A stretch of 64,000 nucleotides of DNA from Streptomyces globisporus (lineage in GTDB: Bacteria; Actinomycetota; Actinomycetes; Streptomycetales; Streptomycetaceae). This document shows, piece by piece, positions 1 through 64,000 of the stretch. The stretch covers positions 1-64,000 of the forward strand of contig BMTG01000009.1 in NCBI GenBank assembly GCA_014649555.1, read 5' to 3'. The notes under the pieces were generated by a model. That model saw only the letters and a list, made by a program, of their open reading frames with translations, had not been told where the DNA came from and did no database searches. The translations under genes were made by a program, and so were the position numbers. The stretch's first letter is position 1. The number at the start of each line of letters is the position of its first letter.

Positions 1-788
1 AGGCCGTCGCCACCGCCGCGACCGACACCACCGGCCCCCTCCCCACCCCCGAGGACTTCACCAACATCCCCGGCCTCGGCGTCCAGGGCATCGTCGAGGG
101 CCACGCCGTCCTCGTCGGCCGGCCCCGCCTCGTCGCCGACGCCGGGATCCCCCTCCCGCCCGCGTTGTCACGGGCCCTGGAGGAGGACGAGGCGCACGGG
201 CGTACGGCGGTCGTCGTGGCCTGGGACGGCGAGGCCAGGGGCGTGTTCGGGGTGGCGGACGCCGTCAAGGAGAGCAGTGCGGCCGCCGTGGCCGAGCTGC
301 GCACCCTGGGGCTGGAGCCCATCCTGCTGACCGGTGACAACCGGGCGGTGGCGGAGGCTGTGGCGCGCGAGGTGGGCATCGACACCGTCCATGCGGAGGT
401 GCTCCCCGAGGACAAGGTGAACGTTGTGAAGCGCCTTCAGGACGAGGGGCGGGTCGTCGCCATGGTCGGCGACGGGGTCAACGACGCGGCCGCGTTGGCC
501 ACGGCATCCCTGGGGCTGGCGATGGGCACTGGGACGGATGCGGCGATCGAAGCGAGCGACCTCACACTGGTTCGTGGAGATCTCAAGGTGACAGCTGACG
601 CAATCCGCCTTTCCAGGCGTACTCTGGCCACCATCAGGGGCAACCTCTTCTGGGCCTTCGGGTACAACGTTGCGGCCTTGCCCCTGGCTGCAAGTGGCCT
701 GCTCAACCCTATGATCGCGGGAGCCGCCATGGCGTTTTCGTCCGTGTTCGTCGTCACGAACAGCCTCCGGTTGCGTGCCTTCACGTAA
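1..788 (+). CDS. Copper-type heavy-metal P-type ATPase, C-terminal part (5' end outside window)
   Basis: Reading starts in phase at base 3 and is open to the TAA at 786-788, giving about 261 residues of the C-terminal third of a P1B ATPase. Visible in order are the end of the nucleotide-binding domain ([13 protein letters not shown]), the P-domain motifs TGDN and [12 protein letters not shown] that bind Mg2+ and phosphate, and two final membrane helices with the family sequence [15 protein letters not shown]. The family exports Cu+ or a similar metal across the plasma membrane using ATP. The metal-binding CPC helix and the DKTG phosphorylation site lie upstream of the window, so the metal cannot be confirmed. 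The internal TTG at 165 is not a start, because homology continues through it. Likely CopA-like; family assignment is firm. Confidence 0.93.
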
Positions 789-871
789 CTTCCACAAAGA
801 GACTTAGATCACACCGGTTTCAGGGTAACCATCCGGTGGGTTCGCGAGTCTTAGAGTGCGATTGCCAAGGA

Positions 872-909
872 TGTCTTGGGGGACGTCCGACGGAGTGTCT
901 TGGGGGACG
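872..909. repeat. Pair of 14-bp direct repeats in the 789-1282 intergenic space
   Basis: TGTCTTGGGGGACG occurs at 872-885 and again at 896-909, 24 bp apart. The 494-bp gap between the convergent ATPase and citrate synthase genes has no supportable gene. It holds these repeats and the hairpin at 1075-1123. Confidence 0.5.
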
Positions 910-1074
910 CTCCCGATGGCATGCGTTGGCCGGGGCACGTGCACCGGGGAGCTTTGAGCGGCCCTCCCGTGCGTACGTACCCCGGCAGATCGCGGCACAA
1001 CAGAACAACGGGAGCTTCGGCTCCCTGCAGACGCCCGGCCGGATCCCGTGGGGGGAATCCGCTCCGGGATATGG

Positions 1075-1123
1075 GAAGCGCCCCGACCGTCGACCCGTGG
1101 GGGGATCGGCGGCGGGGCGCTTC
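1075..1123. terminator. Hairpin between convergent genes, probable terminator
   Basis: GAAGCGCCCCG (1075-1085) and CGGGGCGCTTC (1113-1123) are perfect inverted repeats around a 27-base loop. With one bulge the stem extends by about three pairs. It lies 160 bp past the citrate synthase stop and 290 bp past the ATPase stop. There is no T-tract, which is normal for Streptomyces terminators. Confidence 0.4.
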
Positions 1124-1282
1124 TCCCTTCTCCGGGCCCGCCACCGGGCACCACAGGCCCGGCACAGGCCCCCGAAACGCCGAATCGCCCCGGACACCGC
1201 GCTCTGTGCGAAGCGCGGTACGCGGGGCGAAGGCAGTCGGCCGAAGAGGCCGGGGCACTACGGGGCGGCCATGAGGTCCGGG

Positions 1283-2581
1283 TCAGCGGCCCTCGACCGG
1301 GACGAAGTCACGCAGGACCTCGCCGGTGTAGATCTGGCGCGGGCGGCCGATGCGGGAACCCGGCTCCTTGATCATCTCGTGCCACTGGGCGATCCAGCCG
1401 GGCAGCCGGCCGAGCGCGAAGAGCACGGTGAACATCTCGGTCGGGAAGCCCATGGCCCGGTAGATCAGACCGGTGTAGAAGTCCACGTTGGGGTAGAGGT
1501 TGCGCGAGACGAAGTAGTCGTCGGAGAGCGCGTGCTCCTCCAGCTTGAGCGCGATGTCGAGCAGCTCGTCGGACTTGCCGAGCGCGGACAGCACGTCGTG
1601 CGCGGCAGCCTTGATGATCTTGGCGCGCGGGTCGAAGGACTTGTACACCCGGTGGCCGAAGCCCATCAGGCGGACGCCGTCCTCCTTGTTCTTCACCTTG
1701 CGGATGAAGGAGTCGACGTCGCCGCCGTTGGCCTGGATGCCCTCCAGCATCTCCAGCACCGACTGGTTGGCGCCACCGTGCAGGGGGCCCCACAGCGCCG
1801 AGATACCGGCGGAGATCGAGGCGAACATGTTCGCCTGCGAGGAGCCGACCAGACGCACGGTGGAGGTCGAACAGTTCTGCTCGTGGTCCGCGTGCAGGAT
1901 GAGCAGCTTGTCCAGCGCCGAGACGACGACCGGGTCCAGCTCGTACTCCTGGGCGGGGACCGAGAAGGTCATGCGCAGGAAGTTCTCGACGTACCCGAGG
2001 TCGTTGCGCGGGTAGACGAAGGGGTGGCCGATCGACTTCTTGTAGGCGTACGCCGCGATCGTCGGGAGCTTCGCCAGCAGGCGGATCGTCGACAGGTGAC
2101 GCTGCTGCTCGTCGAACGGGTTGTGGCTGTCCTGGTAGAACGTGGACAGGGCGCTGACGACCGAGGACAGCATGGCCATCGGGTGGGCGTCGCGCGGGAA
2201 GCCGTCGAAGAACCGCTTGACGTCCTCGTGCAGCAGCGTGTGCTGGGTGATCTCGTTCTTGAACGCCGCCAGCTCGTCGACCTTGGGGAGGTCGCCGTTG
2301 ATCAGCGTGTACGCGACCTCGAGGAACGACGAGCGCTCGGCGAGCTGCTCGATCGGGTATCCGCGGTAGCGCAGAATGCCCTGCTCACCGTCGAGGTACG
2401 TGATGGCGGATTTATAGGCGGCGGTGTTGCCGTATCCGCTGTCCAGCGTCACCAGGCCGGTATTGGCCCGGAGCTTCCCGATGTCGAAGCCCTTGTCGCC
2501 GACGGTGCTGTCGATCACCGGGTAGGTGTACTCGTCATCGCCGTACCGCAGTACTACAGCGTTGTTGGTGTGCTCGCTCAC
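1283..2581 (-). CDS. gltA: Citrate synthase (type II, hexameric type)
   Basis: Condenses acetyl-CoA with oxaloacetate to form citrate, the entry step of the TCA cycle, in the cytosol. The 432-residue product has the full family length. It contains the His of LLILHADHEQNCSTSTVR, the LHGGANQ loop with the second catalytic His, and MGFGHRVYK near the Asp/Arg active-site region. The start is the GTG at 2579-2581 (VSEHTNN...), preceded at the right distance by GTGAGGGATGAC on the minus strand. A longer open frame reaches 2767 but lacks family-like sequence. It lies 215 bp downstream of the helicase gene on the same strand and probably has its own promoter in that gap. Very high similarity to the primary Streptomyces citrate synthase is evident by eye. 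Confidence 0.97.
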   Translation of the reverse strand: MSEHTNNAVVLRYGDDEYTYPVIDSTVGDKGFDIGKLRANTGLVTLDSGYGNTAAYKSAITYLDGEQGILRYRGYPIEQLAERSSFLEVAYTLINGDLPKVDELAAFKNEITQHTLLHEDVKRFFDGFPRDAHPMAMLSSVVSALSTFYQDSHNPFDEQQRHLSTIRLLAKLPTIAAYAYKKSIGHPFVYPRNDLGYVENFLRMTFSVPAQEYELDPVVVSALDKLLILHADHEQNCSTSTVRLVGSSQANMFASISAGISALWGPLHGGANQSVLEMLEGIQANGGDVDSFIRKVKNKEDGVRLMGFGHRVYKSFDPRAKIIKAAAHDVLSALGKSDELLDIALKLEEHALSDDYFVSRNLYPNVDFYTGLIYRAMGFPTEMFTVLFALGRLPGWIAQWHEMIKEPGSRIGRPRQIYTGEVLRDFVPVEGR

Positions 2582-2796
2582 GTCATCCCTCACCGACGTA
2601 GTGCCTCTTCTTCGAGGTGCCCTGACTGTCTTCCACCCTCCCCCATTCGGCTCAGGAGAGTGCACTCGGGGTCGTCCATTGGACCTACTGGCGGCACTGA
2701 GTGCCGCCAACTTACTCATCCTGCCCCCTTGACTCCGGTTCCGGAAGACCTCCGTGATGTTTCCCACCGATTTGATCGATCATTTTTGTGCAGGGG

Positions 2797-5022
2797 TCAC
2801 GAGAAGTCTTCGCCGGAGCCGCCCCGGAGCCGGAAATCCAGTGCCGTACAGCGTCTGCCTGCGGAAACCGTGCGGACCGCCTGGCCGATCGCCTTACGGG
2901 ACCCGACGAGCACCACGAGCTTCTTGGCACGGGTCACGGCGGTGTAGAGCAGGTTGCGCTGGAGCATCATCCAGGCACTGGTGGTGACGGGGATGACGAC
3001 GGCCGGGTACTCGCTGCCCTGGGAGCGGTGGATCGTCATGGCGTACGCGTGGGCCAGCTCGTCCAGCTCGTCGAAGTCGTAGCCGATCTCCTCGTCCTCG
3101 TCGGTGCGGACGGTGAGCTTCTGCTCGTCCACATCGAGGCCGGTGACAACGCCGACGGTGCCGTTGAAGACGCCGTTCTCGCCCTTGTCGTAGTTGTTGC
3201 GGATCTGGGTGACCTTGTCGCCGACCCGGAAGACCCGGCCGCCGAACCGCTTCTCGGGGAGGTCGGGGCGGCCGGGGGTGATGGCCTGCTGGAGCAGCCC
3301 GTTGAGATGGCCCGCGCCGGCCGGGCCCCGGTGCATCGGGGCGAGGACCTGCACGTCACGGCGGGGGTCGAGGCGGAATCTGGCCGGGATGCGGCGGGCC
3401 GCGACATCGACGGCGAGCTTGCCCGCGTCCTCCGTCTCGTCCTCCACGAAGAGGAAGAAGTCGCTCAGCCCCTCGGTGAGCGGCGGCTGTCCGGCGTTGA
3501 TGCGGTGCGCGTTGGTGACCACGCCGGACTGCTGGGCCTGGCGGAAGATCCGGGTGAGCCGGACGGCCGGGACCGGGCCGCCCTCCGCGAGCAGATCGCT
3601 CAGCACCTCCCCCGCCCCGACCGAGGGCAGCTGGTCCACATCGCCCACCAGGAGGAGGTGGGCACCGGGTGCCACCGCCTTCACGAGCTTGTTGGCGAGC
3701 AGCAGATCGAGCATCGACGCCTCGTCGACGACGACCAGATCGGCGTCCAGCGGGCGGTCCCGGTCGTACGCCGCGTCCCCGCCCGGCTTCAGCTCCAGCA
3801 GCCGGTGCACGGTGGAGGCCTCGGCCCCGGTCAGCTCGGAGAGGCGTTTGGCGGCGCGCCCGGTGGGGGCGGCGAGCACCACCTTGGCCTTCTTCGCCCG
3901 GGCCAGCTCGACGATCGACCGGACGGTGAACGACTTCCCGCAGCCGGGGCCGCCGGTCAGGACAGCCACCTTGCGGGTGAGCGCGAGGCGTACGGCCTGT
4001 TCCTGTTCGGGCGCGAGATCGGCCCCCGTACGCGTGGCGAGCCAGGCCAGGGCCTTGCCCCAGTCGACGTCCCCGAAGGCGGGCATCCGATCCTCACCGG
4101 TGTTCAGCAGCCGTCTGACCTGCCCGGCGAGGGACAGCTCGGCCCGGTGGAAGGGGACCAGATAGACCGCCGTGATCGGCTCGCCGCCCTCGGGGGACGG
4201 CACCTTCTCCCGTACGACGCCCTCGGGATCGGCGGCCAGCTCGGCCAGGCACTCGATGACCAGCCCGGTGTCGACCTGGAGCAGTTTGACGCCGTCCGCG
4301 ATGAGCCGTTCCTCCGGGAGGTAGCAGTGCCCCTGGTCGGAGGACTGGGACAGGGCGTACTGGAGCCCGGCCTTGACCCGTTCGGGGCTGTCGTGCGGGA
4401 TGCCGACGGCCTGCGCGATCCTGTCGGCGGTGAGGAAGCCGATGCCCCAGACGTCGGCGGCGAGCCGGTAGGGCTGGTTCTTCACGACGGAGATCGAGGC
4501 GTCCTCGTACTTCTTGTAGATGCGGACGGCGATGGAGGTGGAGACACCGACGCCCTGGAGGAAGACCATGACCTCCTTGATCGCCTTCTGCTCCTCCCAG
4601 GCCGTCGCGATCATCTTCGTGCGCTTGGGCCCGAGGCCGGGGACCTCGACGAGCCGCTTCGGTTCCTGCTCGATGATGTCGAGGGTGTCGACGCCGAAGT
4701 GGGTGGTGATCCGGTCGGCCATCACCGGACCGATGCCCTTGATCAGCCCGGATCCCAGATAGCGGCGGATGCCCTGGATGGTGGCCGGCAGGACGGTGGT
4801 GTAGTTCTCCACGGTGAACTGCTTGCCGTACTGGGAGTGCGAGCCCCAACGGCCTTCCATCCGCAGCGACTCGCCGACCTGCGCGCCGAGCAGCGCACCG
4901 ACGACGGTGAGAAGGTCGCCGGCTCCGCGCCCGGTGTCGACGCGGGCGACCGTGTACCCGTTCTCCTCGTTGGCGTAGGTGATCCGCTCCAGGACCCCTT
5001 CGAGGACGGCCATGTTGGACAT
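2797..5022 (-). CDS. recD2: RecD2-type superfamily 1 DNA helicase
   Basis: ATP-driven 5'-3' DNA helicase of the RecD2 group found in bacteria without RecBCD; expected to act in DNA repair in the cytosol. The 741 residues match the family length. The N-terminal third has the OB-like start and helix-hairpin-helix repeats (YLGSGLIKGIGPVMADRI, VPGLGPKR). The helicase core carries Walker A GGPGCGKSFTV (about residue 350), motif II VVDEASMLD, GDVDQLPSVGAG, and the C-terminal motif AYAMTIHRSQGSE. The start ATG at 5020-5022 fits the family N-terminus MAVLEGVLERITYANEENG; an ATG three codons in is an alternative. No RecB or RecC genes are adjacent, consistent with RecD2 acting alone. Confidence 0.94.
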   Translation of the reverse strand: MSNMAVLEGVLERITYANEENGYTVARVDTGRGAGDLLTVVGALLGAQVGESLRMEGRWGSHSQYGKQFTVENYTTVLPATIQGIRRYLGSGLIKGIGPVMADRITTHFGVDTLDIIEQEPKRLVEVPGLGPKRTKMIATAWEEQKAIKEVMVFLQGVGVSTSIAVRIYKKYEDASISVVKNQPYRLAADVWGIGFLTADRIAQAVGIPHDSPERVKAGLQYALSQSSDQGHCYLPEERLIADGVKLLQVDTGLVIECLAELAADPEGVVREKVPSPEGGEPITAVYLVPFHRAELSLAGQVRRLLNTGEDRMPAFGDVDWGKALAWLATRTGADLAPEQEQAVRLALTRKVAVLTGGPGCGKSFTVRSIVELARAKKAKVVLAAPTGRAAKRLSELTGAEASTVHRLLELKPGGDAAYDRDRPLDADLVVVDEASMLDLLLANKLVKAVAPGAHLLLVGDVDQLPSVGAGEVLSDLLAEGGPVPAVRLTRIFRQAQQSGVVTNAHRINAGQPPLTEGLSDFFLFVEDETEDAGKLAVDVAARRIPARFRLDPRRDVQVLAPMHRGPAGAGHLNGLLQQAITPGRPDLPEKRFGGRVFRVGDKVTQIRNNYDKGENGVFNGTVGVVTGLDVDEQKLTVRTDEDEEIGYDFDELDELAHAYAMTIHRSQGSEYPAVVIPVTTSAWMMLQRNLLYTAVTRAKKLVVLVGSRKAIGQAVRTVSAGRRCTALDFRLRGGSGEDFS

Positions 5023-5083
5023 GACCCGACGCTACCGGGTGCCGCTGACAGCGCGGTTCGCGGGAGAGCCCCGGTGAGAAGGG

Positions 5084-5665
5084 TCAGGAGGCGGTGGGCG
5101 TCGGGCCGCCGTTCGCGTACTCGCCGGCCAGCAGCGCGTCCATGGTGGAGCGCAGGGTGCCGAGGAACTGCTCGAACCGCTCGATCTCCTCGGGCGGGTA
5201 CGCAGCCATCGCCTCGGCCATCCGCTCGCTGTACGGGCCGAAGAACGCCATGGCGCGCGGCCGGATGTCGGGGCTGCTGCGCAGGGTCACCACCCGGCGG
5301 TCGGTGCTCTCGCGGGTGCGGACGATGTGCCCCGCCTGTTCGAGCCGCTTGAGCAGGATGGCGGTCGCGCCGGAGGAGAGCGACACGCGCTCGCTGAGCC
5401 GGGCCGGCGACAGGGGTGCGCCCTGGTCCTCCGCGTAGAGGATCTCGACGAGGGCGGCGGCGTCGGTGGAATGCAGCCCGAGCCAGGTCGCGAAGCGGCG
5501 GGTGAACTCGGTGTAGTTGGCCCCGAAGGCGCGCAGGCCGTCCATCACACGGTCGACCCGCACGGCCTCGCGGTCGGCCGCACCGCCCTCGCCCGCTGTG
5601 CCGTGCCCGTCGGCGGGACCGGCCGCGCTGCTCCCGTCGGCCCCGCGCCCGTTCGTCATCGGCAC
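5084..5665 (-). CDS. MarR-family transcriptional regulator
   Basis: Winged-helix regulator of 193 residues. The central part has the MarR pattern: helix-turn-helix LSPARLSERVSLSSGATAIL followed by the wing with LEQAGHIVRTRESTDRR. The first 35 residues are a Gly/Ala/Asp-rich extension, and a later start is possible. The gene diverges from the pump gene at 5795 with 129 bp between the starts. That space holds two palindromic sites 21 bp apart, the usual layout of a MarR repressor controlling itself and its pump. Because the pump is broken, this repressor may have lost its main target. Ligand unknown. Confidence 0.88.
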   Translation of the reverse strand: MPMTNGRGADGSSAAGPADGHGTAGEGGAADREAVRVDRVMDGLRAFGANYTEFTRRFATWLGLHSTDAAALVEILYAEDQGAPLSPARLSERVSLSSGATAILLKRLEQAGHIVRTRESTDRRVVTLRSSPDIRPRAMAFFGPYSERMAEAMAAYPPEEIERFEQFLGTLRSTMDALLAGEYANGGPTPTAS

Positions 5666-5711
5666 TGCCCCACGCTCTCTTCCGCTTCAGGTTTCCGGCT
5701 CCCGCTCCGGT

Positions 5712-5772
5712 TTGACAACCTACCTCGACCTATTTAGCTTTGCCATAAAGCCATCTAGCTTTGCGGCAAAGC
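5712..5772 (+). promoter_or_regulatory. Promoter with two tandem MarR-type operators
   Basis: Operator 1 is GCTTTGCCATAAAGC (5737-5751) and operator 2 is GCTTTGCGGCAAAGC (5758-5772, perfect 7+1+7 palindrome). Their centres are 21 bp apart, two helical turns. Both are preceded by TTAG or CTAG. A -35-like TTGACA (5712-5717) and TAGCTT (5735-5740) with a 17-bp spacer read toward the pump, so operator 1 overlaps the -10. The sites are seen directly; the MarR link is inferred from position. Confidence 0.7.
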
Positions 5773-5794
5773 AATAGTCGGGAGTCGAACCATC

Positions 5795-7164
5795 GTGACC
5801 GAACCCGCGGAAACCCCACCCACAGCCCGCCAGTGGCTGGGCCTCGTCGCCGTGGCGCTCGGCGTGGCCCTGATCGTCGTCGATCTGACGATCGTCAACG
5901 TGATCCTCGCGCCGATCATCGAGGACCTGTCCATCGGCTCGTCGGAGGCCCAGTGGATCCAGGAGTCGTACGCGATCACGTTCGCGGCGCTCCTGCTGGT
6001 CACCGGACGCCTCAGCGACCTTCACGGCGCGCGCCGGATCTTCCTGCTGGGCCTCGCCGTGTTCGGCGCGACGAGCCTGCTGGCCGCGCTGGCTCCCAGC
6101 GGCGGACTGCTGATCCTCGCCCGGTTCGTACAGGGCGTCGGCGGGGCGATGATGCTGCCCACCTCGCTGGCCCTGCTGAACGCCACGTTCACCGGGCGGG
6201 CGCGCGGCCAGGCGTTCGCCGTGTGGGGCTCGACCATCGGAGCGGCGGCGGCCGTCGGCCCGCTGCTGGGCGGGTGGCTCGCCGACATCACCTGGCGCTG
6301 AGCCGGGCCGGGGACGAGCCGCTGATGGACGTGGGGCTGTTCTCCATCCGCTCGTTCCGCAACGGCAACTTCGTGACGCTGATGGTCGGTCTCGGGGAGT
6401 TCGGCATCATCGCGGTGCTACCGCTCTGGCTGCAATTCGCCCTCGGCTACAGCGCGTTCGAGGCGGGCCTCGCTCTCGTCGCCCTGGCGGCGGGCAGCTT
6501 CGCCGCCTCCGGGGCGAGCTTCCCGATGGCCGCGACCGTGTCCGCGCTCGCCCAGGTCAGGATCGGCCTGGTGCTGGAGGCCGCCGGGCTGACGATGCTG
6601 GCCCTGATCGCCTCCACGGACAGTTCTTGGTGGCTCATCGCCATCGCGTTGTTCGTCTACGGGATCGGTGTCGGCTTCGCCACGGCGCAGGTGACCAACA
6701 TCGTTCTCGTCGACGTACCGGAACGGAGCGGAGGGCAGGCGTCGGGCATCCAGAGCGCGGCCCGCGAGCTGGGGTCGGCCCTCGGTATCGCACTCCTGAC
6801 CACGCTGTTCTTCAGCACCCTGGCTTCCGGGGTGACCGACCGGCTCACCCGGGACGGCCTCGCGACCGACGAAGCGGAGCGGATCGGCGGTGTGGTGACG
6901 GACAGCGCCGGATCGGTGATCGACACCCTCGCCGCGCAGCCGCGTACGGCGTCGGCGGCGGAGGCGGCACGCGAGGCGATGGCGGTCGGCGTCCAGGTCA
7001 CCGGGTACGTCTGCGCGGGGCTGCTGCTCCTGGCACTGGCGGCGACGCTGTTCATGTCGCCGAAGGCGCGTACAAGCGCGCGTACGGGAGCGGGGACGGC
7101 GGACGCGGGACGGCGGACGCGGGGCGCCGCCCTCCCGCCTGACGCCAGTTGCCCTCGGGGCTGA
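5795..7164 (+). pseudogene. MFS multidrug transporter (DHA2 type), internally deleted and frameshifted
   Basis: Two pieces of one drug:H+ antiporter lie in different frames. Piece 1 (5795-6301, GTG start, 168 aa) covers the first five or so helices, with the motif A sequence GRLSDLHGARRIF, and stops at ADITWR followed by TGA. Piece 2 continues in another frame from about 6304 (first ATG 6325) to 7164. It has further helices and the motif-C-like region, starting at LSRAGDEPLMDVGLFSIRSF. In intact relatives about 100 residues lie between ADITWR and this point, so both a deletion and a frame change are inferred at about 6300. Neither piece alone should transport. The C-terminus is a low-complexity Thr/Ala/Gly tail. 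Confidence 0.82.
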
Positions 7165-7167
7165 CGC

Positions 7168-7731
7168 TCAACCGGGGTTCTTGCGCTGGTTGGCGTTGAA
7201 GCGCGCCTTCTTCTGGCGGTTGCCGCAGGTGTTCATGTCGCACCATTTACGCGTACGGCTCTGGCTGGTGTCGAAGAAGGCGGCCCGGCAGGTCGGTGAG
7301 GCGCACAGGGCCAGCTTTCCGTCCCGCTCGCCCGAGATGACGTCGACGGCGTCGGCGGCGATCACGGCGAGGGCGTCCTCCACGGAGGAGGAGCCGAGCC
7401 GCCATCGCCGCTCCCCCTCGGGCGTCAGGACCGCTGCGGCCCGCCCCTCGACGCTGCGGTCGTCGATCACCTGGACCGCGGCGGCGGGGAGAGCCTCCCG
7501 GAGCGCCGCGGCCGTCGCAGCCGCGTGGATCGACTCCCGCAACTCCCGGGCAAGATCGAGCTGTTCAGGGGTGCAGGAGTCCACGGTGAGACCGTACACC
7601 GCCAGCCAGTCGATGAGCCTCCGCGGAACAGGGATGCGCTCCACGGAGTCACCGAAGCGCTCCGACAGGGTCCCGGTGAAGCTCGTCGCCAGCACGTTGC
7701 CGAGGCGGAAGTCAGGAAAGCCAGCACGCAT
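7168..7731 (-). CDS. CGNR zinc-finger / ABATE-domain transcriptional regulator
   Basis: 187-residue putative DNA-binding regulator. The N-terminal part matches the ABATE (stress-induced) domain. The C-terminus carries the zinc finger CASPTCRAAFFDTSQSRTRK..WC..NTCGNR with the CGNR signature. It ends four bases from the broken pump gene on the opposite strand. It diverges from the epoxide hydrolase gene, with a perfect palindrome at 7775-7793 in the 110-bp gap. Such regulators commonly control the enzyme gene beside them, so it probably represses the hydrolase gene and itself. The ligand is unknown. The ATG at 7729-7731 fits the family start. Confidence 0.88.
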   Translation of the reverse strand: MRAGFPDFRLGNVLATSFTGTLSERFGDSVERIPVPRRLIDWLAVYGLTVDSCTPEQLDLARELRESIHAAATAAALREALPAAAVQVIDDRSVEGRAAAVLTPEGERRWRLGSSSVEDALAVIAADAVDVISGERDGKLALCASPTCRAAFFDTSQSRTRKWCDMNTCGNRQKKARFNANQRKNPG

Positions 7732-7774
7732 GGAACCACCTTAGCCGGTTGCAGGACGGCCCGGAGAGCTGTTA

Positions 7775-7793
7775 GAACCGTCTTAGACGGTTC
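7775..7793. promoter_or_regulatory. 19-bp palindromic operator between CGNR regulator and epoxide hydrolase
   Basis: GAACCGTCTTAGACGGTTC is a perfect 8+3+8 palindrome, 44 bp from the regulator start and 49 bp from the hydrolase start. Its TTAGAC centre could also serve as a -10 element. The role as CGNR operator is inferred from position. Confidence 0.7.
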
Positions 7794-7841
7794 ACAACGA
7801 TGAGTCGGCTTTCGATGCCCACGATCGCCAGGAGGCACCCC

Positions 7842-9044
7842 ATGGCCCGCCCGACCAGCGACGCACCCGTGACCAACGACGTACACGTCCACGCTTACGA
7901 GACCCATGCGCCCGACGCCGACCTCGACGATCTGCGGGCGCGACTGGCCGCGGCGCGGCTGCCGGAGCCGGAGACCGTCCGGGGCGCGCCGCCCGGCCCC
8001 CGCCGGTGGGGCCAGGGCGTTCCGCTGGCCGACCTCGCCGATGTCGTGGAGTACTGGCGTACCGGATACGACTGGCGGGCGTTCGAGGAGCGGCTGAACC
8101 ACATGGGCCAGTTCCGTACGACCGTCGACGGGCTGGGCATCCACTTCCTGCACCGCCGGTCCGCGCGCACGGACGCCGTCCCGCTGCTCCTGACGCACGG
8201 CTGGCCCGGCAGCGTGGTCGAATTCCTGCACGTGATGGACGAGTTGGCGGATCCGCAGGACGCGGAGGCACCGGCGTTCCATGTCGTGGCCCCCTCCCTG
8301 CCGGGCTTCGGTTTCAGCGAGAAGCCCGACACCACCGGGTGGGGTACCGAGAGGATCGCGGCCGCGTGGGTGGAGCTGATGGGGAGGCTCGGATACGGCC
8401 GGTTCCTGGCCCATGGCGGCGACTGGGGCGGCAACATCACCACGGTGCTGGGCGGCAGGTTCCCGGACCGGGTGCTCGGCGTCCACTCCACCTTCGCGGA
8501 GGCCCCGCCCGGTCTGACCACGGACGGGCTGACGGAGACCGAGCGCGGGTGGACGGAGGAGACCCGGGACTTCTGGGGCCGCCGGGCGGCGTACGCGAAG
8601 CAGCAGGCGACGCGGCCGCAGACCATCGGCTACGCGCTCGTCGACTCACCGGTGGGGCTGCTCGCCTGGATCCTCGACAAGTTCGCCGAGTGGTCGGACA
8701 CCGCGGACAGCCCGTTCGAGACGCTCTCCCGGGACCGGATCCTCGACAACGTCACCCTGTACTGGCTGACGCGGACGGGCGCGTCGGCGGCCCGTATCTA
8801 CTACGAGAGCCACAACTCGCTCGACCCCGCGCTCCGGGTCGACGTCCCGGCGGCGATCACCATGTATCCCCGCGACATCGAGAAGACTCCTCGCCCCTGG
8901 GCCGAGGAACGGTACCGGCACATCGTCCGGTGGCGGGCGCCCGACGCCGGGGGCCACTTCCCCTCGCTGGAGAGGCCCGGCTTCTTCGTCGCCGACCTGC
9001 GGGAGGGTCTCGCGGCGGTACTGGCGGCCCGCGAGGTCGCCTGA
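7842..9044 (+). CDS. Epoxide hydrolase (EHN family, alpha/beta hydrolase)
   Basis: Opens epoxides to diols through an enzyme-bound ester. The 400 residues start with the epoxide hydrolase N-terminal (EHN) domain and continue into the alpha/beta-hydrolase fold. Visible catalytic features are the oxyanion motif HGWPGS, the nucleophile Asp in HGGDWGG (about residue 194) and the base His in GGHFPSLERP (about 372). The start at 7842 is set by AGGAGG at 7830-7835; an upstream in-frame ATG at 7800 has no ribosome-binding site. Substrate unknown. The divergent CGNR regulator and shared palindrome suggest an inducible detoxification unit. No signal peptide, so cytosolic. Confidence 0.93.
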   Translation: MARPTSDAPVTNDVHVHAYETHAPDADLDDLRARLAAARLPEPETVRGAPPGPRRWGQGVPLADLADVVEYWRTGYDWRAFEERLNHMGQFRTTVDGLGIHFLHRRSARTDAVPLLLTHGWPGSVVEFLHVMDELADPQDAEAPAFHVVAPSLPGFGFSEKPDTTGWGTERIAAAWVELMGRLGYGRFLAHGGDWGGNITTVLGGRFPDRVLGVHSTFAEAPPGLTTDGLTETERGWTEETRDFWGRRAAYAKQQATRPQTIGYALVDSPVGLLAWILDKFAEWSDTADSPFETLSRDRILDNVTLYWLTRTGASAARIYYESHNSLDPALRVDVPAAITMYPRDIEKTPRPWAEERYRHIVRWRAPDAGGHFPSLERPGFFVADLREGLAAVLAAREVA

Positions 9045-9053
9045 GTCCTCGGA

Positions 9054-9430
9054 TCACATGAGCTTGCGGCGCCCGGTCTCCTTCTTGAGGGCACCCACGT
9101 TGATCGGCTGGAAGATGACGGTGATCGCGCCGACGGTGAAGTGCTGCACCGGGGAGCACTGGACGGCCGTGGCGTCGGTACCGCACGCCGCGTCCCGGTC
9201 CACGGCGTCCGCTTCCCGCTGTACGGCGGTGTCTCGGGGGCCCTGATCGCGCCGGGCTGCTGGTGACCGCAATCGGGTCCGTGCCGGTGCCGGTCGCGCT
9301 GGAGCATGCGGAGGACGGCGGCGTTGCCGGTGGTGCGCTGGAGCGCGAGAGCGTGTCGGGCGCCCGGCCGCTCGGGGCCGCCGCCTCCCCCGACCGCTCG
9401 GCGGTGCCCCTGGCACGACGTGACCAACCG
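9054..9430 (-). pseudogene. Frameshifted remnant of a protein with the QRTTGNAAV motif (DUF4157-like N-terminus)
   Basis: On the minus strand one frame encodes ALALQRTTGNAAVLRMLQ followed by a His-rich RDRHRHGPDCGH segment. The continuation TAVQREADAVDRDAACG... to the stop at 9054 lies in another frame, with the switch near 9235-9250. LQR-(T/A)-GNAAV is a common N-terminal motif of actinobacterial proteins, many carrying a DUF4157 peptidase-like domain. No such domain follows here; the tail ends in FQPINVGALKKETGRRKLM. The 5' limit is uncertain because no good start codon is visible. It may be a real pseudogene or one intact small gene with a sequence error (one missing base would restore the frame). 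Confidence 0.45.
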
Positions 9431-9441
9431 GCCCCCGCCCC

Positions 9442-10095
9442 TCACCCCATGCTCGCCGCGACCTCGCTCCGCAGCTGCGGCAGCTTGTCGTGCAGGACGC
9501 CCGGGCAGAGGGTGTCGCCGAAGTCCTTGTGTCCGTAGAGGCGGCTGGGCGCAATGCCGTACTTCCCGCAGACGTACGCGCAGAGCGCCACCAGGACCTC
9601 CCACTGGGCCCGGGGCGGCTGTGCGCCGTCGTGGTACGCGCCCTCGTCGGCGATGCCGATCGCCTGGTCGTTCTGGCCCGAGGTGTGCGCGCCGAGGACG
9701 AAGTCGCTGCCGCCGCGCAGGGTGCTGAGGCTCTGGTGGCGGCCCTCGGTGATCCAGCCGCCCCGGCTGATGAGGAAGTGGTAACCCGTGTCGGTCCACC
9801 CGTTCTTGTCCATGTGCAGGTCCTGGACCCAGTGGGCGTGGCGGTGGGCCTGGGCGCGGGAGACGTCGGAGGTGTTGGCGCTGACCGTGTGGTGCACGAT
9901 GATCTTCGTCGGCCGCTTGCCGACCAGCTCGATCGGCCCCTGGGGCTCGCGGGCCTGCCATTGCGCCGTGCCGTCGATGTCCGGTTCGACGACGTCGGCG
10001 TCGAAGGCGTGGGCCGTGCCCGGTAAGGCGGCTGCGGCCAGGCCGCCGGCACCGGCGAGCAGGATGTGGCGGCGGGACGGCTGCGGAAGGTTCAC
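9442..10095 (-). CDS. Secreted N-acetylmuramoyl-L-alanine amidase / PGRP domain protein (Tat signal)
   Basis: Cleaves the bond between N-acetylmuramic acid and the stem peptide of peptidoglycan, outside the cell. The N-terminus SRRHILLAGAGGLAAAALPGTAHA is a twin-arginine type signal peptide. The mature part is an amidase_2/PGRP domain with Zn-ligand regions IIVHHTVSA and YGHKDFGDTLCPG. The GTG at 10093-10095 is chosen as start (217 aa) because AGGAG lies 6 bases upstream; a longer frame from 10125 adds ten unlikely residues. It lies downstream of another wall hydrolase gene on the same strand, separated by a strong hairpin, so the two are probably transcribed separately. Confidence 0.92.
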   Translation of the reverse strand: MNLPQPSRRHILLAGAGGLAAAALPGTAHAFDADVVEPDIDGTAQWQAREPQGPIELVGKRPTKIIVHHTVSANTSDVSRAQAHRHAHWVQDLHMDKNGWTDTGYHFLISRGGWITEGRHQSLSTLRGGSDFVLGAHTSGQNDQAIGIADEGAYHDGAQPPRAQWEVLVALCAYVCGKYGIAPSRLYGHKDFGDTLCPGVLHDKLPQLRSEVAASMG

Positions 10096-10137
10096 GGCGG
10101 GCTCCTGGTGTGAAGGGGTGGGCACACGGTGGGGGTG

Positions 10138-10172
10138 CGGCCGGGTGAGCCACCGACGGGCTCACCCGGCCG
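10138..10172. terminator. Perfect 14-bp hairpin terminator
   Basis: CGGCCGGGTGAGCC (10138-10151) pairs with GGCTCACCCGGCCG (10159-10172) around a 7-base loop. It lies 13 bp past the stop of the GH25 gene (minus strand) and just upstream of the amidase gene. Confidence 0.8.
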
Positions 10173-10184
10173 TCACGAGAAGGA

Positions 10185-11066
10185 TTACGCCGTGTTGTTG
10201 GCGAGGGCCTGGAGCCGCGCCAGGCTGCCGTTGAACTTGTTGCGGTCCACGTCGCCGGAGACTCCGCCGACCCGGCCGGTGGCCGTGTACTGCCAGATCG
10301 TCCAGGTGGGGAATCCCGCGGGGACGGTCGGGCTGGCGGTGCCCCAATGGGCGATCCAGAGAGGCGACTTGGCGGCCATGCCGGTCCAGCTGCCGGTGCA
10401 GGTGTTCCACCAGCTGGCCGTCGTGTAGATGACGACGTCCCGGGTGGTGCGGGCCTTGTAGGTGTTGTAGAAGTCGTTGATCCACGTCCGCATCTGGGTC
10501 GTGGAGAGGCCGTAGCACATGGCGCCGTACGGGTTGTGCTCGATGTCCAGCACACCGGGGAGGGTCTTGCCGTCCTGGGACCATCCTCCGCCGTTGCTCG
10601 CGAAGTAGCCCGCCTGCGTCGCCCCGTTGGAGACGTCGGGGCGGGCGAAGTGGTACGCGCCGCGGATCAGGCCGGCGTTGTAGGAGCCGGTGTAGTTCGC
10701 GCTGAAGCTGCTGTCCTTGAAACTCGTGCCCTCGGTGGCCTTCATGTAGGCGAAGCTGATGCCCGCGGCCTTCACCGAGCCCCAGTTGATCGCCCCCTGC
10801 CAGTGGGAGACGTCGATGCCCTGGACGCCACTGGTGTCCATCGGCGTGATCCCGCCCGCCGCCGAGGACCCGGGGCCCTGCTCGATGCGGGTGCCCGCCC
10901 CCATCCACGCCTGGCCGGACCGGACCGGCTCGTCGGGTGCGGGCGGCGCGGCGGCGGCCGTGCCCGTGCCGGTCAGGATCAGCGCCACGGCACTGCCGAG
11001 AGCGCCGGCCAGCACGGCGCCTCGGGATCTCTTGAGTCGGCGGGACGGAGAACGGTACGCGAGCAT
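10185..11066 (-). CDS. Secreted GH25 lysozyme (N,O-diacetylmuramidase type)
   Basis: Hydrolyses the beta-1,4 bond between MurNAc and GlcNAc in peptidoglycan. 293 residues with a classical signal peptide: Arg-rich start LAYRSPSRRLKRSR, then a hydrophobic stretch ending near AAAAPPAPDE. The GH25 domain begins at GIDVSHWQG, whose Asp is catalytic in the family, and continues with MKATEGTSF, GAYHFARPD, VLDIEHNPYG (second acidic pair), WIAHWGT and IWQYT. The ATG at 11064-11066 is selected because GGAGG lies just upstream; the frame opens further at 11150 without a ribosome-binding site. Together with the amidase gene downstream it forms a pair of extracellular wall hydrolases. Confidence 0.94.
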   Translation of the reverse strand: MLAYRSPSRRLKRSRGAVLAGALGSAVALILTGTGTAAAAPPAPDEPVRSGQAWMGAGTRIEQGPGSSAAGGITPMDTSGVQGIDVSHWQGAINWGSVKAAGISFAYMKATEGTSFKDSSFSANYTGSYNAGLIRGAYHFARPDVSNGATQAGYFASNGGGWSQDGKTLPGVLDIEHNPYGAMCYGLSTTQMRTWINDFYNTYKARTTRDVVIYTTASWWNTCTGSWTGMAAKSPLWIAHWGTASPTVPAGFPTWTIWQYTATGRVGGVSGDVDRNKFNGSLARLQALANNTA

Positions 11067-11279
11067 GGCCACCTCCGGGCACGTTGACGAGGACGGGATG
11101 AGCACGGCATGGCATCCGAGCGGCATCCGATCATCGGATGCCATGCACATGTCATGAGTAAGGCACGGGCACGGAAGGGCGTAAAGGGGCCTTTTGGTCT
11201 AGACCTGTGCCGCTATTCCCCACCTGCGAGAACGTCCTGATCCGGCGAGAATTTTCATTTCTGAAGGCTGCGGCCGCCG

Positions 11280-11309
11280 TTGACCGAGGTATTCAAATTT
11301 GACTAGAGT
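11280..11309 (+). promoter_or_regulatory. Promoter for a leaderless transcript
   Basis: TTGACC (11280-11285), an 18-bp spacer and TAGAGT (11304-11309) lie 7 bases before the ATG at 11317. No ribosome-binding site is present, so transcription is expected to begin at or next to the start codon. Confidence 0.65.
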
Positions 11310-11316
11310 GCGGTGC

Positions 11317-12024
11317 ATGACCGAGACGACGATCCCGATGCTTCCCTGCCGGACCTCCCTGATCGACTCCGTGGTCGCCTTCTACACCGCCCTCGGCTTC
11401 GGGACGACGTACCTGCAGAAGAGCCCGTACGCGTACGCCGTCGTCGAACGCGGTGCGGTCGAACTCCAGCTGTACGGGATGAAGGAGTACGACCCCGCGT
11501 CCTCCCACTCCGGGTGCTACGTCCTCACCGAGGACGTGGACAGCCTGCACACGGCGTTCCGGTCGGGACTCAAGGCGGCCTACGGGCGCGTCCCGACGCG
11601 GGGGCTGCCGCGCATCGGCCCGCTGAAGGACATGTCGTACGGGGTGCGGCAGTTCCTGGTGACCGACCCGACCGGCAACACGATCCGCATCGGGCAGCCG
11701 ACCAGCGACGACCCGAACCACCGGCCCGCCCCGAAGGAGACGTTCGCCCGCGCGCTGCACATGGCGGACCTCTTCGCGGACTCCAAGCAGGACCTGCCGG
11801 GGGCCGCGAAGATCATCGACCGGGTGCTGGGGCTGACGGACGAGGAGCCGACTCCGGTGCAGAAGCTGCGGCTGCTCGTCCTGCGCGGGGACATCGCCCA
11901 GCGGATGGGCGAGACGGAGCGGGCGGCGGGGCTGCTGGAGGATGCGGAGGGAATCCGACTCGACTCGGAGCAGCAGGATTCGGCCGCCGACGCCCTGGCC
12001 AGGCTGGCGGAGCTGCGGGGCTGA
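11317..12024 (+). CDS. VOC-fold (glyoxalase / bleomycin-resistance type) protein with C-terminal helical extension
   Basis: 235 residues. The first 125 form a vicinal-oxygen-chelate module: TIPMLPCRTSLIDSVVAFYTALGF, then a second beta-alpha unit containing GVRQFLVTDPTGNTIRIGQP. Many single-copy family members bind and sequester drugs; others are metal-dependent lyases or isomerases, and the substrate here is unknown. The C-terminal 100 residues are helical and TPR-like (NHRPAPKETFARALHMADLFADSK...). The start is the second in-frame ATG because a promoter sits 7 bases before it. Immediately downstream a small membrane protein gene faces it. Confidence 0.85.
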   Translation: MTETTIPMLPCRTSLIDSVVAFYTALGFGTTYLQKSPYAYAVVERGAVELQLYGMKEYDPASSHSGCYVLTEDVDSLHTAFRSGLKAAYGRVPTRGLPRIGPLKDMSYGVRQFLVTDPTGNTIRIGQPTSDDPNHRPAPKETFARALHMADLFADSKQDLPGAAKIIDRVLGLTDEEPTPVQKLRLLVLRGDIAQRMGETERAAGLLEDAEGIRLDSEQQDSAADALARLAELRG

Positions 12025-12034
12025 TCCGCCCGGC

Positions 12035-12301
12035 TCAGACGGTCCGCGTCAGCTTCTTGGCCGTGCTGCAGGAGCCGGCCCGCGCATGCCGCCACAGCTG
12101 GACGGCCGTGAGGGCGAACAGGGCCGCGAACGCGAGCAGGAACACGCCCGCGATCCCGACCTGCCGACCGCCCGGATCCCGGTCGGCCTGAAGGACGAGA
12201 ACCAGCAGGGAGATGAGCATCCCGCCGAGGTAGACCGGCCGGATCCGCCGCAACTGCCGTACGGCACGGGGTGCGAGAGCTACACGCTTCGAGGTGGCCA
12301 T
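12035..12301 (-). CDS. Small two-helix membrane protein, unknown function
   Basis: 88 residues. Basic N-terminus SKRVALAPRAVRQLRRIRP is followed by two hydrophobic helices (GGMLISLLVLVLQA and VGIAGVFLLAFAALFALTAVQLW) and a short basic tail. I do not recognise the family; the arrangement fits a small inner-membrane protein with both ends in the cytosol. The ATG at 12299-12301 is preferred, with only a weak GGCGGG upstream; a longer frame from 12577 has no membrane-protein character. The 394-bp gap upstream (12302-12695) contains no gene I can support and must hold the divergent promoters of this gene and the RNHCP pair. Confidence 0.6.
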   Translation of the reverse strand: MATSKRVALAPRAVRQLRRIRPVYLGGMLISLLVLVLQADRDPGGRQVGIAGVFLLAFAALFALTAVQLWRHARAGSCSTAKKLTRTV

Positions 12302-12695
12302 GCCCGCCGGGTACCCCGCGTTCGGCCGGCCAGTCACCGGGACACCCGTTCGTGTCGGCCGCCGCGCAAAATTCGATGGCCGGTCCCCCGACCCCCTTGT
12401 TACGGTGCTCGCTCCTCGACCGCGGGACCGACCGCGGGTGACCTCTGGGCGCGAGCCCTGGAAAGCAGTTGATGTATGCCCCGGACAGTGACTCCGAGCC
12501 TCCCTCGTCGCATCGGTGACGCCGGGGTGACCGGGCCTGACCGTCCGCGGCCGCCGTACGCGACCGACTGCTGACACCTCACGGCCGGCTGCCGTCGCGC
12601 AGCCGTCCGGCCCCGCTCCCCGTACGCCCCTGACGCGAGGGGTGCTCGGTACTTCCCTGCTGCTTCGTTCCTCATCTTCGGCAAGGAGTATCCGG

Positions 12696-13070
12696 GTGTC
12701 TCACGACAACCCCCAGCACCGCTCAGCCATGTCCTCCCTGGACACCTTCACCTGCGTCCGCTGCGGACTGACCGTCGCCGCGTACGCGCCCGACGGCAGC
12801 CGGCGCAACCACTGCCCCAGCTGTCTGCACTCGCAGCACCTCGTCGACCACGTCGAGGGCGGCCGCTCCGACTGCGAGGGCCGGATGGCTCCGATCTCCA
12901 TCGCGGTGCTGCGCACCGGCGACTGGATGGTCGTCCACCGCTGCACCCGGTGCGACGAGCTGACCTCGAACCCGGTCTGCGGGGACGACAACCAGCTGAT
13001 CCTGATGCGGATGGCCGTCCGTCCGCTGGCCCAGCCGCCCTTCCCGCTCGAAGCCTTCGGTGACCTGTGA
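12696..13070 (+). CDS. RNHCP domain zinc-binding protein, copy 1
   Basis: 124 residues built around the RNHCP domain: FTCVRCGLTVAA, RRNHCPSCLHSQHLVDH, DCEGRMAPISIAVLRTGDWMVVHRC and RCDELTSNPVCGDDNQ. The paired CxxC motifs indicate one or two structural zinc sites. Biochemical role unknown; the family is small and mostly actinobacterial. The GTG at 12696 is chosen because AAGGAG lies 7 bases upstream. The gene is followed after 22 bp by a second RNHCP gene, so the two are an operon of diverged duplicates. Copy 1 keeps the canonical -HCPSCLHS- and CTRC spacing. Confidence 0.87.
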   Translation: MSHDNPQHRSAMSSLDTFTCVRCGLTVAAYAPDGSRRNHCPSCLHSQHLVDHVEGGRSDCEGRMAPISIAVLRTGDWMVVHRCTRCDELTSNPVCGDDNQLILMRMAVRPLAQPPFPLEAFGDL

Positions 13071-13092
13071 ACCGGGCGACCGGGAGGCCCCG

Positions 13093-13512
13093 ATGACGCG
13101 CCGCAAGCCCCGTCGGGGATCGGAACGGCGTCCGCAGCGGGCCAAGGACGTGCTGCACGGACCGGCCGGGGCGCGCGGTGACGCGTTCCGGTGCGTCGGC
13201 TGCCGGCTCGACGTCCCGCTGGCGGCGCCCGGCACCGCTCACCGCAATCACTGCCCGTCCTGCCTGGTCAGCCTGCATGTGGACGGCCGGGTTCCGGGTG
13301 ACCGGGCGGCGGGGTGCCGTGGGCGGATGGTGCCGCTGAGCCTGTCCGTGCGGCAGGACGGGGAGTGGATGCTCATCCACCACTGCCTCGCGTGCGGGCG
13401 GCTCAGCGCCAACCGCATCGCGGGCGACGACAACGCGCTGGCGCTCGTCCGGCTGGCGCTGCGGCCGCTCGCGGACGCGGCGGTCCCGGTGCGGGCGATG
13501 CTCGCGCTGTGA
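13093..13512 (+). CDS. RNHCP domain zinc-binding protein, copy 2
   Basis: 139 residues. The N-terminus is strongly basic (MTRRKPRRGSERRPQRAK), unlike copy 1, and could bind RNA or DNA. The RNHCP domain follows: FRCVGCRLDVPLA, HRNHCPSCLVSLHVDG, GCRGRMVPLSLSVRQDGEWMLIHHC, ACGRLSANRIAGDDN. The ATG at 13093 has GGGAGG 6 bases upstream; the frame opens at 13060 but those residues overlap copy 1. Clearly paralogous to copy 1, with the same cysteine layout and a similar C-terminal ALVRLALRPLADA. A bidirectional hairpin follows. Confidence 0.87.
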   Translation: MTRRKPRRGSERRPQRAKDVLHGPAGARGDAFRCVGCRLDVPLAAPGTAHRNHCPSCLVSLHVDGRVPGDRAAGCRGRMVPLSLSVRQDGEWMLIHHCLACGRLSANRIAGDDNALALVRLALRPLADAAVPVRAMLAL

Positions 13513-13517
13513 TCCCG

Positions 13518-13547
13518 GGGGCCGCCCGGCGACCGCCGGGCGGCCCC
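13518..13547. terminator. Bidirectional hairpin terminator
   Basis: GGGGCCGCCCGGCG (13518-13531) and CGCCGGGCGGCCCC (13534-13547) form a 14-bp perfect inverted repeat with 2 bases between. It lies between the convergent RNHCP and DinB-like genes, so it can end both transcripts. Confidence 0.8.
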
Positions 13548-13567
13548 AGCAGCTCCCGCCCCTCAGG

Positions 13568-14119
13568 TCACCCCGGGTCCTCGCCCGTCAGGCCGTCGAC
13601 CGACTCGCGGATGAGGTCGGCGTGGCCGACATGGCGGGCGTACTCCTCGACCAGGTCCAGGAGGATGCGGCGGAGGTTGGGGCGTTCGCCGCCTCGGGTG
13701 ACGTACGCGCCGAGCTGGTCCAGGCCGCCGCCGGTGCTGAGCGCCTCCTCGACGACGGCCCGGGAGCGGGCCGCCGACTCCCGCCAGAGGGTGCGCAGGT
13801 GATCGGGGGTGTCCTCGGCGGCGGTGCGGTAGGCCCAGTCCGGGTCGTTGTCCCAGTCGACCGTGTTCCACGGTGCGCCGACCGGGACCCCGAGCCAGAG
13901 GCGGGCGAAGTGGCTGTCCTCGACGTGCGCCAGGTGCTTGAGCAGGCCGCCCAGAGTGACGGAGGACGCGCCGACCGTGGCCCGCAGCCCGTCCGCGTCC
14001 AGGCCGGAGGTCTTCCAGGCCAGCGTGGCCCGCTGGCGTTCCAGCGCGCCGAGGACGGCCGCCGCCTCCGCACCGGCGAGGGGAGGTTCGGGCCATTCTT
14101 CCGCTGCGCTCTCCGTCAT
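13568..14119 (-). CDS. DinB-family (DUF664-like) four-helix metal-binding protein
   Basis: 183 residues. The DinB/YfiT-type four-helix fold is indicated by the three spaced histidines: LLKHLAHVEDSHFARLWLG and, near the C-terminus, LVEEYARHVGHADLIRESVDG. DGLRATVGASSVTLGGLL is the typical helix 2. Members are thiol-dependent transferases (mycothiol S-transferase-like) or of unknown function; in Actinobacteria a mycothiol link is plausible but not shown here. The ATG at 14117-14119 fits the domain start, and the longer open frame upstream reads through unrelated sequence. It stands alone between two terminator hairpins. Confidence 0.85.
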   Translation of the reverse strand: MTESAAEEWPEPPLAGAEAAAVLGALERQRATLAWKTSGLDADGLRATVGASSVTLGGLLKHLAHVEDSHFARLWLGVPVGAPWNTVDWDNDPDWAYRTAAEDTPDHLRTLWRESAARSRAVVEEALSTGGGLDQLGAYVTRGGERPNLRRILLDLVEEYARHVGHADLIRESVDGLTGEDPG

Positions 14120-14189
14120 GGCGGCAGATCCTAACGAACGGCGTGAGACCGGCGAACGGACGGCGTAGGGCCCGCCGGAAAAGCGGAAT

Positions 14190-14215
14190 GGGGCCCGGCC
14201 TCGCGGCCGGACCCC
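14190..14215. terminator. Hairpin terminator of the isomerase operon
   Basis: Bases 14190-14200 pair with 14205-14215 (11 bp, one mismatch) around a TCGC tetraloop. It lies 140 bp past the stop of the last gene of the minus-strand operon 14356-17577. Confidence 0.6.
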
Positions 14216-14355
14216 CCTCGCTTTCCCCTCCCGTCGGGCCTTCCCGTTCCCCCCGGACCCCTCCCCGGAAGTCCCGACGCCATGTGTGACCCGGGAGGGT
14301 ACCCAAAGGTTGCAGCCCTTTACGATCTCTTTACCTTCGGTCGGGTGCGGGGCTC

Positions 14356-15192
14356 TCAGCAGGCATGTTGCACATACCGCTCCGCCACTTCCGCCAGGAC
14401 CTCCGCCCCGTCGCGGGCCCACAGCGCCTCGTTGAAGATCTCCACCTCGATCGGGCCGTCGAAGCCGGCGGATTCCACTTCGCGGCGGAACGCCCGGAAG
14501 TCCACGCTTCCGTCGCCCAGTTGCCCCCGGCCCAGCAGGACGCCCGCCGGGAGCGGGGTGATCCAGTCGGCCAACTGGAAGGAGTGGATACGGCCGCCCC
14601 GGCCGGCGCGGGCGATCTGGGCGGGCGCCCGGTCGTCCCACCAGAGGTGGTAGGTGTCCACGACGACCCCGACCTGTTCGGCCGGGAAGCGTTCCGCGAG
14701 GTCCAGGGCCTGGGCGAGGGTGGAGACCACGCAGCGGTCGGACGCGTACATCGGGTGGAGCGGCTCGATCGCCAGGCGTACGCCGCGTTCGGCGGCGTAC
14801 GGGGCGAGGACCGCCAGCGCCTCGGCCACCCGCTCGCGGGCCCCGGTCAGATCGCGGCTGCCGGGCGGGAGGCCCCCGGAGACCAGGACCAGGGTGTCGG
14901 TGGACAGGGCCGCCGCCTCGTCGATCGCCGCCCGGTTGTCGTCCAGGGCACGGGCGCGCTCGGCGGGGTCGAGGGCGGTGAAGAAGCCGCCCCGGCAGAG
15001 GCTGGTGACGGTGAGCCCGGCGTCCGCGAGGAGCCGGGCCGTGCGCCCGACGCCGTACGCCTGCACCGGGGCGCGCCACAGGCCGACCTTGCCGATGCCT
15101 GCCTTGACGCAGCCCTCGGCGAGCTCCGGCAGCGACCACTGCTTGATGGTCTCCTGGTTGATGCTCAGACGTGCCAGATCTGCGGTGGTCAT
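14356..15192 (-). CDS. Sugar phosphate isomerase/epimerase-type TIM-barrel protein
   Basis: 278 residues of the AP-endonuclease-2-like (xylose isomerase-like) TIM barrel. Recognisable are LCRGGFFTALDP, RLAIEPLHPMYASDRC (metal-site Glu and His), VGVVVDTYHLWWDD (Asp/His pair), GRIHSFQLADW and GPIEVEIFNEALWARDG (second Glu). The metal ligands expected for a keto-aldose isomerase or epimerase are therefore present. It is the last gene of a three-gene operon with a DUF993 lyase-like protein (4-bp ATGA overlap) and a Gfo/Idh/MocA dehydrogenase. The set suggests catabolism of an unusual sugar or inositol-like compound under the LacI regulator at 17687. Exact substrate unknown. Confidence 0.88.
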   Translation of the reverse strand: MTTADLARLSINQETIKQWSLPELAEGCVKAGIGKVGLWRAPVQAYGVGRTARLLADAGLTVTSLCRGGFFTALDPAERARALDDNRAAIDEAAALSTDTLVLVSGGLPPGSRDLTGARERVAEALAVLAPYAAERGVRLAIEPLHPMYASDRCVVSTLAQALDLAERFPAEQVGVVVDTYHLWWDDRAPAQIARAGRGGRIHSFQLADWITPLPAGVLLGRGQLGDGSVDFRAFRREVESAGFDGPIEVEIFNEALWARDGAEVLAEVAERYVQHAC

Positions 15193-16343
15193 CGTGCGCC
15201 TCCGTGGACGGCGAGCAGCGCGCGCATGCGGTGGGCGGCCAGGCCGGGGTCCGGGAACAGGCCGAGGCCGTCGGCCAGTTCGTACGCCGTCGCCAGGTGC
15301 GGCAGCGAGCGGGCCGACTGGAGTCCGCCCACCATCGTGAAGTGGTCCTGGTGACCGGCCAGCCAGGCCAGGAACACCACACCGGTCTTGTAGAAGCGGG
15401 TGGGCCGCTGGAACAGGTGACGGGACAGCTCGACCGTGGGGTCGAGGAGGGCCCGGAAGCCGGCCACGTCCCCCGTGTCCAGCACCCGTACCGCATGCGC
15501 CGCCAGCGGGCCCAGCGGGTCGAAGATGCCCAACAGGGCGTGACTGAAGCCGCGTTCGTCGCCCGCGATCAGCTCCGGGTAGTTGAAGTCGTCGCCCGTG
15601 TAGCAGCGCACCCCGCCCGGGAGGCGGCGGCGGACGTCGATCTCGCGGGCCGCGTCCAGGAGGGAGATCTTGATGCCGTCGACCTTGTCCGGGTGTTCGG
15701 CGATGACCTTGAGGAAGGTGTCCGTGGCCTCGTCGAGATCGGTGCTCCCCCAGTAACCCTCCAGGGCCGGGTCGAACATCGGGCCCAGCCAGTGCAGGAT
15801 CACCGGTTCCGACGCCTGGCGCAGGAGATGGGCGTACGTGGCGAGGTAGTCCTCGGGCCCCCGCGCCGCGCGGACCAGGGCGCGCGAGGCCATGAGGATC
15901 GGCTGGACGCCGTGCTGCTCGGCCAGGGCGAGCTGCTCCTCGTACGCCGCGCGGACGTCCGCGAGCGTGACCTCGCCCGTCGCCGGCAGCTGGTCGGTGC
16001 CCACGCCGCAGGCGATCCGGCCACCCACCGCCTTCGCCTCGGCGGCCGAGCGGCGGATCAGTTCGGCAGCCCCCGCCCAGTCAAGACCCATCCCGCGCTG
16101 CGCGGTGTCCATGGCCTCCGCGACGCCCAGGCCGTGCGCCCACAGGTGGCGGCGGAAGGCGAGCGTGGACTCCCAGTCGACGGCCGCCGCGTCGTCCGGG
16201 GCGATGTCCGCGTACGGGTCCGCGACCACGTGCGCCGCCGAGAAGACCGTACGGGAGGAGGGGGTTCCGGCGCCCGGCGTCAGGTCGAGCGGGGTGGCGC
16301 GGGGCGTGTAGGGGCCCTGGGGGAGGTGGATCGTGGTCGTCAT
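15189..16343 (-). CDS. DUF993 protein, dihydrodipicolinate synthase-like (class I aldolase superfamily)
   Basis: 384 residues matching the DUF993 group of the DHDPS/NanA aldolase superfamily. Notable stretches are RRHLWAHGLGVAEAMDTAQRG, GRIACGVGTDQL, QPILMASRALVRAARGPEDY, EPVILHWLGPMFDP and VDGIKISLLDAARE, the last holding the Lys expected to form the Schiff base. Role: probable retro-aldol or hydrolytic step on a sugar-derived keto acid, inferred from superfamily and operon partners. The stop overlaps the start of the next gene by 4 bases (ATGA), implying translational coupling. The 82-bp space upstream contains a 19-bp direct repeat. Confidence 0.87.
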   Translation of the reverse strand: MTTTIHLPQGPYTPRATPLDLTPGAGTPSSRTVFSAAHVVADPYADIAPDDAAAVDWESTLAFRRHLWAHGLGVAEAMDTAQRGMGLDWAGAAELIRRSAAEAKAVGGRIACGVGTDQLPATGEVTLADVRAAYEEQLALAEQHGVQPILMASRALVRAARGPEDYLATYAHLLRQASEPVILHWLGPMFDPALEGYWGSTDLDEATDTFLKVIAEHPDKVDGIKISLLDAAREIDVRRRLPGGVRCYTGDDFNYPELIAGDERGFSHALLGIFDPLGPLAAHAVRVLDTGDVAGFRALLDPTVELSRHLFQRPTRFYKTGVVFLAWLAGHQDHFTMVGGLQSARSLPHLATAYELADGLGLFPDPGLAAHRMRALLAVHGGAR

Positions 16344-16360
16344 GCGGGCTGCTCCCCGTC

Positions 16361-16418
16361 GTTGCGCCGGGCGGTCGGGTGCGGCAGCAGGTCTCCGCCG
16401 TTGCGCCGGGCGGTCGGG
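16361..16418. repeat. 19-bp direct repeat between two operon genes
   Basis: GTTGCGCCGGGCGGTCGGG occurs at 16361-16379 and 16400-16418, a 39-bp period, in the gap between the dehydrogenase stop and the DUF993 start. Function unknown. Confidence 0.5.
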
Positions 16419-16425
16419 CGGTACG

Positions 16426-17577
16426 TCACAGCGTCAGCTCCGGGATGTCGAAGCGGCGGCCCTCGGCGGACGACTTCAGCCCCAGCTCGGCCAGTTGCAC
16501 GCCCCGGGCGCCGGCCAGCAGGTCCCAGGTGTACGGCGCGCCCTGGACGACATGGCGCAGGAACAGCTCCCACTGCGCCTTGAAGCCGTTGTCGAACTCC
16601 TGGTTGTCCGGGATCTCCTGCCACTGGTCGCGGAACGACTCGGTGACCGGGAGGTCCGGGTTCCAGACCGGCTTCGGGGTCGACGAGCGGTGCTGCACAC
16701 GGCAGTTGCGCAGGCCCGCCACGGCAGAGCCGTGCGTTCCGTCGACCTGGAACTCGACCAGTTCGTCGCGGTTGACCCGGACCGTCCAAGAGGAGTTGAT
16801 CTGCGCGACGGCCCCGCCCGCCAGCTCGAAGATGCCGTACGCGGCGTCGTCGGCGGTCGCCTCGTACGGCTTGCCCTGCTCGTCCCAGCGCTGCGGAACG
16901 TGCGTCCTGACGTGCGCCGTCACGGAGGTGACCTGGCCGAACAGCTCGTGGAGCACGTACTCCCAGTGCGGGAACATGTCGACGACGATGCCGCCGCCGT
17001 CCTCCGCGCGGTAGTTCCACGAGGGGCGCTGGGCCGCCTGCCAGTCGCCCTCGAAGACCCAGTAGCCGAACTCCCCGCGTACGGACAGGATCTCGCCGAA
17101 GAAGCCGCCGTCGATGAGGCGCTTCAGCTTGCGCAGGCCCGGCAGGAAGATCTTGTCCTGGACGACGCCGTGCTTGATGCCGGCGTCGCGCGCGAGGCGG
17201 GCCAGGTCGAGGGCCCCCTCGACGTCCGTGGCGGTCGGCTTCTCGGTGTAGACGTGCTTGCCGGCCGCGATCGCCTTCTTGATCGCCTCCACCCGGGCCG
17301 AGGTGACCTGGGCGTCGAAATAGATCTCGACCGAATCGTCCGCGAGCACCGCGTCCAGGTCCGTCGACCACTCGGTCAGACCGTGGCGCTCGGCGAGTTC
17401 CTCCAGGGCGTGGGCGCGGCGGCCGACGAGCACGGGCTCGGGCCACACCACCTCGCCGTCGCCGAGATCCAGGCCCCCCTGCTCGCGGATCGCGAGGATC
17501 GAGCGCACCAGGTGCTGCCGGTATCCCATGCGTCCCGTGACGCCGTTCATGGCGATGCGCACTGTCCTGCGTGTCAC
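16426..17577 (-). CDS. Gfo/Idh/MocA-family NAD(P)-dependent dehydrogenase
   Basis: 383 residues. N-terminal Rossmann domain: RIAMNGVTGRMGYRQH, then AGKHVYTEKPTATDVEGA with the family EKP motif whose Lys takes part in catalysis. The C-terminal beta-sheet domain includes GGIVVDMFPHWEYVLHELFG with the expected Asp/His. Oxidises a hydroxyl of a sugar or polyol. The GTG at 17575-17577 is the start because GGAGGG lies 6 bases upstream; an internal ATG ten codons on is an alternative. First gene of the operon that diverges from the LacI regulator, with the palindrome at 17596-17617 overlapping its promoter region. Confidence 0.9.
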   Translation of the reverse strand: MTRRTVRIAMNGVTGRMGYRQHLVRSILAIREQGGLDLGDGEVVWPEPVLVGRRAHALEELAERHGLTEWSTDLDAVLADDSVEIYFDAQVTSARVEAIKKAIAAGKHVYTEKPTATDVEGALDLARLARDAGIKHGVVQDKIFLPGLRKLKRLIDGGFFGEILSVRGEFGYWVFEGDWQAAQRPSWNYRAEDGGGIVVDMFPHWEYVLHELFGQVTSVTAHVRTHVPQRWDEQGKPYEATADDAAYGIFELAGGAVAQINSSWTVRVNRDELVEFQVDGTHGSAVAGLRNCRVQHRSSTPKPVWNPDLPVTESFRDQWQEIPDNQEFDNGFKAQWELFLRHVVQGAPYTWDLLAGARGVQLAELGLKSSAEGRRFDIPELTL

Positions 17578-17595
17578 GAAGGTCCCTCCATACAG

Positions 17596-17617
17596 CCGTA
17601 GCAAGCGCTTTCTACGG
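17596..17617. promoter_or_regulatory. LacI-type operator between regulator and catabolic operon
   Basis: The 22-bp element runs from CCGTAG to CTACGG with centre AAGCGCTT. It is palindromic apart from one mismatched pair (C at position 7, T at position 16). It lies 18 bp before the dehydrogenase start and 69 bp before the LacI start. An AAGCGCTT core is typical of LacI/GalR sites. Confidence 0.75.
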
Positions 17618-17686
17618 AAGATGACGCTAGCCTGCCGACAGCGGCCGGACAAGAGGGGGCCGCACGTGACCTCACGGAGGACAGCG

Positions 17687-18802
17687 ATGACAGTCACCCT
17701 GGCGGATGTGGCGGCCCGCGCCCGGGTGTCCCCGGCCACCGTCTCCCGCGTGCTGAACGGCAACTACCCGGTGGCGGCGTCGACCCGGGAACGGGTGCTG
17801 CGTGCGGTGGACGACCTGGACTACGTACTCAACGGACCCGCCAGTTCGCTCGCGGCCGCCACGTCCGACCTGGTCGGCATCCTGGTCAACGACATCGCCG
17901 ACCCCTTCTTCGGGATCATGGCGGGGGCGGCGCAGACGCAGATCGGCGGGCCCGGGGACGGTTCGGGACGGGCGGGCGGCGAGAAGCTGGCCGTCATCTG
18001 CAACACCGGCGGCTCCCCGGAGCGCGAGCTGACCTATCTCACGCTCCTCCAGCGCCAGCGTGCCGCCGCCGTCGTCCTCACCGGCGGGGCGGTCGAGAAT
18101 CCGGAGCACCAGGCCGCGATGGCGGCGAAGCTGGCGAAGCTCGCGGACGCGGGCACCCGGATCGTCTTCTGCGGGCGGCCCCCGCTGCCCGAGGGCGATG
18201 CGCTCGTCGCCGCGCTCGCGTTCGACAACCGGGGCGGCGGCCGCCGCCTCACCGAGCACCTGATCTCGCTCGGCCACCGCAGGATCGGTTACGTCGCCGG
18301 GCCCCGGGAACGCACCACCACCCGGCACCGGCTGGAGGGCCACCGGGAGGCGCTGCACGCGGCGGGGCTGGGTGCCCTTCCGGCGGGGGGAGACGCGGGC
18401 GGTACGGCGACCGGTTCCGGTGACCAGGGGGACGACCCGCTCGTCGTACACGGGCCCTACGACCGCCGCTCCGGCTACGAGGCCACCCTCGAACTCCTGC
18501 GCAGGGCACCGGACGTGACCGCGATCGTGGCCGCCAACGACACCGTGGCGCTGGGCGCGAGCGCGGCCGTACGGGACCAGGGGATGCGCATCCCGCAGGA
18601 CATCTCGGTGGCGGGCTTCGACGACCTGCCGTTCTCGGTGGACGCGGTACCGGCCCTCACGACGGTCCGGCTGCCGCTCTTCGAGGCGGGCGCGCGGGCG
18701 GGGCGGCTCGCGATGGGCAAGGAGAACCCGCCGCCCGGTGGCATCGCGACCATCGCGGCGGAGCTGATGATCCGGGGGTCCACGGCGGCGCCGAGGGGCT
18801 GA
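17687..18802 (+). CDS. LacI-family transcriptional repressor
   Basis: 371 residues. The N-terminus MTVTLADVAARARVSPATVSRVLNG is the classical LacI helix-turn-helix and hinge helix. The periplasmic-binding-protein-like effector domain follows (DLVGILVNDIADPFFGIMAG, AAVVLTGGAVENP, RIGYVAGPRERTTTRHRLEGH, TAIVAANDTVALGASAA, ISVAGFDDLPFSVDAVPALTTVR). The start has GGAGG at 17676-17680; a GTG at 17666 is a less likely alternative. It diverges from the dehydrogenase/DUF993/isomerase operon and should repress it through the palindrome at 17596-17617, released by a sugar of unknown identity. It carries two Gly-rich insertions relative to the family average (about residues 86-97 and 228-245). Confidence 0.92.
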   Translation: MTVTLADVAARARVSPATVSRVLNGNYPVAASTRERVLRAVDDLDYVLNGPASSLAAATSDLVGILVNDIADPFFGIMAGAAQTQIGGPGDGSGRAGGEKLAVICNTGGSPERELTYLTLLQRQRAAAVVLTGGAVENPEHQAAMAAKLAKLADAGTRIVFCGRPPLPEGDALVAALAFDNRGGGRRLTEHLISLGHRRIGYVAGPRERTTTRHRLEGHREALHAAGLGALPAGGDAGGTATGSGDQGDDPLVVHGPYDRRSGYEATLELLRRAPDVTAIVAANDTVALGASAAVRDQGMRIPQDISVAGFDDLPFSVDAVPALTTVRLPLFEAGARAGRLAMGKENPPPGGIATIAAELMIRGSTAAPRG

Positions 18803-18879
18803 GCCGGTCGGCGGGGCGTGCCTCCGGGCCGGTCCGGCGGGCACCGCTGCGCCCGGTGGGCCTTGCCGACCGCCGTGCA

Positions 18880-18981
18880 CCGGTGGGCGTCCGCCTGCCG
18901 TGGGGGCTGCGGGCCGGTGGGCATTCGCCGCTCGTGGGGGCAGCGGGCGCGAGCCGGTGGGCATTCGCCGCTCATGGGGGC
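18880..18981. repeat. Imperfect tandem repeat upstream of the lanM gene
   Basis: A 28-29 bp unit beginning CCGGTGGGC and ending GTGGGGGC or ATGGGGGC is seen at 18880-18907, 18913-18941 and 18953-18981. The last two copies match at 28 of 29 positions with a 40-bp period. The repeats fill most of the 301-bp gap between the LacI gene and the lanM start; no gene is visible in that gap. Confidence 0.7.
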
Positions 18982-19004
18982 GGCTGCGGGCCGGAGGGCG
19001 AAAG

Positions 19005-19023
19005 ATGGGGGCGACTCCCCCAT
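19005..19023. promoter_or_regulatory. CATGGGGG palindrome before lanM
   Basis: ATGGGGG (19005-19011) and CCCCCAT (19017-19023) form a 7-bp inverted repeat with a 5-base loop, 80 bp before the lanM start. The same octamer type occurs in the repeats just upstream and before the SARP gene (25545, 25566). It could be an operator or an RNA hairpin. Confidence 0.4.
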
Positions 19024-19103
19024 GTGCCCGTACCCCCTCCCCCGCCACGATGGGCGCGGGCGGCCCGCACGGGGCCGGCCCGGGACCGGGGAGGTGCGGT
19101 GCG

Positions 19104-22100
19104 ATGGCGGAGAAGAACCTGATCGACAGAGGGACGAGCCGTCGGCTCGCCCCCGGTGACGCCTCACCCGCCCTCGGCCCCCTGGCCCCGTTCGGGCGCG
19201 CCCCCTCGGAGCCGTGGTGGCTGCCCGGTGTCGTCGGGGGCAGCACCTCCGGCGAACCCGCCTGGGCGGTCTTCGCCCGGGAGGCCGTGGCCGCCGCCCC
19301 GCGCGACGTGGTGGTCGCCGACCGGACATACCTGGGGCTCAGCGGCTTCGGACCGATCGTCGCGCCGTTCGTCGAGGCGGCGGCGGGAAGGCTCCGGGAC
19401 AGGTTGGCGGGCGTGGAGCCCGAGGGGGACGGGGCTCCCGTCCTGGTCGATTTCCGGCGGCAGTTGACCCGGCGGCTGGCGCGGGTCGCGGCGCGCACGC
19501 TCGTCACCGAGCTGCACGAGGCCCGGCGGCTGGGGCGGTTGAGCGGTGAGGGGTCCAAGGAGCGCTTCCGGGACTTCGTCACGTCGACCGCCCGGCGCGA
19601 CGGCCTCGACCGGCTCGTCGCCGGCTATCCCGTGCTGGCCCGCCTGCTCGCGACGGCCTGCCTCAACTCCGCCGACGCCTTCGCCGAGCTGGTCGCGCGG
19701 CTCGCCGCCGACCGGCATCTGCTGGCGCCGGCGGGGGTGCTCGGCGACCGGGGCGGAGCGCTCGGCACATCCACAGGGCCGGGCGCGCTCACCGGGGTCG
19801 AGGCCGGTGCGGGCGACAGCCATCGCGGCGGCCGGTCCGTGATGCTCCTGCGGTTCGCCGACGGCACCAGGCTGGTCTACAAGCCGCGTCCGCTCGCGGC
19901 GCACCGGCACTTCAACTCCCTTGCCGAGTGGTTCGGTTCGCTCCCGGGCGCCCCCGAGCTGCGGGTGCTGCGCGTCCTGGACCGGGGGGACTACGGCTGG
20001 GCCGAGTTCGTCGAGGAGCGGCCCTGCGCTTCGGAGGCGGAGACCCGGCAGTTCTACCGGCGTCAGGGGGCTCTGCTGGCCCTGCTGCACGCGCTGGACG
20101 GTACGGATCTGCACCACGAGAACCTGATCGCCTGTGGCCCGCACCCGGTCCTGGTCGATGTGGAGACCCTGTTCCACCCGCCGCTGGGGCCCGCCCGGTC
20201 CGCCGATCCGGCCGCCCGGGCCCTGCACGACTCCGTCCACCGGGTGGGCCTGCTGCCCCAGTTGCTCGTCGGTGACACGACCGCGCTCGACATGTCCGCC
20301 ATCGGCGGGGGCGGGGCCGCATCCTCCCCCATCGAGACCGCCGACTGGGCGGAGGCCGGGACCGACCGCATGCGGCTGGTGCGGCGGGCGGGCCGGTTCA
20401 CCGAGTCCGCCAACCGGCCCCGGCTCGGCACCGAGGCCGCCGACCCCTCCGCGTACACCGAGGCCCTCTGCGACGGCTTCCGCGCCGGGTACACCGCGAT
20501 CCACGACCACCGTGACGAACTCCTCGGTACGAAGGGGCCGTTGAGGCGGTTCGCGGGGGACGAGGTGCGGGTCGTCCCCCGCCCCACCTGGATGTACACG
20601 ACGCTGCTGGACGAGTCGACGCACCCCGACCTGATGCGGGACGCCACCGAACGGCACCGGGTGCTGTCCCTGCTGCGCACCCCGCTCCTGGGTGTCCCCG
20701 CGCTGCCCGGCGTGGAGGACGAGGAGATCGCGGAGCTGTGGTGCGGCGACGTGCCGGTGTTCACCACCCGGCCGGGCTGCGCGGAGCTGTGGAGCGGTAC
20801 CGGCCGTACGGTGGCGGGGCCGGCCCCCGACGGGTCCGCGACCGGGGCGGACGCCGCCACCGGTCTGGCGCGCGTCGAGGCGAAGGTACGCGCGATGGAC
20901 ACCGTCGACCGCCAGGACCAGGAACGGATCATCCGGACCGCCATGGTGAGCACATCGCCCCGGCCGCCGCACCGGCCGGGACCGGGCGGCCGGGCGCCGG
21001 CTGCGGCGATCGCACCGGAGCCCGAGCAACTGCTGTCCGCCGCACGGTCGGTGGGCGACCGGCTCGTCTCCCTCGCCTACCGGCACGAGGGCCGCACCAA
21101 CTGGATCGGGCTCGAACTGCTCGGCGAGCGCTACTGGCGGCTCACACCGATGGCGGCGGACCTGGCCGGCGGCTACCCCGGCCCCGCGCTCTTCCTGGCC
21201 CAACTGGCCGCGCTCACCGGCGTATCCCGGTACGCGGAGGTGGCCCGCGAGGCACTCGCCCCCGTCCCGGGGCTGCTGGACGCCCTGCACGGGCGGGCCG
21301 ACGAGCTCGGGGCCCTGGGCTCCGGCGCCTACGCGGGCCTCGGCGGCATCGCGTACGCGCTGACCGAGGTGGGCACGCTGCTGGGCGACCCGGAGGTGCT
21401 GGACCTGGCAGGTCCGGCCGTCCGGCTGAGCTGTGCGGCCAACGCGGCCGAGGACGGGTACGGGGTGCGCGGCGGCGCTGCGGGCGGGCTGGTCTCGCTG
21501 CTCGCGGTGTACCACGCCACCGGCCGCCCGCAGGCCTGGTGGGGCGCGGTGCGCTGCGCCGACCGGCTCGCCGCCGCTCCGGCCCCCGACACCGGAGGCT
21601 TCGCCGACGGGGCGGCCGGGATCGGCTGGGCGATGCTGCGCCTCGCGGGGGCCGGGGGTGACGCCCGCCACCGGAGCGCCGGTCTTGCGGCCCTGCGCCG
21701 GGCGACCGCGCTGACGGACGCCGCGACGGCGCCGGCGCCCGCCTGGTGCGACGGGGCGGCCGGGGTCGCGCTGGCGATCGCGGACAGCCCCGCAGCACGG
21801 GAGGACCCGGAGCTGTCCGGCTGGCTGGCGGCGCGCTCCGGCGAGCTGGCGGGCATCGGTCCGCTCGCCGACGACAGCCTGTGCCACGGGGAGTCCGGGC
21901 TGCTCGAACTCCTCGCCCACAGCGCGCTGCCCGCCCTCCTGCCCGACGTACGCACCGCGTGGATGCGCCGGGCCGGGACGCTGCTGGCCTCGGCGGACCG
22001 GGCGGGGCCGCAGTGCGGGACGCCCGGTGGCGTGCCGCACCCGGGTCTGCTCACCGGGCTCTCGGGCATCGGGCACGGGCTGCTGCGGGCGGGCTTCCCC

Positions 22101-22148
22101 GACCGGATCGGCTCCGCCCTGCTCCTGGACCCCTCCCGCGCCCCCTGA
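19104..22148 (+). CDS. lanM: Class II lanthipeptide synthetase LanM
   Basis: Bifunctional enzyme that phosphorylates and dehydrates Ser/Thr of a precursor and then cyclises through Cys. 1014 residues, normal LanM size. The N-terminal two thirds are the DUF4135 dehydratase domain (FRDFVTSTARRDGLDRLVAGYPVLARLL; RLVYKPRPLAAHRHFN; GTDLHHENLIACGPHPVLVDVETLF). The C-terminal third is a LanC-type cyclase with zinc ligands WCDGAAG (Cys about 882) and CHGESG (Cys927, His928), so the cyclase looks intact. The ATG at 19104 has GGGGAGG upstream; the frame opens at 18900 but that part is repeat DNA. It is followed 93 bp later by a candidate precursor that has no Cys, which is unexpected for an active cyclase. 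Cytosolic. Confidence 0.95.
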   Translation: MAEKNLIDRGTSRRLAPGDASPALGPLAPFGRAPSEPWWLPGVVGGSTSGEPAWAVFAREAVAAAPRDVVVADRTYLGLSGFGPIVAPFVEAAAGRLRDRLAGVEPEGDGAPVLVDFRRQLTRRLARVAARTLVTELHEARRLGRLSGEGSKERFRDFVTSTARRDGLDRLVAGYPVLARLLATACLNSADAFAELVARLAADRHLLAPAGVLGDRGGALGTSTGPGALTGVEAGAGDSHRGGRSVMLLRFADGTRLVYKPRPLAAHRHFNSLAEWFGSLPGAPELRVLRVLDRGDYGWAEFVEERPCASEAETRQFYRRQGALLALLHALDGTDLHHENLIACGPHPVLVDVETLFHPPLGPARSADPAARALHDSVHRVGLLPQLLVGDTTALDMSAIGGGGAASSPIETADWAEAGTDRMRLVRRAGRFTESANRPRLGTEAADPSAYTEALCDGFRAGYTAIHDHRDELLGTKGPLRRFAGDEVRVVPRPTWMYTTLLDESTHPDLMRDATERHRVLSLLRTPLLGVPALPGVEDEEIAELWCGDVPVFTTRPGCAELWSGTGRTVAGPAPDGSATGADAATGLARVEAKVRAMDTVDRQDQERIIRTAMVSTSPRPPHRPGPGGRAPAAAIAPEPEQLLSAARSVGDRLVSLAYRHEGRTNWIGLELLGERYWRLTPMAADLAGGYPGPALFLAQLAALTGVSRYAEVAREALAPVPGLLDALHGRADELGALGSGAYAGLGGIAYALTEVGTLLGDPEVLDLAGPAVRLSCAANAAEDGYGVRGGAAGGLVSLLAVYHATGRPQAWWGAVRCADRLAAAPAPDTGGFADGAAGIGWAMLRLAGAGGDARHRSAGLAALRRATALTDAATAPAPAWCDGAAGVALAIADSPAAREDPELSGWLAARSGELAGIGPLADDSLCHGESGLLELLAHSALPALLPDVRTAWMRRAGTLLASADRAGPQCGTPGGVPHPGLLTGLSGIGHGLLRAGFPDRIGSALLLDPSRAP

Positions 22149-22221
22149 CCCACAGCCCCACAGCCCCACAGCCCCACTGTCACACCCGTACAGCACCGAT
22201 CACCCATCACCGATCACCCAT
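22149..22221. repeat. Two short tandem repeats between lanM and the candidate precursor
   Basis: A 9-bp unit CCCACAGCC (or close) repeats about three and a half times from 22149. A 7-bp unit CACC(G/C)AT repeats four times at 22194-22221. They occupy nearly the whole 93-bp spacer upstream of the precursor. Such repeats can change length by slippage. Confidence 0.7.
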
Positions 22222-22241
22222 CAGCAGAGGATGAGGCAGAG

Positions 22242-22439
22242 ATGAAGCAGTTCGGCGAATCGGCCCTGCAGGCGTCCGGCGAGATCGCTCACGAGGGCAC
22301 CCCGGAGCACCCGGCAGGGCAGATCTCCCTCGGGTCCACCGGAGGGCTCGGTGCGCGCAGCAGACTCCTCAGCGCTTCGGAGGGCGAGAGCGGGTTCAGC
22401 CACGACCTGCCCTGGACCACCATGACCGCCCCGTGGTGA
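22242..22439 (+). CDS. Candidate LanM substrate peptide without cysteine
   Basis: 65 residues, ATG start, stop TGA. The N-terminal half is acidic and leader-like (MKQFGESALQASGEIAHEGT). GSTGG at 31-35 resembles a double-glycine cleavage site. The C-terminal half is rich in Ser/Thr and ends HDLPWTTMTAPW. There is no Cys at all, so ordinary lanthionine rings cannot form; dehydrated residues or another nucleophile would be needed. Assignment as the LanM substrate rests on its position just downstream of lanM on the same strand, its size, and the leader/core-like composition. No C39 peptidase transporter is nearby. Alternatives: a regulatory peptide, or a decayed precursor that lost its core. Confidence 0.6.
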   Translation: MKQFGESALQASGEIAHEGTPEHPAGQISLGSTGGLGARSRLLSASEGESGFSHDLPWTTMTAPW

Positions 22440-22518
22440 CCAGATCCGGCCAACTCGAAGGCAATTGAGCCGAATTGGCCCGCTGCCGTGGGAGTTGTCG
22501 CTCAAGTAATCTGCGGCC

Positions 22519-25449
22519 ATGCGAGCCACTTCGCCGGTCATCGTCGGTCGGGACGAGGAGATCGGACTGCTGAGCAGCGCCCTGGACGCCGTGCAACGGC
22601 GTTCGGGGCGCGCGCTGTTCCTCCTCGGGGAAGCCGGTATCGGAAAGTCCCGGCTGGTGGGCGAGTGCGCCTACCGGGCCTACGGGCTCGGCATGCCCGT
22701 ACTGCGCGGCCGGGCCACCTCGACCGGACTCGTCGTGCCGTTCCGCCCGCTCGCCGAGGCGCTGGCGTCCCGGTTCCGGGCGGCCGGCACCCCGACCGAT
22801 CCGGAGCTCACGCCCTACCATCCGGCGCTGGCCCGGCTGGTACCCGAGTGGCGCAGGGCCGGGTCGCCCGGTTACCCGGAGACGGTCGTGGAGCTGGCCG
22901 AGGCGCTGCTGCGGCTGCTGTCCGTGCTGGGCAGGGAGGCGGGCTGCACGATCCTGCTGGAGGATCTGCACGACTGCGACACGGAGACCGTCGCGGTCGT
23001 CGAGTACGTCATCGACAACCTCGCCGATCTGCCCGTCCTGTTCCTCGGCACCCTGCGCCCCGAGCCGGGCGCCGCGCTGGACCTCGTACGCTCCGCGGAG
23101 CGCCGACATGTCGCCACCGTGCGAGAGTTGGGGCCGCTGCACGACGACCAGGTGCGGGCGCTCACCGCCGCGTGTCTGGAGGCGGGGCCGCAGGAGATAC
23201 CGGAGGCGGTGCACCGGCGGCTGGTCGGGCGCGCCGCGGGCAACCCGTATCTGCTGGAGGTGCTGCTGGCGGACCTCATCGACACCGGCCGGCTCCGGCG
23301 GACGGACTGCGCCTGGGAGGCGGTGGAGCAGCCCGGCGAGTCCATCCCCTCGGACATCGTGCGCAGTTGGGCCCGCAGGCTGGAACGGCTGGACGAGCCG
23401 GTACGCGATCTCTTACTGGCGTCGGCCACGCTGGGCAGCCAGTTCTCGGTGACCGTGCTCCAGACCGTCACCGGGTTCGAGGACCGGGCCCTGTTCACGC
23501 ACCTGCGGTCCGCGGTGGAGGCCGGGGTGATCGCCCCGGACGGCGCGGCCCCCGACCGCTACACCTTCCGGCACTCGCTCACCGCCGAGGCCCTGATCTC
23601 CTCGCTCGTCCCGGCCGAGCGCGCGTCCCTGGCCCGCCGTGCCGCCACGGCCATCGAGCACTCCGGGGAGCCGCTGGACGAGGACGGGCGACAGCTCGTG
23701 GCCTCGCTGCAACTGGCGGCGGGCGACCGGGCCGGGGCGGCCCGCCAGTTCGCGGAGGCCGGAAGACGGATGCTCGCTTCGGGAGCGCACGGTTCCGCCG
23801 TGGTGCTGCTGGAGCGGGCGCATCCCCTGGCTGCCGAGGCCGACCGGGCCGCCGTCGCCGAGTCGCTGGCGGTCGCCCGGGCCGAGGGCGGCGATCTGGA
23901 CGGCGCACTGAAGCTGGCGGACGCGCTGCCGCCGGTTCCGGCGCGCTCCGAAGCCGCCGCCCGGCGCGGACAGTTCCACATCGACCTCGCCTGGGCGGCG
24001 GTGATGGCGGAGCGCACCGCCGATGCCGCGCTCCAGGTCGAGGCGGCCCGCGTACTCCTGGGCCCGGCGCCGCCCCCGGGCCGCCGGGCCGCGCTCGTGG
24101 TGGTCGACGGCTATCTGGCCCTGCTCCCCGGGCTCCCCGGGACCGGGCGGCCGCCCCGGGATCCGGTGGAGACCGAGCAGGCCGTCCAGAAGGCCGCCGA
24201 GACCGCCGAGGCCGAGGGGCTGCCCGTGGTGGCCTGCCAGGCCTGGCAGTTGCTGGCGCTGCTGCGGCGCGAGGAGGGCTTCGACGCGGCGGACGCCGCG
24301 CTGGAGCGGATGCTGTCGATCTCCACCGAACACGCCCTGCCCGTCTGGCGGGTGGAGGCGCTGGTGCGGCTGGGCGCGAACGCCTTCATGCGGACCGGGG
24401 ACGCCTCCCGGCTCCTCTCCGCCCGGGCGGCGGCCACCGATCTGGGCGCGCTGCTGCTGACCCGTACGGTCGACGGACTGCTCGCGATGAACGCGGTGCT
24501 GTGCGCCCGGTGGGAGGAGGCGCAGGAGATCATCGACCGCTCGGCCGAGGCCAGTGCCCGGGTCGGCGATCTGTCCGCCCACCGCTATCTGCTGCTGGCC
24601 GGGGCGACGATGGCCGCGCACCGGGGTCGGCGGCGGGACATGGACCGGGCGCTGGCCGCGTTCCGGCGGGCCGGTGGTGAGCAGTCGCTGCTGGTGCCGC
24701 TCCGGTCGGGGCTCTGCCGGGCGTTCGGGGCGCTGCTGGAGGAGGACCCGGAGCGGGCGGCGGCGGGCCTGGACGAGGCGCTGGCCTGGGAGCTGGACCA
24801 CCCGAGCTACTACTACCTGAGCGGGCGGTACGGGCTGCGCCCGCTGCTGCGGGTCCTCGCGGGGCAGGCGGACCGGACGGAGCTGGAGGAGGCGCGGGCG
24901 GCTCCCGGAGGCTGCCTCGCCTGGAACCGGCAGTTCCTGGACCTGGCCGACGCGGTGCTGCTGGGCCGGAAGGGGGACCCGGCCGGGGCCGCCCGGCTGA
25001 TGGCGTCCTTCACGCAGCGCTCCGCCCCCTTCCCGGTCGCCCACCACCTGGGGCTGCGGCTGGTCGCGGACGCGGCCCGGGCGGACGGGTGGGGTGAGCC
25101 GGTGGCGTGGCTGCGGACCGCCGAGGAGTTCTTCTACGGGGCCGGGGTGCAGCCGGTCTCCGCCGCGTGCCGGGCGGCGCTGCGGCAGGCCGGGGCGAGC
25201 GTGGGCCAGCACCGGGGCGGCTGGGACCGGATCCCGTCGCCGCTGCGGACCAGCGGGGTGACGCCGCGCGAGTACGAGGTGTTCGTGCTGCTGCCCGAGC
25301 GGCCCGGGAACCAGCAGATCGCCCGCCGGCTGTCGATCTCGCCCCGCACGGTGGAGAAGCACATGGCCAGCCTGCTGAACAAGACCGGCCGCGCGGACCG
25401 GGCGGCGCTGTGCGAGTTCGCCGCCGAGTGCGCGGCCGAGCCGGCCTGA
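22519..25449 (+). CDS. LAL-type LuxR-family regulator (AAA ATPase plus C-terminal HTH)
   Basis: 976 residues. N-terminal ATPase with Walker A GEAGIGKSRL (residues 37-46) and Walker B-like ILLEDLHDCDTETVAV. A long helical TPR-like middle follows, then a C-terminal LuxR helix-turn-helix (TPREYEVFVLLPERPGNQQIARRLSISPRTVEKHMASLLNK...). LAL proteins are large ATP-dependent activators common in Streptomyces antibiotic clusters, so this is probably a pathway activator for the RiPP genes around it. A -10-like TAATCT sits 6 bases before the ATG, suggesting a leaderless mRNA. The gene is 79 bp from the candidate precursor. Confidence 0.92.
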   Translation: MRATSPVIVGRDEEIGLLSSALDAVQRRSGRALFLLGEAGIGKSRLVGECAYRAYGLGMPVLRGRATSTGLVVPFRPLAEALASRFRAAGTPTDPELTPYHPALARLVPEWRRAGSPGYPETVVELAEALLRLLSVLGREAGCTILLEDLHDCDTETVAVVEYVIDNLADLPVLFLGTLRPEPGAALDLVRSAERRHVATVRELGPLHDDQVRALTAACLEAGPQEIPEAVHRRLVGRAAGNPYLLEVLLADLIDTGRLRRTDCAWEAVEQPGESIPSDIVRSWARRLERLDEPVRDLLLASATLGSQFSVTVLQTVTGFEDRALFTHLRSAVEAGVIAPDGAAPDRYTFRHSLTAEALISSLVPAERASLARRAATAIEHSGEPLDEDGRQLVASLQLAAGDRAGAARQFAEAGRRMLASGAHGSAVVLLERAHPLAAEADRAAVAESLAVARAEGGDLDGALKLADALPPVPARSEAAARRGQFHIDLAWAAVMAERTADAALQVEAARVLLGPAPPPGRRAALVVVDGYLALLPGLPGTGRPPRDPVETEQAVQKAAETAEAEGLPVVACQAWQLLALLRREEGFDAADAALERMLSISTEHALPVWRVEALVRLGANAFMRTGDASRLLSARAAATDLGALLLTRTVDGLLAMNAVLCARWEEAQEIIDRSAEASARVGDLSAHRYLLLAGATMAAHRGRRRDMDRALAAFRRAGGEQSLLVPLRSGLCRAFGALLEEDPERAAAGLDEALAWELDHPSYYYLSGRYGLRPLLRVLAGQADRTELEEARAAPGGCLAWNRQFLDLADAVLLGRKGDPAGAARLMASFTQRSAPFPVAHHLGLRLVADAARADGWGEPVAWLRTAEEFFYGAGVQPVSAACRAALRQAGASVGQHRGGWDRIPSPLRTSGVTPREYEVFVLLPERPGNQQIARRLSISPRTVEKHMASLLNKTGRADRAALCEFAAECAAEPA

Positions 25450-25544
25450 CAGGCGACGAGCCGGCCTGAGGAGCGACAAGCCGGCCTGAGGGGCGGCGAG
25501 CCGGACGTACCGCGTCGCGGGAATGCGCGTATGCGGGCCGGGCG

Positions 25545-25574
25545 CATGGGGGCCGGGACGGGCAACATGGGGGT
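25545..25574 (+). promoter_or_regulatory. Two CATGGGGG boxes 21 bp apart before the SARP gene
   Basis: CATGGGGG occurs at 25545-25552 and 25566-25573, two helical turns apart, about 140 bp before the SARP start. Similar boxes precede lanM (18973, 19005). The 258-bp gap 25450-25707 otherwise holds only a short repeated AGCCGG(C/A)CTG stretch at its left end. Confidence 0.35.
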
Positions 25575-25707
25575 GCCGGGCGGTTTCGGTCGGGTGCCCG
25601 GGCGGAAAATGCGGGCGGGGCCCCGATGTATGTGGGTCCGTGCGGCAGCAGGATCGGACGTGCGTACGGTCCAGTCCGCCGCCCGTCCCCCTCCCGGAGG
25701 CCCGCTG

Positions 25708-27654
25708 ATGACCCGACCTCCCGTCCGTACCGGCACCCCCGGTGCTGCCGGTACCACCGGTGCCGTGCACTTCTCCCTGCTCGGCCCGCTGACCGCCCGG
25801 CGGGACGGCCGTGACCTGCCGCTCGGTCCCCGTAAGCAGCGACTGGTCCTCGCCACCCTGCTGGCCCGGCCCAACACCCCCGTACCGGTCGATGTGCTGA
25901 CCGACGCGGTGTGGCCGGACGATCCGCCCCGCACCGCCCGCAAGAACCTCCAGGTGTACATCAGTGCCGCCCGCGCCCTCCTGGGCCCGGGCGGGGACGG
26001 CGGCACGGGCCGGCTGGTGCACGGCTGCGGGGGCTATCTGCTGCGGATCGCCGAGGGCGAGCTGGACACCCTGCGCTTCGGGTCACTGGCCCGCGCCGGG
26101 CGGGCGGCCGCCGAGCGGGGCGATCTGCCCGGCGCGGCCCGGCTGCTGCGTGAGGCGCTCGACCTGTGGGAGGGGCCGCCGCTGAACGATCTGCGGGACT
26201 CGTCCGGGGTGGCCGATGAGGCGGACCGGCTGGAGGCCCGGTGTCTGACGGTGTACGAGGACTGGGCGGAGGCCGAGATCGAGCTGGGCCGGGCCGCCGT
26301 CGCGGTGGACGGGCTGCGGGATCTGGTGGAGCGCCATCCGCTGCGGGAGCGGCTGCGCGCCGCCTGGATGAACTCCCTGCACCAGTCCGGCCGGCAGGCC
26401 GAGGCGCTGGCGGTGTACGACGACTACCGGCAGCTGATGGCAAGGGAGCTGGGCCTGGAGCCGAGTCCGGCGATGGCGGCGTTGTACCGCTCGATGCTCG
26501 GCCGGGGGCGTGAGGTGCGACGGCCCGCCGCACCCCGAGAGACGCCGAGCCGGGTCACGCTTCCCGCCGGTACCGGGGCGTTCACCGGCCGTCGCGAGGA
26601 ACTCCGGGACCTGCTGGACGTGTTGGGCGGCGGCGAGGAGCGCGTGGTGGTCGTCTCGGGTCCGGGCGGTGTGGGGAAGTCGGCGCTGGCGGTCCGGGCG
26701 GCCCAGCTGCTCGCCGACCCGTTCCCCGACGGCCGCGTGCACGTCCGGGTGCGCGGGGAGGACGGCACGGCGCGCGGCCGGGCGGAGATCCTGGCGGAGC
26801 TGGGGCGGTGGTGCGGGGTGGCGGAGGCGCGGGCGTCGGGGGCCAGCGCCGAAGTCCCCGCGCCGGCCGGTGCTCCCGCGGTCCTCGCGGAGGCCTGGCA
26901 GGAGTGGCAGGCCCGGCACCGGGCGCTGGTGGTCCTGGACGACGTGCCGGACGAGGCGTCCGTACGGGGGTTGCTGCCCCGGTCCGGGAAGTGCTCCGTA
27001 CTGGTCACCGCCCGGGGGCAGTTGCCCGGTCTCGCCCCGGTGCACCGGATCGCGCTGCCCCCGCTGGCGGACGGTGAGGCGTTGGAGCTGCTGGGGAAGC
27101 TGATCGGGGCCGGGCGGCTGCGGACGGACCCGGCGGCGGCGCTGCGGATCGTCCGGGCCTGCGGGGGGCTGCCGCTGGCGGTGGAGGTGAGCGGAATGCG
27201 ACTGGCGGTGCTGCGGCATCTGCCGTTGGCCGAGTACGCGGACCGGCTCGACGACCCCTCGGCCGCGCTCGACGAACTGGTCGCCGGGGACGTCTCCGTA
27301 CGGCACCGGATCGCGTCCGGCTGGCGGGACCTGGCCGACGGCGACCGGTGGGTGCTGGGTCGGCTGGCCGGGCTCACCGATGACGGGTGCTTCACCCTGG
27401 ACCGGGCCACGGTGGCGCTGGGCTGCGGGGAGCGGGCGGCGATCCGGGCCGTGGAGGCGCTGATCGACGCCGGTGCGGTGACCTCCCCGGCGGGTGAGGT
27501 CACCGCTCATGCCGCGCTGTACGAAGTACCGCGCCTGCTCTGCCTGTTCGCGCGCGAGCAGGAGGCGGCGGGAGAGCAGGGGGTGGCGGGCGAGCAGGGG
27601 GCGGCGGGTGACCGGACCGGCGCGCCCGCCGCCCCCGCCCTCAGCCCAGGGTGA
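25708..27654 (+). CDS. SARP/AfsR-type activator with NB-ARC ATPase domain
   Basis: 648 residues. Residues about 15-110 are an OmpR-type winged helix (VHFSLLGPLTARRDGRDLPLGPRKQRLVLATLLARPN... VDVLTDAVWPDDPP). A BTAD domain follows (RLVHGCGGYLLRI, LYRSMLGRG). The C-terminal half is an NB-ARC ATPase with Walker A GPGGVGKSAL (about 318) and no TPR domain as in full AfsR. SARPs bind direct heptamer repeats near the -35 and recruit RNA polymerase in secondary-metabolite clusters. ATG 25708 is chosen from GGAGG at 25696-25700. The last 14 bases overlap the 3' end of the convergent lanKC gene. The tail EQEAAGEQGVAGEQGAAGD is a short repeat. Confidence 0.92.
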   Translation: MTRPPVRTGTPGAAGTTGAVHFSLLGPLTARRDGRDLPLGPRKQRLVLATLLARPNTPVPVDVLTDAVWPDDPPRTARKNLQVYISAARALLGPGGDGGTGRLVHGCGGYLLRIAEGELDTLRFGSLARAGRAAAERGDLPGAARLLREALDLWEGPPLNDLRDSSGVADEADRLEARCLTVYEDWAEAEIELGRAAVAVDGLRDLVERHPLRERLRAAWMNSLHQSGRQAEALAVYDDYRQLMARELGLEPSPAMAALYRSMLGRGREVRRPAAPRETPSRVTLPAGTGAFTGRREELRDLLDVLGGGEERVVVVSGPGGVGKSALAVRAAQLLADPFPDGRVHVRVRGEDGTARGRAEILAELGRWCGVAEARASGASAEVPAPAGAPAVLAEAWQEWQARHRALVVLDDVPDEASVRGLLPRSGKCSVLVTARGQLPGLAPVHRIALPPLADGEALELLGKLIGAGRLRTDPAAALRIVRACGGLPLAVEVSGMRLAVLRHLPLAEYADRLDDPSAALDELVAGDVSVRHRIASGWRDLADGDRWVLGRLAGLTDDGCFTLDRATVALGCGERAAIRAVEALIDAGAVTSPAGEVTAHAALYEVPRLLCLFAREQEAAGEQGVAGEQGAAGDRTGAPAAPALSPG

Positions 27655-30259
27655 GCAGCTTCAGCAGATCGTGCGGCCGGTGGCCGTCGTCCCCAAGGGC
27701 GGCGGCCTCGTCGGTGTCCGTCCCGGCGTCCGCCCCGGCCAGGAAGTGCAGGGCGAGCAGCAGCCCGGCCGCCCCGGTGGCCAGATCGGCGGAGCAGCGG
27801 CGCAGCCGGGACCCGGGCACCAGCAGCCGGTCCTCGTCGGCCACCAGGTGCCAGGACAGGTTGCGCACGGAGGCGAGGACCTCGGGCCCGGCCGGTCCTT
27901 CGTCCTCCAACTGCCGTGCGGTGGCGACGAGTCCGGCGCGTCCGGTGAACAGCCCCGGCTCACGCACGAACTCGTTGCCGCACCCCTTGCGTACCCCGGG
28001 CAGCAGTCCGGCGAGCGCGGGCGCCTCCTGCCGGGCCAGGTAGCCGCGGGCGACCAGCGCGAAGCCGCCGCTGCCCTGGTCGAGGTAGAGGAGGTGGCGG
28101 CGGCCGTCCTTGACCTGGACCGTGCCGTCGTCCATCGCGACGCAGTGGCCGGAGTCCCGGTACAGGGCGGTGCGGGCGGCGCGCAGCAGCCACTCCTCGC
28201 CGGTGAGCGCGTGCAGTTCGAGGTGGAGCAGCGCCGCGCCGCTGAGCCCGCGCAGCAGTCCGGCCGACGGCGGGGCCTCGGGGCCGCCCGCCACCGTCTC
28301 GCCCCGCACCAGGCAGTCGAGGTCCCAGGCGGTGCGCAGGGCGGTGTCCACCAGCTCCGGGTCCGGGGCCCCGGGTCCGGCCGTGGCCAGGCGGACGGCG
28401 GCCAGGGCGATGCCCGCGCGCCCGGTCAGCAGATCGGCCGAGGGGGACGGGCGGGCGGCCTCGACGGACCGGGCGAACAGCTCGCGCCCCTCGTCCGGGC
28501 GGCCGAGCAGCGCCAGCGTCACCGCGGTGCCCGGCAGCCCGTCGTAGAGGCCGCCCGGGGACGCGGGGTCGCGGCGGCGGGCGGTCTCCGCGAGCCAGTC
28601 GGTCCAGCCGGCCGGAACCGGGGCCCCGACGCGGTGGAGGGCGTAGAGGACCCCGGCGGCCCCGTGCGCCAGGTCCGTGCCGCCGGTGGCGAAGCCCTTG
28701 GGGTCGCCGGGGAAGAGCCGGTCGCGGCGCTCGGGCGTCGCGCCCGCGTGGATGCCCGCGATCAGCCGGGTGCGCAGCTCGGCCCAGTCGGGCACGGGTC
28801 CGCCGAGGAGGGCGGCGATCTCGCTCTCCCGGTCGGCGGTGCGCTCGGCCGCCCGCAGCAGCGTGGGGCGGGCGGGGCCGGCGTCGGACGCGAGACCGTA
28901 GCGCTCCCGGGCCCAGGACTCCAGGGACAGCGCCTTGGCCCGGTCGTGGGAGGCCATCTCGGTCAGCGGCATCAGCATGGTGAGCCAGGTCGCCCACAGG
29001 GCGTAGGCATCGGCCTCCGCGCCCGGGGTGCCGGGGGGCGCCTGGAGCCCGGGAGCCCCGGCCAACGGGGTCTGTTCGTCGTCGAGTTCGGTGGCGTACT
29101 CGAAGTCGACGAGGGCGAGCCGGCCGTCGGGCCGCAGGATGATGTTGGAAGGGTGCAGATCCCCGAAGCGCAGCCCTCGGCCGTGTATCTCCCTCAGCGC
29201 GTGCGCGAGTTGGCCGGTCACATGATCCACCCACGCGGCGTACGGGGCGAGTTCGTCCGCCGTGCGGGCTCCGCGTACCAGCGCGAAGCGGGCCACGATC
29301 TCGTCGAGCAGTGTGGGCCCCTCGACGTACTCCGTCATCAGGAACCGGTGCTCCCACACGGTCCGTACGCCGTACACCTCCGGAACGCAGTCGAGCCCGG
29401 CGAGGGCGGTGAGGGCCCGGTGCTCGCGCTCCAGGCGGGTCACGGCGTCGTCGCCCACCGCGTCGAGCCCGCAGTGGGGACGGGCCTCGCGCAGCACGAC
29501 CCGGTGGCCGGTCTCCCGGTGCCGGGCGAGGTAGATGCCGCCCGCGCTGGAGAACTGGAGCGCCTCGGTGACGGTGTACGGGAAGGAGTCGTCGCGGGCG
29601 GCGGCGCGGGCGGCGAGGTGGGGCCGCAGCAGCTCGGGCACCTTCACCCAGGCGGGCGTGCGGAACACCACGCCCCTTTCGTCGGGCACGAGTTCGCCGG
29701 ATGGGTGGCGCAGGGCGGGCACCCGCTCGCCCCGGGCGTCGAGGCACCAGCGGTCGACGAAGGAGCCGTACCGTACGTAGACGGGGGCGTCGCCGATGCG
29801 CAGATCGCTCAGGATGTACGGGCCCCGGCGGCCGGACAGGGTCGTGGTCAGCTCGTCGAGCAGCCGGGTCAGTGCCGCCTCGTCCGGTGGGTAGAGGGTG
29901 AGGAACTTCCCCGCGCTGCCCCGGGACATGTACTTCCCCGACATCAGCTGGAGCGCCTGCTCGCTGCGGAGGAACTTGAACGGGACCCGGTGCCGGAGGC
30001 AGATCGCGGCGGTGTCGCGGAGGGTGCGGCCGGCCTCGCCGGGGACGGTCGACACGTGGATCTTCCAGCCCTGTTCGGCCGGTTCGCCGCCCTCGGGCAG
30101 GAGGGACGTCCACAACCCGCCGGCCACGCGCCGCCAGCCGGCGGGCGGTTCGGCCGTGTCGAGGGGGTAGCGGGTCTCCTGGTCGGGAAGCCGGGCCGGG
30201 GTGTCGTAGTAACGGCGGTCGGCGAGGCAGTACAGCTGGGTCTCCTGGATGCCGGGCAC
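27641..30259 (-). CDS. lanKC: Class III lanthipeptide synthetase LanKC (lyase-kinase-cyclase)
   Basis: 872 residues in the standard order. A phospho-Ser/Thr lyase-like N-domain (CLADRRYYDTPARL, WKIHVSTVPGEAGRTL, PFKFLRSEQALQLMSGKYMSRGSAGKFLTLYP, GPYILSDLRIG) precedes a Ser/Thr kinase domain (GGIYLARHRETGHRVVLREARPH; catalytic GLRFGDLHPSNII; LALVDFEYA). The last third is a LanC-like cyclase made of repeated GxxG helical hairpins (LAHGAAGVLYAL, SADLLTGRAGIALAAV, LFTGRAGLVATA). The Cys-Cys-His zinc ligands of LanC/LanM are not apparent, as usual for class III. Substrates are most likely the two VLDLQ-motif peptides at 31805 and 32035, transcribed from the same strand. The GTG start has AGGAGG 7 bases upstream. 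Confidence 0.95.
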   Translation of the reverse strand: MPGIQETQLYCLADRRYYDTPARLPDQETRYPLDTAEPPAGWRRVAGGLWTSLLPEGGEPAEQGWKIHVSTVPGEAGRTLRDTAAICLRHRVPFKFLRSEQALQLMSGKYMSRGSAGKFLTLYPPDEAALTRLLDELTTTLSGRRGPYILSDLRIGDAPVYVRYGSFVDRWCLDARGERVPALRHPSGELVPDERGVVFRTPAWVKVPELLRPHLAARAAARDDSFPYTVTEALQFSSAGGIYLARHRETGHRVVLREARPHCGLDAVGDDAVTRLEREHRALTALAGLDCVPEVYGVRTVWEHRFLMTEYVEGPTLLDEIVARFALVRGARTADELAPYAAWVDHVTGQLAHALREIHGRGLRFGDLHPSNIILRPDGRLALVDFEYATELDDEQTPLAGAPGLQAPPGTPGAEADAYALWATWLTMLMPLTEMASHDRAKALSLESWARERYGLASDAGPARPTLLRAAERTADRESEIAALLGGPVPDWAELRTRLIAGIHAGATPERRDRLFPGDPKGFATGGTDLAHGAAGVLYALHRVGAPVPAGWTDWLAETARRRDPASPGGLYDGLPGTAVTLALLGRPDEGRELFARSVEAARPSPSADLLTGRAGIALAAVRLATAGPGAPDPELVDTALRTAWDLDCLVRGETVAGGPEAPPSAGLLRGLSGAALLHLELHALTGEEWLLRAARTALYRDSGHCVAMDDGTVQVKDGRRHLLYLDQGSGGFALVARGYLARQEAPALAGLLPGVRKGCGNEFVREPGLFTGRAGLVATARQLEDEGPAGPEVLASVRNLSWHLVADEDRLLVPGSRLRRCSADLATGAAGLLLALHFLAGADAGTDTDEAAALGDDGHRPHDLLKLLTLG

Positions 30260-30271
30260 GGCGATACCTCC

Positions 30272-31630
30272 TCAGAGTGCGCCGGGACCGGCGGCGTCGG
30301 GGACGGGTCGGACTGCGGGCTCGCGCGAGCCGGGGGCGTCAAGGACGGGTCGGACTGCGGGCTCGTGCGGGCCAGGGGCGTCGGAGTCCTCCGCACCGGC
30401 CTCCGGTGCGGCGGGGCTCGCGGGCGGCGGGACGGCCCCGGACCGTACGGAGGGGGCGAGCGTCATGACGGCCGCCGAGACGGCCAGCACCACGCCGACC
30501 ACACCGAAGGCGTTGCGCGGGCCGAGCGCGGTCAGCAGCGCGCCGCCCGCGAGCGGGCCGAACGGCTGGACGATCGACGACAGGAAGGAGGCCGCGCTCT
30601 GCACCCGGCCGACCCGGTCCTCGGGGGTGACGACCAGCAGGGTCGACAGGAAGCCGATGCTGGCGACGGTCGACAGGCCCATGCACACCGCGCAGAGCAG
30701 CCCCGCCACCAGCGGGCTGCTGAGCCAGGCCAGCGCCCCGGCCGTCAGCACGCAGCTCCAGCAGGTGACGACCAGGAGCGCCCGGATGTGGCGGTCGGGA
30801 GAGAGCCGGGGCGCGAGCAGCGCGCCGACGAGAGCGCCCGCCGAGACGCAGGTGATGACGAAGCCGCCGCCGAGCCCGGAGCGGCCGCCCTCGGAGAAGA
30901 CGGCGAGCGCGGTGAAGGTCAGGGCGCCGAACGCGAAGTTCATGCCGAGACCGAAGACCAGCAACACGGTCCGCAGGTAGGGAAGTTGCCAGAGGAAGCC
31001 GAGTCCGGCGGTCAGCTCGTCACGGCTGAAGACCGAGCCGGCCTTCTTGTGGGCGGCCGAGCGGGTACGCACGAGGGCCACGCAGACGGTCGACAGGAAC
31101 AGGCCGAGGAACTGGGCGGTGAAGGGCAGCGCCTCGTGGATGCCGAAGAGCGCACCGCCGACGAGCGGGCCGACCAGCCGGACCGTGGCGGTACGCGCCT
31201 GGAGCCGGGCGGTCGCCGTGCCCATCTGGTCCGGCGGCACGACCGCGCGCAGCAGACCGAAGGCGGCGGGGGCGTAGACGCTGTTCAGCACGGCTCCGGC
31301 GGTGGCGACCAGCAGGACGAGCACCATGGGGGCGTGGCCGTTCCACACGGCGACGGTCAGCGCGGTGACCGCGAGCAGGCTCCCCGCGTCGCACACCCGC
31401 ATCAGCCGACGGCGTTCGACCCGGTCGGCCATGACCCCGCCGGGCAGCATCGTGATCAGCACGGCGCAGATGGAGACGGTCCCCACGGTCCCGGCCTGCA
31501 CGGCGGAGCCGGTCTCCTTGAGGATGAGCAGGGGCAGCGCCAGGGCGCTCATCTGGCTGCCCAGAACGGCGAAGAGGCCGCTCATCCAGAGCAGCCGGAA
31601 GTCCCGGTTGGAGCGGAGGGGCGTGGCCAT
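30272..31630 (-). CDS. MFS transporter of the lanthipeptide locus
   Basis: 452-residue major facilitator with about 12 membrane helices (NRDFRLLWMSGLFAVLGSQMSALALPLLILKETGS...; motif A-like GGVMADRVERRRLMRV). Located between the precursors and lanKC on one strand, 12 bp before lanKC, it is the probable exporter or immunity pump for the class III product. An ABC exporter is the more usual partner. The start at 31628-31630 is chosen from GGGAG upstream; an ATG eight codons earlier lacks a ribosome-binding site. The cytosolic C-terminal tail is about 60 residues and contains a 14-residue unit EPAVRPV(L/P)DA(P/A)G.. repeated twice, from a 42-bp DNA repeat at 30301-30384. Confidence 0.9.
   Translation of the reverse strand: MATPLRSNRDFRLLWMSGLFAVLGSQMSALALPLLILKETGSAVQAGTVGTVSICAVLITMLPGGVMADRVERRRLMRVCDAGSLLAVTALTVAVWNGHAPMVLVLLVATAGAVLNSVYAPAAFGLLRAVVPPDQMGTATARLQARTATVRLVGPLVGGALFGIHEALPFTAQFLGLFLSTVCVALVRTRSAAHKKAGSVFSRDELTAGLGFLWQLPYLRTVLLVFGLGMNFAFGALTFTALAVFSEGGRSGLGGGFVITCVSAGALVGALLAPRLSPDRHIRALLVVTCWSCVLTAGALAWLSSPLVAGLLCAVCMGLSTVASIGFLSTLLVVTPEDRVGRVQSAASFLSSIVQPFGPLAGGALLTALGPRNAFGVVGVVLAVSAAVMTLAPSVRSGAVPPPASPAAPEAGAEDSDAPGPHEPAVRPVLDAPGSREPAVRPVPDAAGPGAL
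30301..30384. repeat. 42-bp in-frame tandem repeat in the MFS C-terminal tail
   Basis: Two copies (30301-30342 and 30343-30384) begin with the same 23 bases and encode a 14-residue unit twice. Length is a multiple of three, so the frame is kept. Confidence 0.75.
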
Positions 31631-31682
31631 CGGCAGGCTCCCGGAGATCGGCATAGGGACGTGGGATGAGGGGCAAGCGCGG

Positions 31683-31777
31683 CGGGGCGGCTCCCCTTGC
31701 CGGCGGAGCCGCCCCGTACCGCCTGTCCGCCGGCCGGGCGCCGCGGGGGCGAGGTCTCGGCCTCGTCCCGCCGCGGC
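31683..31777 (-). terminator. Two hairpins between precursor genes and the MFS gene (attenuator)
   Basis: Hairpin 1: CGGGGCGGCTCC (31683-31694) with GGAGCCGCCCCG (31705-31716), perfect 12-bp stem. Hairpin 2: about 31739-31777, arms CGCCGCGG..GCGAGG and CCTCG..CCGCGGCG with small bulges. Both lie in the 174-bp gap after the second precursor. Such structures commonly keep precursor mRNA in excess over enzyme and transporter mRNA. Confidence 0.6.
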
Positions 31778-31804
31778 GCACGGCCCGGTGGTTCAGCGCT
31801 CAGT

Positions 31805-31954
31805 TCAGCGCTGCTGCTCGACGACGCTCAGCACGCTGATGCAGTTGCCGTCGGTGGTGTCGCCGCCCTGGACGGAGGTCTCCTGGAGGTCCAGGACGGA
31901 GTGCGCCTCGACCTCGGGGGTCTCGTCGCCGGCCGGCTTCGTGTTCTCGGACAT
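31805..31954 (-). CDS. lanA1: Class III lanthipeptide precursor 1 (VLDLQ leader, GNCISVLSVVE tail)
   Basis: 49 residues. Leader MSENTKPAGDETPEVEAHSVLDLQ carries the class III recognition motif (L/V)LDLQ at 20-24. A short variable linker (QGGDTTD) and the C-terminal segment GNCISVLSVVEQQR follow. The single Cys (38) precedes a Ser-x-x-Ser pair (40, 43), whereas labionin motifs read Ser-x-x-Ser...Cys. Thr26 and Ser27 lie upstream of the Cys. GGAG lies 5 bases before the ATG. It is a near copy of the precursor at 32035, probably from a recent duplication: leader and tail are nearly identical and the linker differs. The candidate modifying enzyme is LanKC downstream. Confidence 0.85.
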   Translation of the reverse strand: MSENTKPAGDETPEVEAHSVLDLQETSVQGGDTTDGNCISVLSVVEQQR

Positions 31955-32034
31955 GGTGATCTCCATCCACGGGATAGGCGGAATGCGGTGTGCGGAACGC
32001 GGTGTGACGGAAATGCGGTGTGCGGCGGGTGAGA

Positions 32035-32196
32035 TCAGTTCTCGACGACGCTGAGCACGCTGATGCAGTTGCCGGGCGGCGCGATGATGTCGCGGTCGGC
32101 GTTGACGGAGGTCTCCTGGAGGTCCAGGACGGAGTGCGCCTCGACCTCGGGGGTCTCGTTGGTCTCGTCGCCGGCCGGCTTCGTGTTCTCGGACAT
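32035..32196 (-). CDS. lanA2: Class III lanthipeptide precursor 2 (VLDLQ leader, GNCISVLSVVEN tail)
   Basis: 53 residues, first gene of the minus-strand operon precursor 2 - precursor 1 - MFS - lanKC. The leader MSENTKPAGDETNETPEVEA is followed by HSVLDLQETSV, a linker NADRDIIAPP unlike that of copy 1, and GNCISVLSVVEN. Compared with copy 1 it has three extra leader residues (TNE) and no C-terminal QQR. The single Cys again precedes the SVLS pair. GGAG stands before the ATG. The 80-bp space to copy 1 contains three GCGGTGTG units (31984-32020). The upstream gap 32197-32517 separates it from the divergent radical SAM gene and holds candidate activator sites. Confidence 0.85.
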   Translation of the reverse strand: MSENTKPAGDETNETPEVEAHSVLDLQETSVNADRDIIAPPGNCISVLSVVEN

Positions 32197-32327
32197 GGTG
32201 GTCTCCATCCACTCGTCACTGCGGGACCGGAACGTCCGGGGGAATTCCTCCGGTGTCCGGTGCGGCGGGCCGGTGCCTGCCGTTGCCGAGAAAGTTAGGA
32301 GGCCGGGCCTGGCGATCGCTTCGCCGC

Positions 32328-32431
32328 CGGTATGGCAGCGGTATCGGGCCAGCTCACGGCGGCCGGAGCACCCCCGCCGGGGCCGTTCACCACCCCGGGA
32401 ACCCACTGCGACCTGGGCCCATACCGCTGCC
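32328..32431. promoter_or_regulatory. Candidate activator site in the divergent RiPP promoter region
   Basis: CGGTAT occurs at 32328-32333 and 32339-32344, an 11-bp direct spacing as in SARP binding sites. GGCAGCGGTAT (32334-32344) recurs inverted at 32421-32431. A -10-like TAACTT on the minus strand (32291-32296) lies left of the repeats, toward the precursors. Inference only. The 321-bp gap has no gene. Confidence 0.4.
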
Positions 32432-32517
32432 GAAGCGCCTTCGGACCGTCCTCGAACCGGTGGCCCACAGCCTGGGTACGCGCCCGACGCGCCCCGGCCC
32501 CGAAGGAGGCGGCCCGC

Positions 32518-33690
32518 ATGGAACTCGCCGAACTCGTCGCACGGCGGCCCTTCCCCGCCGCAGGTCTGCTGCTCGGCCTCACCCGGCGCTGCCCGCTGAG
32601 CTGCGCGCACTGCTCGACCGGGTCGGGCCTGTTCACCCGCCAGGAGCCGGATGCCGGTCAACTGGAGCGGTTCGTCGGCTCGTTCACGGCGGAGAACCGG
32701 CCGGACGTGGTCATGCTCACCGGCGGGGAGCCGCTGCTCCTGCCCGCGCTCGCCGAGCGGCTGAGCACCCTGGCGCGGAGCGCCGGGTCCCGTACGGCAC
32801 TGCTGAGCGGCATGTTCTTCGCCCGGGGCGGAGCTCTTCCGGGCAGCCGGGGCGGGGCTTCCCGGGGCAGGCGGGGCGGGGGCTTCCCGGGCAGGCGCAG
32901 CGGAGCGATTCCGCCCGCCATCCTGCGCGCGATCCGCTCCGTCGACCATTTCTCGGCCTCGCTCGACGTCCACCACGAACGCGAGGTCCCCCGGGCCGAT
33001 GTGTTCCGCGCCCTGCAGCTCGTCCGGGAGGAGGGGGTGGCCGTGAGCCTCCACCTCACCGGGACGGGAGCCTCGGACCCGTATCTCGCCGATCTCACCC
33101 GGGCGGTGGAGAAGGAGTTCGACGGCCGGGTGCCGTGCCTGGTCAACGAGGTGCGGCCGTTCGGCCGGGCCGCTTCGTGGGCGCGGGCGGCCCGCACCGG
33201 ACCCGACCCGGCCGCGGCGTCCCCGTGCCCGATGGCCGCCTGGCCGGTGGTCGCCTTCGACGGCCGGGTGGTGGCCTGCTGCAACCAGGACACCGTGGAC
33301 CGCCGGCCCGTACCGCCCCATCTGGACCTCGGCCATGTCGCGGAGGACGACTGGGCGACCGTACGCAGCCGGGCGCTGGAATCCCCGGTGCTGCGGATGC
33401 TCCGCACGGTCGGTCCGACGCATCTGGCCGCCCGGTACGGTTCCGGTCCCCGACCGGGCTCCTACTGCGACGGCTGCCGGGCGCTCGGCGGCGACGAGGC
33501 GGTGGCGGCCGGGGCGCAGGCGGTGGCGGGCGGTGCGGCGGGGGCGCTGCTGGACATGACGGCCGCGATGCGCGGCTCGCGGGAGGGGGCGCAGGGCATC
33601 GTGCGCCGCCACGGCTGCGCGGTGTACGCGCCGTTGGTCGTCGCGGGCGGGCCGGACCTGCCGGAGACCGACGGACGGGACCTCCGGTGA
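32518..33690 (+). CDS. Radical SAM enzyme with SPASM/twitch-like C-terminal cysteines
   Basis: 390 residues. The SAM [4Fe-4S] motif CPLSCAHC (Cys25, 29, 32) is near the N-terminus, then VMLTGGEPLLLP, the SAM-binding GGE motif. The C-terminus holds SPCPMAAW, ACCNQD and YCDGC, the pattern of an auxiliary cluster domain as in peptide-modifying enzymes. Residues about 102-133 are an unusual Gly/Arg-rich insertion made of three similar units. GAAGGAGG lies 9 bases before the ATG. The gene starts an operon that overlaps the di-iron protein gene by 4 bases and diverges from the lanthipeptide precursors. Likely a RiPP-modifying enzyme; the substrate may be the 72-residue peptide at 34409 or one of the Cys-containing precursors. 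Confidence 0.9.
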   Translation: MELAELVARRPFPAAGLLLGLTRRCPLSCAHCSTGSGLFTRQEPDAGQLERFVGSFTAENRPDVVMLTGGEPLLLPALAERLSTLARSAGSRTALLSGMFFARGGALPGSRGGASRGRRGGGFPGRRSGAIPPAILRAIRSVDHFSASLDVHHEREVPRADVFRALQLVREEGVAVSLHLTGTGASDPYLADLTRAVEKEFDGRVPCLVNEVRPFGRAASWARAARTGPDPAAASPCPMAAWPVVAFDGRVVACCNQDTVDRRPVPPHLDLGHVAEDDWATVRSRALESPVLRMLRTVGPTHLAARYGSGPRPGSYCDGCRALGGDEAVAAGAQAVAGGAAGALLDMTAAMRGSREGAQGIVRRHGCAVYAPLVVAGGPDLPETDGRDLR

Positions 33691-34412
33691 GCGCCGGGGC
33701 ATCCGCGCGACTGCGGACCAAACTCCTCCTGCTGGAGCCGGAGTTCCGGGGCGCGACGCACCACATGTGGCGCCCCGAAGGGCTGTTGCCGCGCTACCGG
33801 ACGTATCTGTGCACGATGCATGCCGTCATCCGGGCCTCCGTGCCGCTGATGGAGCTGGCCCTCGACCGCCTCCGCGCCCGGGCCGCTTCCGGTGATCCGC
33901 TCGCGGCGCCGATCGCCGCGTATCTGGCGGAGCACATCCGGGAGGAGGAGGGCCACGACGCCTGGCTCCTGGAGGACCTCCGGGCGGCGGGCGGCCGGCC
34001 CGAGGACGCGCTCGACCCGCTGCCCCCTCCGCCGGTCGCCTCGCTCGTCGGGTCGCAGTACTACTGGATCGAGCACCACCACCCGGTCGCCCTGCTCGGC
34101 TACATCGCCGTACTGGAGGGCTACGCGCCCGCCCCCGGCCTGACCGACCGCATCGCCCGGCGCACCGGGCTGCCCGCCGCCGCCCTGCGGACCGTACGGG
34201 AACACTCGGTGCTCGACACGGAGCACCTGGACGAGCTGTACGCGCTGCTGGACCGGCTGCCGCTCGGCCGGGACCGGGAAGCGGCCGTGGCGGTCAGTGC
34301 CCTGCATTCCCTCGACGCGCTCACCCGGCTGTTCGTCCGGCTCGGGCGCTCCGCGCCGGCGCCGTCGCCGCGGGGAGCCGGACCTGTCTCACCGATGGGA
34401 GTCACACCATGA
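33687..34412 (+). CDS. Haem-oxygenase-like di-iron (HDO) family protein
   Basis: 241 residues of the iron-containing redox / TenA-PqqC-like all-helical fold. Metal-ligand regions visible are EFRGATHHMWRP, YLAEHIREEEGHDAWLLEDL (ExxxExxHD type) and VREHSVLDTEHLDELYALLD. Members oxidise or cleave C-H, C-N or C-C bonds with O2. The GTG start overlaps the radical SAM stop (GTGA) and the stop overlaps the next start (ATGA), so the three genes are tightly coupled translationally. Radical SAM plus HDO enzymes in one operon suggests two successive oxidative changes to one peptide. Confidence 0.85.
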   Translation: MSAGASARLRTKLLLLEPEFRGATHHMWRPEGLLPRYRTYLCTMHAVIRASVPLMELALDRLRARAASGDPLAAPIAAYLAEHIREEEGHDAWLLEDLRAAGGRPEDALDPLPPPPVASLVGSQYYWIEHHHPVALLGYIAVLEGYAPAPGLTDRIARRTGLPAAALRTVREHSVLDTEHLDELYALLDRLPLGRDREAAVAVSALHSLDALTRLFVRLGRSAPAPSPRGAGPVSPMGVTP

Positions 34413-34627
34413 CCGGACCACCCGATAGCGGCGAACGGCTGCCGCTGCCCGACGCGTTGTACGAGGCGGGCTTCCCCGTCGACCTGCTCACCGAGGAGCA
34501 GCGCGAGGTGCTGAGCGGGCTGACTCCGCAGGAGCTGGCGCTCCTGCTCGATGTGAAGAGCCGGCTGGACGCCGTGGGGCCGGAGGTCCAGGCGCACGGC
34601 GAGATCGCCGGGGGCGCGCTGTTCTGA
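34409..34627 (+). CDS. Small protein of 'aroma-sacti cluster domain' type; candidate RiPP precursor or carrier
   Basis: 72 residues, no Cys. The sequence runs LPLPDALYEAGFPVDLLTEEQREVLSGLTPQEL, then ALLLDVKSRLDAVGPEVQAHGEIAGGALF. It resembles the small proteins NCBI names 'aroma-sacti cluster domain-containing' (recalled, not searched). The middle is helical; the C-terminal GEIAGGALF could be a core or follower. ATGA overlap with the HDO gene ties it to the radical SAM/HDO pair. It may be the peptide substrate, or a partner that presents it. Confidence 0.7.
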   Translation: MTGPPDSGERLPLPDALYEAGFPVDLLTEEQREVLSGLTPQELALLLDVKSRLDAVGPEVQAHGEIAGGALF

Positions 34628-34749
34628 CCCCGGCCCGACCCGGTTCCGGCCGGTCGGCGGTACGGGCCCGGCGCCGGGATCACCGCCGCCGGGCCCCGTA
34701 CCCGCCCGATATCCCGGAGAGCCCGACATCCCGGAGAGAAGGACCCCTG

Positions 34750-37700
34750 ATGAACTGCCTCTCGTGCCAGCAGGACCTGCCGCCGACGGCCCGGTTCTGC
34801 TCGTCCTGCGGGACGCCGTGCGCGACCGCCGGGACTGCCGCGGCTGCCCCTGCCGTCGCGGTCACCGGGGCCGGGCCGGCCGCCGCCGCTCCCCCGCCCG
34901 GTGACGAACGCAAGCCGGTGACCGTGCTGTTCTGCGATCTCGTCGGGTCCACCGCGCTGTCCGGCGTGCTCGACCCGGAGACGCTGCGCACGGTGACCCT
35001 GCGGTACTTCGAGGCGATGAGCGCGGAGATCGTGGCGCGGGGCGGCACCCCGGAGAAGTTCATCGGGGACGCCGTGATGGCGGTCTTCGGCGTCCCGGTG
35101 GTCCGGGACGACGACGCCCGCCGGGCGCTGGCGGCGGCGCTCGGGATGCGTCGGGCGCTGGCTCGGCTGAACGAGGAGCTGACCGCCACTCTCGGCATCG
35201 AGCTGGCCGTCCGGATCGGCGTCAACACCGGTCAGGTGGTGGCGGGTTCGGACCGGACCGCCCGGCAGGCGCTGGTCTCCGGGGAGACCGTGAACATCGC
35301 CGCCCGGCTGGAGCAGAACGCGGGCCGGGGCGAGATCCTGATCGGTCCCGGGACGCTGCTCGCCGCCGGTCCGACGGTGAACGCCGAGCCCACCGGGCCG
35401 CTGCGGCTGAAGGGCAAGCGGGACAGCGTCGAGGCCCACCGGCTGCTCGCGCTGGGCGCGGACGACCCCGAGCTGCTGCGCCGTTTCGACGTTCCCTTCG
35501 TCGGGCGCGGCGCCGAGCGGCGGGCGCTCGACGCCGCGCTGGAGCGGACGGTGCGCGCGGGCGCGGCCGGACTGCTGCGGGTCACCGGGGAGGCGGGGAT
35601 CGGGAAGACCCGGCTGGTACGGGAGTGGCTGGCGGCGCGGTCGGCGTCCGGCGGACTCGCGTACGGGGCGGGGCGGTGCCGCAGTTACGGGGACCACGGC
35701 ACCCTCGCACCGCTGGCCGACGCGGTGCGTTCCCTGCTGGCCGCGACGGACCCCGCGGAAGGCGCGCGGGAGGCCGCCGACGGACTGGCGGTCGACGACG
35801 CGATGGCTCTGCTGTCCGGGGGCCTGCTGAGCGACGGTACGCCGAACGCGCCCTTCGAGGACATGTGCGCGGCCCTGACGACGGTCCTGGAACGGGCGGC
35901 CCGCTTCCGCCCGGTCGTCCTGGTGCTGGACGACTGGCACGCGGCGGCCCCGCTGCTGGTCCGCACGGCGCACCGGCTGACGGACGGACCGGGTTGCGCG
36001 GGTGTGCTGGTGCTCTGCGCCGGGCGGCCGGACGGTCCTGGCGAGGACGACGAACCGGCCGGTGCGCGGCCGTTGCTCCAGCTGACGGGGTTGCCGTACG
36101 AGGAGGCGGCCCGGCTCGCCGCCGTTCTCGCCGGCCCGGACGGCGGGCCCTGCGACGACGCCCGGCCCGCCGGGGACACGCCACCCGGCAACGATCTGCT
36201 CCTGGCGCGGGCCGGGGGCAACCCGCTCTACCTGGAACAGCTCCTGGTCGGTGACCGGACGGACGCCGGGGGCGGGGCGGCCGACGAGGAGTTGCCGCCC
36301 ACGCTCCAGGCCCTGCTGGGCGCGCGGATCGGTGCGCTGGCCCGGATGGAGCGCGATGTGGTGGATCTGGCCGCCGTGATCGGCCGGGAGTTCACCGCAC
36401 CGGAACTGGTCCGGCTCCAGCTGTACGTACGGGCCGGGGAGGGCCACGGGACCACTGCGCAACGGCGGCTCGTGGACGATGCGTTGGAGGCACTGGCCCG
36501 CCGTCGGCTGGTCGAGTCGGGTGCCCCCGGGGGCCGGGCGGCGGAGGCGGCGTACCGGTTCAGCAGCGGGCTCGTGCACGAGGTCGCGTACGCCTCGCTG
36601 TCCAAGCGGGCCAAGGCCGAACGCCACGCCTGGGCAGCGGAGTTGCCCAGCGTGCTGCGCGGTGGCGACGGTGCGGTCGGCGGCCATCTGGAGCGGGCCT
36701 ACCGCTACCGCGCCGAGCTGGGCCTGCTCGACGACCGGGCCCGGCGCCTGCGCGACCGGGCCGCCGCCGCGCTGGGCCGGGCCGGGGCGCAGGCCGCCGC
36801 CCGGTCCGACCTGCACTGGGCGCACGGCCTGCTGGAGCGGGCGGTGGACCTGCGCCCCGGCGACCCGGCGGCGACCCGGCGGCTCGGCGAGGTGCGGGTG
36901 GCGCTCGGCCGCACCGCACAGGGGGCAGAACTTCTGCTCCAGGTGCGGGAGATGGCGGCCGATCCGGTGGAGGCCGCGCACGCCCGGCTGGCGCTCGCGG
37001 TGCTGGACCCGGGCGGCCCCGGACCCGGCCCCGCCGCCGTGGCCCGTACCGTGCTTCCGGTGTTCGAGGCGGCCGGGGACTCGGTCGGCCGGGCGCGGGC
37101 TCATCTGCGGCTCGCCCAGCAGTTCCAGCGGTCCGGGCGGCACGAGGAGGCGGAGCGGGACCAGGCGCGGGCCCTGGAGCACGCCGTGCTGGCCGGTGCG
37201 GAGCCTGAACGGGCCGGGGCGCTCGGCGTGATCGGCATCTCCCTGTGGCGCGGGCCGGTCCCGGTGCCCGCCGCGGTGATCCGCTGCCGGACCCTGCTGG
37301 CCACGCACGGCGCGGGCCGCCCCACGGTCCGGGTCACCCTCAACTGCCCCTTGGCGGTGCTGTACGCGCTCCAGGACGCGGCCGAGGACGCGTACGGCTG
37401 CCTGGCCGAGGCGGAGCGGCTGGCCGGGAAGCTGGGGTTCGCCGAGGCGGAGGTCTTCCTGCCGATGTTCCGGGCGACGGTGGAGGCGCTGTCCGGCCGG
37501 AACGCCGCCGCGCTGGACCTGCTCGGCCGGGCGGACGCGGCGGCCCGGCGCACGGGGGCGACCGGAATGCGGACGGCGGTGGCGCTGGACGCGGCCCGCC
37601 TGGAGCTGGACGAGGGCCGGGAGGACCGGGCGGCCGAGCACCTGGCGGGTATCGGCGACGCGTCGGGGCTGAGCCGGGCGGACGCGGTGGACCTGGCGGG

Positions 37701-37989
37701 GCTGCGGGCCCGGCTGACGGCACGGGACCGACCCGAGGAGGCGGCCGCGCTCGCGGCACAGGCGGTGCGGGCGTCGCTGCTCACCGATTCCCCGCTGGTG
37801 CAGGCGACGGCCGAGCTGGACCGGGCGCACACGCTCGCCGCCCTGGGCCGGCTTCCGGAGGCCGCGGCGTCGGCCGGGGCGGCCGCGGTGCACTTCACCG
37901 GCAAGGGGCATCTGCCGGGGTTCCGCCGGGTCTCCGGGTTCCTCGCGCGCCCGCCCCTGCCGGTGGCCACGACGACGGAGAGGAGCTGA
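34750..37989 (+). CDS. Class III nucleotide cyclase fused to a STAND-type ATPase
   Basis: 1079 residues. A zinc ribbon (MNCLSCQQDLPPTARFCSSCG) begins the protein. The class III adenylyl/guanylyl cyclase domain follows (PVTVLFCDLVGSTALS, GGTPEKFIGDAVMAVFG, RIGVNTGQVVAG), with both metal-binding Asp positions. Then come an AAA/STAND ATPase (FVGRGAERRALDAALER, Walker A GEAGIGKTRL about residue 285, VVLVLDDWHAAAPLL) and a long TPR-like tail. No DNA-binding domain is seen. Likely a sensor that makes a cyclic nucleotide when its ligand is bound; the ligand is unknown. It is followed after 3 bases by the subtilase gene, so the two are co-translated. A repeated ATCCCGGAGAG lies before the start. Confidence 0.88.
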   Translation: MNCLSCQQDLPPTARFCSSCGTPCATAGTAAAAPAVAVTGAGPAAAAPPPGDERKPVTVLFCDLVGSTALSGVLDPETLRTVTLRYFEAMSAEIVARGGTPEKFIGDAVMAVFGVPVVRDDDARRALAAALGMRRALARLNEELTATLGIELAVRIGVNTGQVVAGSDRTARQALVSGETVNIAARLEQNAGRGEILIGPGTLLAAGPTVNAEPTGPLRLKGKRDSVEAHRLLALGADDPELLRRFDVPFVGRGAERRALDAALERTVRAGAAGLLRVTGEAGIGKTRLVREWLAARSASGGLAYGAGRCRSYGDHGTLAPLADAVRSLLAATDPAEGAREAADGLAVDDAMALLSGGLLSDGTPNAPFEDMCAALTTVLERAARFRPVVLVLDDWHAAAPLLVRTAHRLTDGPGCAGVLVLCAGRPDGPGEDDEPAGARPLLQLTGLPYEEAARLAAVLAGPDGGPCDDARPAGDTPPGNDLLLARAGGNPLYLEQLLVGDRTDAGGGAADEELPPTLQALLGARIGALARMERDVVDLAAVIGREFTAPELVRLQLYVRAGEGHGTTAQRRLVDDALEALARRRLVESGAPGGRAAEAAYRFSSGLVHEVAYASLSKRAKAERHAWAAELPSVLRGGDGAVGGHLERAYRYRAELGLLDDRARRLRDRAAAALGRAGAQAAARSDLHWAHGLLERAVDLRPGDPAATRRLGEVRVALGRTAQGAELLLQVREMAADPVEAAHARLALAVLDPGGPGPGPAAVARTVLPVFEAAGDSVGRARAHLRLAQQFQRSGRHEEAERDQARALEHAVLAGAEPERAGALGVIGISLWRGPVPVPAAVIRCRTLLATHGAGRPTVRVTLNCPLAVLYALQDAAEDAYGCLAEAERLAGKLGFAEAEVFLPMFRATVEALSGRNAAALDLLGRADAAARRTGATGMRTAVALDAARLELDEGREDRAAEHLAGIGDASGLSRADAVDLAGLRARLTARDRPEEAAALAAQAVRASLLTDSPLVQATAELDRAHTLAALGRLPEAAASAGAAAVHFTGKGHLPGFRRVSGFLARPPLPVATTTERS

Positions 37990-37992
37990 CCG

Positions 37993-38931
37993 ATGACGAC
38001 CACGGAACCGGCACAGGCACCGGCGGAACCGGTACGGACCCGGGTGGGTACCGGCCCGGGTCAGGGTCTGACCTGGAGTCTGCGCGGGCGCGGACCCGAC
38101 GACGTACCGGTGCTGGCGGACGCCGGGCCGCCGCTGGGCCGCCCGGCCGGGCCCGCCACGGGGCGCGGTGTCCGCGTGTGCGTCGTGGACTCGGGTGTGG
38201 AGCGCGACCATCCGCTGGTCGGCCCGTTGGCCGGCTCCTGGGTGGTCGTCAAGGACGGGGAGAGCGGCGGGATCACCGTCGAGCCGACCACGACCGGGGA
38301 CACCTGCGGCCACGGCACCGCGTGTGCGGGCATCATCCGCCGGACCGCCCCGGAGTGCGAGATCCACAGTGTGCGGGTGCTCGGCGAGCGGTTCTCCGGC
38401 ACCGGCGACATCCTGATGGCCGGGCTGCGCTGGGCGGTGGAGCAGCGGTTCGACGTGGTCAACCTCAGCCTGTCGACGACCCGCACCCGGTTCGCGCAGG
38501 AGCTGCACAGCCTGGCGGACAGCGCCTACTTCGCCCGTACGGTGATCGTCGCCTCGGCGCACAACACCCCGGTGGAGAGCTTCCCGTGGCGGTTCGCGTC
38601 CGTGATCTCGGTGGGCAGCCACCAGGAGGACGACCCCGAACTGCACCTGTACAACCCCGACCCCCCGGTGGAGTTCTTCGGGCCGGGCCAGAACGTGACG
38701 GTGCCCTGGCTGGGCGGCCGGACGATCCGCACCACGGGGAACAGCTTCGCCACGCCGTACGTCGCCGGGCTCTGCGCCCGCGTTCTGTCCGCGCATCCGC
38801 GGATGACGGCCTTCCAGCTCAAGAACGCCCTCTATCTCTCCGCGGCCAACGTGCGCCACGCGCCGCGTCCTTCTTCCACTCCCGCTTCCTCCACTCCGGC
38901 AGGAGATACCCGTGATGACTCCGAGAACTGA
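37993..38931 (+). CDS. Intracellular S8 (subtilisin-like) serine peptidase
   Basis: 312 residues with the full triad: Asp66 in CVVDSGVERDHP, His107 in TCGHGTACAGII and Ser251 in GNSFATPYVAG. There is no signal peptide or membrane helix, and the N-terminal 60 residues are an Ala/Pro/Gly-rich extension, so the enzyme is probably cytosolic. It starts 3 bases after the cyclase stop. The C-terminus overlaps the GAF gene by 20 bases. Two jobs are possible: removing a RiPP leader, or acting as the effector of the cyclase/ATPase sensor. It is small for the family and lacks an I9 propeptide, fitting an intracellular type. Confidence 0.9.
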   Translation: MTTTEPAQAPAEPVRTRVGTGPGQGLTWSLRGRGPDDVPVLADAGPPLGRPAGPATGRGVRVCVVDSGVERDHPLVGPLAGSWVVVKDGESGGITVEPTTTGDTCGHGTACAGIIRRTAPECEIHSVRVLGERFSGTGDILMAGLRWAVEQRFDVVNLSLSTTRTRFAQELHSLADSAYFARTVIVASAHNTPVESFPWRFASVISVGSHQEDDPELHLYNPDPPVEFFGPGQNVTVPWLGGRTIRTTGNSFATPYVAGLCARVLSAHPRMTAFQLKNALYLSAANVRHAPRPSSTPASSTPAGDTRDDSEN

Positions 38932-39532
38932 TTCCGCCGCCGCCTTCTCCTCCACCGCCACGGTCGCCGACGCGCCGCGCAGCGAACTCCTCCAGTCGGT
39001 CGTCGATGTGGCCCGTGCCATCTTCGGGGCCGAGGCCAGCTCGGTGTTCCTGCTCGACGAGGAGGCCGACGAGCTCGTCTTCCAGGCCGTGTCCGGGCAG
39101 GGCGAGGAGTTCCTCGTGGGCCGCCGGTTCCCGGCCGGGCGCGGGATCGCCGGGTGGGTGGCGACCTCCGGCGAGCCGATGGTGGTCGACGACCTGAGCG
39201 CCGATCCGTCCTTCGACCGCTCGCTGGCGGAGTCGACCGCGTACGTACCGAACGCCCTGATGGCGGCCCCGCTCATCAGCGACGCCCGGATCCTGGGCGT
39301 CCTGGAGGTACTGGATCCCTCCCCGCAGGCCCGGTCGGGGGTACGGGAGCTGGATCTGCTCGCGATGTTCGCCCGGCAGGCCGCCGCAGCCCTGCGGGTG
39401 ATCACCCCGGAGCGCGTCCGGGAGGCCGAGGAGCGCACGGTCCTGGCCGGGCACACGCTGGCGGGCGCGGAACGTGAGGACGCGCTGCGACTGCTGGGTA
39501 GCCTGGAGCGACTGCTGCGGGGCGTCGGCTGA
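38912..39532 (+). CDS. GAF-domain sensor protein
   Basis: 206 residues. A single GAF domain covers about residues 25-170 (LLQSVVDVARAIFGAEASSVFLLDEEADELVFQ; GEEFLVGRRFPAGRGIAGWVATSGEPMVVDDLSADPSFD; MAAPLISDARILGVLEVLD). A short helical tail follows with no output domain, so it probably acts as a small-molecule-binding partner, for example of cyclic nucleotides. GTG 38912 (AGGAG 6 bases upstream) or ATG 38915 could be the start. It overlaps the subtilase gene, completing a cyclase - protease - GAF unit in which the cyclase product could be the GAF ligand. Confidence 0.85.
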   Translation: MMTPRTDSAAAFSSTATVADAPRSELLQSVVDVARAIFGAEASSVFLLDEEADELVFQAVSGQGEEFLVGRRFPAGRGIAGWVATSGEPMVVDDLSADPSFDRSLAESTAYVPNALMAAPLISDARILGVLEVLDPSPQARSGVRELDLLAMFARQAAAALRVITPERVREAEERTVLAGHTLAGAEREDALRLLGSLERLLRGVG

Positions 39533-39609
39533 GGGGGCCGACACCCGGGAGTAGCCACCGGCCCGGCGGGCAGGAGCGGGGCGTCGGCACCAAGGGAAGG
39601 ACACGCACG

Positions 39610-40398
39610 ATGAAGCTCGCATTCTCCACGCTCGGAGTGCCCGGTACGCCGGTCGCCGAGGTCGTCCGGCTCGCCGCCGGGAACGGCTACCAGGGCGTGG
39701 AGCTGCGCGTCCACCCCGAGGAGCCCGTGCACCTGGGGCTCTCGTCGCTGGAACGGGCCGACGTGGTCGAGGCGTTCAAGGCGGGCGGGGTGAAGATCCT
39801 GGCCCTCGCCGGGTACGTCCAGGTGGCCGCCGAAGGGGACGACGAGCCGGTCCTCGCGGAGCTGTCCGAGCTGGTGAAGCTCGCCCGGGACCTGGGCGCG
39901 TCCTACGTCCGGGTCTTCCCCGGCGGCGGCGACCAGGAGCAGGCGGAGTCCGACGCGACGGCCGCCCGGCGGCTCGGCGCGGCGGCCCCGGCAGCCGCCG
40001 ACATGGGCGTGACCATCCTGCTGGAGACCCATGACTCGCACCGTGCGGGCCTGGACGTCGCCCGGGTCGTCGCCACGGTCGGGCATCCCCGGGTCGGCGC
40101 GATCTGGGACGTGCTGCACACCTGGCTCGCCGGTGAGGAGCCGGCGGCCAGCCGGGCGGTGCTCGCCCCGCACCTGGGCTACGTCCAGGTGAAGGACGTC
40201 GCCTCGGCGGAGGACCTCACTCCGCTGCCGCTGGGCTCCGGGGTGCTGCCGCTGGCGGAGTGCCTGGACGGGACGGGTCCGGACACCTGGGTGTGCTGGG
40301 AGTACGAGAAGCGCTGGCACCCGGGGGCGGCGGAGCTACCGGGTCTGCTGGGCGCCGGACGCGAGCACCTGCTGCGGCTCGGGGCTCCGAAGCAGTAG
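39610..40398 (+). CDS. Sugar phosphate isomerase/epimerase-type TIM-barrel protein
   Basis: 262 residues of the AP-endonuclease-2-like barrel: MKLAFSTLGVPGTPVAEVV, GYQGVELRVHPEEPVH, SYVRVFPGGG, VTILLETHDSHRAGLDV (metal Glu), VGAIWDVLHTW (Asp/His), YVQVKDVAS (His replaced by Lys-Asp context), WEYEKRWHPG (last Glu). Only 25% or so similar by eye to the protein at 14356, so it is not a recent duplicate. Reaction unknown; sugar or polyol isomerisation is likely. It starts 77 bp after the GAF gene with AAGGA upstream and is closed by the long hairpin at 40442-40496, so it marks the right edge of the RiPP region. Confidence 0.88.
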   Translation: MKLAFSTLGVPGTPVAEVVRLAAGNGYQGVELRVHPEEPVHLGLSSLERADVVEAFKAGGVKILALAGYVQVAAEGDDEPVLAELSELVKLARDLGASYVRVFPGGGDQEQAESDATAARRLGAAAPAAADMGVTILLETHDSHRAGLDVARVVATVGHPRVGAIWDVLHTWLAGEEPAASRAVLAPHLGYVQVKDVASAEDLTPLPLGSGVLPLAECLDGTGPDTWVCWEYEKRWHPGAAELPGLLGAGREHLLRLGAPKQ

Positions 40399-40441
40399 GA
40401 ACGGCCGAAGCGGTGTCGGGGGCAGCGAAGCGGTGTCCCCG

Positions 40442-40496
40442 GAACGGGTGGACGGGGTCGGACCCGATGGCCGGGTCCGACCCCGTCCACCCGTTC
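40442..40496. terminator. 25-bp perfect hairpin, strong terminator
   Basis: Bases 40442-40466 pair perfectly with 40472-40496 around the loop ATGGC. It lies 44 bp after the isomerase stop. No T-tract follows. This is the longest perfect stem I found in the window. Confidence 0.9.
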
Positions 40497-40551
40497 GCCC
40501 GCCCCACCCACTCTTCTGGCGGCACGTCACTCCCGGTCCCGGCACGGCCTC

Positions 40552-40595
40552 TTGACCGGAAGTTATTTTCCCTATAAGCGTACTTCCTTGGAAGT
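40552..40595 (+). promoter_or_regulatory. Promoter and GGAAGT/ACTTCC sites before the GH3 gene
   Basis: TTGACC (40552-40557) and TATAAG (40573-40578) form a promoter with a 15-bp spacer. GGAAGT occurs at 40558-40563, and ACTTCC-TT-GGAAGT (40582-40595) is a 14-bp inverted repeat at the expected start of transcription. This suggests a repressor site; the regulator is not in the window. Confidence 0.5.
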
Positions 40596-40621
40596 TTCTT
40601 TCACCCCGGGAAGGAGCTCAC

Positions 40622-42454
40622 GTGCCCCACCGCACCTCAAGACGCACCCTCCTCACCGCCACAGCGGCCGTCACCGCCGCCGCGGCGACCGGCGCCCTCA
40701 CCCCGCCCGCCGTCGCCTCCGCGCACTCCACGAACGCCTCCACCGACCGCCGGCTGCGGCGGATCATCGCCGGGATGAGCCTGGAGGAGAAGGTCGGCCA
40801 GCTCTTCGTGATGCGGGTCTACGGGCACTCCGCCACCGACCCCGACCAGGCCGACATCGACGCGAACCTCAAGGAGATCGGGGTCCGTACGGCGGCCGAG
40901 CTGATCTCCACGTACCACGTCGGCGGGATCATCTACTTCACCTGGGCGCGCAACACCCGCGACCCGCACCAGATCGCCGACCTCTCCAACGGCCTCCAGC
41001 GCGCCGCGCTCGCCGAGCGCCACCGGGTGCCACTGCTCGTCTCCACCGACCAGGAGCACGGCATCGTCTGCCGGGTCGGCGAACCCGCAACCCTCCTGCC
41101 GGGCGCGATGGCCCTCGGCGCGGGCGGCTCGCGCTCCGACACCCGGCGGGCCGCCTGGATCGCGGGTGCGGAGCTGGCCGCGCTCGGCATCAACCAGAAC
41201 TACGCGCCGGACGCCGACGTCAACGTCAACCCTGCCAACCCGGTCATCGGTGTACGGTCCTTCGGCTCCGACCCCGACGCGGTGGCCGACCTGGTAGCGG
41301 CGCAGGTGAAGGGCTACCAGGGCGCGGGCGTCGCGTCGACCGCCAAGCACTTCCCCGGCCACGGCGACACGAACACCGACAGCCACACCGGGCTGCCCGT
41401 CATCAACCACACCCGCGCCGAGTGGGAGGAGCTGGACGCCCCGCCGTTCCGCGCCGCGATCCGGGCCCGGATCGACTCGATCATGACCGCGCACATCGTG
41501 GTCCCGGCCCTCGACCCGTCCGAGGACCCGGCCACGCTCTCCCGGCCGATCCTCACCGGCATCCTCCGCGAGGAGCTGGGCTACGACGGGGTGGTGGTCA
41601 CCGACTCGCTCGGCATGGAGGGGGTGCGCACGAAGTACGGCGACGACCGCGTTCCGGTCCTCGCCCTGCTGGCGGGCGTGGACCAGCTGCTCAACCCGCC
41701 GAACCTCTCCGTCGCCTGGAACGCCGTGCTGGACGCCGTCCGCAGTGGCGAGATCAGCGAGGAGCGGATCGAGGAATCGATCCTGCGCATCCTGCGGCTG
41801 AAGAGCGGACTCGGCCTGTTCCGGGACCCGTTCGTCAGCCACCGGGGCGTCGAACGTACGGTCGGCAGCCGCGCGCACCGGGCCGCCGCCGACCGGATCG
41901 CCGAGCGCACGACGACCCTGCTCGCCGATCCGGGCTCGCTGCTGCCGCTCTCCCGGCGCAGCCACCGGAACCTGCTGGTGGTGGGGGCCGATCCGGCCTC
42001 CCCCTCCGGGACGACGGGCCCACCGACCGGCACCCTGGCCCACGCCTTCGGCGAACTGGGCTTCAGCGCGCGGGCGTTGTCCACCGGCACGGCCCCGAAC
42101 CAGGCGAAGATCGACGAGGCGGTCGCCGCCGCCGAGGGCAGGGACGCGGTGGTCGTGGCGACGTACAACGTCACGGCGAGCAGCTCGCAGCGCACGCTGG
42201 TGAGGGCGCTCGTGGCGACCGGCGTCCCCGTCGTCACCGTCGCGATCCGCAACCCGTACGACGTCGCCCACCTCACCGGGACCGGCGTCGCGGCGAGCCT
42301 CGCCGCGTACTCCTGGACCGATGTCGAACTGCGCGCCGCGGCCCGGGTGATCGCGGGCCGCGCCGAGCCGGAGGGCACCCTGCCGGTTCCGGTGCAGCGC
42401 GCGGACGACCCGGCGCAGGTGCTGTACCCGGTGGGCCACGGACTGTCGTACTAG
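40622..42454 (+). CDS. Secreted glycoside hydrolase family 3 (beta-N-acetylhexosaminidase type, Tat signal)
   Basis: 610 residues. N-terminus SRRTLLTATAAVTAAAATGALTPP is a twin-arginine signal. The GH3 domain shows LEEKVGQLFVMRVYG, STDQEHGIVCRV, the signature KHFPGHGDTNTDSHTGLP of the NagZ-type subgroup whose Asp-His pair acts as acid/base, and the nucleophile Asp328 in VVVTDSLGMEGV. A C-terminal alpha/beta sandwich domain follows (NLLVVGADPASPSGTTGPPT...). It probably releases terminal GlcNAc from chitin or peptidoglycan fragments outside the cell. The GTG at 40622 has GGAAGGAG upstream. Confidence 0.93.
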   Translation: MPHRTSRRTLLTATAAVTAAAATGALTPPAVASAHSTNASTDRRLRRIIAGMSLEEKVGQLFVMRVYGHSATDPDQADIDANLKEIGVRTAAELISTYHVGGIIYFTWARNTRDPHQIADLSNGLQRAALAERHRVPLLVSTDQEHGIVCRVGEPATLLPGAMALGAGGSRSDTRRAAWIAGAELAALGINQNYAPDADVNVNPANPVIGVRSFGSDPDAVADLVAAQVKGYQGAGVASTAKHFPGHGDTNTDSHTGLPVINHTRAEWEELDAPPFRAAIRARIDSIMTAHIVVPALDPSEDPATLSRPILTGILREELGYDGVVVTDSLGMEGVRTKYGDDRVPVLALLAGVDQLLNPPNLSVAWNAVLDAVRSGEISEERIEESILRILRLKSGLGLFRDPFVSHRGVERTVGSRAHRAAADRIAERTTTLLADPGSLLPLSRRSHRNLLVVGADPASPSGTTGPPTGTLAHAFGELGFSARALSTGTAPNQAKIDEAVAAAEGRDAVVVATYNVTASSSQRTLVRALVATGVPVVTVAIRNPYDVAHLTGTGVAASLAAYSWTDVELRAAARVIAGRAEPEGTLPVPVQRADDPAQVLYPVGHGLSY

Positions 42455-42577
42455 CCCTACGGCGACCGGACGTCCCCGGCCTCCGGTGATCGGCGCAAAG
42501 CACCCCCGCATCTGGCGTGGCCCCGCTCCGGCGGGCCACGCCGGGTGTACGTCTTCGGTGACGTATTGGGGGGTTTC

Positions 42578-43255
42578 ATGGATGAGCGCATGTCCTCGGG
42601 GGCCCGGAGCCGACGGCCCGCCCCGTTACCGGCCCGCGTGGTCCTGGCGGCCCGCGTGGTCCTGGCCGTGGCCGCCTTCGTTGTCGCGCTTCTGCTGACG
42701 ACGGCCTGCGAGGCCCCGGGCCGTACGGTCACCGACGACCGGGGGCCCGTCCCCGCCCCGCCCGGCCCGTCCCCGTACGGGGTGGTGTTCCTCGGCCCTG
42801 GCGACTGCAGTTCGCGGGGCCCGGTGATCCGGGAGGTGTTCTGCCGCAGTGAGAAGGCCGCGGCCACCGTCCTCGCCCGGCACCTCGGCACCCCGTCGTC
42901 GGGCCCGCCCTGCCCGGACGCCACCGACTTCGTCCTGCACGTCTCCGAGACGGGCACCGGGGCCCGTTCCCGGCTCACGACCGGTTACGCCTGCATGCGG
43001 AACCTGGAGCCCCCGCACCCGGGCGACCCGGGGCAGGGCGGCGGACCGCTGACCGTCGTCGGCGACTGCGTCACCGCCTCCCGCGCGGGCGAGGTCACGG
43101 AGACCGCCTGCGCGGACGCGGGCGGCCGCGCCCCGCGCTACCGGGTGGAGTCGGCGGTGCGGCGGCGGGCCCAATGCCCGGACGACACGGACCTGTTCGT
43201 CTCCCTGCGCGGGGAGAAGCCGGTGGGCTGCGCCCGCCGGTCCACCGGATGGTGA
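42578..43255 (+). CDS. Putative lipoprotein, cysteine-rich, unknown function
   Basis: 225 residues. The N-terminus is basic, followed by a hydrophobic stretch (VVLAVAAFVVALLLTTAC) ending in a lipobox-like LLTTAC, so the mature protein is probably anchored to the outer face of the membrane by the lipidated Cys. The rest has eight further Cys (DCSSRG, VFCRSEK, PPCPDATDF, YACMRN, GDCVTAS, TACADAG, AQCPDDTD, VGCARRS), likely disulphide-paired. I do not recognise the family. The start ATG 42578 has GGGGGG upstream; a GTG at 42548 is possible. Confidence 0.7.
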   Translation: MDERMSSGARSRRPAPLPARVVLAARVVLAVAAFVVALLLTTACEAPGRTVTDDRGPVPAPPGPSPYGVVFLGPGDCSSRGPVIREVFCRSEKAAATVLARHLGTPSSGPPCPDATDFVLHVSETGTGARSRLTTGYACMRNLEPPHPGDPGQGGGPLTVVGDCVTASRAGEVTETACADAGGRAPRYRVESAVRRRAQCPDDTDLFVSLRGEKPVGCARRSTGW

Positions 43256-43298
43256 CGGTGACCGACGGGCGCGGCCCGGGACGAGCGGCTGCGGGCGA

Positions 43299-44780
43299 CT
43301 ACGGGCGCAGCGTGGCCTCGTCGCGCTCGACCTCGCCGTTGCGCTGGTCCAGCTTCGTGTCGAACTTCGCCAGCGGCTTCGCCTTCGCCGGGTCGTCCTG
43401 GACGGCAGCCGGGGCGACGCCCGCCCAGCGCAGGATGTCGGCGGTGGCCTTCGCCTTCTGCGCCTCCGGGAGGCCGGAGACCTTCGAGCCGTGGTTGCCG
43501 CCGGGGACGGTGTACACCGCGCTGTCCTTCGCGCCGCGGCCCAGGCGGAACGGCTCCGCGCTCCACGGGTCGTTCTCGCCGTTGACGTACATCATCCGCC
43601 GGGCGTTGTGCTTGACCCAGCTGTCGATGTCCCGCATGGCGCCCCGGTCGAACTTCATCGGGATGGAGCGGGGCACGAAGTTGCGCGGGGGCTGGTAGCC
43701 GTAGCGGCTCAGGTTGCCGAGCCAGGGCTGCTCGATGTCCGGCGATCCGAGCTGGGTGCCCGCCTGGTAGTAGTACGGGGTGTACGTCTCCAGGCCCTGG
43801 TCGGCATAGCCGGAGAAGCCGACGATGGAGTCGACGGAGTTGTAGATGTCGTCGTCGGTGGCCTTCTTGGCGTCGGCCGGGAGGTCCACGCAGTCGGCGA
43901 GCAGGCTGTACTGCCAGAAGGCGAACGTGTAGTCCAGGACCGTGGCCTCGTAGGCGCGGTCGAGGGAACCGATGGTGTTGAACGTCCAGCCGGCGGCGGT
44001 GGCCTGCTCCTTGTACTTCTTCTGGAGCGGGGCCCGCCGGATCAGGGCCTCGCGCTGCACCGCGCCGAGCTTGTCGCGGCACTCCTTGGTGCCGACGTCG
44101 CGGAAGAACCGGTCGTACGCCGAGTCCTCCTTGTCGTTGACGTCGTTGGGCGCGACGTAGGCGACGACGCCGTCCATGTCCTTCGGGTAGAAGCGCTCGA
44201 AGTACGTGGCGGTCATGCCGCCCTTGGACCCGCCGGTGGCCAGCCACTTCTTGTCGTAGATCTTCTTGAGCGCCGTGAACACCCGGTGCTGGTCGCTGGC
44301 GGCCTGCCAGATGTCCAGCTTGGACCAGTCGGCGGGGGCCGGCCGGGACGGGGTGAAGTAGCGGTACTCCAGGGAGACCTGGTTGCCGTCGATGATCTGC
44401 GTCGGCTCGCTGCGGCTGGGGTTGGTGGAGACGTTGTAGCCGCTGGTGAAGAAGACCGTCGGGCGGGAGACGTCCTTGTGCAGCAGGGTCAGGCGCTGCT
44501 GGAACGTGCCCTTGGACGGGCGCCGGTGGTCGACCGGCTGGGTGTAGTTGAGGACGAAGTAGCGGTAGCCCGCGTACGGCTTCTCCTCGATCAGACTCAT
44601 GCCCGGGATGGCCAGGATGCGGTCCTTGATGTCCTCGGTGCTCGCTTCGCTGCCGAGGGCGGTTCCGCTGCTTTTCGCGGCCGGTTCCGCGGCGGTGGCC
44701 GCACCGGCCGAGGCCCCCGTGGCTCCGACCGTGCCTATGAGCACGGCGAGCGAGAGAACCCCTGTGAGTGACTTGCGCAT
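43299..44780 (-). CDS. Secreted S28-family (PS-10 type) prolyl tripeptidyl aminopeptidase
   Basis: 493 residues. A Sec signal peptide (KSLTGVLSLAVLIGTVGATGASAGAATA) is followed by the S28 fold: VLNYTQPVDHRRPSKGTFQQRLTLL, nucleophile Ser in GGSKGGMTATYF, then VAPNDVNDKEDSAYDRF, and near the C-terminus NGENDPWSAEPF (Asp) and PGGNHGSKV (His). The triad therefore looks complete. Streptomyces members remove N-terminal di- or tripeptides from secreted proteins. The 131-bp upstream region holds a tandem repeat. ATG 44778-44780 is a typical signal-peptide start. Confidence 0.93.
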   Translation of the reverse strand: MRKSLTGVLSLAVLIGTVGATGASAGAATAAEPAAKSSGTALGSEASTEDIKDRILAIPGMSLIEEKPYAGYRYFVLNYTQPVDHRRPSKGTFQQRLTLLHKDVSRPTVFFTSGYNVSTNPSRSEPTQIIDGNQVSLEYRYFTPSRPAPADWSKLDIWQAASDQHRVFTALKKIYDKKWLATGGSKGGMTATYFERFYPKDMDGVVAYVAPNDVNDKEDSAYDRFFRDVGTKECRDKLGAVQREALIRRAPLQKKYKEQATAAGWTFNTIGSLDRAYEATVLDYTFAFWQYSLLADCVDLPADAKKATDDDIYNSVDSIVGFSGYADQGLETYTPYYYQAGTQLGSPDIEQPWLGNLSRYGYQPPRNFVPRSIPMKFDRGAMRDIDSWVKHNARRMMYVNGENDPWSAEPFRLGRGAKDSAVYTVPGGNHGSKVSGLPEAQKAKATADILRWAGVAPAAVQDDPAKAKPLAKFDTKLDQRNGEVERDEATLRP

Positions 44781-44858
44781 GCACGCTCCCCTTGATTCAC
44801 AACAGTCGCCGTGAACTTATCGGGGGTAACACACGCCACGCCAGACCCGGTTGTCCGT

Positions 44859-44922
44859 GTCAGCACAAGATGCCAGCACAAGAGATCAGCACCGGATGTC
44901 AGCAGAGGATGTCAGCAGAGGA
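44859..44922. repeat. 13-15 bp tandem repeat upstream of the S28 gene
   Basis: A unit like TGTCAGCAGAGGA is repeated about five times (TGTCAGCACAAGA, TGCCAGCACAAGAGA, TCAGCACCGGA, then two exact TGTCAGCAGAGGA copies). Within it CACCGGATG (44890-44898) and CATCCGGTG (44925-44933) are inverted and could form a hairpin. The repeats run into the 3' end of the neighbouring gene, whose stop is at 44912. Confidence 0.7.
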
Positions 44923-45364
44923 TCCATCCGGTGGAGACGGACTTCTTGCCGATCGCGCCGGTCGCCCGGACGCAGCGGTTCAGCGCGTTGACCGTGACCG
45001 GGCCCGCCATCTTCGTGTACGAGCCCTTGTCGGAGACCGCGCGACCGCCGCGCGCCTGGAGCGTGACGCTCATGGTCCGCCGTTTGCCGGGCTTCTTGGC
45101 GACGGTCACCGCGCAGGCATGGGCGCGGGACTTGTAGACGCGCAGCTCTCCCGTGGAGAACTCGACCGTCTTCGCCGGGCGGCCGGAGCAGCCGGAGGCG
45201 GCCTGGGCGGTGCCGGGGGCGGCGAGGACAGGGACGAGCCCGCCCAGCAGGGGCAGGACGAGGAGGCCGACGAGCGGCAACCGTCTCCGCCGCATCGGTT
45301 TCACCGCTGCGGCCGGTCCCACGGCCCCGTCCGGACCCACCGGCCCCGCAGTCCTGTCGAACAC
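44912..45364 (-). CDS. Secreted small protein with four cysteines, unknown function
   Basis: 150 residues from the GTG at 45362-45364, which has AGGTGGGGG upstream. The N-terminal 27 residues look cytosolic, then MRRRRLPLVGLLVLPLLGGLVPVLAAPGTAQA is a clear signal peptide, so an ATG at residue 28 is an equally good start (122 aa). The mature part is about 90 residues with four Cys (SGCSGRP, AHACAVT, NRCVRAT, WILC end) and a beta-rich pattern (TVEFSTGELRVYKSRAH). Function unknown. Its 3' end lies inside the tandem repeat at 44859-44922, so the last residues (SVSTGWILC) are partly repeat-encoded. Confidence 0.7.
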   Translation of the reverse strand: MFDRTAGPVGPDGAVGPAAAVKPMRRRRLPLVGLLVLPLLGGLVPVLAAPGTAQAASGCSGRPAKTVEFSTGELRVYKSRAHACAVTVAKKPGKRRTMSVTLQARGGRAVSDKGSYTKMAGPVTVNALNRCVRATGAIGKKSVSTGWILC

Positions 45365-45468
45365 GTTCGCCCCCACCTGACATCTGTACGCCCATGCGTC
45401 CCTGGCTACGACGCAGCAGACGCGCGAGAGGTTGCACGGCGCCGGGCGCTCCCGGCCCCGGCGGGCTC

Positions 45469-48400
45469 TCACACGGCCGCGGGCTCGTCCTCCCCTATGC
45501 CCTCTCCTATGAAGGTGCGCCACAGCCGGGCGTACTGCCCGTCCAGGGCGAGCAGCTCGTCGTGCGTACCGTCCTCGGCGACGCGGCCGTGGTCCATCAC
45601 CACGACCCGGTCTGCGCGGGCGGCCGTCGTCAGCCGGTGGGCGACCACCAATGTGGTCCGGCGGCCGGTGAGCCGGTCGGTCGCCTGGTTGACGAGGGCC
45701 TCGGTGGCGAGGTCGAGGGCTGCGGTCGCCTCGTCCAGGAGCAGGACGTCCGGGTCGACCAGCTCGGCACGGGCCAGGGCGATCAGCTGGCGCTGCCCGG
45801 CGGAGAGGTTACGGCCGCGCTCGGCGACCTCGTGCAGGTAGCCGTCCTCCAGCGTGGCGATCATCTCGTGCGCGCCGACCGCGCGGGCCGCGGCCTCGAC
45901 CTCGGCGTCGGTGGCGTCGGGCAGCCCGTAGGCGATGGCGTCGCGGACCGTCCCGGCGAAGAGGTACGCCTCCTGCGGGACGACGCCGAGGCGGTGCCGG
46001 TAGGCGGTCATGTCGAGCTTGCGGAGGTCGGTGCCGTCGGCGGTGACCCGGCCGCCGGTGGGGTCGTAGAACCGGGCGACCAGCTTGACCAGGGTCGACT
46101 TCCCGGCCCCCGTCTCCCCGACGAAGGCGACGGTCTGCCCGGCGGGGATGTGCAGGTCGATCCCGGTGAGGGCCTCCTCCTCGTCCCCGTACGCGAAGGA
46201 CACGTCCTCGAACCCGATCTCACCGCGCAGCGAGAGCACGTCGAGCGGTTCGTCCGGGTCGGCGGTCGAGGTGGGCTCGCGCAGCAGCTCCTGGATGCGG
46301 CCGAGCGAGACGGTGGCCTGCTGGTAGCCGTCGAAGACCTGGGAGAGCTGCTGGACGGGGGCGAAGAACAGGTCGATGTAGAGCAGGTAGGCGACCAGCG
46401 CGCCGACGGTCAGCGTGCCGTTGTCGATCCGGCCCGCGCCGACGATCATCACCGCGGCGGCGGCGACGGAGGCCAGCAGCTGGACGAACGGGAAGTAGAC
46501 GGAGATCAGCCACTGGCCGCGTACCCGGGCCTGGCGGTAGCTGTCGCTGCGCTCGGAGTAGCGGGCGGCCCCGTCGTGCTCGCGGCCGAAGGCCTGGACG
46601 ATACGGAGACCGGCGACGGACTCCTGGAGGTCGGCGTTGACGGAGCTGATGCGGGTCCGGGCCAGCTCGTACGCCTTGACGCTGCTGCGACGGAAGAAGA
46701 AGGTGCCGATGATCAGCACGGGCAGGGTGGCGAAGACGACCAGGGCGAGCTGGATGTCCAGGACGAGCAGCGCGACCATGATCCCGAAGAAGGTGACGAC
46801 GGAGACGAACGCGGTGACCAGACCGGTCTGGAGGAACGTGGAGAGCGCGTCCACGTCCGTCGTCATCCGGGTCATGATCCGGCCGGTCAGCTCGCGCTCG
46901 TAGTAGTCGAGGCCGAGGCGCTGGAGCTGGGCGAAGATCTTGAGGCGGAGCGAGTAGAGGATCCGTTCGCCGGTCCGGCCGGTCATCCGGATCTCGCCGG
47001 TCTGGGCGATCCACTGGACGAGCACGACGACCAGGGCGATCGCGGAGGCGGCCCACACCGCCCCGATCGAGATCTGGCTGACGCCCTCGTCGATGCCGTG
47101 CCGGATCAGGACCGGCAGCAGCAGGCCCATCCCGGCGTCGACGGCGACGAGCCCGAGGCTGATGAGCAGAGCGGCGCCGAAGCCGCGCAGCAGCCGGCGC
47201 AGCCCGTAGGACTCCTCCGGGCGCACGGCGGCGGCCTCGTCGACCTCGGGGGTGTCCGTGGCGGGCGGCAGCGCCTCGACCTGGGCGAGGAGTTCGGGGG
47301 TCGCGGGCATACCGGCGACGGTGGTGTCCCGCTCCTCCTCCCTGCGGATCCACAGCTCGGGGGTGATGCCGCGCTCCGCGTCGAACTCGGCGTCCAGCTC
47401 CTCCTGGAGGGCGCGGTCGTCCTCGGGGCCGGCCTCGGTGCGCGGCGGCCGGTGGCCGGGCGAGGTGGCGCCCAGTTCGTCGGGGTCGGTGAGGAGGAGG
47501 CGGTAGAGGGCGGAGGTGCGCTCCAGCTCGTCGTGGGTGCCGATCGCGGCGAGCTTCCCGCCGTCGAGGACGGCGATGCGGTCGGCGAGCTGGAGGGTGG
47601 ACCGGCGGTGGGCGATGAGGAGGGTGGTCCGCCCGGCCATCACCTGCTTGAGCGCCTCATGGATCTCGTGCTCGACGCGGGCGTCGACGGCGGAGGTCGC
47701 GTCGTCGAGGAGGAGCAGCCGGGGGTCGGTGAGGATGGCCCGGGCGAGGGCGACGCGCTGGCGCTGGCCGCCGGAGAGGGTGAGCCCGTGCTCGCCGACG
47801 GTGGTGTCGTACCCCTTCGGCAGTTCGGAGATGAACCCGTGGGCCTGGGCGGCGCGGGCGGCCGTCTCGATCTGCTCCTGGGTGGCGTCGGGGAGGCCGT
47901 AGGCGATGTTGGCGCGGACGGTGTCGGAGAACAGGAAGCTGTCCTCGGGGACGAGCCCGATGGCGGAGCGCAGGGATGCCTGGGTCAGCTCGCGGACGTC
48001 GTGGCCGCCGATGAGGACGGCGCCGTGGGAGACGTCGTAGAAGCGGGGCAGCAGGAGCGAGACGGTGGACTTGCCGCTGCCGGAGGCGCCGACGACGGCG
48101 ACGGTCTCGCCGGGTTCGACGGTGAGCGAGAACCCGTCGAGGACGGGCCGGTCCTCGTCGTAGCCGAACCGGACGTCGTCGAACTCGATCCCGGCCGGGG
48201 CGTCGGCGGGCAGTTCCTTGGTCCCGTCCGTCATGGAGGGCTCGGTGTCGATCAGCTCCAGGACGCGTTCGACACCGGCGCGGGCCTGCTGCCCCACGGT
48301 CAGCACCATGGCGAGCATCCGGACCGGGCCGACGAGCTGGGCGAGGTACGTGGAGAAGGCGACGAACGTACCGAGGGTGATCTCGCCCCGGGTGGCCAGC

Positions 48401-49200
48401 CAGCCGCCGAGGGCGAGCATGGCGACCTGGCCGAGGGCGGGCACGGCCTGGAGGGCGGGGGTGTAGCGGGAGTTCAGCCGTACGGTGCGCAGCCGCCCGG
48501 CGAAAAGGCGCCGGCTGACCTCGCGGAGCTTCCCGGTCTCCTGGTCCTCCTGCCCGAACCCCTTGACGACCCGGACCCCGGAGACGGCCCCGTCGACGAC
48601 TCCGGCGACGGCGGCGGCCTGGCTCTGGGCGTACCAGGTGGCAGGGAAGAGGCGGGCCTTGGAACGGCGGGCGATGAACCAGAGCGCGGGGGCTACGGCG
48701 AGGGCGACGAGGGTCAGGGGCAGCGAGAGCCACGCCATGATCACCAGGGAGATGAGGAAGAGCAGCACGTTCCCGATGGTCATCGGGAGCATGAACAGCA
48801 GCCCCTGGATCAGCTGGAGGTCGCTGGTGGCCCGGCCGACGACCTGCCCGGTGGACAGTTCGTCCTGCCGTTTCCCGTCGAGCCGGGTGATCGTCGCGTA
48901 CATGTCCGTACGCAGATCGTGCTGCACGTCCAGGGCGAGCCGGCCGCCGTAGTAGCGGCGGATGTAAGTGGCGATGTAGACGAGGACGGCCGCGCCGATG
49001 AGCAGCCCGGTCCAGACGGCGAGGGAGCGGGTGTGGTCGGTGACCACGTCGTCGATGATCACCTTGGTGATCAGTGGCACGAGGGCCATGACGGCCATGC
49101 CGGCGAGCGACGAGCCGAGGGCGAGCACGACGTTCCGCCGGTATCGCCACGCGTACCCGGTCAGCCGCCGGCCCCACCCCTGTTGCTCTGCGCCCGTCAC
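45469..49200 (-). CDS. Fused ABC exporter (TMD-NBD-TMD-NBD in one chain)
   Basis: 1243 residues, two complete type IV ABC half-transporters joined head to tail. Half 1: six-helix membrane domain, then Walker A GASGSGKST, signature LTLSGGQRQR and LLLLDDATSAVD. Half 2: second membrane domain from about residue 650, Walker A GETGAGKST, signature LSAGQRQL and LLLDEATAALD. The signature of half 2 (LSAGQ) departs slightly from the consensus LSGGQ. A charged linker of about 100 residues joins them. The start GTG 49198-49200 has GGGGAGG upstream. Likely exports a drug, lipid or peptide; no partner gene is adjacent. Most such proteins are separate half-transporters, so the fusion is notable. Confidence 0.93.
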   Translation of the reverse strand: MTGAEQQGWGRRLTGYAWRYRRNVVLALGSSLAGMAVMALVPLITKVIIDDVVTDHTRSLAVWTGLLIGAAVLVYIATYIRRYYGGRLALDVQHDLRTDMYATITRLDGKRQDELSTGQVVGRATSDLQLIQGLLFMLPMTIGNVLLFLISLVIMAWLSLPLTLVALAVAPALWFIARRSKARLFPATWYAQSQAAAVAGVVDGAVSGVRVVKGFGQEDQETGKLREVSRRLFAGRLRTVRLNSRYTPALQAVPALGQVAMLALGGWLATRGEITLGTFVAFSTYLAQLVGPVRMLAMVLTVGQQARAGVERVLELIDTEPSMTDGTKELPADAPAGIEFDDVRFGYDEDRPVLDGFSLTVEPGETVAVVGASGSGKSTVSLLLPRFYDVSHGAVLIGGHDVRELTQASLRSAIGLVPEDSFLFSDTVRANIAYGLPDATQEQIETAARAAQAHGFISELPKGYDTTVGEHGLTLSGGQRQRVALARAILTDPRLLLLDDATSAVDARVEHEIHEALKQVMAGRTTLLIAHRRSTLQLADRIAVLDGGKLAAIGTHDELERTSALYRLLLTDPDELGATSPGHRPPRTEAGPEDDRALQEELDAEFDAERGITPELWIRREEERDTTVAGMPATPELLAQVEALPPATDTPEVDEAAAVRPEESYGLRRLLRGFGAALLISLGLVAVDAGMGLLLPVLIRHGIDEGVSQISIGAVWAASAIALVVVLVQWIAQTGEIRMTGRTGERILYSLRLKIFAQLQRLGLDYYERELTGRIMTRMTTDVDALSTFLQTGLVTAFVSVVTFFGIMVALLVLDIQLALVVFATLPVLIIGTFFFRRSSVKAYELARTRISSVNADLQESVAGLRIVQAFGREHDGAARYSERSDSYRQARVRGQWLISVYFPFVQLLASVAAAAVMIVGAGRIDNGTLTVGALVAYLLYIDLFFAPVQQLSQVFDGYQQATVSLGRIQELLREPTSTADPDEPLDVLSLRGEIGFEDVSFAYGDEEEALTGIDLHIPAGQTVAFVGETGAGKSTLVKLVARFYDPTGGRVTADGTDLRKLDMTAYRHRLGVVPQEAYLFAGTVRDAIAYGLPDATDAEVEAAARAVGAHEMIATLEDGYLHEVAERGRNLSAGQRQLIALARAELVDPDVLLLDEATAALDLATEALVNQATDRLTGRRTTLVVAHRLTTAARADRVVVMDHGRVAEDGTHDELLALDGQYARLWRTFIGEGIGEDEPAAV

Positions 49201-49420
49201 GCGTTGCCTCCCCGTCCCGTTCGATCTTCCGGAATGCACCAACGCGGCGGGGGGCGGATTTCATCCCGCCGCAACAATCGGGGCGGGAAACCGGGCCGAT
49301 GGGCGGGGGCGGAATGGGGCCGGGGACGTAGGACCGGTTCACATCCCGGCCGGGCGGGTAGTAACCGGCGGCTCCCCGGCCGGAGGCCATCTCGAAGAGC
49401 ATCTCGAAGGGGCGGGAACC

Positions 49421-49786
49421 ATGGCGATCGACCGGCTCACCGAGGCCTACCGTTGCGGACAGCTCTACGCGGCGCTCGCCGCACTGGAGCGTCTGTGCGG
49501 AGGCACGCACCATCCCCTGGACGACCCCGCGAGGCGTCGGCAGGTGTCCACCGAACCGCGCAAGCACCTCGCCCCGCACCTGTGGAAGGCGACCCGCTCC
49601 CTGGTCGATGCCGCCGGCCAGGGTCGGGGGAAGGCCGCCGCGGAGATCTTCCGGCAGCTGCCGGACCTCCTCCCGCTCCGCAGGGAGCTGCCCGGGGAGA
49701 TCCGGGACGCGGCGGAGCGGGCACGGTTCGAGGAGGGGGTCCGAGCGCAGGAGACCGCGATCGGCAAGGCGCTCGCGGAGTTGTGA
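49421..49786 (+). CDS. Conserved-looking hypothetical protein, all helical
   Basis: 121 residues: MAIDRLTEAYRCGQLYAALAALERLCGGTHHPLDDPARRR, and so on. It is highly charged and Ala/Leu/Arg-rich, with no signal peptide or membrane helix. I do not recognise a family. The frame is open with good codon bias. The ribosome-binding site is weak (AAGGGG with TCTCGAAG repeated twice just before), so the start is less certain. It lies alone between the ABC exporter (divergent) and the ThDP enzyme (convergent). The 220-bp region upstream (49201-49420) has no other gene. Confidence 0.6.
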   Translation: MAIDRLTEAYRCGQLYAALAALERLCGGTHHPLDDPARRRQVSTEPRKHLAPHLWKATRSLVDAAGQGRGKAAAEIFRQLPDLLPLRRELPGEIRDAAERARFEEGVRAQETAIGKALAEL

Positions 49787-49821
49787 GGGGGCGGGTCGGC
49801 CCGCCCCCTCACGTGCCCGGC

Positions 49822-51504
49822 CTACAGATGCGTCGGCTCGAACATCCGCAGCAGGGCCGGAAGCACGACGACCGACGGCCCCGGGGTCGCCAGCGCCTTG
49901 CCCAGGTCGGCGGCGAGGGACTCCGGGGCGGTCCGGACGGCGGGTACGCCGAAGGACTCGGCGAGGGCGACGAAGTCCGGGCGGGCCAGCTCGGTGCCGG
50001 TGGTCTCGCCGAAGGCTCCCGTCATGTACTCGCGGAGGATGCCGTAGCCGCCGTCGTCGACGATCAGCCAGGTCAGCGGCAGATCGTACTGGCGCGCGGT
50101 GGCCAGCTCCGCGATGGAGTACATCGCGCCGCCGTCGCCGGAGACCGCGAGCACGGGCTTCGTCGGGTCGGCGGCGGCGGCCCCGATGGCGGCCGGGAAG
50201 CCGTAGCCGAGGCCGCCCGCGCCCTGGGCGGAGTGCATGGTGTTGGGGCGGCGGGCGTCGAACGCCGACCAGGCCCAGTACGCCAGGATCGTCATGTCCC
50301 AGAAGCTGGGCGCGGCGTCGGGCAGCGCCTCGCGGACGGCGGCGAGGACCTGCTGCTCCAGGGTGAGGTCCTGGGCATCGATCCGGACCCGTACCTTCTC
50401 CAGCACCGTACGTACGCGTTCGGCTGCGTCCGGGTCCTCGCGGCGCTCCACCGCCTCCAGCAGGTCGGCCAGCGCCTCGCGGGCGTCGGAGTGGATACCG
50501 AGGGCGGGGTGGTTGGACTCCAGCTTCCCGGCGTCCGCCTCGATCTGGATCACCCGGCCGCGCGGGCGGAAGGTGTGGTAGTTCGAGGAGAGTTCGCCGA
50601 GGCCGGAGCCGACGACGAGCAGGACGTCCGCGTCCTCCAGGAAGTCGGTGGTGTGCCGGTCCTCCAGCCAGGAGCGCAGCGACAGCGGGTGCTCCCAGGG
50701 GAACGCGCCCTTGCCGCCGAAGGTGGTGACGACCGGCGCGTCGATCTTCTCGGCCAGCGCGCGCAGCTTGCCGGAGGCGTCGGAGCGTACGACTCCGCCG
50801 CCCGCGATGATCACGGGCCGCTCGGCGTGGGACAGCAGATGCGCGGCGGCGACCGTCAGCTCGGGGCGCGGGTAGAGCTCGCGCGGGGTGGCGTCCATGG
50901 CGCTGACCACGGGCAGGGTCGTCTCGGCCAGCAGCACGTCCTGCGGGATCTCCACCCAGACCGGCCCGTGCGGGGCGGTCAGCGCGGACTCCCAGGCGGC
51001 GGCGATCGCGGACGGGATCTGCGACGCGGTCCGCACGGTGTGCACGGACTTCACGATGTCGCGGACGGAGGCCTGCTGGTCGCGGAGCTCGTGGAGATAG
51101 CCGTGCCGCCCGCCGCCGAGCCCCGGCGTCGGGATCTGGCTGGAGATCGCGAGGACGGGGGCGGAAGCGGCGGCCGCCTCCTGGAGCGCGGCGAGCGAGG
51201 TGAGCGCGCCGGGCCCGGTCGAGAGCAGCAGCGGGGCCACCTCCCCCGTGATCCGGCCGTATGCGTCGGCGGCGAACCCCGCGTTGTTCTCGACGCGGAG
51301 CCCGACGTACCGGAGCGAGGAGCGGCGCAGCGCGTCGAACATGCCGAGCGCGTGCTGACCGGGCAGGCCGAAGACGGTGGTCGCGCCGAGCCCCTGGAGG
51401 GTTTCGACGACGAGGTCACCGCCGTTGCGGCCGGCCGGCGGGTTCAGTACGGCGGCGGCCTGGGCGGCGGTGAGCTGCGGCCGGTCGTCGTGGTCGTGGC
51501 TCAC
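49822..51504 (-). CDS. Thiamine diphosphate-dependent enzyme (acetolactate synthase-like)
   Basis: 560 residues in three domains. The N-terminal pyrimidine-binding domain shows [22 protein letters not shown] with catalytic Glu in [15 protein letters not shown] central Rossmann-like domain follows. The C-terminal diphosphate-binding domain has [33 protein letters not shown]. It resembles acetolactate synthase, but the context argues for a different carboligase or decarboxylase: it follows the agmatinase-like gene with a 4-bp overlap, and a sodium symporter and PucR regulator lie just beyond. Together they suggest uptake and breakdown of a guanidino compound, with this enzyme decarboxylating or condensing a keto acid product. 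Substrate unproven. Confidence 0.9.
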
Positions 51505-52490
51505 TTGGCGTCCTCGGCTTCCTTTGCTTCCTTCTCCGCCGCGATCTGACGGGACATGATCGTGGTCAGCTCGTACGCGGCGTGGGAGGCGGCCACGGAG
51601 GTGATCTCGGCGTGGTCGTACGCGGGGGCGACCTCGACCAGGTCGGCGGAGACCAGGTGGCAGGAGGAGAGCCCGCGCAGGATCTCCAGCAGTTCGCGGG
51701 AAGTGAGGCCGCCGGCCTCAGGGGTGCCGGTGCCGGGGGCGTGCGCCGGGTCCAGGACGTCGATGTCGATGGAGATGTACAGCGGCCGGTCGCCGATGCG
51801 CTGCCGGAGCTGGTCGGCGATCTCGTCGACGCCACGCCGCATGACGTCGGCGGAGGTGACGATGCCGAAGCCCATCTTCTCGTCGTCGGTCAGGTCCTGC
51901 TTGCCGTAGAGGGGGCCGCGGGTGCCGACGTGGGAGAGGGCGGAGGTGTCGAGGATGCCCTCCTCGACGGCCCGCCGGAACGGGGTGCCGTGGGTGTACT
52001 CGGCGCCGAAGTAGGTGTCCCAGGTGTCCAGGTGCGCGTCGAAGTGGAGCAGGGCGACGGGCCCGTGCTTCTTGGCGACGGAGCGCAGCAGGGGCAGGGC
52101 GATGGTGTGGTCGCCGCCGAGGGTCATCAGGCGTGCGCCGGTGCCCAGCAGGTCGTCGGCCGCGCCTTCGATGGTCTCGACGGCCTCGTTGATGTTGAAC
52201 GGGTTCGCCGCGATGTCGCCGGCGTCGGCGACCTGGGCGAGGGCGAAGGGGGAGGCGTCCTGGGCCGGGTTGTACGGGCGCAGCAGCCGGGAGGCCTCAC
52301 GGATGGCGTTGCCGCCGAAGCGGGCGCCGGGCCGGTAGGAGACCCCGGTGTCGAAGGGCACGCCGACGACGGCGACGTCGGTACGCCCGACCTCGTCGAG
52401 CCGGGGCAGCCGGGCGAACGTCGCGGGCCCGGCGTAGCGCGGGACACGGGAGGAGTCGATGGGGCCGCGCGGCGAATCGGTGCTGCTCAT
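51501..52490 (-). CDS. speB: Agmatinase-family ureohydrolase (agmatinase or guanidinobutyrase)
   Basis: 329 residues of the arginase/agmatinase fold with both manganese sites: GGDHTIALP (His), [12 protein letters not shown] (Asp, His, Asp) and [19 protein letters not shown] (Asp, Asp). It hydrolyses a guanidino group to urea and an amine. The family cannot be split by eye; agmatine (giving putrescine), guanidinobutyrate and guanidinopropionate are candidates. The symbol follows the usual agmatinase name. The stop overlaps the ThDP enzyme start (ATGA), so the two are coupled. The symporter gene lies 307 bp upstream, past a block of intergenic repeats. Start ATG 52488-52490. Confidence 0.92.
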
Positions 52491-52582
52491 GGGGGGTGTG
52501 CCTTTCCTTCGGTTTCGTACGGTGTCAAGTGTGCGGGGTGCGGTGGGGTGCCGGGGTCGTCCGGCGGCCGCTTCGCCCTCAA

Positions 52583-52619
52583 TCGCCGGGCGGGCTGATG
52601 CGCTCGGCCCGCCCGGCGA
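52583..52619. repeat. Hairpin of the CGCCGGGCGGGC type
   Basis: TCGCCGGGCGGGC (52583-52595) is inverted at 52607-52619 with an 11-base loop. It lies between the symporter stop and the agmatinase start, so it may act as an intergenic terminator or processing site. Confidence 0.6.
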
Positions 52620-52695
52620 CGTTCAGCCCGTCCGGCCACAACCAGCCCGTCCGGCGATTGAGGACATCTTTGAAGCCGGCCGGATCCAGCCCGAG

Positions 52696-52822
52696 GGTTC
52701 CGTCCTCGAACGCCGGACGGGCTGGGGTGATCCGGCGCGATGGTTCCGTCCTCGAACGCCGGACGGGCTGGGGTTGTCCGGCGTGAGGCCTCCGTGCTCA
52801 GACGCCGGACGGGCTGGAAGCG
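52696..52822. repeat. 33-bp perfect direct repeat plus a degenerate third copy
   Basis: The 33 bases at 52696-52728 are repeated exactly at 52742-52774; the core is CGCCGGACGGGCTGG. A third partial copy at 52801-52817 forms the last codons of the symporter gene. Inverted relatives of the core (CAGCCCGTCCGGC) occur near 52626 and 52646. This type of GC-rich unit is frequent between Streptomyces genes. Confidence 0.75.
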
Positions 52823-54294
52823 CCGCTGGGGTGGGCCGGAGCCGCCGGGTCGGGCTCGCCGTTGCCCGCCAAGCGTTCGCGCCACGCGGCCAGCACAGCC
52901 GCATCCGTCGGCGGCGTGGCCAGCGAGACGACCACGTACACGACCAGCGACGCCAGCAGCCCGTAGTAGATCGGCTGATTGGCGAGGATCCCGTAGTGCC
53001 ACATCAGCCCGACCACCGCGACACCCCCCACGCACACCGCCGACAACGCCCCGGCCGCCGTACCGCGCCGCCACAGCAGCCCGCCGATGATCGGCACGAG
53101 CAGTCCGCCGACCAGCAGGTTGTACGCGACGGTCAGCGCTTCCACCACATCATTCAGCGCGATGGCGATCAGAACGACCGCGACGCCCATGATGAGGATG
53201 AACACCCGGTTCCCCCTGACCTCGTCATGCGGCTCGTCCCCGGCGCCACCCCCACCGCGCCCGACGACCCCCCGCAGCCGCGACCAGATGTCGTTGTTGG
53301 CGACCGTGGCGCAGGCGATCAGCGCCCCGGAGGACGTCGACATCACGGCGGCCAGCGCGGCCGCGAGCACCAGCCCGCGCACCCCCACCGGCAGCTCGTC
53401 CTTGACGATCGTCGCGAAGGCGGAGTCGGCGCTGGCCAGGTCCGGGTACATCACCTTGGCGGCGGTGCCGATGACGGCCCCGGCGATGGCGTAGACGAGA
53501 CAGTACGTACCGGCGACCGTCCCGCCCCACCGCGCCGTCGTGTCGCTGCGCGCGGTGAAGACGCGCTGCCAGATGTCCTGACCGATGAGCATGCCGAAGG
53601 TGTAGATCAGGACATACGTGAAGATCGTCTCGCCGCCGATGCCGAGCGGGTCGAAGTACTCGGTCGGCAGCTGGGCCTTCATCTCGCTGAAGCCGCCCGC
53701 CTTGATGACGGCGATGGGCAGCAGGATCAGCAGGATTCCGATGGTCTTGACGACGAACTGGACCATGTCGGTCAGGGTGATCGACCACATGCCGCCGAGC
53801 GTCGAGTACGCGACGACGATGGTGCCGCCGAGGACGATGGCGACGGTCCGGTTCACGTCGAAGAGGACGTCGAAAATGGTGGCGTACGCGATGGTCGAGG
53901 TGACCGCGAGCATCAGCGTGTACGCCCACATGACGACGCCGGAGATGATCCCGGCCCGCCCGCCGTAGCGGAGGTCGAGCATCTCGGAGACGGTGTAGAC
54001 CTTCAGCCGGGCGATCCGCGCCGAGAAGAAGACGGAGAGCGCGAGGAGCCCGAGGCCGATGGTGAAGACCATCCACGCACCGGAGAGCCCGTACTGGTAG
54101 CCGAGCCCGACGCCGCCGATGGTGGAGGCGCCGCCGAGGACGATGGCGGCCATCGTGCCGGAGTACATGGCGGGCCCGAGACGGCGTCCGGCGACCAGGA
54201 ACTCGCTCTTGGACTTGGCGCGGCGCATGCCCCACCAGCCCATGGCGAGCATGCCGGCCAGGTAGACGACGATCACGGCGTAGTCGACAGCCAT
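52798..54294 (-). CDS. Sodium:solute symporter (SSS family)
   Basis: 498 residues, about 13 membrane helices. Family features: YAVIVVYLAGMLAMGWWGMRRAKSKSEFLVAGRRLGP, GGASTIGGVGLGYQYG, YTVSEMLDLRYGGRAGIISGVVMW, DIWQRVFTARSDTTARWGG, AALAAVMSTSSGALIACATV. It uses the Na+ gradient to bring in a small solute; the neighbours suggest a guanidino compound or polyamine. The ATG at 54292-54294 has GGAGGG upstream. The C-terminal PAAPAHPSGASSPSGV is partly encoded by the intergenic repeat. It diverges from a PucR regulator 105 bp away. Confidence 0.92.
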   Translation of the reverse strand: MAVDYAVIVVYLAGMLAMGWWGMRRAKSKSEFLVAGRRLGPAMYSGTMAAIVLGGASTIGGVGLGYQYGLSGAWMVFTIGLGLLALSVFFSARIARLKVYTVSEMLDLRYGGRAGIISGVVMWAYTLMLAVTSTIAYATIFDVLFDVNRTVAIVLGGTIVVAYSTLGGMWSITLTDMVQFVVKTIGILLILLPIAVIKAGGFSEMKAQLPTEYFDPLGIGGETIFTYVLIYTFGMLIGQDIWQRVFTARSDTTARWGGTVAGTYCLVYAIAGAVIGTAAKVMYPDLASADSAFATIVKDELPVGVRGLVLAAALAAVMSTSSGALIACATVANNDIWSRLRGVVGRGGGGAGDEPHDEVRGNRVFILIMGVAVVLIAIALNDVVEALTVAYNLLVGGLLVPIIGGLLWRRGTAAGALSAVCVGGVAVVGLMWHYGILANQPIYYGLLASLVVYVVVSLATPPTDAAVLAAWRERLAGNGEPDPAAPAHPSGASSPSGV

Positions 54295-54398
54295 GGGCTT
54301 CCCTCCGTCTCGCGCAAACAGATGTACGTGCGAGGAAGACGGTAGGTGGCCGAAAGCCGACGCTGAAGTGTACGTTTCCTCCACTCCCTCCGGACCGA

Positions 54399-55967
54399 AT
54401 GGATGAACCGTCCATGCCGACCCCTCCCGCAGGCACCACGCCCCCGCCACCCCCGTCCTCGCCTCCCGGTCCACCGACCCCGCCCATCCCCCTGGCGGAG
54501 TTGCTGGCGAGCAAGGACCTGGGCCTGCGCCGGATCGCGGGCCCGGCCGAGGCCGAACTGCTCTGGGTGCACACCTCGGAGATGGCGGACCCGTATCCGT
54601 ACCTCCTCGGCGGCGAGCTGCTGCTGAGCGCCGGGGTGCTGCTGACGGACCCGGACCACTACGTCGGCCGGCTGGTGGAGGCGGGGGCGGCGGCGCTGGG
54701 ATTCGGGGTGCGCCCGGTGCACGAGACGGTGCCCGGGGCGCTGATCGAGGCGTGCGACCGGCAGGGCCTGCCGCTGCTGGAGGTGCCACCGGAGACCCCG
54801 TTCACGGCGATCGCGCGGGCGGTGTGGCGGCTGATGGCCGAGGCGCGCCACCGCGAGCTGCGTCGGGTGACCCGCGCCCAGCAGGCCCTGGCGACGGCGG
54901 CGGCCCGCCCCGACCCCGTACCGGCGGTCCTGCACCAGCTGGCGACGCAGCTCGGCGGCCGGGCGGTGCTGCTGACGGCACGGGGCGAGGAGGTCCACGC
55001 GGCGGGCCGCCGCCTGCCCGCGGAGCCGGCGGGTGCCCTGACCCGCCTGGCCCGCGTGGTGGCCCGGCAACGCCCCGGCTCCCCCGCGTCGGCGACGGAC
55101 ACCCACGGCGACACGCATCTGTCGGCGTACGCGCTGGGCGGCGGCGACGGCCTCGTCCTGGCACTGGCGGCAGGACGACGGGAGTCCGGCGACCACACGG
55201 TGGCGGGCATCGCCGTGGTCCTCCTCTCCCTCCTGGCCGCCCCGCACCAGGGCGCGGACGCGGCGGGCCGTTCGGCGGCCCTGGTCCGCATGCTCCTGGG
55301 CGCCACCCCCGCCGAGGTGGCCCCGCTCCTCGGCTCCACCGGTCCATGGACGGTGGTCCACGCCCGCCGCACGGACGGCACCCCGGCGGACGCCTTGACG
55401 GCCGGGGCCCTGGGCGCGTCGCTGGGCACGGCCCTGGTGGACGCGGGTCGCGGGGCCGGCGAGGCGGTACGGCTGCTGCTGCCGCTCCCGGGCGCGGCAG
55501 CGGGGCCGCTGCCGGGCATGGCACCGGAGGACGAGGCGGCACGGCCGCCGCAGGAGGCGGACACGATCGCCCCGCAGCCCGGCTGGACGCTCGGCGCGTC
55601 CGCCCCCACGCCCGTCACCGCGCTCGACGCCGCCGACTCCCTGGCCGCCCGCGCCCTGGCCCACGCACAGGCGACCCGCGCCCCGCTGACGGTGGACGCC
55701 CCCGTGAGCGGCCTCGCCGCCTTGGTCCCGCCCGAGGAGGCGGCCGCCCACGCCCGCGCCCTCCTCGCCCCGCTCACCGCGCCGCTGGCCGACACCCTGC
55801 GCTGCTGGCTCTCCCTGCACGGCAGCTGGGACCGTACGGCGGTGGCGCTCGGCGTCCACCGCAACACCGTGCGTCAACGCATCGGGCGGTGCGGGGAGTT
55901 GCTGGACGCGGACCTGGACGACATGGATGTACGGGCGGAGCTGTGGTTCGCGCTGCGGCAGGGGTGA
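54399..55967 (+). CDS. PucR-family transcriptional regulator
   Basis: 522 residues. A Pro-rich N-terminus is followed by the PucR N-domain (IPLAELLASKDLGLRRIAG, ELLWVHTSEMADPYPYLLGGELLL) and a middle GGDEF-like region. A C-terminal helix-turn-helix (LRCWLSLHGSWDRTAVALGVHRNTVRQRIGRCGELLD) completes it. PucR proteins activate purine, allantoin or amine catabolism genes in response to a metabolite. It is divergent from the symporter, so it probably controls the symporter - agmatinase - ThDP enzyme set. The start is ATG 54399; ATG 54414 is also possible and neither has a strong ribosome-binding site. Confidence 0.9.
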   Translation: MDEPSMPTPPAGTTPPPPPSSPPGPPTPPIPLAELLASKDLGLRRIAGPAEAELLWVHTSEMADPYPYLLGGELLLSAGVLLTDPDHYVGRLVEAGAAALGFGVRPVHETVPGALIEACDRQGLPLLEVPPETPFTAIARAVWRLMAEARHRELRRVTRAQQALATAAARPDPVPAVLHQLATQLGGRAVLLTARGEEVHAAGRRLPAEPAGALTRLARVVARQRPGSPASATDTHGDTHLSAYALGGGDGLVLALAAGRRESGDHTVAGIAVVLLSLLAAPHQGADAAGRSAALVRMLLGATPAEVAPLLGSTGPWTVVHARRTDGTPADALTAGALGASLGTALVDAGRGAGEAVRLLLPLPGAAAGPLPGMAPEDEAARPPQEADTIAPQPGWTLGASAPTPVTALDAADSLAARALAHAQATRAPLTVDAPVSGLAALVPPEEAAAHARALLAPLTAPLADTLRCWLSLHGSWDRTAVALGVHRNTVRQRIGRCGELLDADLDDMDVRAELWFALRQG

Positions 55968-56066
55968 GCAGGGGAAGTCACCGATGAGTTTCGGCGCCCA
56001 CCCCTGTCCTACTGGTGAACACCGCGACGGGCCCCGCCGCGGGCTCACGGACAGGCGGTACCGACG

Positions 56067-56336
56067 ATGGACAAGCAATTCACCGCGACTCTGCGGAAGA
56101 GCCCGAGCAAGGGCGGCTGGACCTACGTGGTGTGGCCCGAGTCGGCCGAGTTCTTCGGCACGCGTGGCCTGGTGAAGGTCCGGGGCACCGTCGACGGCCA
56201 CCCGTTCCGTAGTTCGTTCATGGCCTTGGGGGACGGCACGCACAAGCTGCCCGTGAAGGCGGACGTACGCAAGGCGATCGGCAAGGAGGAGGGGGACACC
56301 GTGACCGTCCGCCTTGAGGAGCGCATTTCCGACTGA
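56067..56336 (+). CDS. DUF1905 domain protein
   Basis: 89 residues: [42 protein letters not shown], then [41 protein letters not shown]. It matches DUF1905, a small beta-barrel often fused or next to YdeI-type proteins; function unknown. The promoter is probably within the 99 bases upstream. It is followed after 35 bp by a GNAT gene on the same strand. Confidence 0.88.
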
Positions 56337-56371
56337 CCAGGGGCGGGTAGGACACCCCTATCCTCGCCCCC

Positions 56372-57223
56372 ATGCCTCCTGTCGTACGGCGCACCCTGTC
56401 CCGCTTCGATACCCCCCGGGCGCTGCGCGCGCTGAGCGTGTGGACACCGGCCGACGCCCCGGCGGGGGGCCTGCACCCCGGGGACGTGGGCTGGCTGCTG
56501 CGCCACGCGGACGCGACGGTCCACCTCTGGGTCGACGCGCGGGGCACGGGGCGGCCCGACCCTCGAATCGACCCCCGGCACGACGCCGCGGCCCCGGTCG
56601 CGGTGGGCTTTCTCGACGGACGCGTCCTGCGGGTGACGGCCGCACCGGACGCCGACCTCGAAGCGGTCGCGGCGGACGCAGAGGTGTTGCTCGTACCGGG
56701 CATCGACCGGTCCGACGGCCTGCCCGTACCGGGGTGGCACCCCCACCCCGAGGAGACCCGGCTCGTCCTGTCCTGGACCCCGCAACCGGTGACGACCCGC
56801 GCCGAACCGGTCGGCGAGTCCGACGCCGCCGACCGGGTGCTGATCCACCGGTCGGCCTTCCCCGGGTCGAAGTTCGCCCTGAAGCACTGGGAGACGATGC
56901 GGGCGACCCCGGCGGGCCATCTGTCCACGGAGACACTCGTCCGCACACCCGACGGCGACCCGGCGGCCGCCGCGACCGGCTGGTTCGCGGGCGCGGGCCG
57001 ATGCGCCCTGCTCGAACCGGTCGGCACCCACCCGGACCACCGCGACCACGACTATGCCCGCGACGCCGTCCTGGGCACGTGCGCGGCCCTCGCCGACCGG
57101 GGCGCGAGCGCGGTGGCCGTCGTGACTCCGGCCCGTGACGAGGCTGCCGTGGCGCTCTACACCTCGGCCGGATTCACTGTCGTACGCGAGACACGGAACT
57201 GGACCCGGCCCCGCCGGGCGTGA
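56372..57223 (+). CDS. GNAT-family N-acetyltransferase
   Basis: 283 residues. The last 100 carry the GNAT core: LLEPVGTHPDHRDHDYARDAVLGTCAALADRGASAVAVVTP, with the acetyl-CoA loop in a diverged form (HRDHDYARDAV replaces the usual RGxGxG/A) and the final strand ALYTSAGFTVVRETRNWTR. The N-terminal half (TPADAPAGGLHPGDVGWLLRHADATVHLWVDAR) may be a second, degenerate GNAT module. Acyl acceptor unknown. The stop overlaps the first possible start of the next frame by 4 bases, but the next gene more likely begins at 57250. Confidence 0.85.
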   Translation: MPPVVRRTLSRFDTPRALRALSVWTPADAPAGGLHPGDVGWLLRHADATVHLWVDARGTGRPDPRIDPRHDAAAPVAVGFLDGRVLRVTAAPDADLEAVAADAEVLLVPGIDRSDGLPVPGWHPHPEETRLVLSWTPQPVTTRAEPVGESDAADRVLIHRSAFPGSKFALKHWETMRATPAGHLSTETLVRTPDGDPAAAATGWFAGAGRCALLEPVGTHPDHRDHDYARDAVLGTCAALADRGASAVAVVTPARDEAAVALYTSAGFTVVRETRNWTRPRRA

Positions 57224-57249
57224 ACGCCTCGTCACTACCCTTTACCGAC

Positions 57250-57888
57250 ATGGGCATATGCATTGACGTGCTGATCGTCGACTGGGACCGCCTCATGTCT
57301 GCGCCGAGCGATGATCAGCGATACGCGATGCTGCATGACGCCGGCTGCTCGGTGGACGACGACGAGGACCCCTGGCCGGACCGTTCGCCGTCCGTCGGGC
57401 CTCAGTGGTTCTGGCCCTCTCCCCCGGCCATCGGCTGGTTCGGGAAATTCGACTTCGGGAACGTCGGCTCCTCGTACAAGGACCACTTCTGGGCGGGCGA
57501 ACGGTGGGAGGAAATCCGGGCGTTCGTCGCTCCTGAAGTACGGTCGGCCGTGGACCGGTTCATCGATCCGCTCTTCTGGGGCGGGCTGGAGTACATGGCC
57601 GATCGGGACAACGAGGGGGCTGCGGCGCACGTGTCGGTGGTCCTGCCTCCGGCGCCACCGGATCATCTCCTGTGGTGTCCGCCGGAAGCTGTCCCGTCGC
57701 TGAACCTTCTCTGGGATTCCATCGATGCCGAACTCGCAGCGCTCCGAGAGCCGTTCGAGCGGTACGCCCGCGTCGACCTGGGGCGGATGAACGACTTCGA
57801 CGAGTTCGCCAAGCTGCTCTGCGGATGGGGCGACGTCATCGGCGCAGCCCATCAGCGCGGCTGGGGTGTCGTCGGGCTGCGTTGTTGA
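57250..57888 (+). CDS. Hypothetical cytosolic protein, DUF1877-like size, unknown function
   Basis: 212 residues: MGICIDVLIVDWDRLMSAPSDDQRYAMLHDAGC..., rich in Trp and Asp, ending GWGDVIGAAHQRGWGVVGLRC. No signal peptide or membrane helix. I do not recognise the family with confidence; similar single-domain proteins occur among Streptomyces immunity-type or condition-specific proteins. The ATG 57250 is preferred over an upstream ATG at 57220 because the sequence TACCCTTTACCGAC just before it could be a -10 for a leaderless mRNA. No Shine-Dalgarno is visible. Confidence 0.65.
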   Translation: MGICIDVLIVDWDRLMSAPSDDQRYAMLHDAGCSVDDDEDPWPDRSPSVGPQWFWPSPPAIGWFGKFDFGNVGSSYKDHFWAGERWEEIRAFVAPEVRSAVDRFIDPLFWGGLEYMADRDNEGAAAHVSVVLPPAPPDHLLWCPPEAVPSLNLLWDSIDAELAALREPFERYARVDLGRMNDFDEFAKLLCGWGDVIGAAHQRGWGVVGLRC

Positions 57889-57897
57889 GCGACAGGC

Positions 57898-58521
57898 TCA
57901 GTCCCGCGACGCATTGCCTTCCAGCTTCCGGCGTTCCCGCTTGTTGGGGTGGCGGATGACCACGCCGGCCATGCCGCCGGACCCGGTGAGCCGGATCAGT
58001 GGCGTACCCGGGAGGCGGTCGGGCGTGGTCTTGTCCTTCAGGCCGCCGAAGCCGGGGTCCATGCCGGTGGTGTCCGTGGCCCAGCTGTCCGGGATCACGA
58101 TCGTGACGCCGGAGGTCTCCCCGTACGCTTCCACCACGACCTCCGCGACGCGGCACTCGACCCGGGTGAAGTCGAGGCTCACGCCTCCCACGCCCGCGTG
58201 CGCGATCACGTGCCCGGGGACCTCCCAGCGGCCGGGGCCCCGGGACGCGCCGTACATGCCGCCCTTGAGCACCAGCGGCGGCAGGTTCTCCGCTGCCGAT
58301 GACGGCGACTTCGGCAAGTCGGCTGTCAGGATGGCCAGTTCGCCGTACGTCTTGGACGTCAGCGCCTGCTCCAGGCGGGAGTCCAGCTCATCGAGGTCGA
58401 TGCGCCCCTCGGCCGCCGCATCGCGCAGTTGCTCCACCACTGCTTCCCGGTCGTCGTGAGAAGCGCGGAGTTCTCCTGACGGGACAGGGCGCGGAAAGGG
58501 CTCCGGGTGCTGAGCAGTCAT
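57898..58521 (-). CDS. DUF1707 plus LiaF-like (cell-wall-active antibiotic response) protein
   Basis: 207 residues. N-terminal DUF1707 (SGELRASHDDREAVVEQLRDAAAEGRIDLDELDSRLEQALTSKTYGELAIL) is followed by a C-terminal LiaF-like beta-sheet region (VPGHVIAHAGVGGVSLDFTRVECRVAEVVVEAYGETSGVTIVIPDSW). No membrane helix is present. Relatives act in envelope stress sensing or as adaptors; function here unproven. The ATG at 58519-58521 overlaps the stop of a short secreted-peptide frame (ATGA), so it could be coupled to it. A -10-like TATTCT also sits 7 bases before the ATG, allowing independent leaderless expression. Confidence 0.85.
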   Translation of the reverse strand: MTAQHPEPFPRPVPSGELRASHDDREAVVEQLRDAAAEGRIDLDELDSRLEQALTSKTYGELAILTADLPKSPSSAAENLPPLVLKGGMYGASRGPGRWEVPGHVIAHAGVGGVSLDFTRVECRVAEVVVEAYGETSGVTIVIPDSWATDTTGMDPGFGGLKDKTTPDRLPGTPLIRLTGSGGMAGVVIRHPNKRERRKLEGNASRD

Positions 58522-58649
58522 GATCCCAAGAATAGGCAGTCGGCGGGCGGGGCGACCAGCGCAAGCGTGGCCTGCGCCGGGGCGGCGGTCGCCGTGGCGG
58601 CGAGCGTCACGAGGATCGCCGAAGCGGTACGGAGTCGAGAAGCCTTCAT
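58518..58649 (-). CDS. Short secreted peptide, 43 residues, doubtful gene
   Basis: MKASRLRTASAILVTLAATATAAPAQA is a good signal peptide; only 16 residues follow (TLALVAPPADCLFLGS). GGGGG lies 6 bases before the ATG. The stop overlaps the DUF1707 start by 4 bases. It could be a real small secreted protein, a leader peptide coupling translation of the next gene, or the remnant of a longer secreted protein. Confidence 0.45.
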   Translation of the reverse strand: MKASRLRTASAILVTLAATATAAPAQATLALVAPPADCLFLGS

Positions 58650-58882
58650 GGTCATCCCCCGGATGCGCGCGTGCGTTCTGCGGGGCGGGCCCGCTGCCCC
58701 GCCATCTGCCCAGAGAGACCATCCGTGCGGCGAATGGTTGTGCATCCCGGTCACGGGGCGATGCGCCCGCCGGCCGCCTGCGAGTGTCTGCGCATTGCCT
58801 ACCTGGCTGGCTTCGGTGCCTTCTTCTTGCGTTTCTGGCAAGGTCGTATGCGCCAGGCGCAGGAGACCGTACGCTCGATCTC

Positions 58883-59791
58883 ATGGCTCACGCACACCAG
58901 CACCAGCACGGGCACGGGCACGGGGCACCCTCCGCGCACGCCCACTCCCACGACTCCGACCCGACACCGAACGGCCTCCCCGAGATCCTCGACCTCGACG
59001 CCGCCCTCTTCGCGCCCCACCTGACCGCGCTCACCGGGCGTATCGCCTGTCTTGCCGGTGACGACGTCCGGCACATCGTCGACCTCGGCTCGGGCACCGG
59101 GACCGGCACGTTCGCTCTGCTGGAGCAGTTCCCGACCGCCCGCGTGACCGCCGTCGACAGCTCCCCCGCGATGCTGGAGCGGCTCGTCTCGGCGGCCCGC
59201 GAGCGGGGGCTGGGCGACCGCGTGCGCACGCTGGAGGCCGACGCCGGTGCGGGGCTGCCGGGAGTGGTCGACGCCGACCTCGTCTGGGCGTCGGCCTCCC
59301 TGCACCACCTGGACGACCCCGCGACCGGCCTGGCCGGCATCCGCGCCGCGCTGCGTCCCGGAGGGCTGCTGGCCGTCGCGGAGGTGGACGGGATGCCGTC
59401 ATTCCTTCCCGCGGACGGGGAGCCGGGCGAACTGGAGGCCCGCTGTCGCGCGGCGCTCGACGGACTGCACGCCGAGCGGATGCCGCACCGGGGTGCCGAC
59501 TGGGGCTCCCTGCTGACGGCCGCCGGCTTCTCCGTCGAGCAGGAGCGCGCCGAGCCGTGGGAGCTGCGCGCCCCGCTGCCCGAAGGCGCGGGCCGGTACG
59601 CCTTCCTGGTCTTCGAGCGGATCCGCGGCTCGCTCGACGGGCGCGTCGACGCCGACGACCTGGCCGCGCTCGACCGGCTGATCGACGGCGGGCCCGAGGA
59701 CGTACGCCACCGCGACGACCTCGTCGTACGGTCCACGCGCCGGACCTGGATGGCCCGCCCCACCCAGGAGACCTTGCCCAGCAGGCCCTGA
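58883..59791 (+). CDS. SAM-dependent methyltransferase with His-rich N-terminus
   Basis: 302 residues. The N-terminus alternates His with Gln, Gly and Ala over about 25 residues (MAHAHQHQHGHGHGAPSAHA, ten His or more), a likely metal-binding tail. The class I methyltransferase fold follows: HIVDLGSGTGTGTFALLEQFPTARVTAVDSSPAMLERL (SAM site and acidic loop), DADLVWASASLHHLDDP and LRPGGLLAVAEV. Substrate unknown. The ATG at 58883 has a -10-like TACGCT 7 bases upstream and no ribosome-binding site, so the mRNA may be leaderless. It ends before a 17-bp hairpin. The His tail may allow nickel or zinc binding, but this is inference. Confidence 0.9.
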   Translation: MAHAHQHQHGHGHGAPSAHAHSHDSDPTPNGLPEILDLDAALFAPHLTALTGRIACLAGDDVRHIVDLGSGTGTGTFALLEQFPTARVTAVDSSPAMLERLVSAARERGLGDRVRTLEADAGAGLPGVVDADLVWASASLHHLDDPATGLAGIRAALRPGGLLAVAEVDGMPSFLPADGEPGELEARCRAALDGLHAERMPHRGADWGSLLTAAGFSVEQERAEPWELRAPLPEGAGRYAFLVFERIRGSLDGRVDADDLAALDRLIDGGPEDVRHRDDLVVRSTRRTWMARPTQETLPSRP

Positions 59792-59798
59792 AGGCGTG

Positions 59799-59838
59799 CA
59801 GGCCGAGGCCGGGGCTCCGCTGCCCCGGCCTCGGCCTG
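59799..59838. terminator. 17-bp perfect hairpin terminator
   Basis: 59799-59815 pairs with 59822-59838 around a 6-base loop. It is 8 bp past the methyltransferase stop and precedes the convergent GPP34 gene. Confidence 0.85.
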
Positions 59839-59843
59839 ACCGA

Positions 59844-59900
59844 GCGCAGACCCCAAGAATTGGCGCAGACCTCAAGAACTGGCGCAGACCCTAAGAACTA
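59844..59900. repeat. Three 19-bp tandem repeats at the GPP34 stop codon
   Basis: GCGCAGACCCCAAGAATTG and two variants (19-bp period) occupy 59844-59862, 59863-59881 and 59882-59900. The GPP34 stop (59891) is inside the third copy. Confidence 0.85.
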
Positions 59901-60580
59901 CTCACGGCGACAGCGGTCCCCGCAGCAGCCGCCGCCACCGTCCGCAGCACCGCCGCGTTCACCGCTTCCGCGCCCCAACTGCTCCGCTCCAGCTCCTTCG
60001 CCCGCTTGTAGACCTTGCCCGACCACGGGATGGAGCGGTGCAGCGTCGGGAGCGTGCCGCTCGCGGAGAGCAGCCCGGCCAGCGCCGCCGTACGGTCGTC
60101 GGGCTCGGCCCCGTCGACCAGGACGGCCCGGACCTTCTCCAGCAGGGCCTTCTTGTACCCGGTGTCCGCCACCGAGATCGACGTCGTACGGAACAGGCCC
60201 AGGGTCTTCTTCGTCTCCTGGCGCAGCAGGCCCCGCTCGACCAGCCGGTCGAGCACCGCCTCCCGCTTCCCCACCCCCGTACCGATCTCGATCAGCAGGG
60301 TCTGTACGCCGCGCACCCGCTCACCGACCTTCGCGTGGGCTGCCCGGAGCAGCGGATCAGACGGCGTACGGCCGGCGACGGCGTGCACCTTCACGCCGTT
60401 GAGGCCCGTGTCGTTCTCGTCAGCCCTGATGTGCCCGCCGAGGCCCAGCTCCACGAGGAGCGCGCCGCCCAGCGTGTAGTACAGCGTGCCCGCCCCCGCG
60501 ATGGCCCCCGACGCGTCGTCCATCATCAGCAGCGTCAGGTCTTCGACGATGAGCAGGTCGTTCTCGGTCTTCTTCTGCAT
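59891..60580 (-). CDS. GPP34 (GOLPH3-like) protein
   Basis: 229 residues of the GPP34 family: ENDLLIVEDLTLLMMDDASGAIAGAGTLYYTLGGALLVELGL, then LLIEIGTGVGKREAVLDRLVERGLLRQETKKTLGLFRTTSISV. The eukaryotic relative GOLPH3 binds phosphatidylinositol 4-phosphate; the bacterial role is unknown. The start is the ATG at 60578-60580, with AGAGG upstream. The last residues (AVAVSSS) are encoded inside a tandem repeat. It diverges from the hydrolase gene at 60785. Confidence 0.88.
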   Translation of the reverse strand: MQKKTENDLLIVEDLTLLMMDDASGAIAGAGTLYYTLGGALLVELGLGGHIRADENDTGLNGVKVHAVAGRTPSDPLLRAAHAKVGERVRGVQTLLIEIGTGVGKREAVLDRLVERGLLRQETKKTLGLFRTTSISVADTGYKKALLEKVRAVLVDGAEPDDRTAALAGLLSASGTLPTLHRSIPWSGKVYKRAKELERSSWGAEAVNAAVLRTVAAAAAGTAVAVSSS

Positions 60581-60784
60581 GGCCTCTGTCCAACCGTCGG
60601 CATCCGGTGCGCGGGTCTCCCTCCAGCGTGCCCCGCGCGGGCGGAGGGGAGCGGTGCGCCCTGTCACCACTGTTCATGACAGACGTCATGTCCGGGCGTA
60701 CGGCAGGGCCGCCCGGCCTCACGGAAGCGCCGCTAGCATCCGGAGGGAGACCCGAACGGATGAGGGGCGAAGGAGGAGCGGCAC

Positions 60785-61702
60785 GTGCGATTCGCGCTGG
60801 AAGCACTGCTCGCGGACGTACCCGCCGAGCAGGTCGCCGCGGCCCGGGACTTCTACCGGTCGCGGGCGGCGGGCCGGGGGCCCGCCGGCTTCGAGCAGCT
60901 CAAGGAGGCGCGGGCGAAGAAGCCCGCCCCTCGTGCCGCTGTGCCGCCGCCCGTCGAAGAGACGGTCGAGGCCGCCGGAGTACGCGTCCCGGTCCGGATC
61001 TTCCTGCCGTCCGGCGGTCCGCCCCGGGGTGTCCACCTGGAGATCCACGGCGGCGGTTTTTACATGGACTCCGCCGCGCACAGCGACGTGCCCAACCGGG
61101 CTCTCGCCGAAGCCCTGCACACCGCCGTCGTCGGCGTCGACTACCGGCTCGCGCCCGAAGACCCCTGGCCTGCCGCGCCCGACGACTGCGAAGCCGTGGC
61201 CCTCTGGCTCGTCGAGCAGGCCGAGGCCCGCTTCGGGACCGCGCGGCTCACGATCGGCGGAAGTTCCGCCGGAGCCACGCTCGCCCTCGCGACCCTCCTC
61301 CGGCTACGGGACCGGGGCGTCGCCGACCGGTTCGCCGGGGCGGCCCTCCGCTTCGGCACCTGGGACCTGAGCGCGCACACCCCCAGCGGCCGCCTCATCG
61401 CGGACGAGTACTTCATCCAGGCGTACGTCGGACACGTGCCGGACCGCGACCGCACCCTCCCCGACATCTCGCCCCTCTACGCCGACCTGACCGGGCTTCC
61501 CCCGGCCCTGCTGGTCGTGGGCGCCGAGGACATCCTGCTGGAGGACAACCTGACGCTGGCGGGCCGGTTGTCGGCGGCCGGAAACGACGTCGAGCTGCGC
61601 GTCTACCCTGCGGCGCCCCACGGCTTCACCGGCCATCCCACCGCTCTGGCCGCAACCGCGCTCGACGGGATCAACTCCAGGCTGCGCGAACGAATCAGCT
61701 GA
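60785..61702 (+). CDS. Alpha/beta hydrolase (hormone-sensitive-lipase-like esterase)
   Basis: 305 residues. Oxyanion-hole motif HGGGFYMD, nucleophile Ser in IGGSSAGATLALATLL, Asp in VVGAEDILLEDNLTL and His in PAAPHGFTGHP give a complete triad of the HSL (family IV) type. It hydrolyses short-chain esters; the natural substrate is unknown. The GTG at 60785 has AAGGAGG upstream. The last codons (INSRLRERIS) and the stop fall inside a repeat of the AACGGATCAGCTGAGC type. No signal peptide, so cytosolic. Confidence 0.92.
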   Translation: MRFALEALLADVPAEQVAAARDFYRSRAAGRGPAGFEQLKEARAKKPAPRAAVPPPVEETVEAAGVRVPVRIFLPSGGPPRGVHLEIHGGGFYMDSAAHSDVPNRALAEALHTAVVGVDYRLAPEDPWPAAPDDCEAVALWLVEQAEARFGTARLTIGGSSAGATLALATLLRLRDRGVADRFAGAALRFGTWDLSAHTPSGRLIADEYFIQAYVGHVPDRDRTLPDISPLYADLTGLPPALLVVGAEDILLEDNLTLAGRLSAAGNDVELRVYPAAPHGFTGHPTALAATALDGINSRLRERIS

Positions 61703-61776
61703 GCACGGCGAACGGATCAGCTGAGCGAACGAATCAGCTGGGCAAAGCGAACGGATCAGCTGAGCAACCGGATCAG
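61689..61776. repeat. Five copies of AACG(A/G)ATCAGCTG(A/G)GC bridging two convergent genes
   Basis: Copies start at 61689, 61711, 61728 and 61750, with a degenerate one from 61766. The spacings alternate near 22 and 17 bp. Both the hydrolase stop (61700-61702) and the convergent GNAT stop (61773) lie within it. CAGCTG is palindromic, so each unit could pair. Confidence 0.8.
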
Positions 61777-62363
61777 CGGTCACCCCTGACGCGGGCGTGC
61801 AGATGCATGTCGTGCCGCCCGTCGTCGTGCACGGCCGAGCTGCGCTTGGTCCCCTCCAGCAGATAGCCGGCCCGGGTCGCGACCCGGCAGGAAGCGTCGT
61901 TACGCGTCGAGTGGTCCAACTCCAGCCGGTGGAAGCCGATGTCGTCCAGCGCCCACGCGCTCACTGCCGCCAGTGCGCGGGAGGCGACCCCCGCGCCGCG
62001 TGCGGCCGGGAGCACCCAGTACGCCGCGTTGGCGACCCCGTCCTCGAAGTCCACACCGCGCAGGGCCATCCGGCCGAGCACCTCGCCGCTGTCGCGGGCG
62101 ACGGCCCAGTGACAGCCCTTCTCCCGCTCCCAGGCCTGCCGGTACCCGTCGAACCACTCCTCCACCTGGGCCACGGTCGAGGGGCGGTGCGTGTGCCAGC
62201 GGCGGGTCCCCTCGTCCTCGTACGCGGAGAGGAACGCCCGCGCGTCGGCCCGCTCCCACGGCCGCAGCAGCAGCCCGCCACCGGCTACCGGGATCACGGG
62301 TTGCGGAGCGCCGGCGAGGCAGCCGGAGAGCATGGTGGGTGGCGTGGACAACGTACGGGTCAT
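61773..62363 (-). CDS. GNAT-family N-acetyltransferase (RimJ/RimL type)
   Basis: 196 residues: LLLRPWERADARAFLSAYEDEGTRRWHTHRPSTVAQVEEW, then GVANAAYWVLPAARGAGVASRALAAVSAWALDDIGFHRLELDHSTRNDASCRVATRAGYLLEG. The acetyl-CoA loop is RGAGVASRAL. This RimJ/RimL-like type acetylates protein N-termini or small amines. The last residues come near the shared repeat. ATG 62361-62363 is the family-consistent start; the divergent gene at 62423 is 59 bp away. Confidence 0.9.
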   Translation of the reverse strand: MTRTLSTPPTMLSGCLAGAPQPVIPVAGGGLLLRPWERADARAFLSAYEDEGTRRWHTHRPSTVAQVEEWFDGYRQAWEREKGCHWAVARDSGEVLGRMALRGVDFEDGVANAAYWVLPAARGAGVASRALAAVSAWALDDIGFHRLELDHSTRNDASCRVATRAGYLLEGTKRSSAVHDDGRHDMHLHARVRGDR

Positions 62364-62387
62364 GGCCTCATGGTCGCTTGTACCCGG

Positions 62388-62416
62388 CTGACAGCGGATC
62401 GTCCCCTGCCTACGCT
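62388..62416 (+). promoter_or_regulatory. Promoter for a leaderless transcript
   Basis: CTGACA (62388-62393), 17-bp spacer, TACGCT (62411-62416), then 6 bases to the ATG at 62423. No ribosome-binding site is present. Confidence 0.65.
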
Positions 62417-62422
62417 CGGCCC

Positions 62423-62917
62423 ATGAACGTCTTCTACGGGGGTGACGGCCGGCGCCTGGAGATGCGCAACGGCGGTACGGCGGTGTTCGTGGACGTCCTC
62501 GTGCTCGCCGTGTCCGCCCTGGTCCGCGAGCCCTGGCACTTCCGCTTCGCCGCCCTGCTCACGCTCCAGGACCAGAACGTCATGGGGCGCGGAGTCGTCG
62601 GCTTCGACCTGGCAGAGCTCGACTGGGGAGACACCCCGCAGGAGCGGGCGGCGGCGAAGGACTGGCTGTTGCGCGTCCTCGACCTGGCGCTGACCCGTCA
62701 CCGCTGGGACGAGCTGACCTACGATCCGCCGTACGCCGAGAAGTACTTGCGCACGTACCGGGCCATGGTGGAGGCGTTCGACCCGGCGACGGCCGAGCCC
62801 GGTACGGATGTCCTGCCCGGGCCGGAGGACGCCGCGATGGCCTCGTGCGTACGTCACCGGGTGCTGGACGCCCTGCCGTACTGGGCGGGGTGCGTGTTCT
62901 GCACGGCCGGGGTCTGA
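62423..62917 (+). CDS. Hypothetical protein, unknown function
   Basis: 164 residues: MNVFYGGDGRRLEMRNGGTAVFVDVLVLAVSALV, then REPWHFRFAALLTLQDQNVMGRGVVGFDLAELDWGDTPQE, and a C-terminal SCVRHRVLDALPYWAGCVFCTAGV with three Cys. No signal peptide. I do not recognise the family; the sequence looks like a soluble single-domain protein with regular codon use. The promoter just described predicts a leaderless mRNA from this ATG. It converges on the YciI-like gene. Confidence 0.65.
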   Translation: MNVFYGGDGRRLEMRNGGTAVFVDVLVLAVSALVREPWHFRFAALLTLQDQNVMGRGVVGFDLAELDWGDTPQERAAAKDWLLRVLDLALTRHRWDELTYDPPYAEKYLRTYRAMVEAFDPATAEPGTDVLPGPEDAAMASCVRHRVLDALPYWAGCVFCTAGV

Positions 62918-62947
62918 GGGTCCGGCGCCCCGGCAGCCCCTGCTGTA

Positions 62948-63520
62948 TCAGTGACGCCCGCCGCGCTCCCAGCGCTGCGCCGTGAGAACCGCGGGCCGTC
63001 CGCCGGCCAGCCGTTCCGCGAACGGCCGGACCAGATCCCGCGCCTCGTCCGGGAGCGCCCGCACGGCCGCGACCACTCCCGTCGTACCGGTTGTCCCGTC
63101 ATCGACCAGAGCGGCCACGAAGGTCAGCCGGCTATCCGGTTCCGCGCCCAACAGCCCCTGCTGCTCGGCATCGCCCGAGGCGCGGGCCGACATGGTCCAC
63201 CGAGCGATGACGAGCGTGTACGGGACGTCCGCCGCCGTTTCACGCCTCAGCAGCACCTCCGCCGCGACGACCGTGAGATCCCGGTAGAGGCCCGCCTTCC
63301 AGAACGGCTCCTCCCTTGCGAACCGCTCAGCGGCGGCACGGTCGGGCAGGTCGACGACGTGGACGCTCCCTGTGTGCTCCTCCCCGTCGTCGGACACGGT
63401 GGGGCCGCGGAGTATCAGCCGGCTGTCGAACCCGTCCATGTAGGACCAGTGCTCCTCGCACAACGCCTCCAACTGGTCGGCGACATCGGGCTGATCCTGG
63501 GCGTACACGTAGAACGGCAT
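62948..63520 (-). CDS. YciI-related domain protein
   Basis: 190 residues. The first 90 match the YciI-like alpha/beta dimer fold (MPFYVYAQDQPDVADQLEALCEEHWSYMDGFDSRLILRGPTVSDDGEEHTGSVHVVDLPDRAAAERFAREEPFWKAGLY, with the conserved His-Asp pair region). The second part (LIARWTMSARASGDAEQQ, TFVAALVDDGTTGTTGVVAAVRALPDEARDLV) is an extension. Function unknown. The start is ATG 63518-63520, with a -10-like TACGTT 6 bases upstream and no Shine-Dalgarno; the longer frame to 63736 is not family-like. The YciI assignment is good for the first half only. Confidence 0.8.
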   Translation of the reverse strand: MPFYVYAQDQPDVADQLEALCEEHWSYMDGFDSRLILRGPTVSDDGEEHTGSVHVVDLPDRAAAERFAREEPFWKAGLYRDLTVVAAEVLLRRETAADVPYTLVIARWTMSARASGDAEQQGLLGAEPDSRLTFVAALVDDGTTGTTGVVAAVRALPDEARDLVRPFAERLAGGRPAVLTAQRWERGGRH

Positions 63521-63548
63521 GCCGAGAACGTACCGGAGCCGTACCGCC

Positions 63549-63893
63549 TCACGGCCGCAGCGGAACCAGCCCGGGACCCGACGGGTGGTCCGGCTCGAAC
63601 GCGTCCGGAATCCCCAGCCGCAAGCCCCGGCTCCGGGCGACCCGGTGCACGTCCCGCAGCGAGTGCGCCAGGGCGGCGGCGACATGGCGGAGCTGGACGG
63701 CGGTGGACGTGTCGTCCTCGACCATGTCGTCGGCATGGTCGAGGAGTTCGTAAGCCATGCCGAGCTGCATGGCCTCGACCTTGTCGGCCTCGCGCGAGAC
63801 CTTGCCGTCGCCGTTGCCCACGACGTAGCAGGGCCTGCCTGCCGTGCCTGCCCAAGGCAGCAGGCGGACGGTGCTCAGCGGCTGTTCTTTCAT
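63549..63893 (-). CDS. Small WhiJ-locus-type protein, unknown function
   Basis: 114 residues: KEQPLSTVRLLPWAGTAGRPCYVVGNGDGKVSREADKVEAMQLGMAYELLDHADDMV, then LRHVAAALAHSLRDVHRVARSRGLRLGIPD. This resembles the small proteins found beside WhiJ-like helix-turn-helix genes in Streptomyces (recalled, not searched). ATG 63893 or GTG 63953 may be the start. The 47 bp left to the window edge hold GTGs at 63992 and 63995 after GGGGGG, which may begin a divergent gene, possibly that partner regulator. Confidence 0.65.
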   Translation of the reverse strand: MKEQPLSTVRLLPWAGTAGRPCYVVGNGDGKVSREADKVEAMQLGMAYELLDHADDMVEDDTSTAVQLRHVAAALAHSLRDVHRVARSRGLRLGIPDAFEPDHPSGPGLVPLRP

Positions 63894-64000
63894 GAAGGCG
63901 TCAACTCCGTGTGCGGTGGGGGTGAATTCTTCGCTGCGTAGCGATCCACTCACAGCGTGCGAGCGGCGCGGCTAGGCTCGCCAGGGGGGTTGTGGTGACA

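Follow-up and report, generated by a model that had tools for sequence, protein, structure and literature searches.

The region from 19104 to 39532 in a 64,000-nucleotide stretch of Streptomyces globisporus DNA (the window) is, judged by sequence comparison, probably a modular RiPP locus with a constant six-gene chassis, a bidirectional, probably SARP-driven promoter and one exchangeable maturation cassette. The parts of this reading that come from comparison with relatives are chassis conservation, cassette exchange, a common peptide tag and mirrored operator-like repeats. Aligned with the window, relatives divide the region into module A (LanM, precursor and LAL), module B (the chassis) and module C (LanKC, MFS exporter and precursors). 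Every part named in the first-pass annotation was found at the coordinates listed here.

19104..22148, + strand: LanM, module A (TIGR03897, 698 bits; cut-off 304)
22242..22439, + strand: candidate LanM substrate, 65 aa, module A; the ORF after LanM, with no Cys and no (E/D)VxAH
22519..25449, + strand: LAL-type LuxR regulator, module A
25531..27654, + strand: SARP/AfsR-like activator with NB-ARC
27641..30259, - strand: LanKC class III synthetase, module C, exchangeable slot (NF038151, 871 bits; cut-off 575)
30272..31654, - strand: MFS exporter, module C
31805..31954, - strand: LanA3b, class III-type precursor, 49 aa, PEVEAHSVLDLQ leader, upstream of the MFS gene
32035..32196, - strand: LanA3a, class III-type precursor, 53 aa, PEVEAHSVLDLQ leader, upstream of the MFS gene
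32317..32353, - strand: operator-like repeats towards the precursors (a weak GCTG first, then ACCG, ACCG, AGCG; 13/16)
32423..32459, + strand: operator-like repeats towards rSAM (ACCG, AGCG, ACCG, ACCG; 15/16)
32518..33690, + strand: chassis radical SAM protein, rSAM (PF04055, 41.7 bits; cut-off 29.5)
33687..34412, + strand: chassis haem-oxygenase-like di-iron oxidase, HDO (PF14518, 49 bits; cut-off 28.9)
34409..34627, + strand: chassis 72-aa protein, proposed precursor (NF045560 aroma_sacti_dom, 82 bits; cut-off 30)
34750..37989, + strand: chassis Zn-ribbon/adenylate cyclase/STAND/TPR protein
37993..38931, + strand: chassis S8 subtilase, proposed reader of (E/D)VxAH
38912..39532, + strand: chassis GAF-domain protein

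The block stands in identical order in 11 of the 149 other sampled genomes of the genus, so the arrangement is not due to chance. The S8 and GAF genes were observed in nine of these 11; one contig (G127) stops after the 72-aa gene, and in another genome (G072) they lay beyond the stretch read. Since neighbouring genes are also conserved in these close genomes, the synteny is weak evidence of function, and it suits a view in which three independent clusters merely lie side by side, each with its own product and regulator. For the locus as a whole we consider that view improbable, in light of the tag common to chassis and cassette, the divergent promoter with its mirrored repeats, and a chassis-cassette linkage spanning five genera (Streptomyces, Kitasatospora, Streptacidiphilus, Catenulispora and Phytohabitans).

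The chassis (rSAM-HDO-72aa-cyclase/STAND-S8-GAF) is complete in 69 of 80 loci; the 11 partial ones stop 2-1106 bp short of where the available sequence ends. Gene order and strand are unbroken in all 80 (gaps below 700 bp in 64), and 68 have a SARP homologue close by. Its rSAM has CxxxCxxC and five more invariant Cys. HDO belongs to its family by sequence and keeps E87-x2-H90, E144 and H173-x3-D177-x2-H180 invariant in 12 aligned rows, residues that we take to match the Glu/His/Asp ligand pattern. The S8 protein keeps D66, H107, N191 and S251 in 14 rows, presumably the Asp/His/Ser triad (D66, H107, S251) and the oxyanion Asn (N191). For the cyclase and S8, padloc matches (the former as a Pycsar cyclase domain) look domain-level only, and a defence-system reading was set aside. 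So was a conflict system after Kaur et al. 2020, where cyclase and subtilisin themes are common to both but our gene set was not seen in the part consulted (PMC7159879).

Cassette exchange is seen on the other side of the divergent promoter. LanKC orthologues (at least 72% identity) occur in the window's own genome and in 11 of the 149 others, each about 2 kb from rSAM and divergent from it, and LanA3a-like precursors (E < 1e-10) were found, of 150 genomes, only in the own genome and the 11 with chassis and LanKC. LanKC is a class III synthetase by NF038151, and both class III-type precursors carry the LxLQ leader element as LDLQ. The Sx2Sx3C core motif, described as characteristic of class III and not universal in the part consulted of PMC7268733, is absent from the window precursors, whose cores (GNCISVLSVVE) have Cys ahead of Ser. 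Other lineages fill the slot with a second-rSAM/glycosyltransferase/DUF6895/prolyl-oligopeptidase cassette. Over the 80 chassis loci, 44 have LanKC relatives, 24 have relatives of the second-rSAM/GT/POP type, three have both and nine neither, two of these nine (L102, L124) being cut LanKC-type loci; exporters vary among cassettes. In a tree of 48 of the 70 extracted LanKCs, with long branches flagged (L159 foremost), the chassis-linked ones fall into two groups. A single origin is not rejected there (p-AU 0.176), which leaves repeated LanKC recruitment unsupported.

Divergent region 32197-32517, pointed out in the first-pass annotation, exists and sits between LanA3a and the rSAM start codon at 32518. 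It holds mirrored ACCG-like repeats at 11-bp spacing, those at 32423..32459 being the best match in the 64-kb window. SARP operators are heptamer repeats at 11-bp spacing, and the likeness here is one of spacing and arrangement, with four ACCG-like units as direct repeats at that spacing upstream of rSAM and mirrored towards the precursors. Repeats were present within 400 bp upstream of rSAM in 27 of the 29 loci used for discovery and in 42 of 51 held-out loci, and within the same distance upstream of LAL (0/32) and SARP (0/67) there were none. The window has 17 sites of score at least 13 compared with about three per shuffle, so its background is above that of shuffled sequence.

The proposal that the whole set makes one or two products under common control therefore has to be divided. 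For the LanKC and rSAM modules common control is supported, at the level of sequence: each LanKC orthologue in the sampled genomes lies close to rSAM, the repeats are mirrored, and the precursors and the 72-aa protein have the tag in common. For LanM it is not. In the window, LanM, its precursor and LAL have no operator-like site of the kind scored ahead of them, and on that ground LanM was rejected as a member of the regulon; its precursor has no (E/D)VxAH, and the module is separable. One genome (G075) has LanM, precursor and LAL alone between the same flanking genes, with no chassis at that site. In four others (G108, G070, G095, G024) the stretches read contain the rSAM unit but no LanM and no LanKC orthologue, and a further four (G015, G057, G004, G041) have LanM, LAL, SARP and the rSAM unit with a different cassette in place of LanKC. 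Occurrence of the modules apart, named beforehand, together with independent expression, as counter-evidence, was thus seen for LanM, and rSAM was seen without LanKC; no LanKC orthologue turned up without rSAM. For LanM alone, independent clusters side by side are the better reading.

LanM is a class II synthetase by TIGR03897, with intact DUF4135 dehydratase motifs. In an alignment of 16 LanMs including the window's (reference residues from LicM2), the LanC-like domain retains the C, C and H positions, which we take to be zinc ligands, while all 16 have D, E, T or N in place of the GFSHG His, so that the LanC-type active site is incomplete. The 65-aa precursor of the window has no Cys; among 14 homologues nine likewise have none, three carry a single Cys in the first half or middle, and two carry one in the C-terminal third. 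LanM, its Cys-free precursor and LAL are probably a neighbouring, separately regulated module, and its product may be a dehydrated, thioether-free peptide.

What ties chassis to cassette is a five-residue tag. (E/D)VxAH was found in 88 small ORFs at 67 of the 80 loci (a few spurious, namely plus-strand ORFs in L130 and L135). EVxAH alone was found in 77 of 941 small ORFs at 63 loci; rearranging E, V, A and H into the 23 remaining orders at the same spacing gives at most four ORFs each, and none for 14 of the 23. A tagged ORF is present at 47 of 47 chassis-linked LanKC loci, and the tag is absent from the class III precursors of unlinked LanKC loci (precursors recognised in 18 of 20). Thirteen of the 80 loci lack a tagged ORF by the script's criteria, nine of them among the 27 with the second cassette. 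That A and H are constant in the 88 ORFs follows from the search pattern and hence is no evidence. None of the ten tagged precursors tested matched a family model at cut-off.

That the tag is a relic of a common ancestral leader with no present function is very improbable in our estimation. Precursors of the LanKC and second-rSAM types both begin with an M-x-ENTxP stretch, which makes common descent of their leaders plausible and would suit a relic. Two sets collected by homology, independently of the search pattern, speak against this: VxAH is retained in 11 of 11 LanA3a homologues, and 23 aligned homologues of the 72-aa protein have just six invariant columns, three of which are V, A and H. 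In addition, the tag has no fixed position relative to LxLQ. It lies between LxLQ and the core in L157, L172 and L177 (five ORFs) and ahead of LxLQ elsewhere (53 ORFs), and because this placement varies among loci the two elements are independent.

From these patterns we propose the chassis S8 protease as the reader of the tag. In multi-core precursors the tag recurs between core repeats, standing ahead of every core in L155, L067 and L080 and missing from the first repeat in L153 and L177. This recurrence and the known S8 sites, (T/S/A)EVE for AmyP and G(L/V)E(A/P)S for PatA in the part consulted of PMC10885120, suit a protease. A functional tag could instead be read by the cyclase/STAND protein, a leader-binding surface of rSAM or HDO, or the exporter, and we regard a reader other than S8 as unlikely. 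Such a reader would fit most class III precursors, where tag and core are far apart: in those with LxLQ behind the tag, it lies 18-32 residues ahead of the next Cys, and S8 alone would therefore not free the core. It would also fit four loci (L221, L223, L225, L227) with a tagged aroma-domain precursor and no S8 match in the 20 kb read; at another place in these four genomes the S8 set is present and goes with a VEGQ tail. The exporters, however, differ from cassette to cassette, and VxAH persists in three of seven aroma-domain clusters that have cyclase/STAND, S8 and GAF genes but not the chassis rSAM and HDO, which makes rSAM or HDO an unlikely reader. Strict tag matching between precursor and aroma tail was discarded, being broken by the L221-type loci and by L229/L231, where an EVEGH tail is paired with a DVVAH precursor.

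The 72-aa protein ends in PEVQAH-GEIAGGALF, and all 79 homologues found have (E/D)VxAH and an aromatic end. Its predicted structure is helical with a low-confidence tail from residue 63 (mean pLDDT 71). It has no Cys, and a sactipeptide reading was rejected for that reason. We treat it as a precursor; a less likely reading is that it is a regulatory co-substrate reporting S8 activity, its tail clipped off as a signal. The almost unvarying tail of the chassis protein would agree with that, as would seven relatives without the chassis rSAM and HDO, in which a LuxR-like region precedes the domain in the same open frame and a constant DLKLL forms the tail behind the motif. These seven retain cyclase/STAND, with S8-GAF in the five whose contig reaches that far, and in each the precursor and the LuxR-fused homologue have the same motif form (VxAH in three, VEGQ in four). 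A precursor is what one would expect, on the other hand, from a gene whose start overlaps the HDO stop, as that of HDO overlaps the rSAM stop, from the four tandem copies with different aromatic-ended tails in L228, and from the occurrence of the aroma domain as the N-terminal part of Cys-bearing precursor-like ORFs.

The first-pass annotation knew of no described pathway with this set. The pairing itself is on record: actinobacterial LanM+LanKC clusters with Cys-less LanM precursors go back to Zhang et al. 2015, as cited in the part consulted of Walker et al. 2020 (PMC7268733). As here, both synthetases share one cluster and the LanM precursor lacks Cys; that part does not mention chassis, tag or cassette exchange, and Zhang et al. 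2015 may describe more. Chassis and tag were not found in print among open-licence PMC papers, a weak form of absence; nor was 'aroma-sacti', and none of the listed matches to the tag strings concerned RiPPs by title. StsA-related sactipeptides (NF045559) have the aroma_sacti domain (NF045560) in common with our protein, and other aroma-domain clusters also have cyclase/STAND-S8-GAF. The 72-aa protein differs in lacking Cys, in scoring 27.1 bits with NF045559 (cut-off 75; the distinction is by model score), in following the domain with a GG-x-L-F tail and in overlapping an HDO gene. SapB/AmfS-type class III systems have LanKC and LxLQ in common with the window but lack the tag in 18 unlinked loci, and the window cores have their Cys ahead of Ser. 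AmyP (class III lanthipeptides) and PatA (cyanobactins), compared by description in the part consulted of PMC10885120, resemble the chassis protease in S8 family, catalytic residues and a short motif containing Glu and Val. The chassis differs in having a single S8 gene alongside several kinds of maturase and a motif that continues as VxAH.

In the mechanism that we envisage, SARP would bind the predicted operators and switch both sides on together. Cassette enzymes would act on their own precursors, and rSAM and HDO would modify the 72-aa protein in its short aromatic-ended tail. The S8 protease would then cleave these precursors and the 72-aa protein at VxAH or directly behind it, comparable to the action of PatA at repeated sites in cyanobactin precursors; the recurrence of the site in multi-core precursors is a further likeness. 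The cyclase/STAND and GAF proteins would gate the system in response to a signal.

Tentatively, with the chances somewhat short of even, this may be a general actinobacterial RiPP platform, whose constant chassis takes different maturases via one protease tag and also makes an aromatic-ended peptide of almost fixed sequence, which might be an internal signal tying variable-peptide production to the cyclase/STAND sensor. The maturase chemistries in such a platform would be class III lanthipeptide, second rSAM with glycosyltransferase, and mixtures of these.

It is usual to classify RiPP clusters by one modifying enzyme that has a leader of its own. What is new here is that precursors of different cassettes mostly share (E/D)VxAH, which suggests one processing system for several kinds of product: several enzyme classes appear to rely on the same unit for processing, via a portable five-residue tag. 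The modular reading predicts an unseen small peptide from the rSAM-HDO pair. If S8 does read the tag, it would offer a removable leader handle for joining maturases of different classes, a route to tagged precursors of unfamiliar classes in genomes, and a means of testing the exchange of parts between RiPP clusters.

Genes in the window were called by GC-frame and domains by Pfam and NCBIfam scans. Every gene named in the first-pass annotation, which had proposed one composite RiPP locus (19104-39532) with one or two products under common control, was confirmed. At its start lies

19104-22148, LanM, start codon ATG

with a 65-aa ORF 3′ of it. LanKC and an MFS gene, both on the minus strand, are preceded by two class III-type precursors (leader MSENTKPAGDE..TPEVEAHSVLDLQET). 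The best start of the radical SAM (rSAM) gene is at 32518. The rSAM and HDO genes overlap by a few bases, as do the HDO and 72-aa genes, which suggests translational coupling; the domain of the 72-aa protein is aroma_sacti_dom in NCBIfam. The cyclase/STAND gene is followed at short distance by S8, whose gene overlaps that for GAF. We call these six genes, from rSAM to GAF, the chassis. Its rSAM has CxxxCxxC and five further invariant Cys, and its best sequence matches among solved structures are YydG and PqqE; the HDO retains residues that could plausibly ligate a di-iron centre, its best solved match being a haem-oxygenase-like protein of unknown function. LAL (22519-25449) and cyclase/STAND (34750-37989) both give partial matches to TIGR03903 (TOMM kinase/cyclase), below cut-off. 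Adjoining the locus is a strongly coding ORF of 1257 codons (45469-49242), conserved in close genomes where read, and the same genome has four further LanC-like genes beyond the window (C22, C1 in two places, C3).

Synteny was followed in a genus sample of 150 genomes, the window's own and 149 others, by comparing window proteins with the relatives' genome stretches by tblastn. Relatives of the rSAM (E below 1e-40) occur in 20 of the 149; a 21st, G028, shows the same genes on a contig fragment. Orthologues of LanKC sharing 72% identity or more were found in 11 of the 149, always divergent from the rSAM and about 2 kb from it; the remaining matches to LanKC among those listed, with E up to 1e-100, reach at most 47%. 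A search with part of LanM gave relatives of at least 67% identity in 16 of the 149 (next, 49%): the same 11, and G015, G057, G004, G041 and G075. All 11 share the order LanM, its precursor, LAL, SARP, LanKC, MFS, LanA3, rSAM, HDO, 72-aa gene; the cyclase gene was seen in 10 and S8-GAF in nine (in G127 the contig ends, and the stretch of G072 was read short). LacI flanks the LanM side in all 11, with GFO/IDH beyond it in 10 (absent in G100), and AP_endonuc_2-GH3-S37 the other side in all nine where read. G075 has these flanks, and the space from LacI to AP_endonuc_2 is taken up by LanM, its precursor and LAL alone. In G015, G057, G004 and G041 the rSAM unit is accompanied by LanM, LAL and SARP, flanks of this type are missing, and other genes, spanning about 8.5 kb, replace LanKC; in G041 the LanM/LAL/SARP and rSAM-unit genes are spread over two contigs. 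SARP is divergent from the rSAM unit in G108, G070 and G095, where the stretches read have neither a LanM nor a LanKC orthologue; in G024 the rSAM unit stands alone, and in G003 it adjoins other LanKCs (32-33% identity). The supposed common unit survives in part: the LanKC and rSAM units belong together, and LanM, as in G075, is a separable neighbour.

In an alignment of 16 LanMs (the window and 15 others, G127 being left out) the dehydratase motifs are conserved throughout, as are the C, C and H residues that we take to be zinc ligands. The His of GFSHG (reference LicM2) is replaced by D, E, T or N in all 16, and that of WCHG is D, E, G or R. The precursor has no Cys in the window and none in nine of 14 homologues; those of G075 and G057 have one Cys near the C-terminus. 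Substrates from the window and the 15 further genomes are Cys-poor, with endings such as DLPWTT, DTPFTT or DMPYTT. The window LanM probably acts as a dehydratase only. The pairing of LanM and LanKC with a Cys-less LanM precursor is already known: a passage of Walker et al. 2020 (PMC7268733), citing Zhang et al. 2015, notes that such clusters were identified earlier.

In place of LanKC stand genes for a short precursor peptide (37-41 aa where examined, e.g. MPENTNPKPVEDEDIEVVAHGEAEEDEAGCIINNSSDIS), a glycosyltransferase-like protein, two DUF6895 proteins, a second rSAM, an MFS protein and a prolyl oligopeptidase; the second rSAM is related to RiPP maturases, scoring below their cut-offs. A wider set was formed from the best 80 of 126 relatives, by scanning the rSAM alignment against named genomes, with sources including Streptomyces, Kitasatospora, Streptacidiphilus, Actinacidiphila, Actinospica, Catenulispora and Phytohabitans. 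Among the chassis genes found in these 80 loci, order and strand are never broken. All six genes are present in 69, gaps are below 700 bp in 64, and the 11 partial loci reach to within 2-1106 bp of a sequence end. By tblastn, with matches admitted up to E 1e-5 and identity low in some, 44 loci have LanKC relatives, 24 relatives of the second set, three both and nine neither, and 68 have SARP. In several loci (e.g. L160, L167, L169) the cassette is found beyond the other end of the chassis.

Small ORFs adjoining the chassis carry a tag, (E/D)VxAH, whichever the cassette. The tag was counted in a set of 941 small ORFs (30-110 aa; ribosome-binding-site score 5/6 or better) that lie outside genes found by tblastn and do not include the 72-aa genes. 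EVxAH occurs in 77 of the 941, from 63 of the 80 loci; each of the remaining 23 orders of E, V, A and H at the same spacing gives at most four ORFs, and 14 of them none. The form [ED][VI]xAH gives 88 ORFs in 67 loci, a few of them spurious (plus-strand ORFs of L130 and L135). No ORF fitting the test is tagged in the other 13 loci (L146, L152, L154, L161, L164, L166, L168-L171, L173, L175, L176), of which two, L146 and L154, show repeated tags in ORFs whose start signals are weaker. Three control matches came from chassis flanks: L067 and L080, of the SARP-divergent subtype and entered as controls, have three-core tagged precursors further out, and the L069 ORF is of a different kind. LxLQ follows the tag in 53 of the 88 ORFs, precedes it in five (L157, three in L172, one in L177), where the tag adjoins the likely core, and is absent in 30. 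Multi-core precursors (L153 6936-7860, L155 9403-9684, L067 2144-2413, L080 3765-4040) contain the core three or four times over, for example as DTPWCVINTG, EVICGVFDK or NPAWCGVHQE. The tag stands ahead of every core in L155, L067 and L080, and between core repeats in L153 and L177, where the first repeat lacks it. Ten tagged precursors scanned against NCBIfam reach no model's cut-off, and the multi-core precursors of L153, L155 and L067 have no family match at cut-off.

A tagged ORF is present at each of the 47 LanKC loci linked to a chassis, and at 42 of them this ORF also contains an LxLQ-like element. In 19 of 20 unlinked LanKC loci a script picked out a class III-like candidate; by eye 18 of these are genuine class III precursors and that of L181 is spurious; the tag is absent from these 18 precursors, and L196 has one unrelated tagged ORF. 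Relatives of the window precursor (E below 1e-10) are confined to the own genome and the 11 with chassis and LanKC among the 150 (next E, 0.0096). In a tree of 48 of the 70 extracted LanKCs, linkage to the chassis changes twice (shuffled mean, 16), and a single origin of chassis-linked LanKCs is not rejected. We hold it quite improbable that the tag is merely inherited.

The tag recurs in the chassis itself: all 79 homologues of the 72-aa protein, from the 80 loci, have [ED]VxAH and the end [AG]G[AG]x[LV][FW], and an alignment of 23 such proteins has six invariant columns, among them V, A and H of the tag. Another cluster type, labelled 'StsA-like' from the NCBIfam name alone and not by comparison with StsA, occurs in seven genomes that have two aroma domains apiece (L202, 9265-9462 and 10081-10293; also L203-L208). 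An aroma-domain precursor-like ORF here sits between an rSAM gene and an ORF whose LuxR-like region is fused in frame to an aroma domain. This LuxR-aroma ORF is followed by cyclase/STAND, with S8 (55-57% identity) and GAF in all five whose contig reaches; its C-terminal DLKLL tail is constant. The seven clusters give no match to the chassis rSAM or HDO (E up to 1e-3). The form of the motif agrees between precursor and tail within each locus: AVEGQ with EVEGQ-DLKLL in four, DVVAH with EVWAH- or DVWAH-DLKLL in three. The tag is therefore independent of both enzymes. The seven genomes fall into two groups of near relatives and count as two independent cases.

We regard S8 as the likeliest, putative reader of the tag, because it retains its catalytic residues, matches subtilisins and, below cut-off, the maturation protease QhpE, and has precedents. 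According to a review (PMC10885120), the S8 protease AmyP serves class III leaders that bear a (T/S/A)EVE motif, and PatA cleaves after G(L/V)E(A/P)S. A class-wide sample, in which 12 of 394 genomes, the own included, are over the cut-off, gives a mixed picture. Against a simple rule count L221, L223, L225 and L227, where the tagged precursor has no S8 match within 20 kb and the S8 set lies elsewhere in the same genomes with EVEGQ, and L229/L231, where EVEGH is paired with DVVAH. L230 has GEVQAH in a LanKC precursor and PEVEAH-TIGGLLF in an aroma tail. L228 (9746-10675) carries a tandem array of four aroma-domain ORFs whose aromatic-ended tails differ (DVEAH-VMGASFW, DVMAH-SEVTGAGLW twice, VDTAH-GPQDGGLFW), which look like a family of precursors; they adjoin two rSAMs, HDO, MFS, cyclase/STAND, S8 and GAF.

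As to common control, 29 aligned divergent regions have ACCG units repeated at 11-bp spacing and mirrored towards both genes. SARP operators have repeats at the same spacing. Sites were scored as four ACCG in 11-bp steps (maximum 16). The best in the 64-kb window, at 32423 (15/16), faces the rSAM, and a weaker mirror site at 32353 (13/16) faces the precursors. The window has 17 sites of at least 13, five in the divergent region; ten base shuffles average 2.5 of score 13, 0.2 of 14 and none above, so such sites are commoner in the real sequence. In the window, neither LanM nor its precursor nor LAL is preceded by a site scoring this high; a site at 20808 falls inside LanM. Within 700 bp upstream of the rSAM, sites of at least 13 face it in 69 of 80 loci and face away in 51 (both, 48); within 400 bp, a site is found in 42 of 51 loci unused in pattern discovery and 27 of 29 used. 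Sites lie ahead of 56 of the 69 tagged ORFs that diverge from rSAM, six of the 19 other tagged ORFs and, in the second cassette, 11 of 22 glycosyltransferase genes, which sit just behind the precursor. The remaining genes have LAL 0/32, SARP 0/67, LanKC 0/41, MFS 1/41, HDO 7/79, cyclase 4/77, S8 1/71, GAF 0/69, second rSAM 2/21 and prolyl oligopeptidase 2/23, from a total of 402 sites in 1.53 Mb, both strands.

The component parts are of known kinds; the larger finding is a chassis with exchangeable cassettes and one tag, an arrangement that, together with the sharing of the tag across classes, appears to be new within the literature searched.
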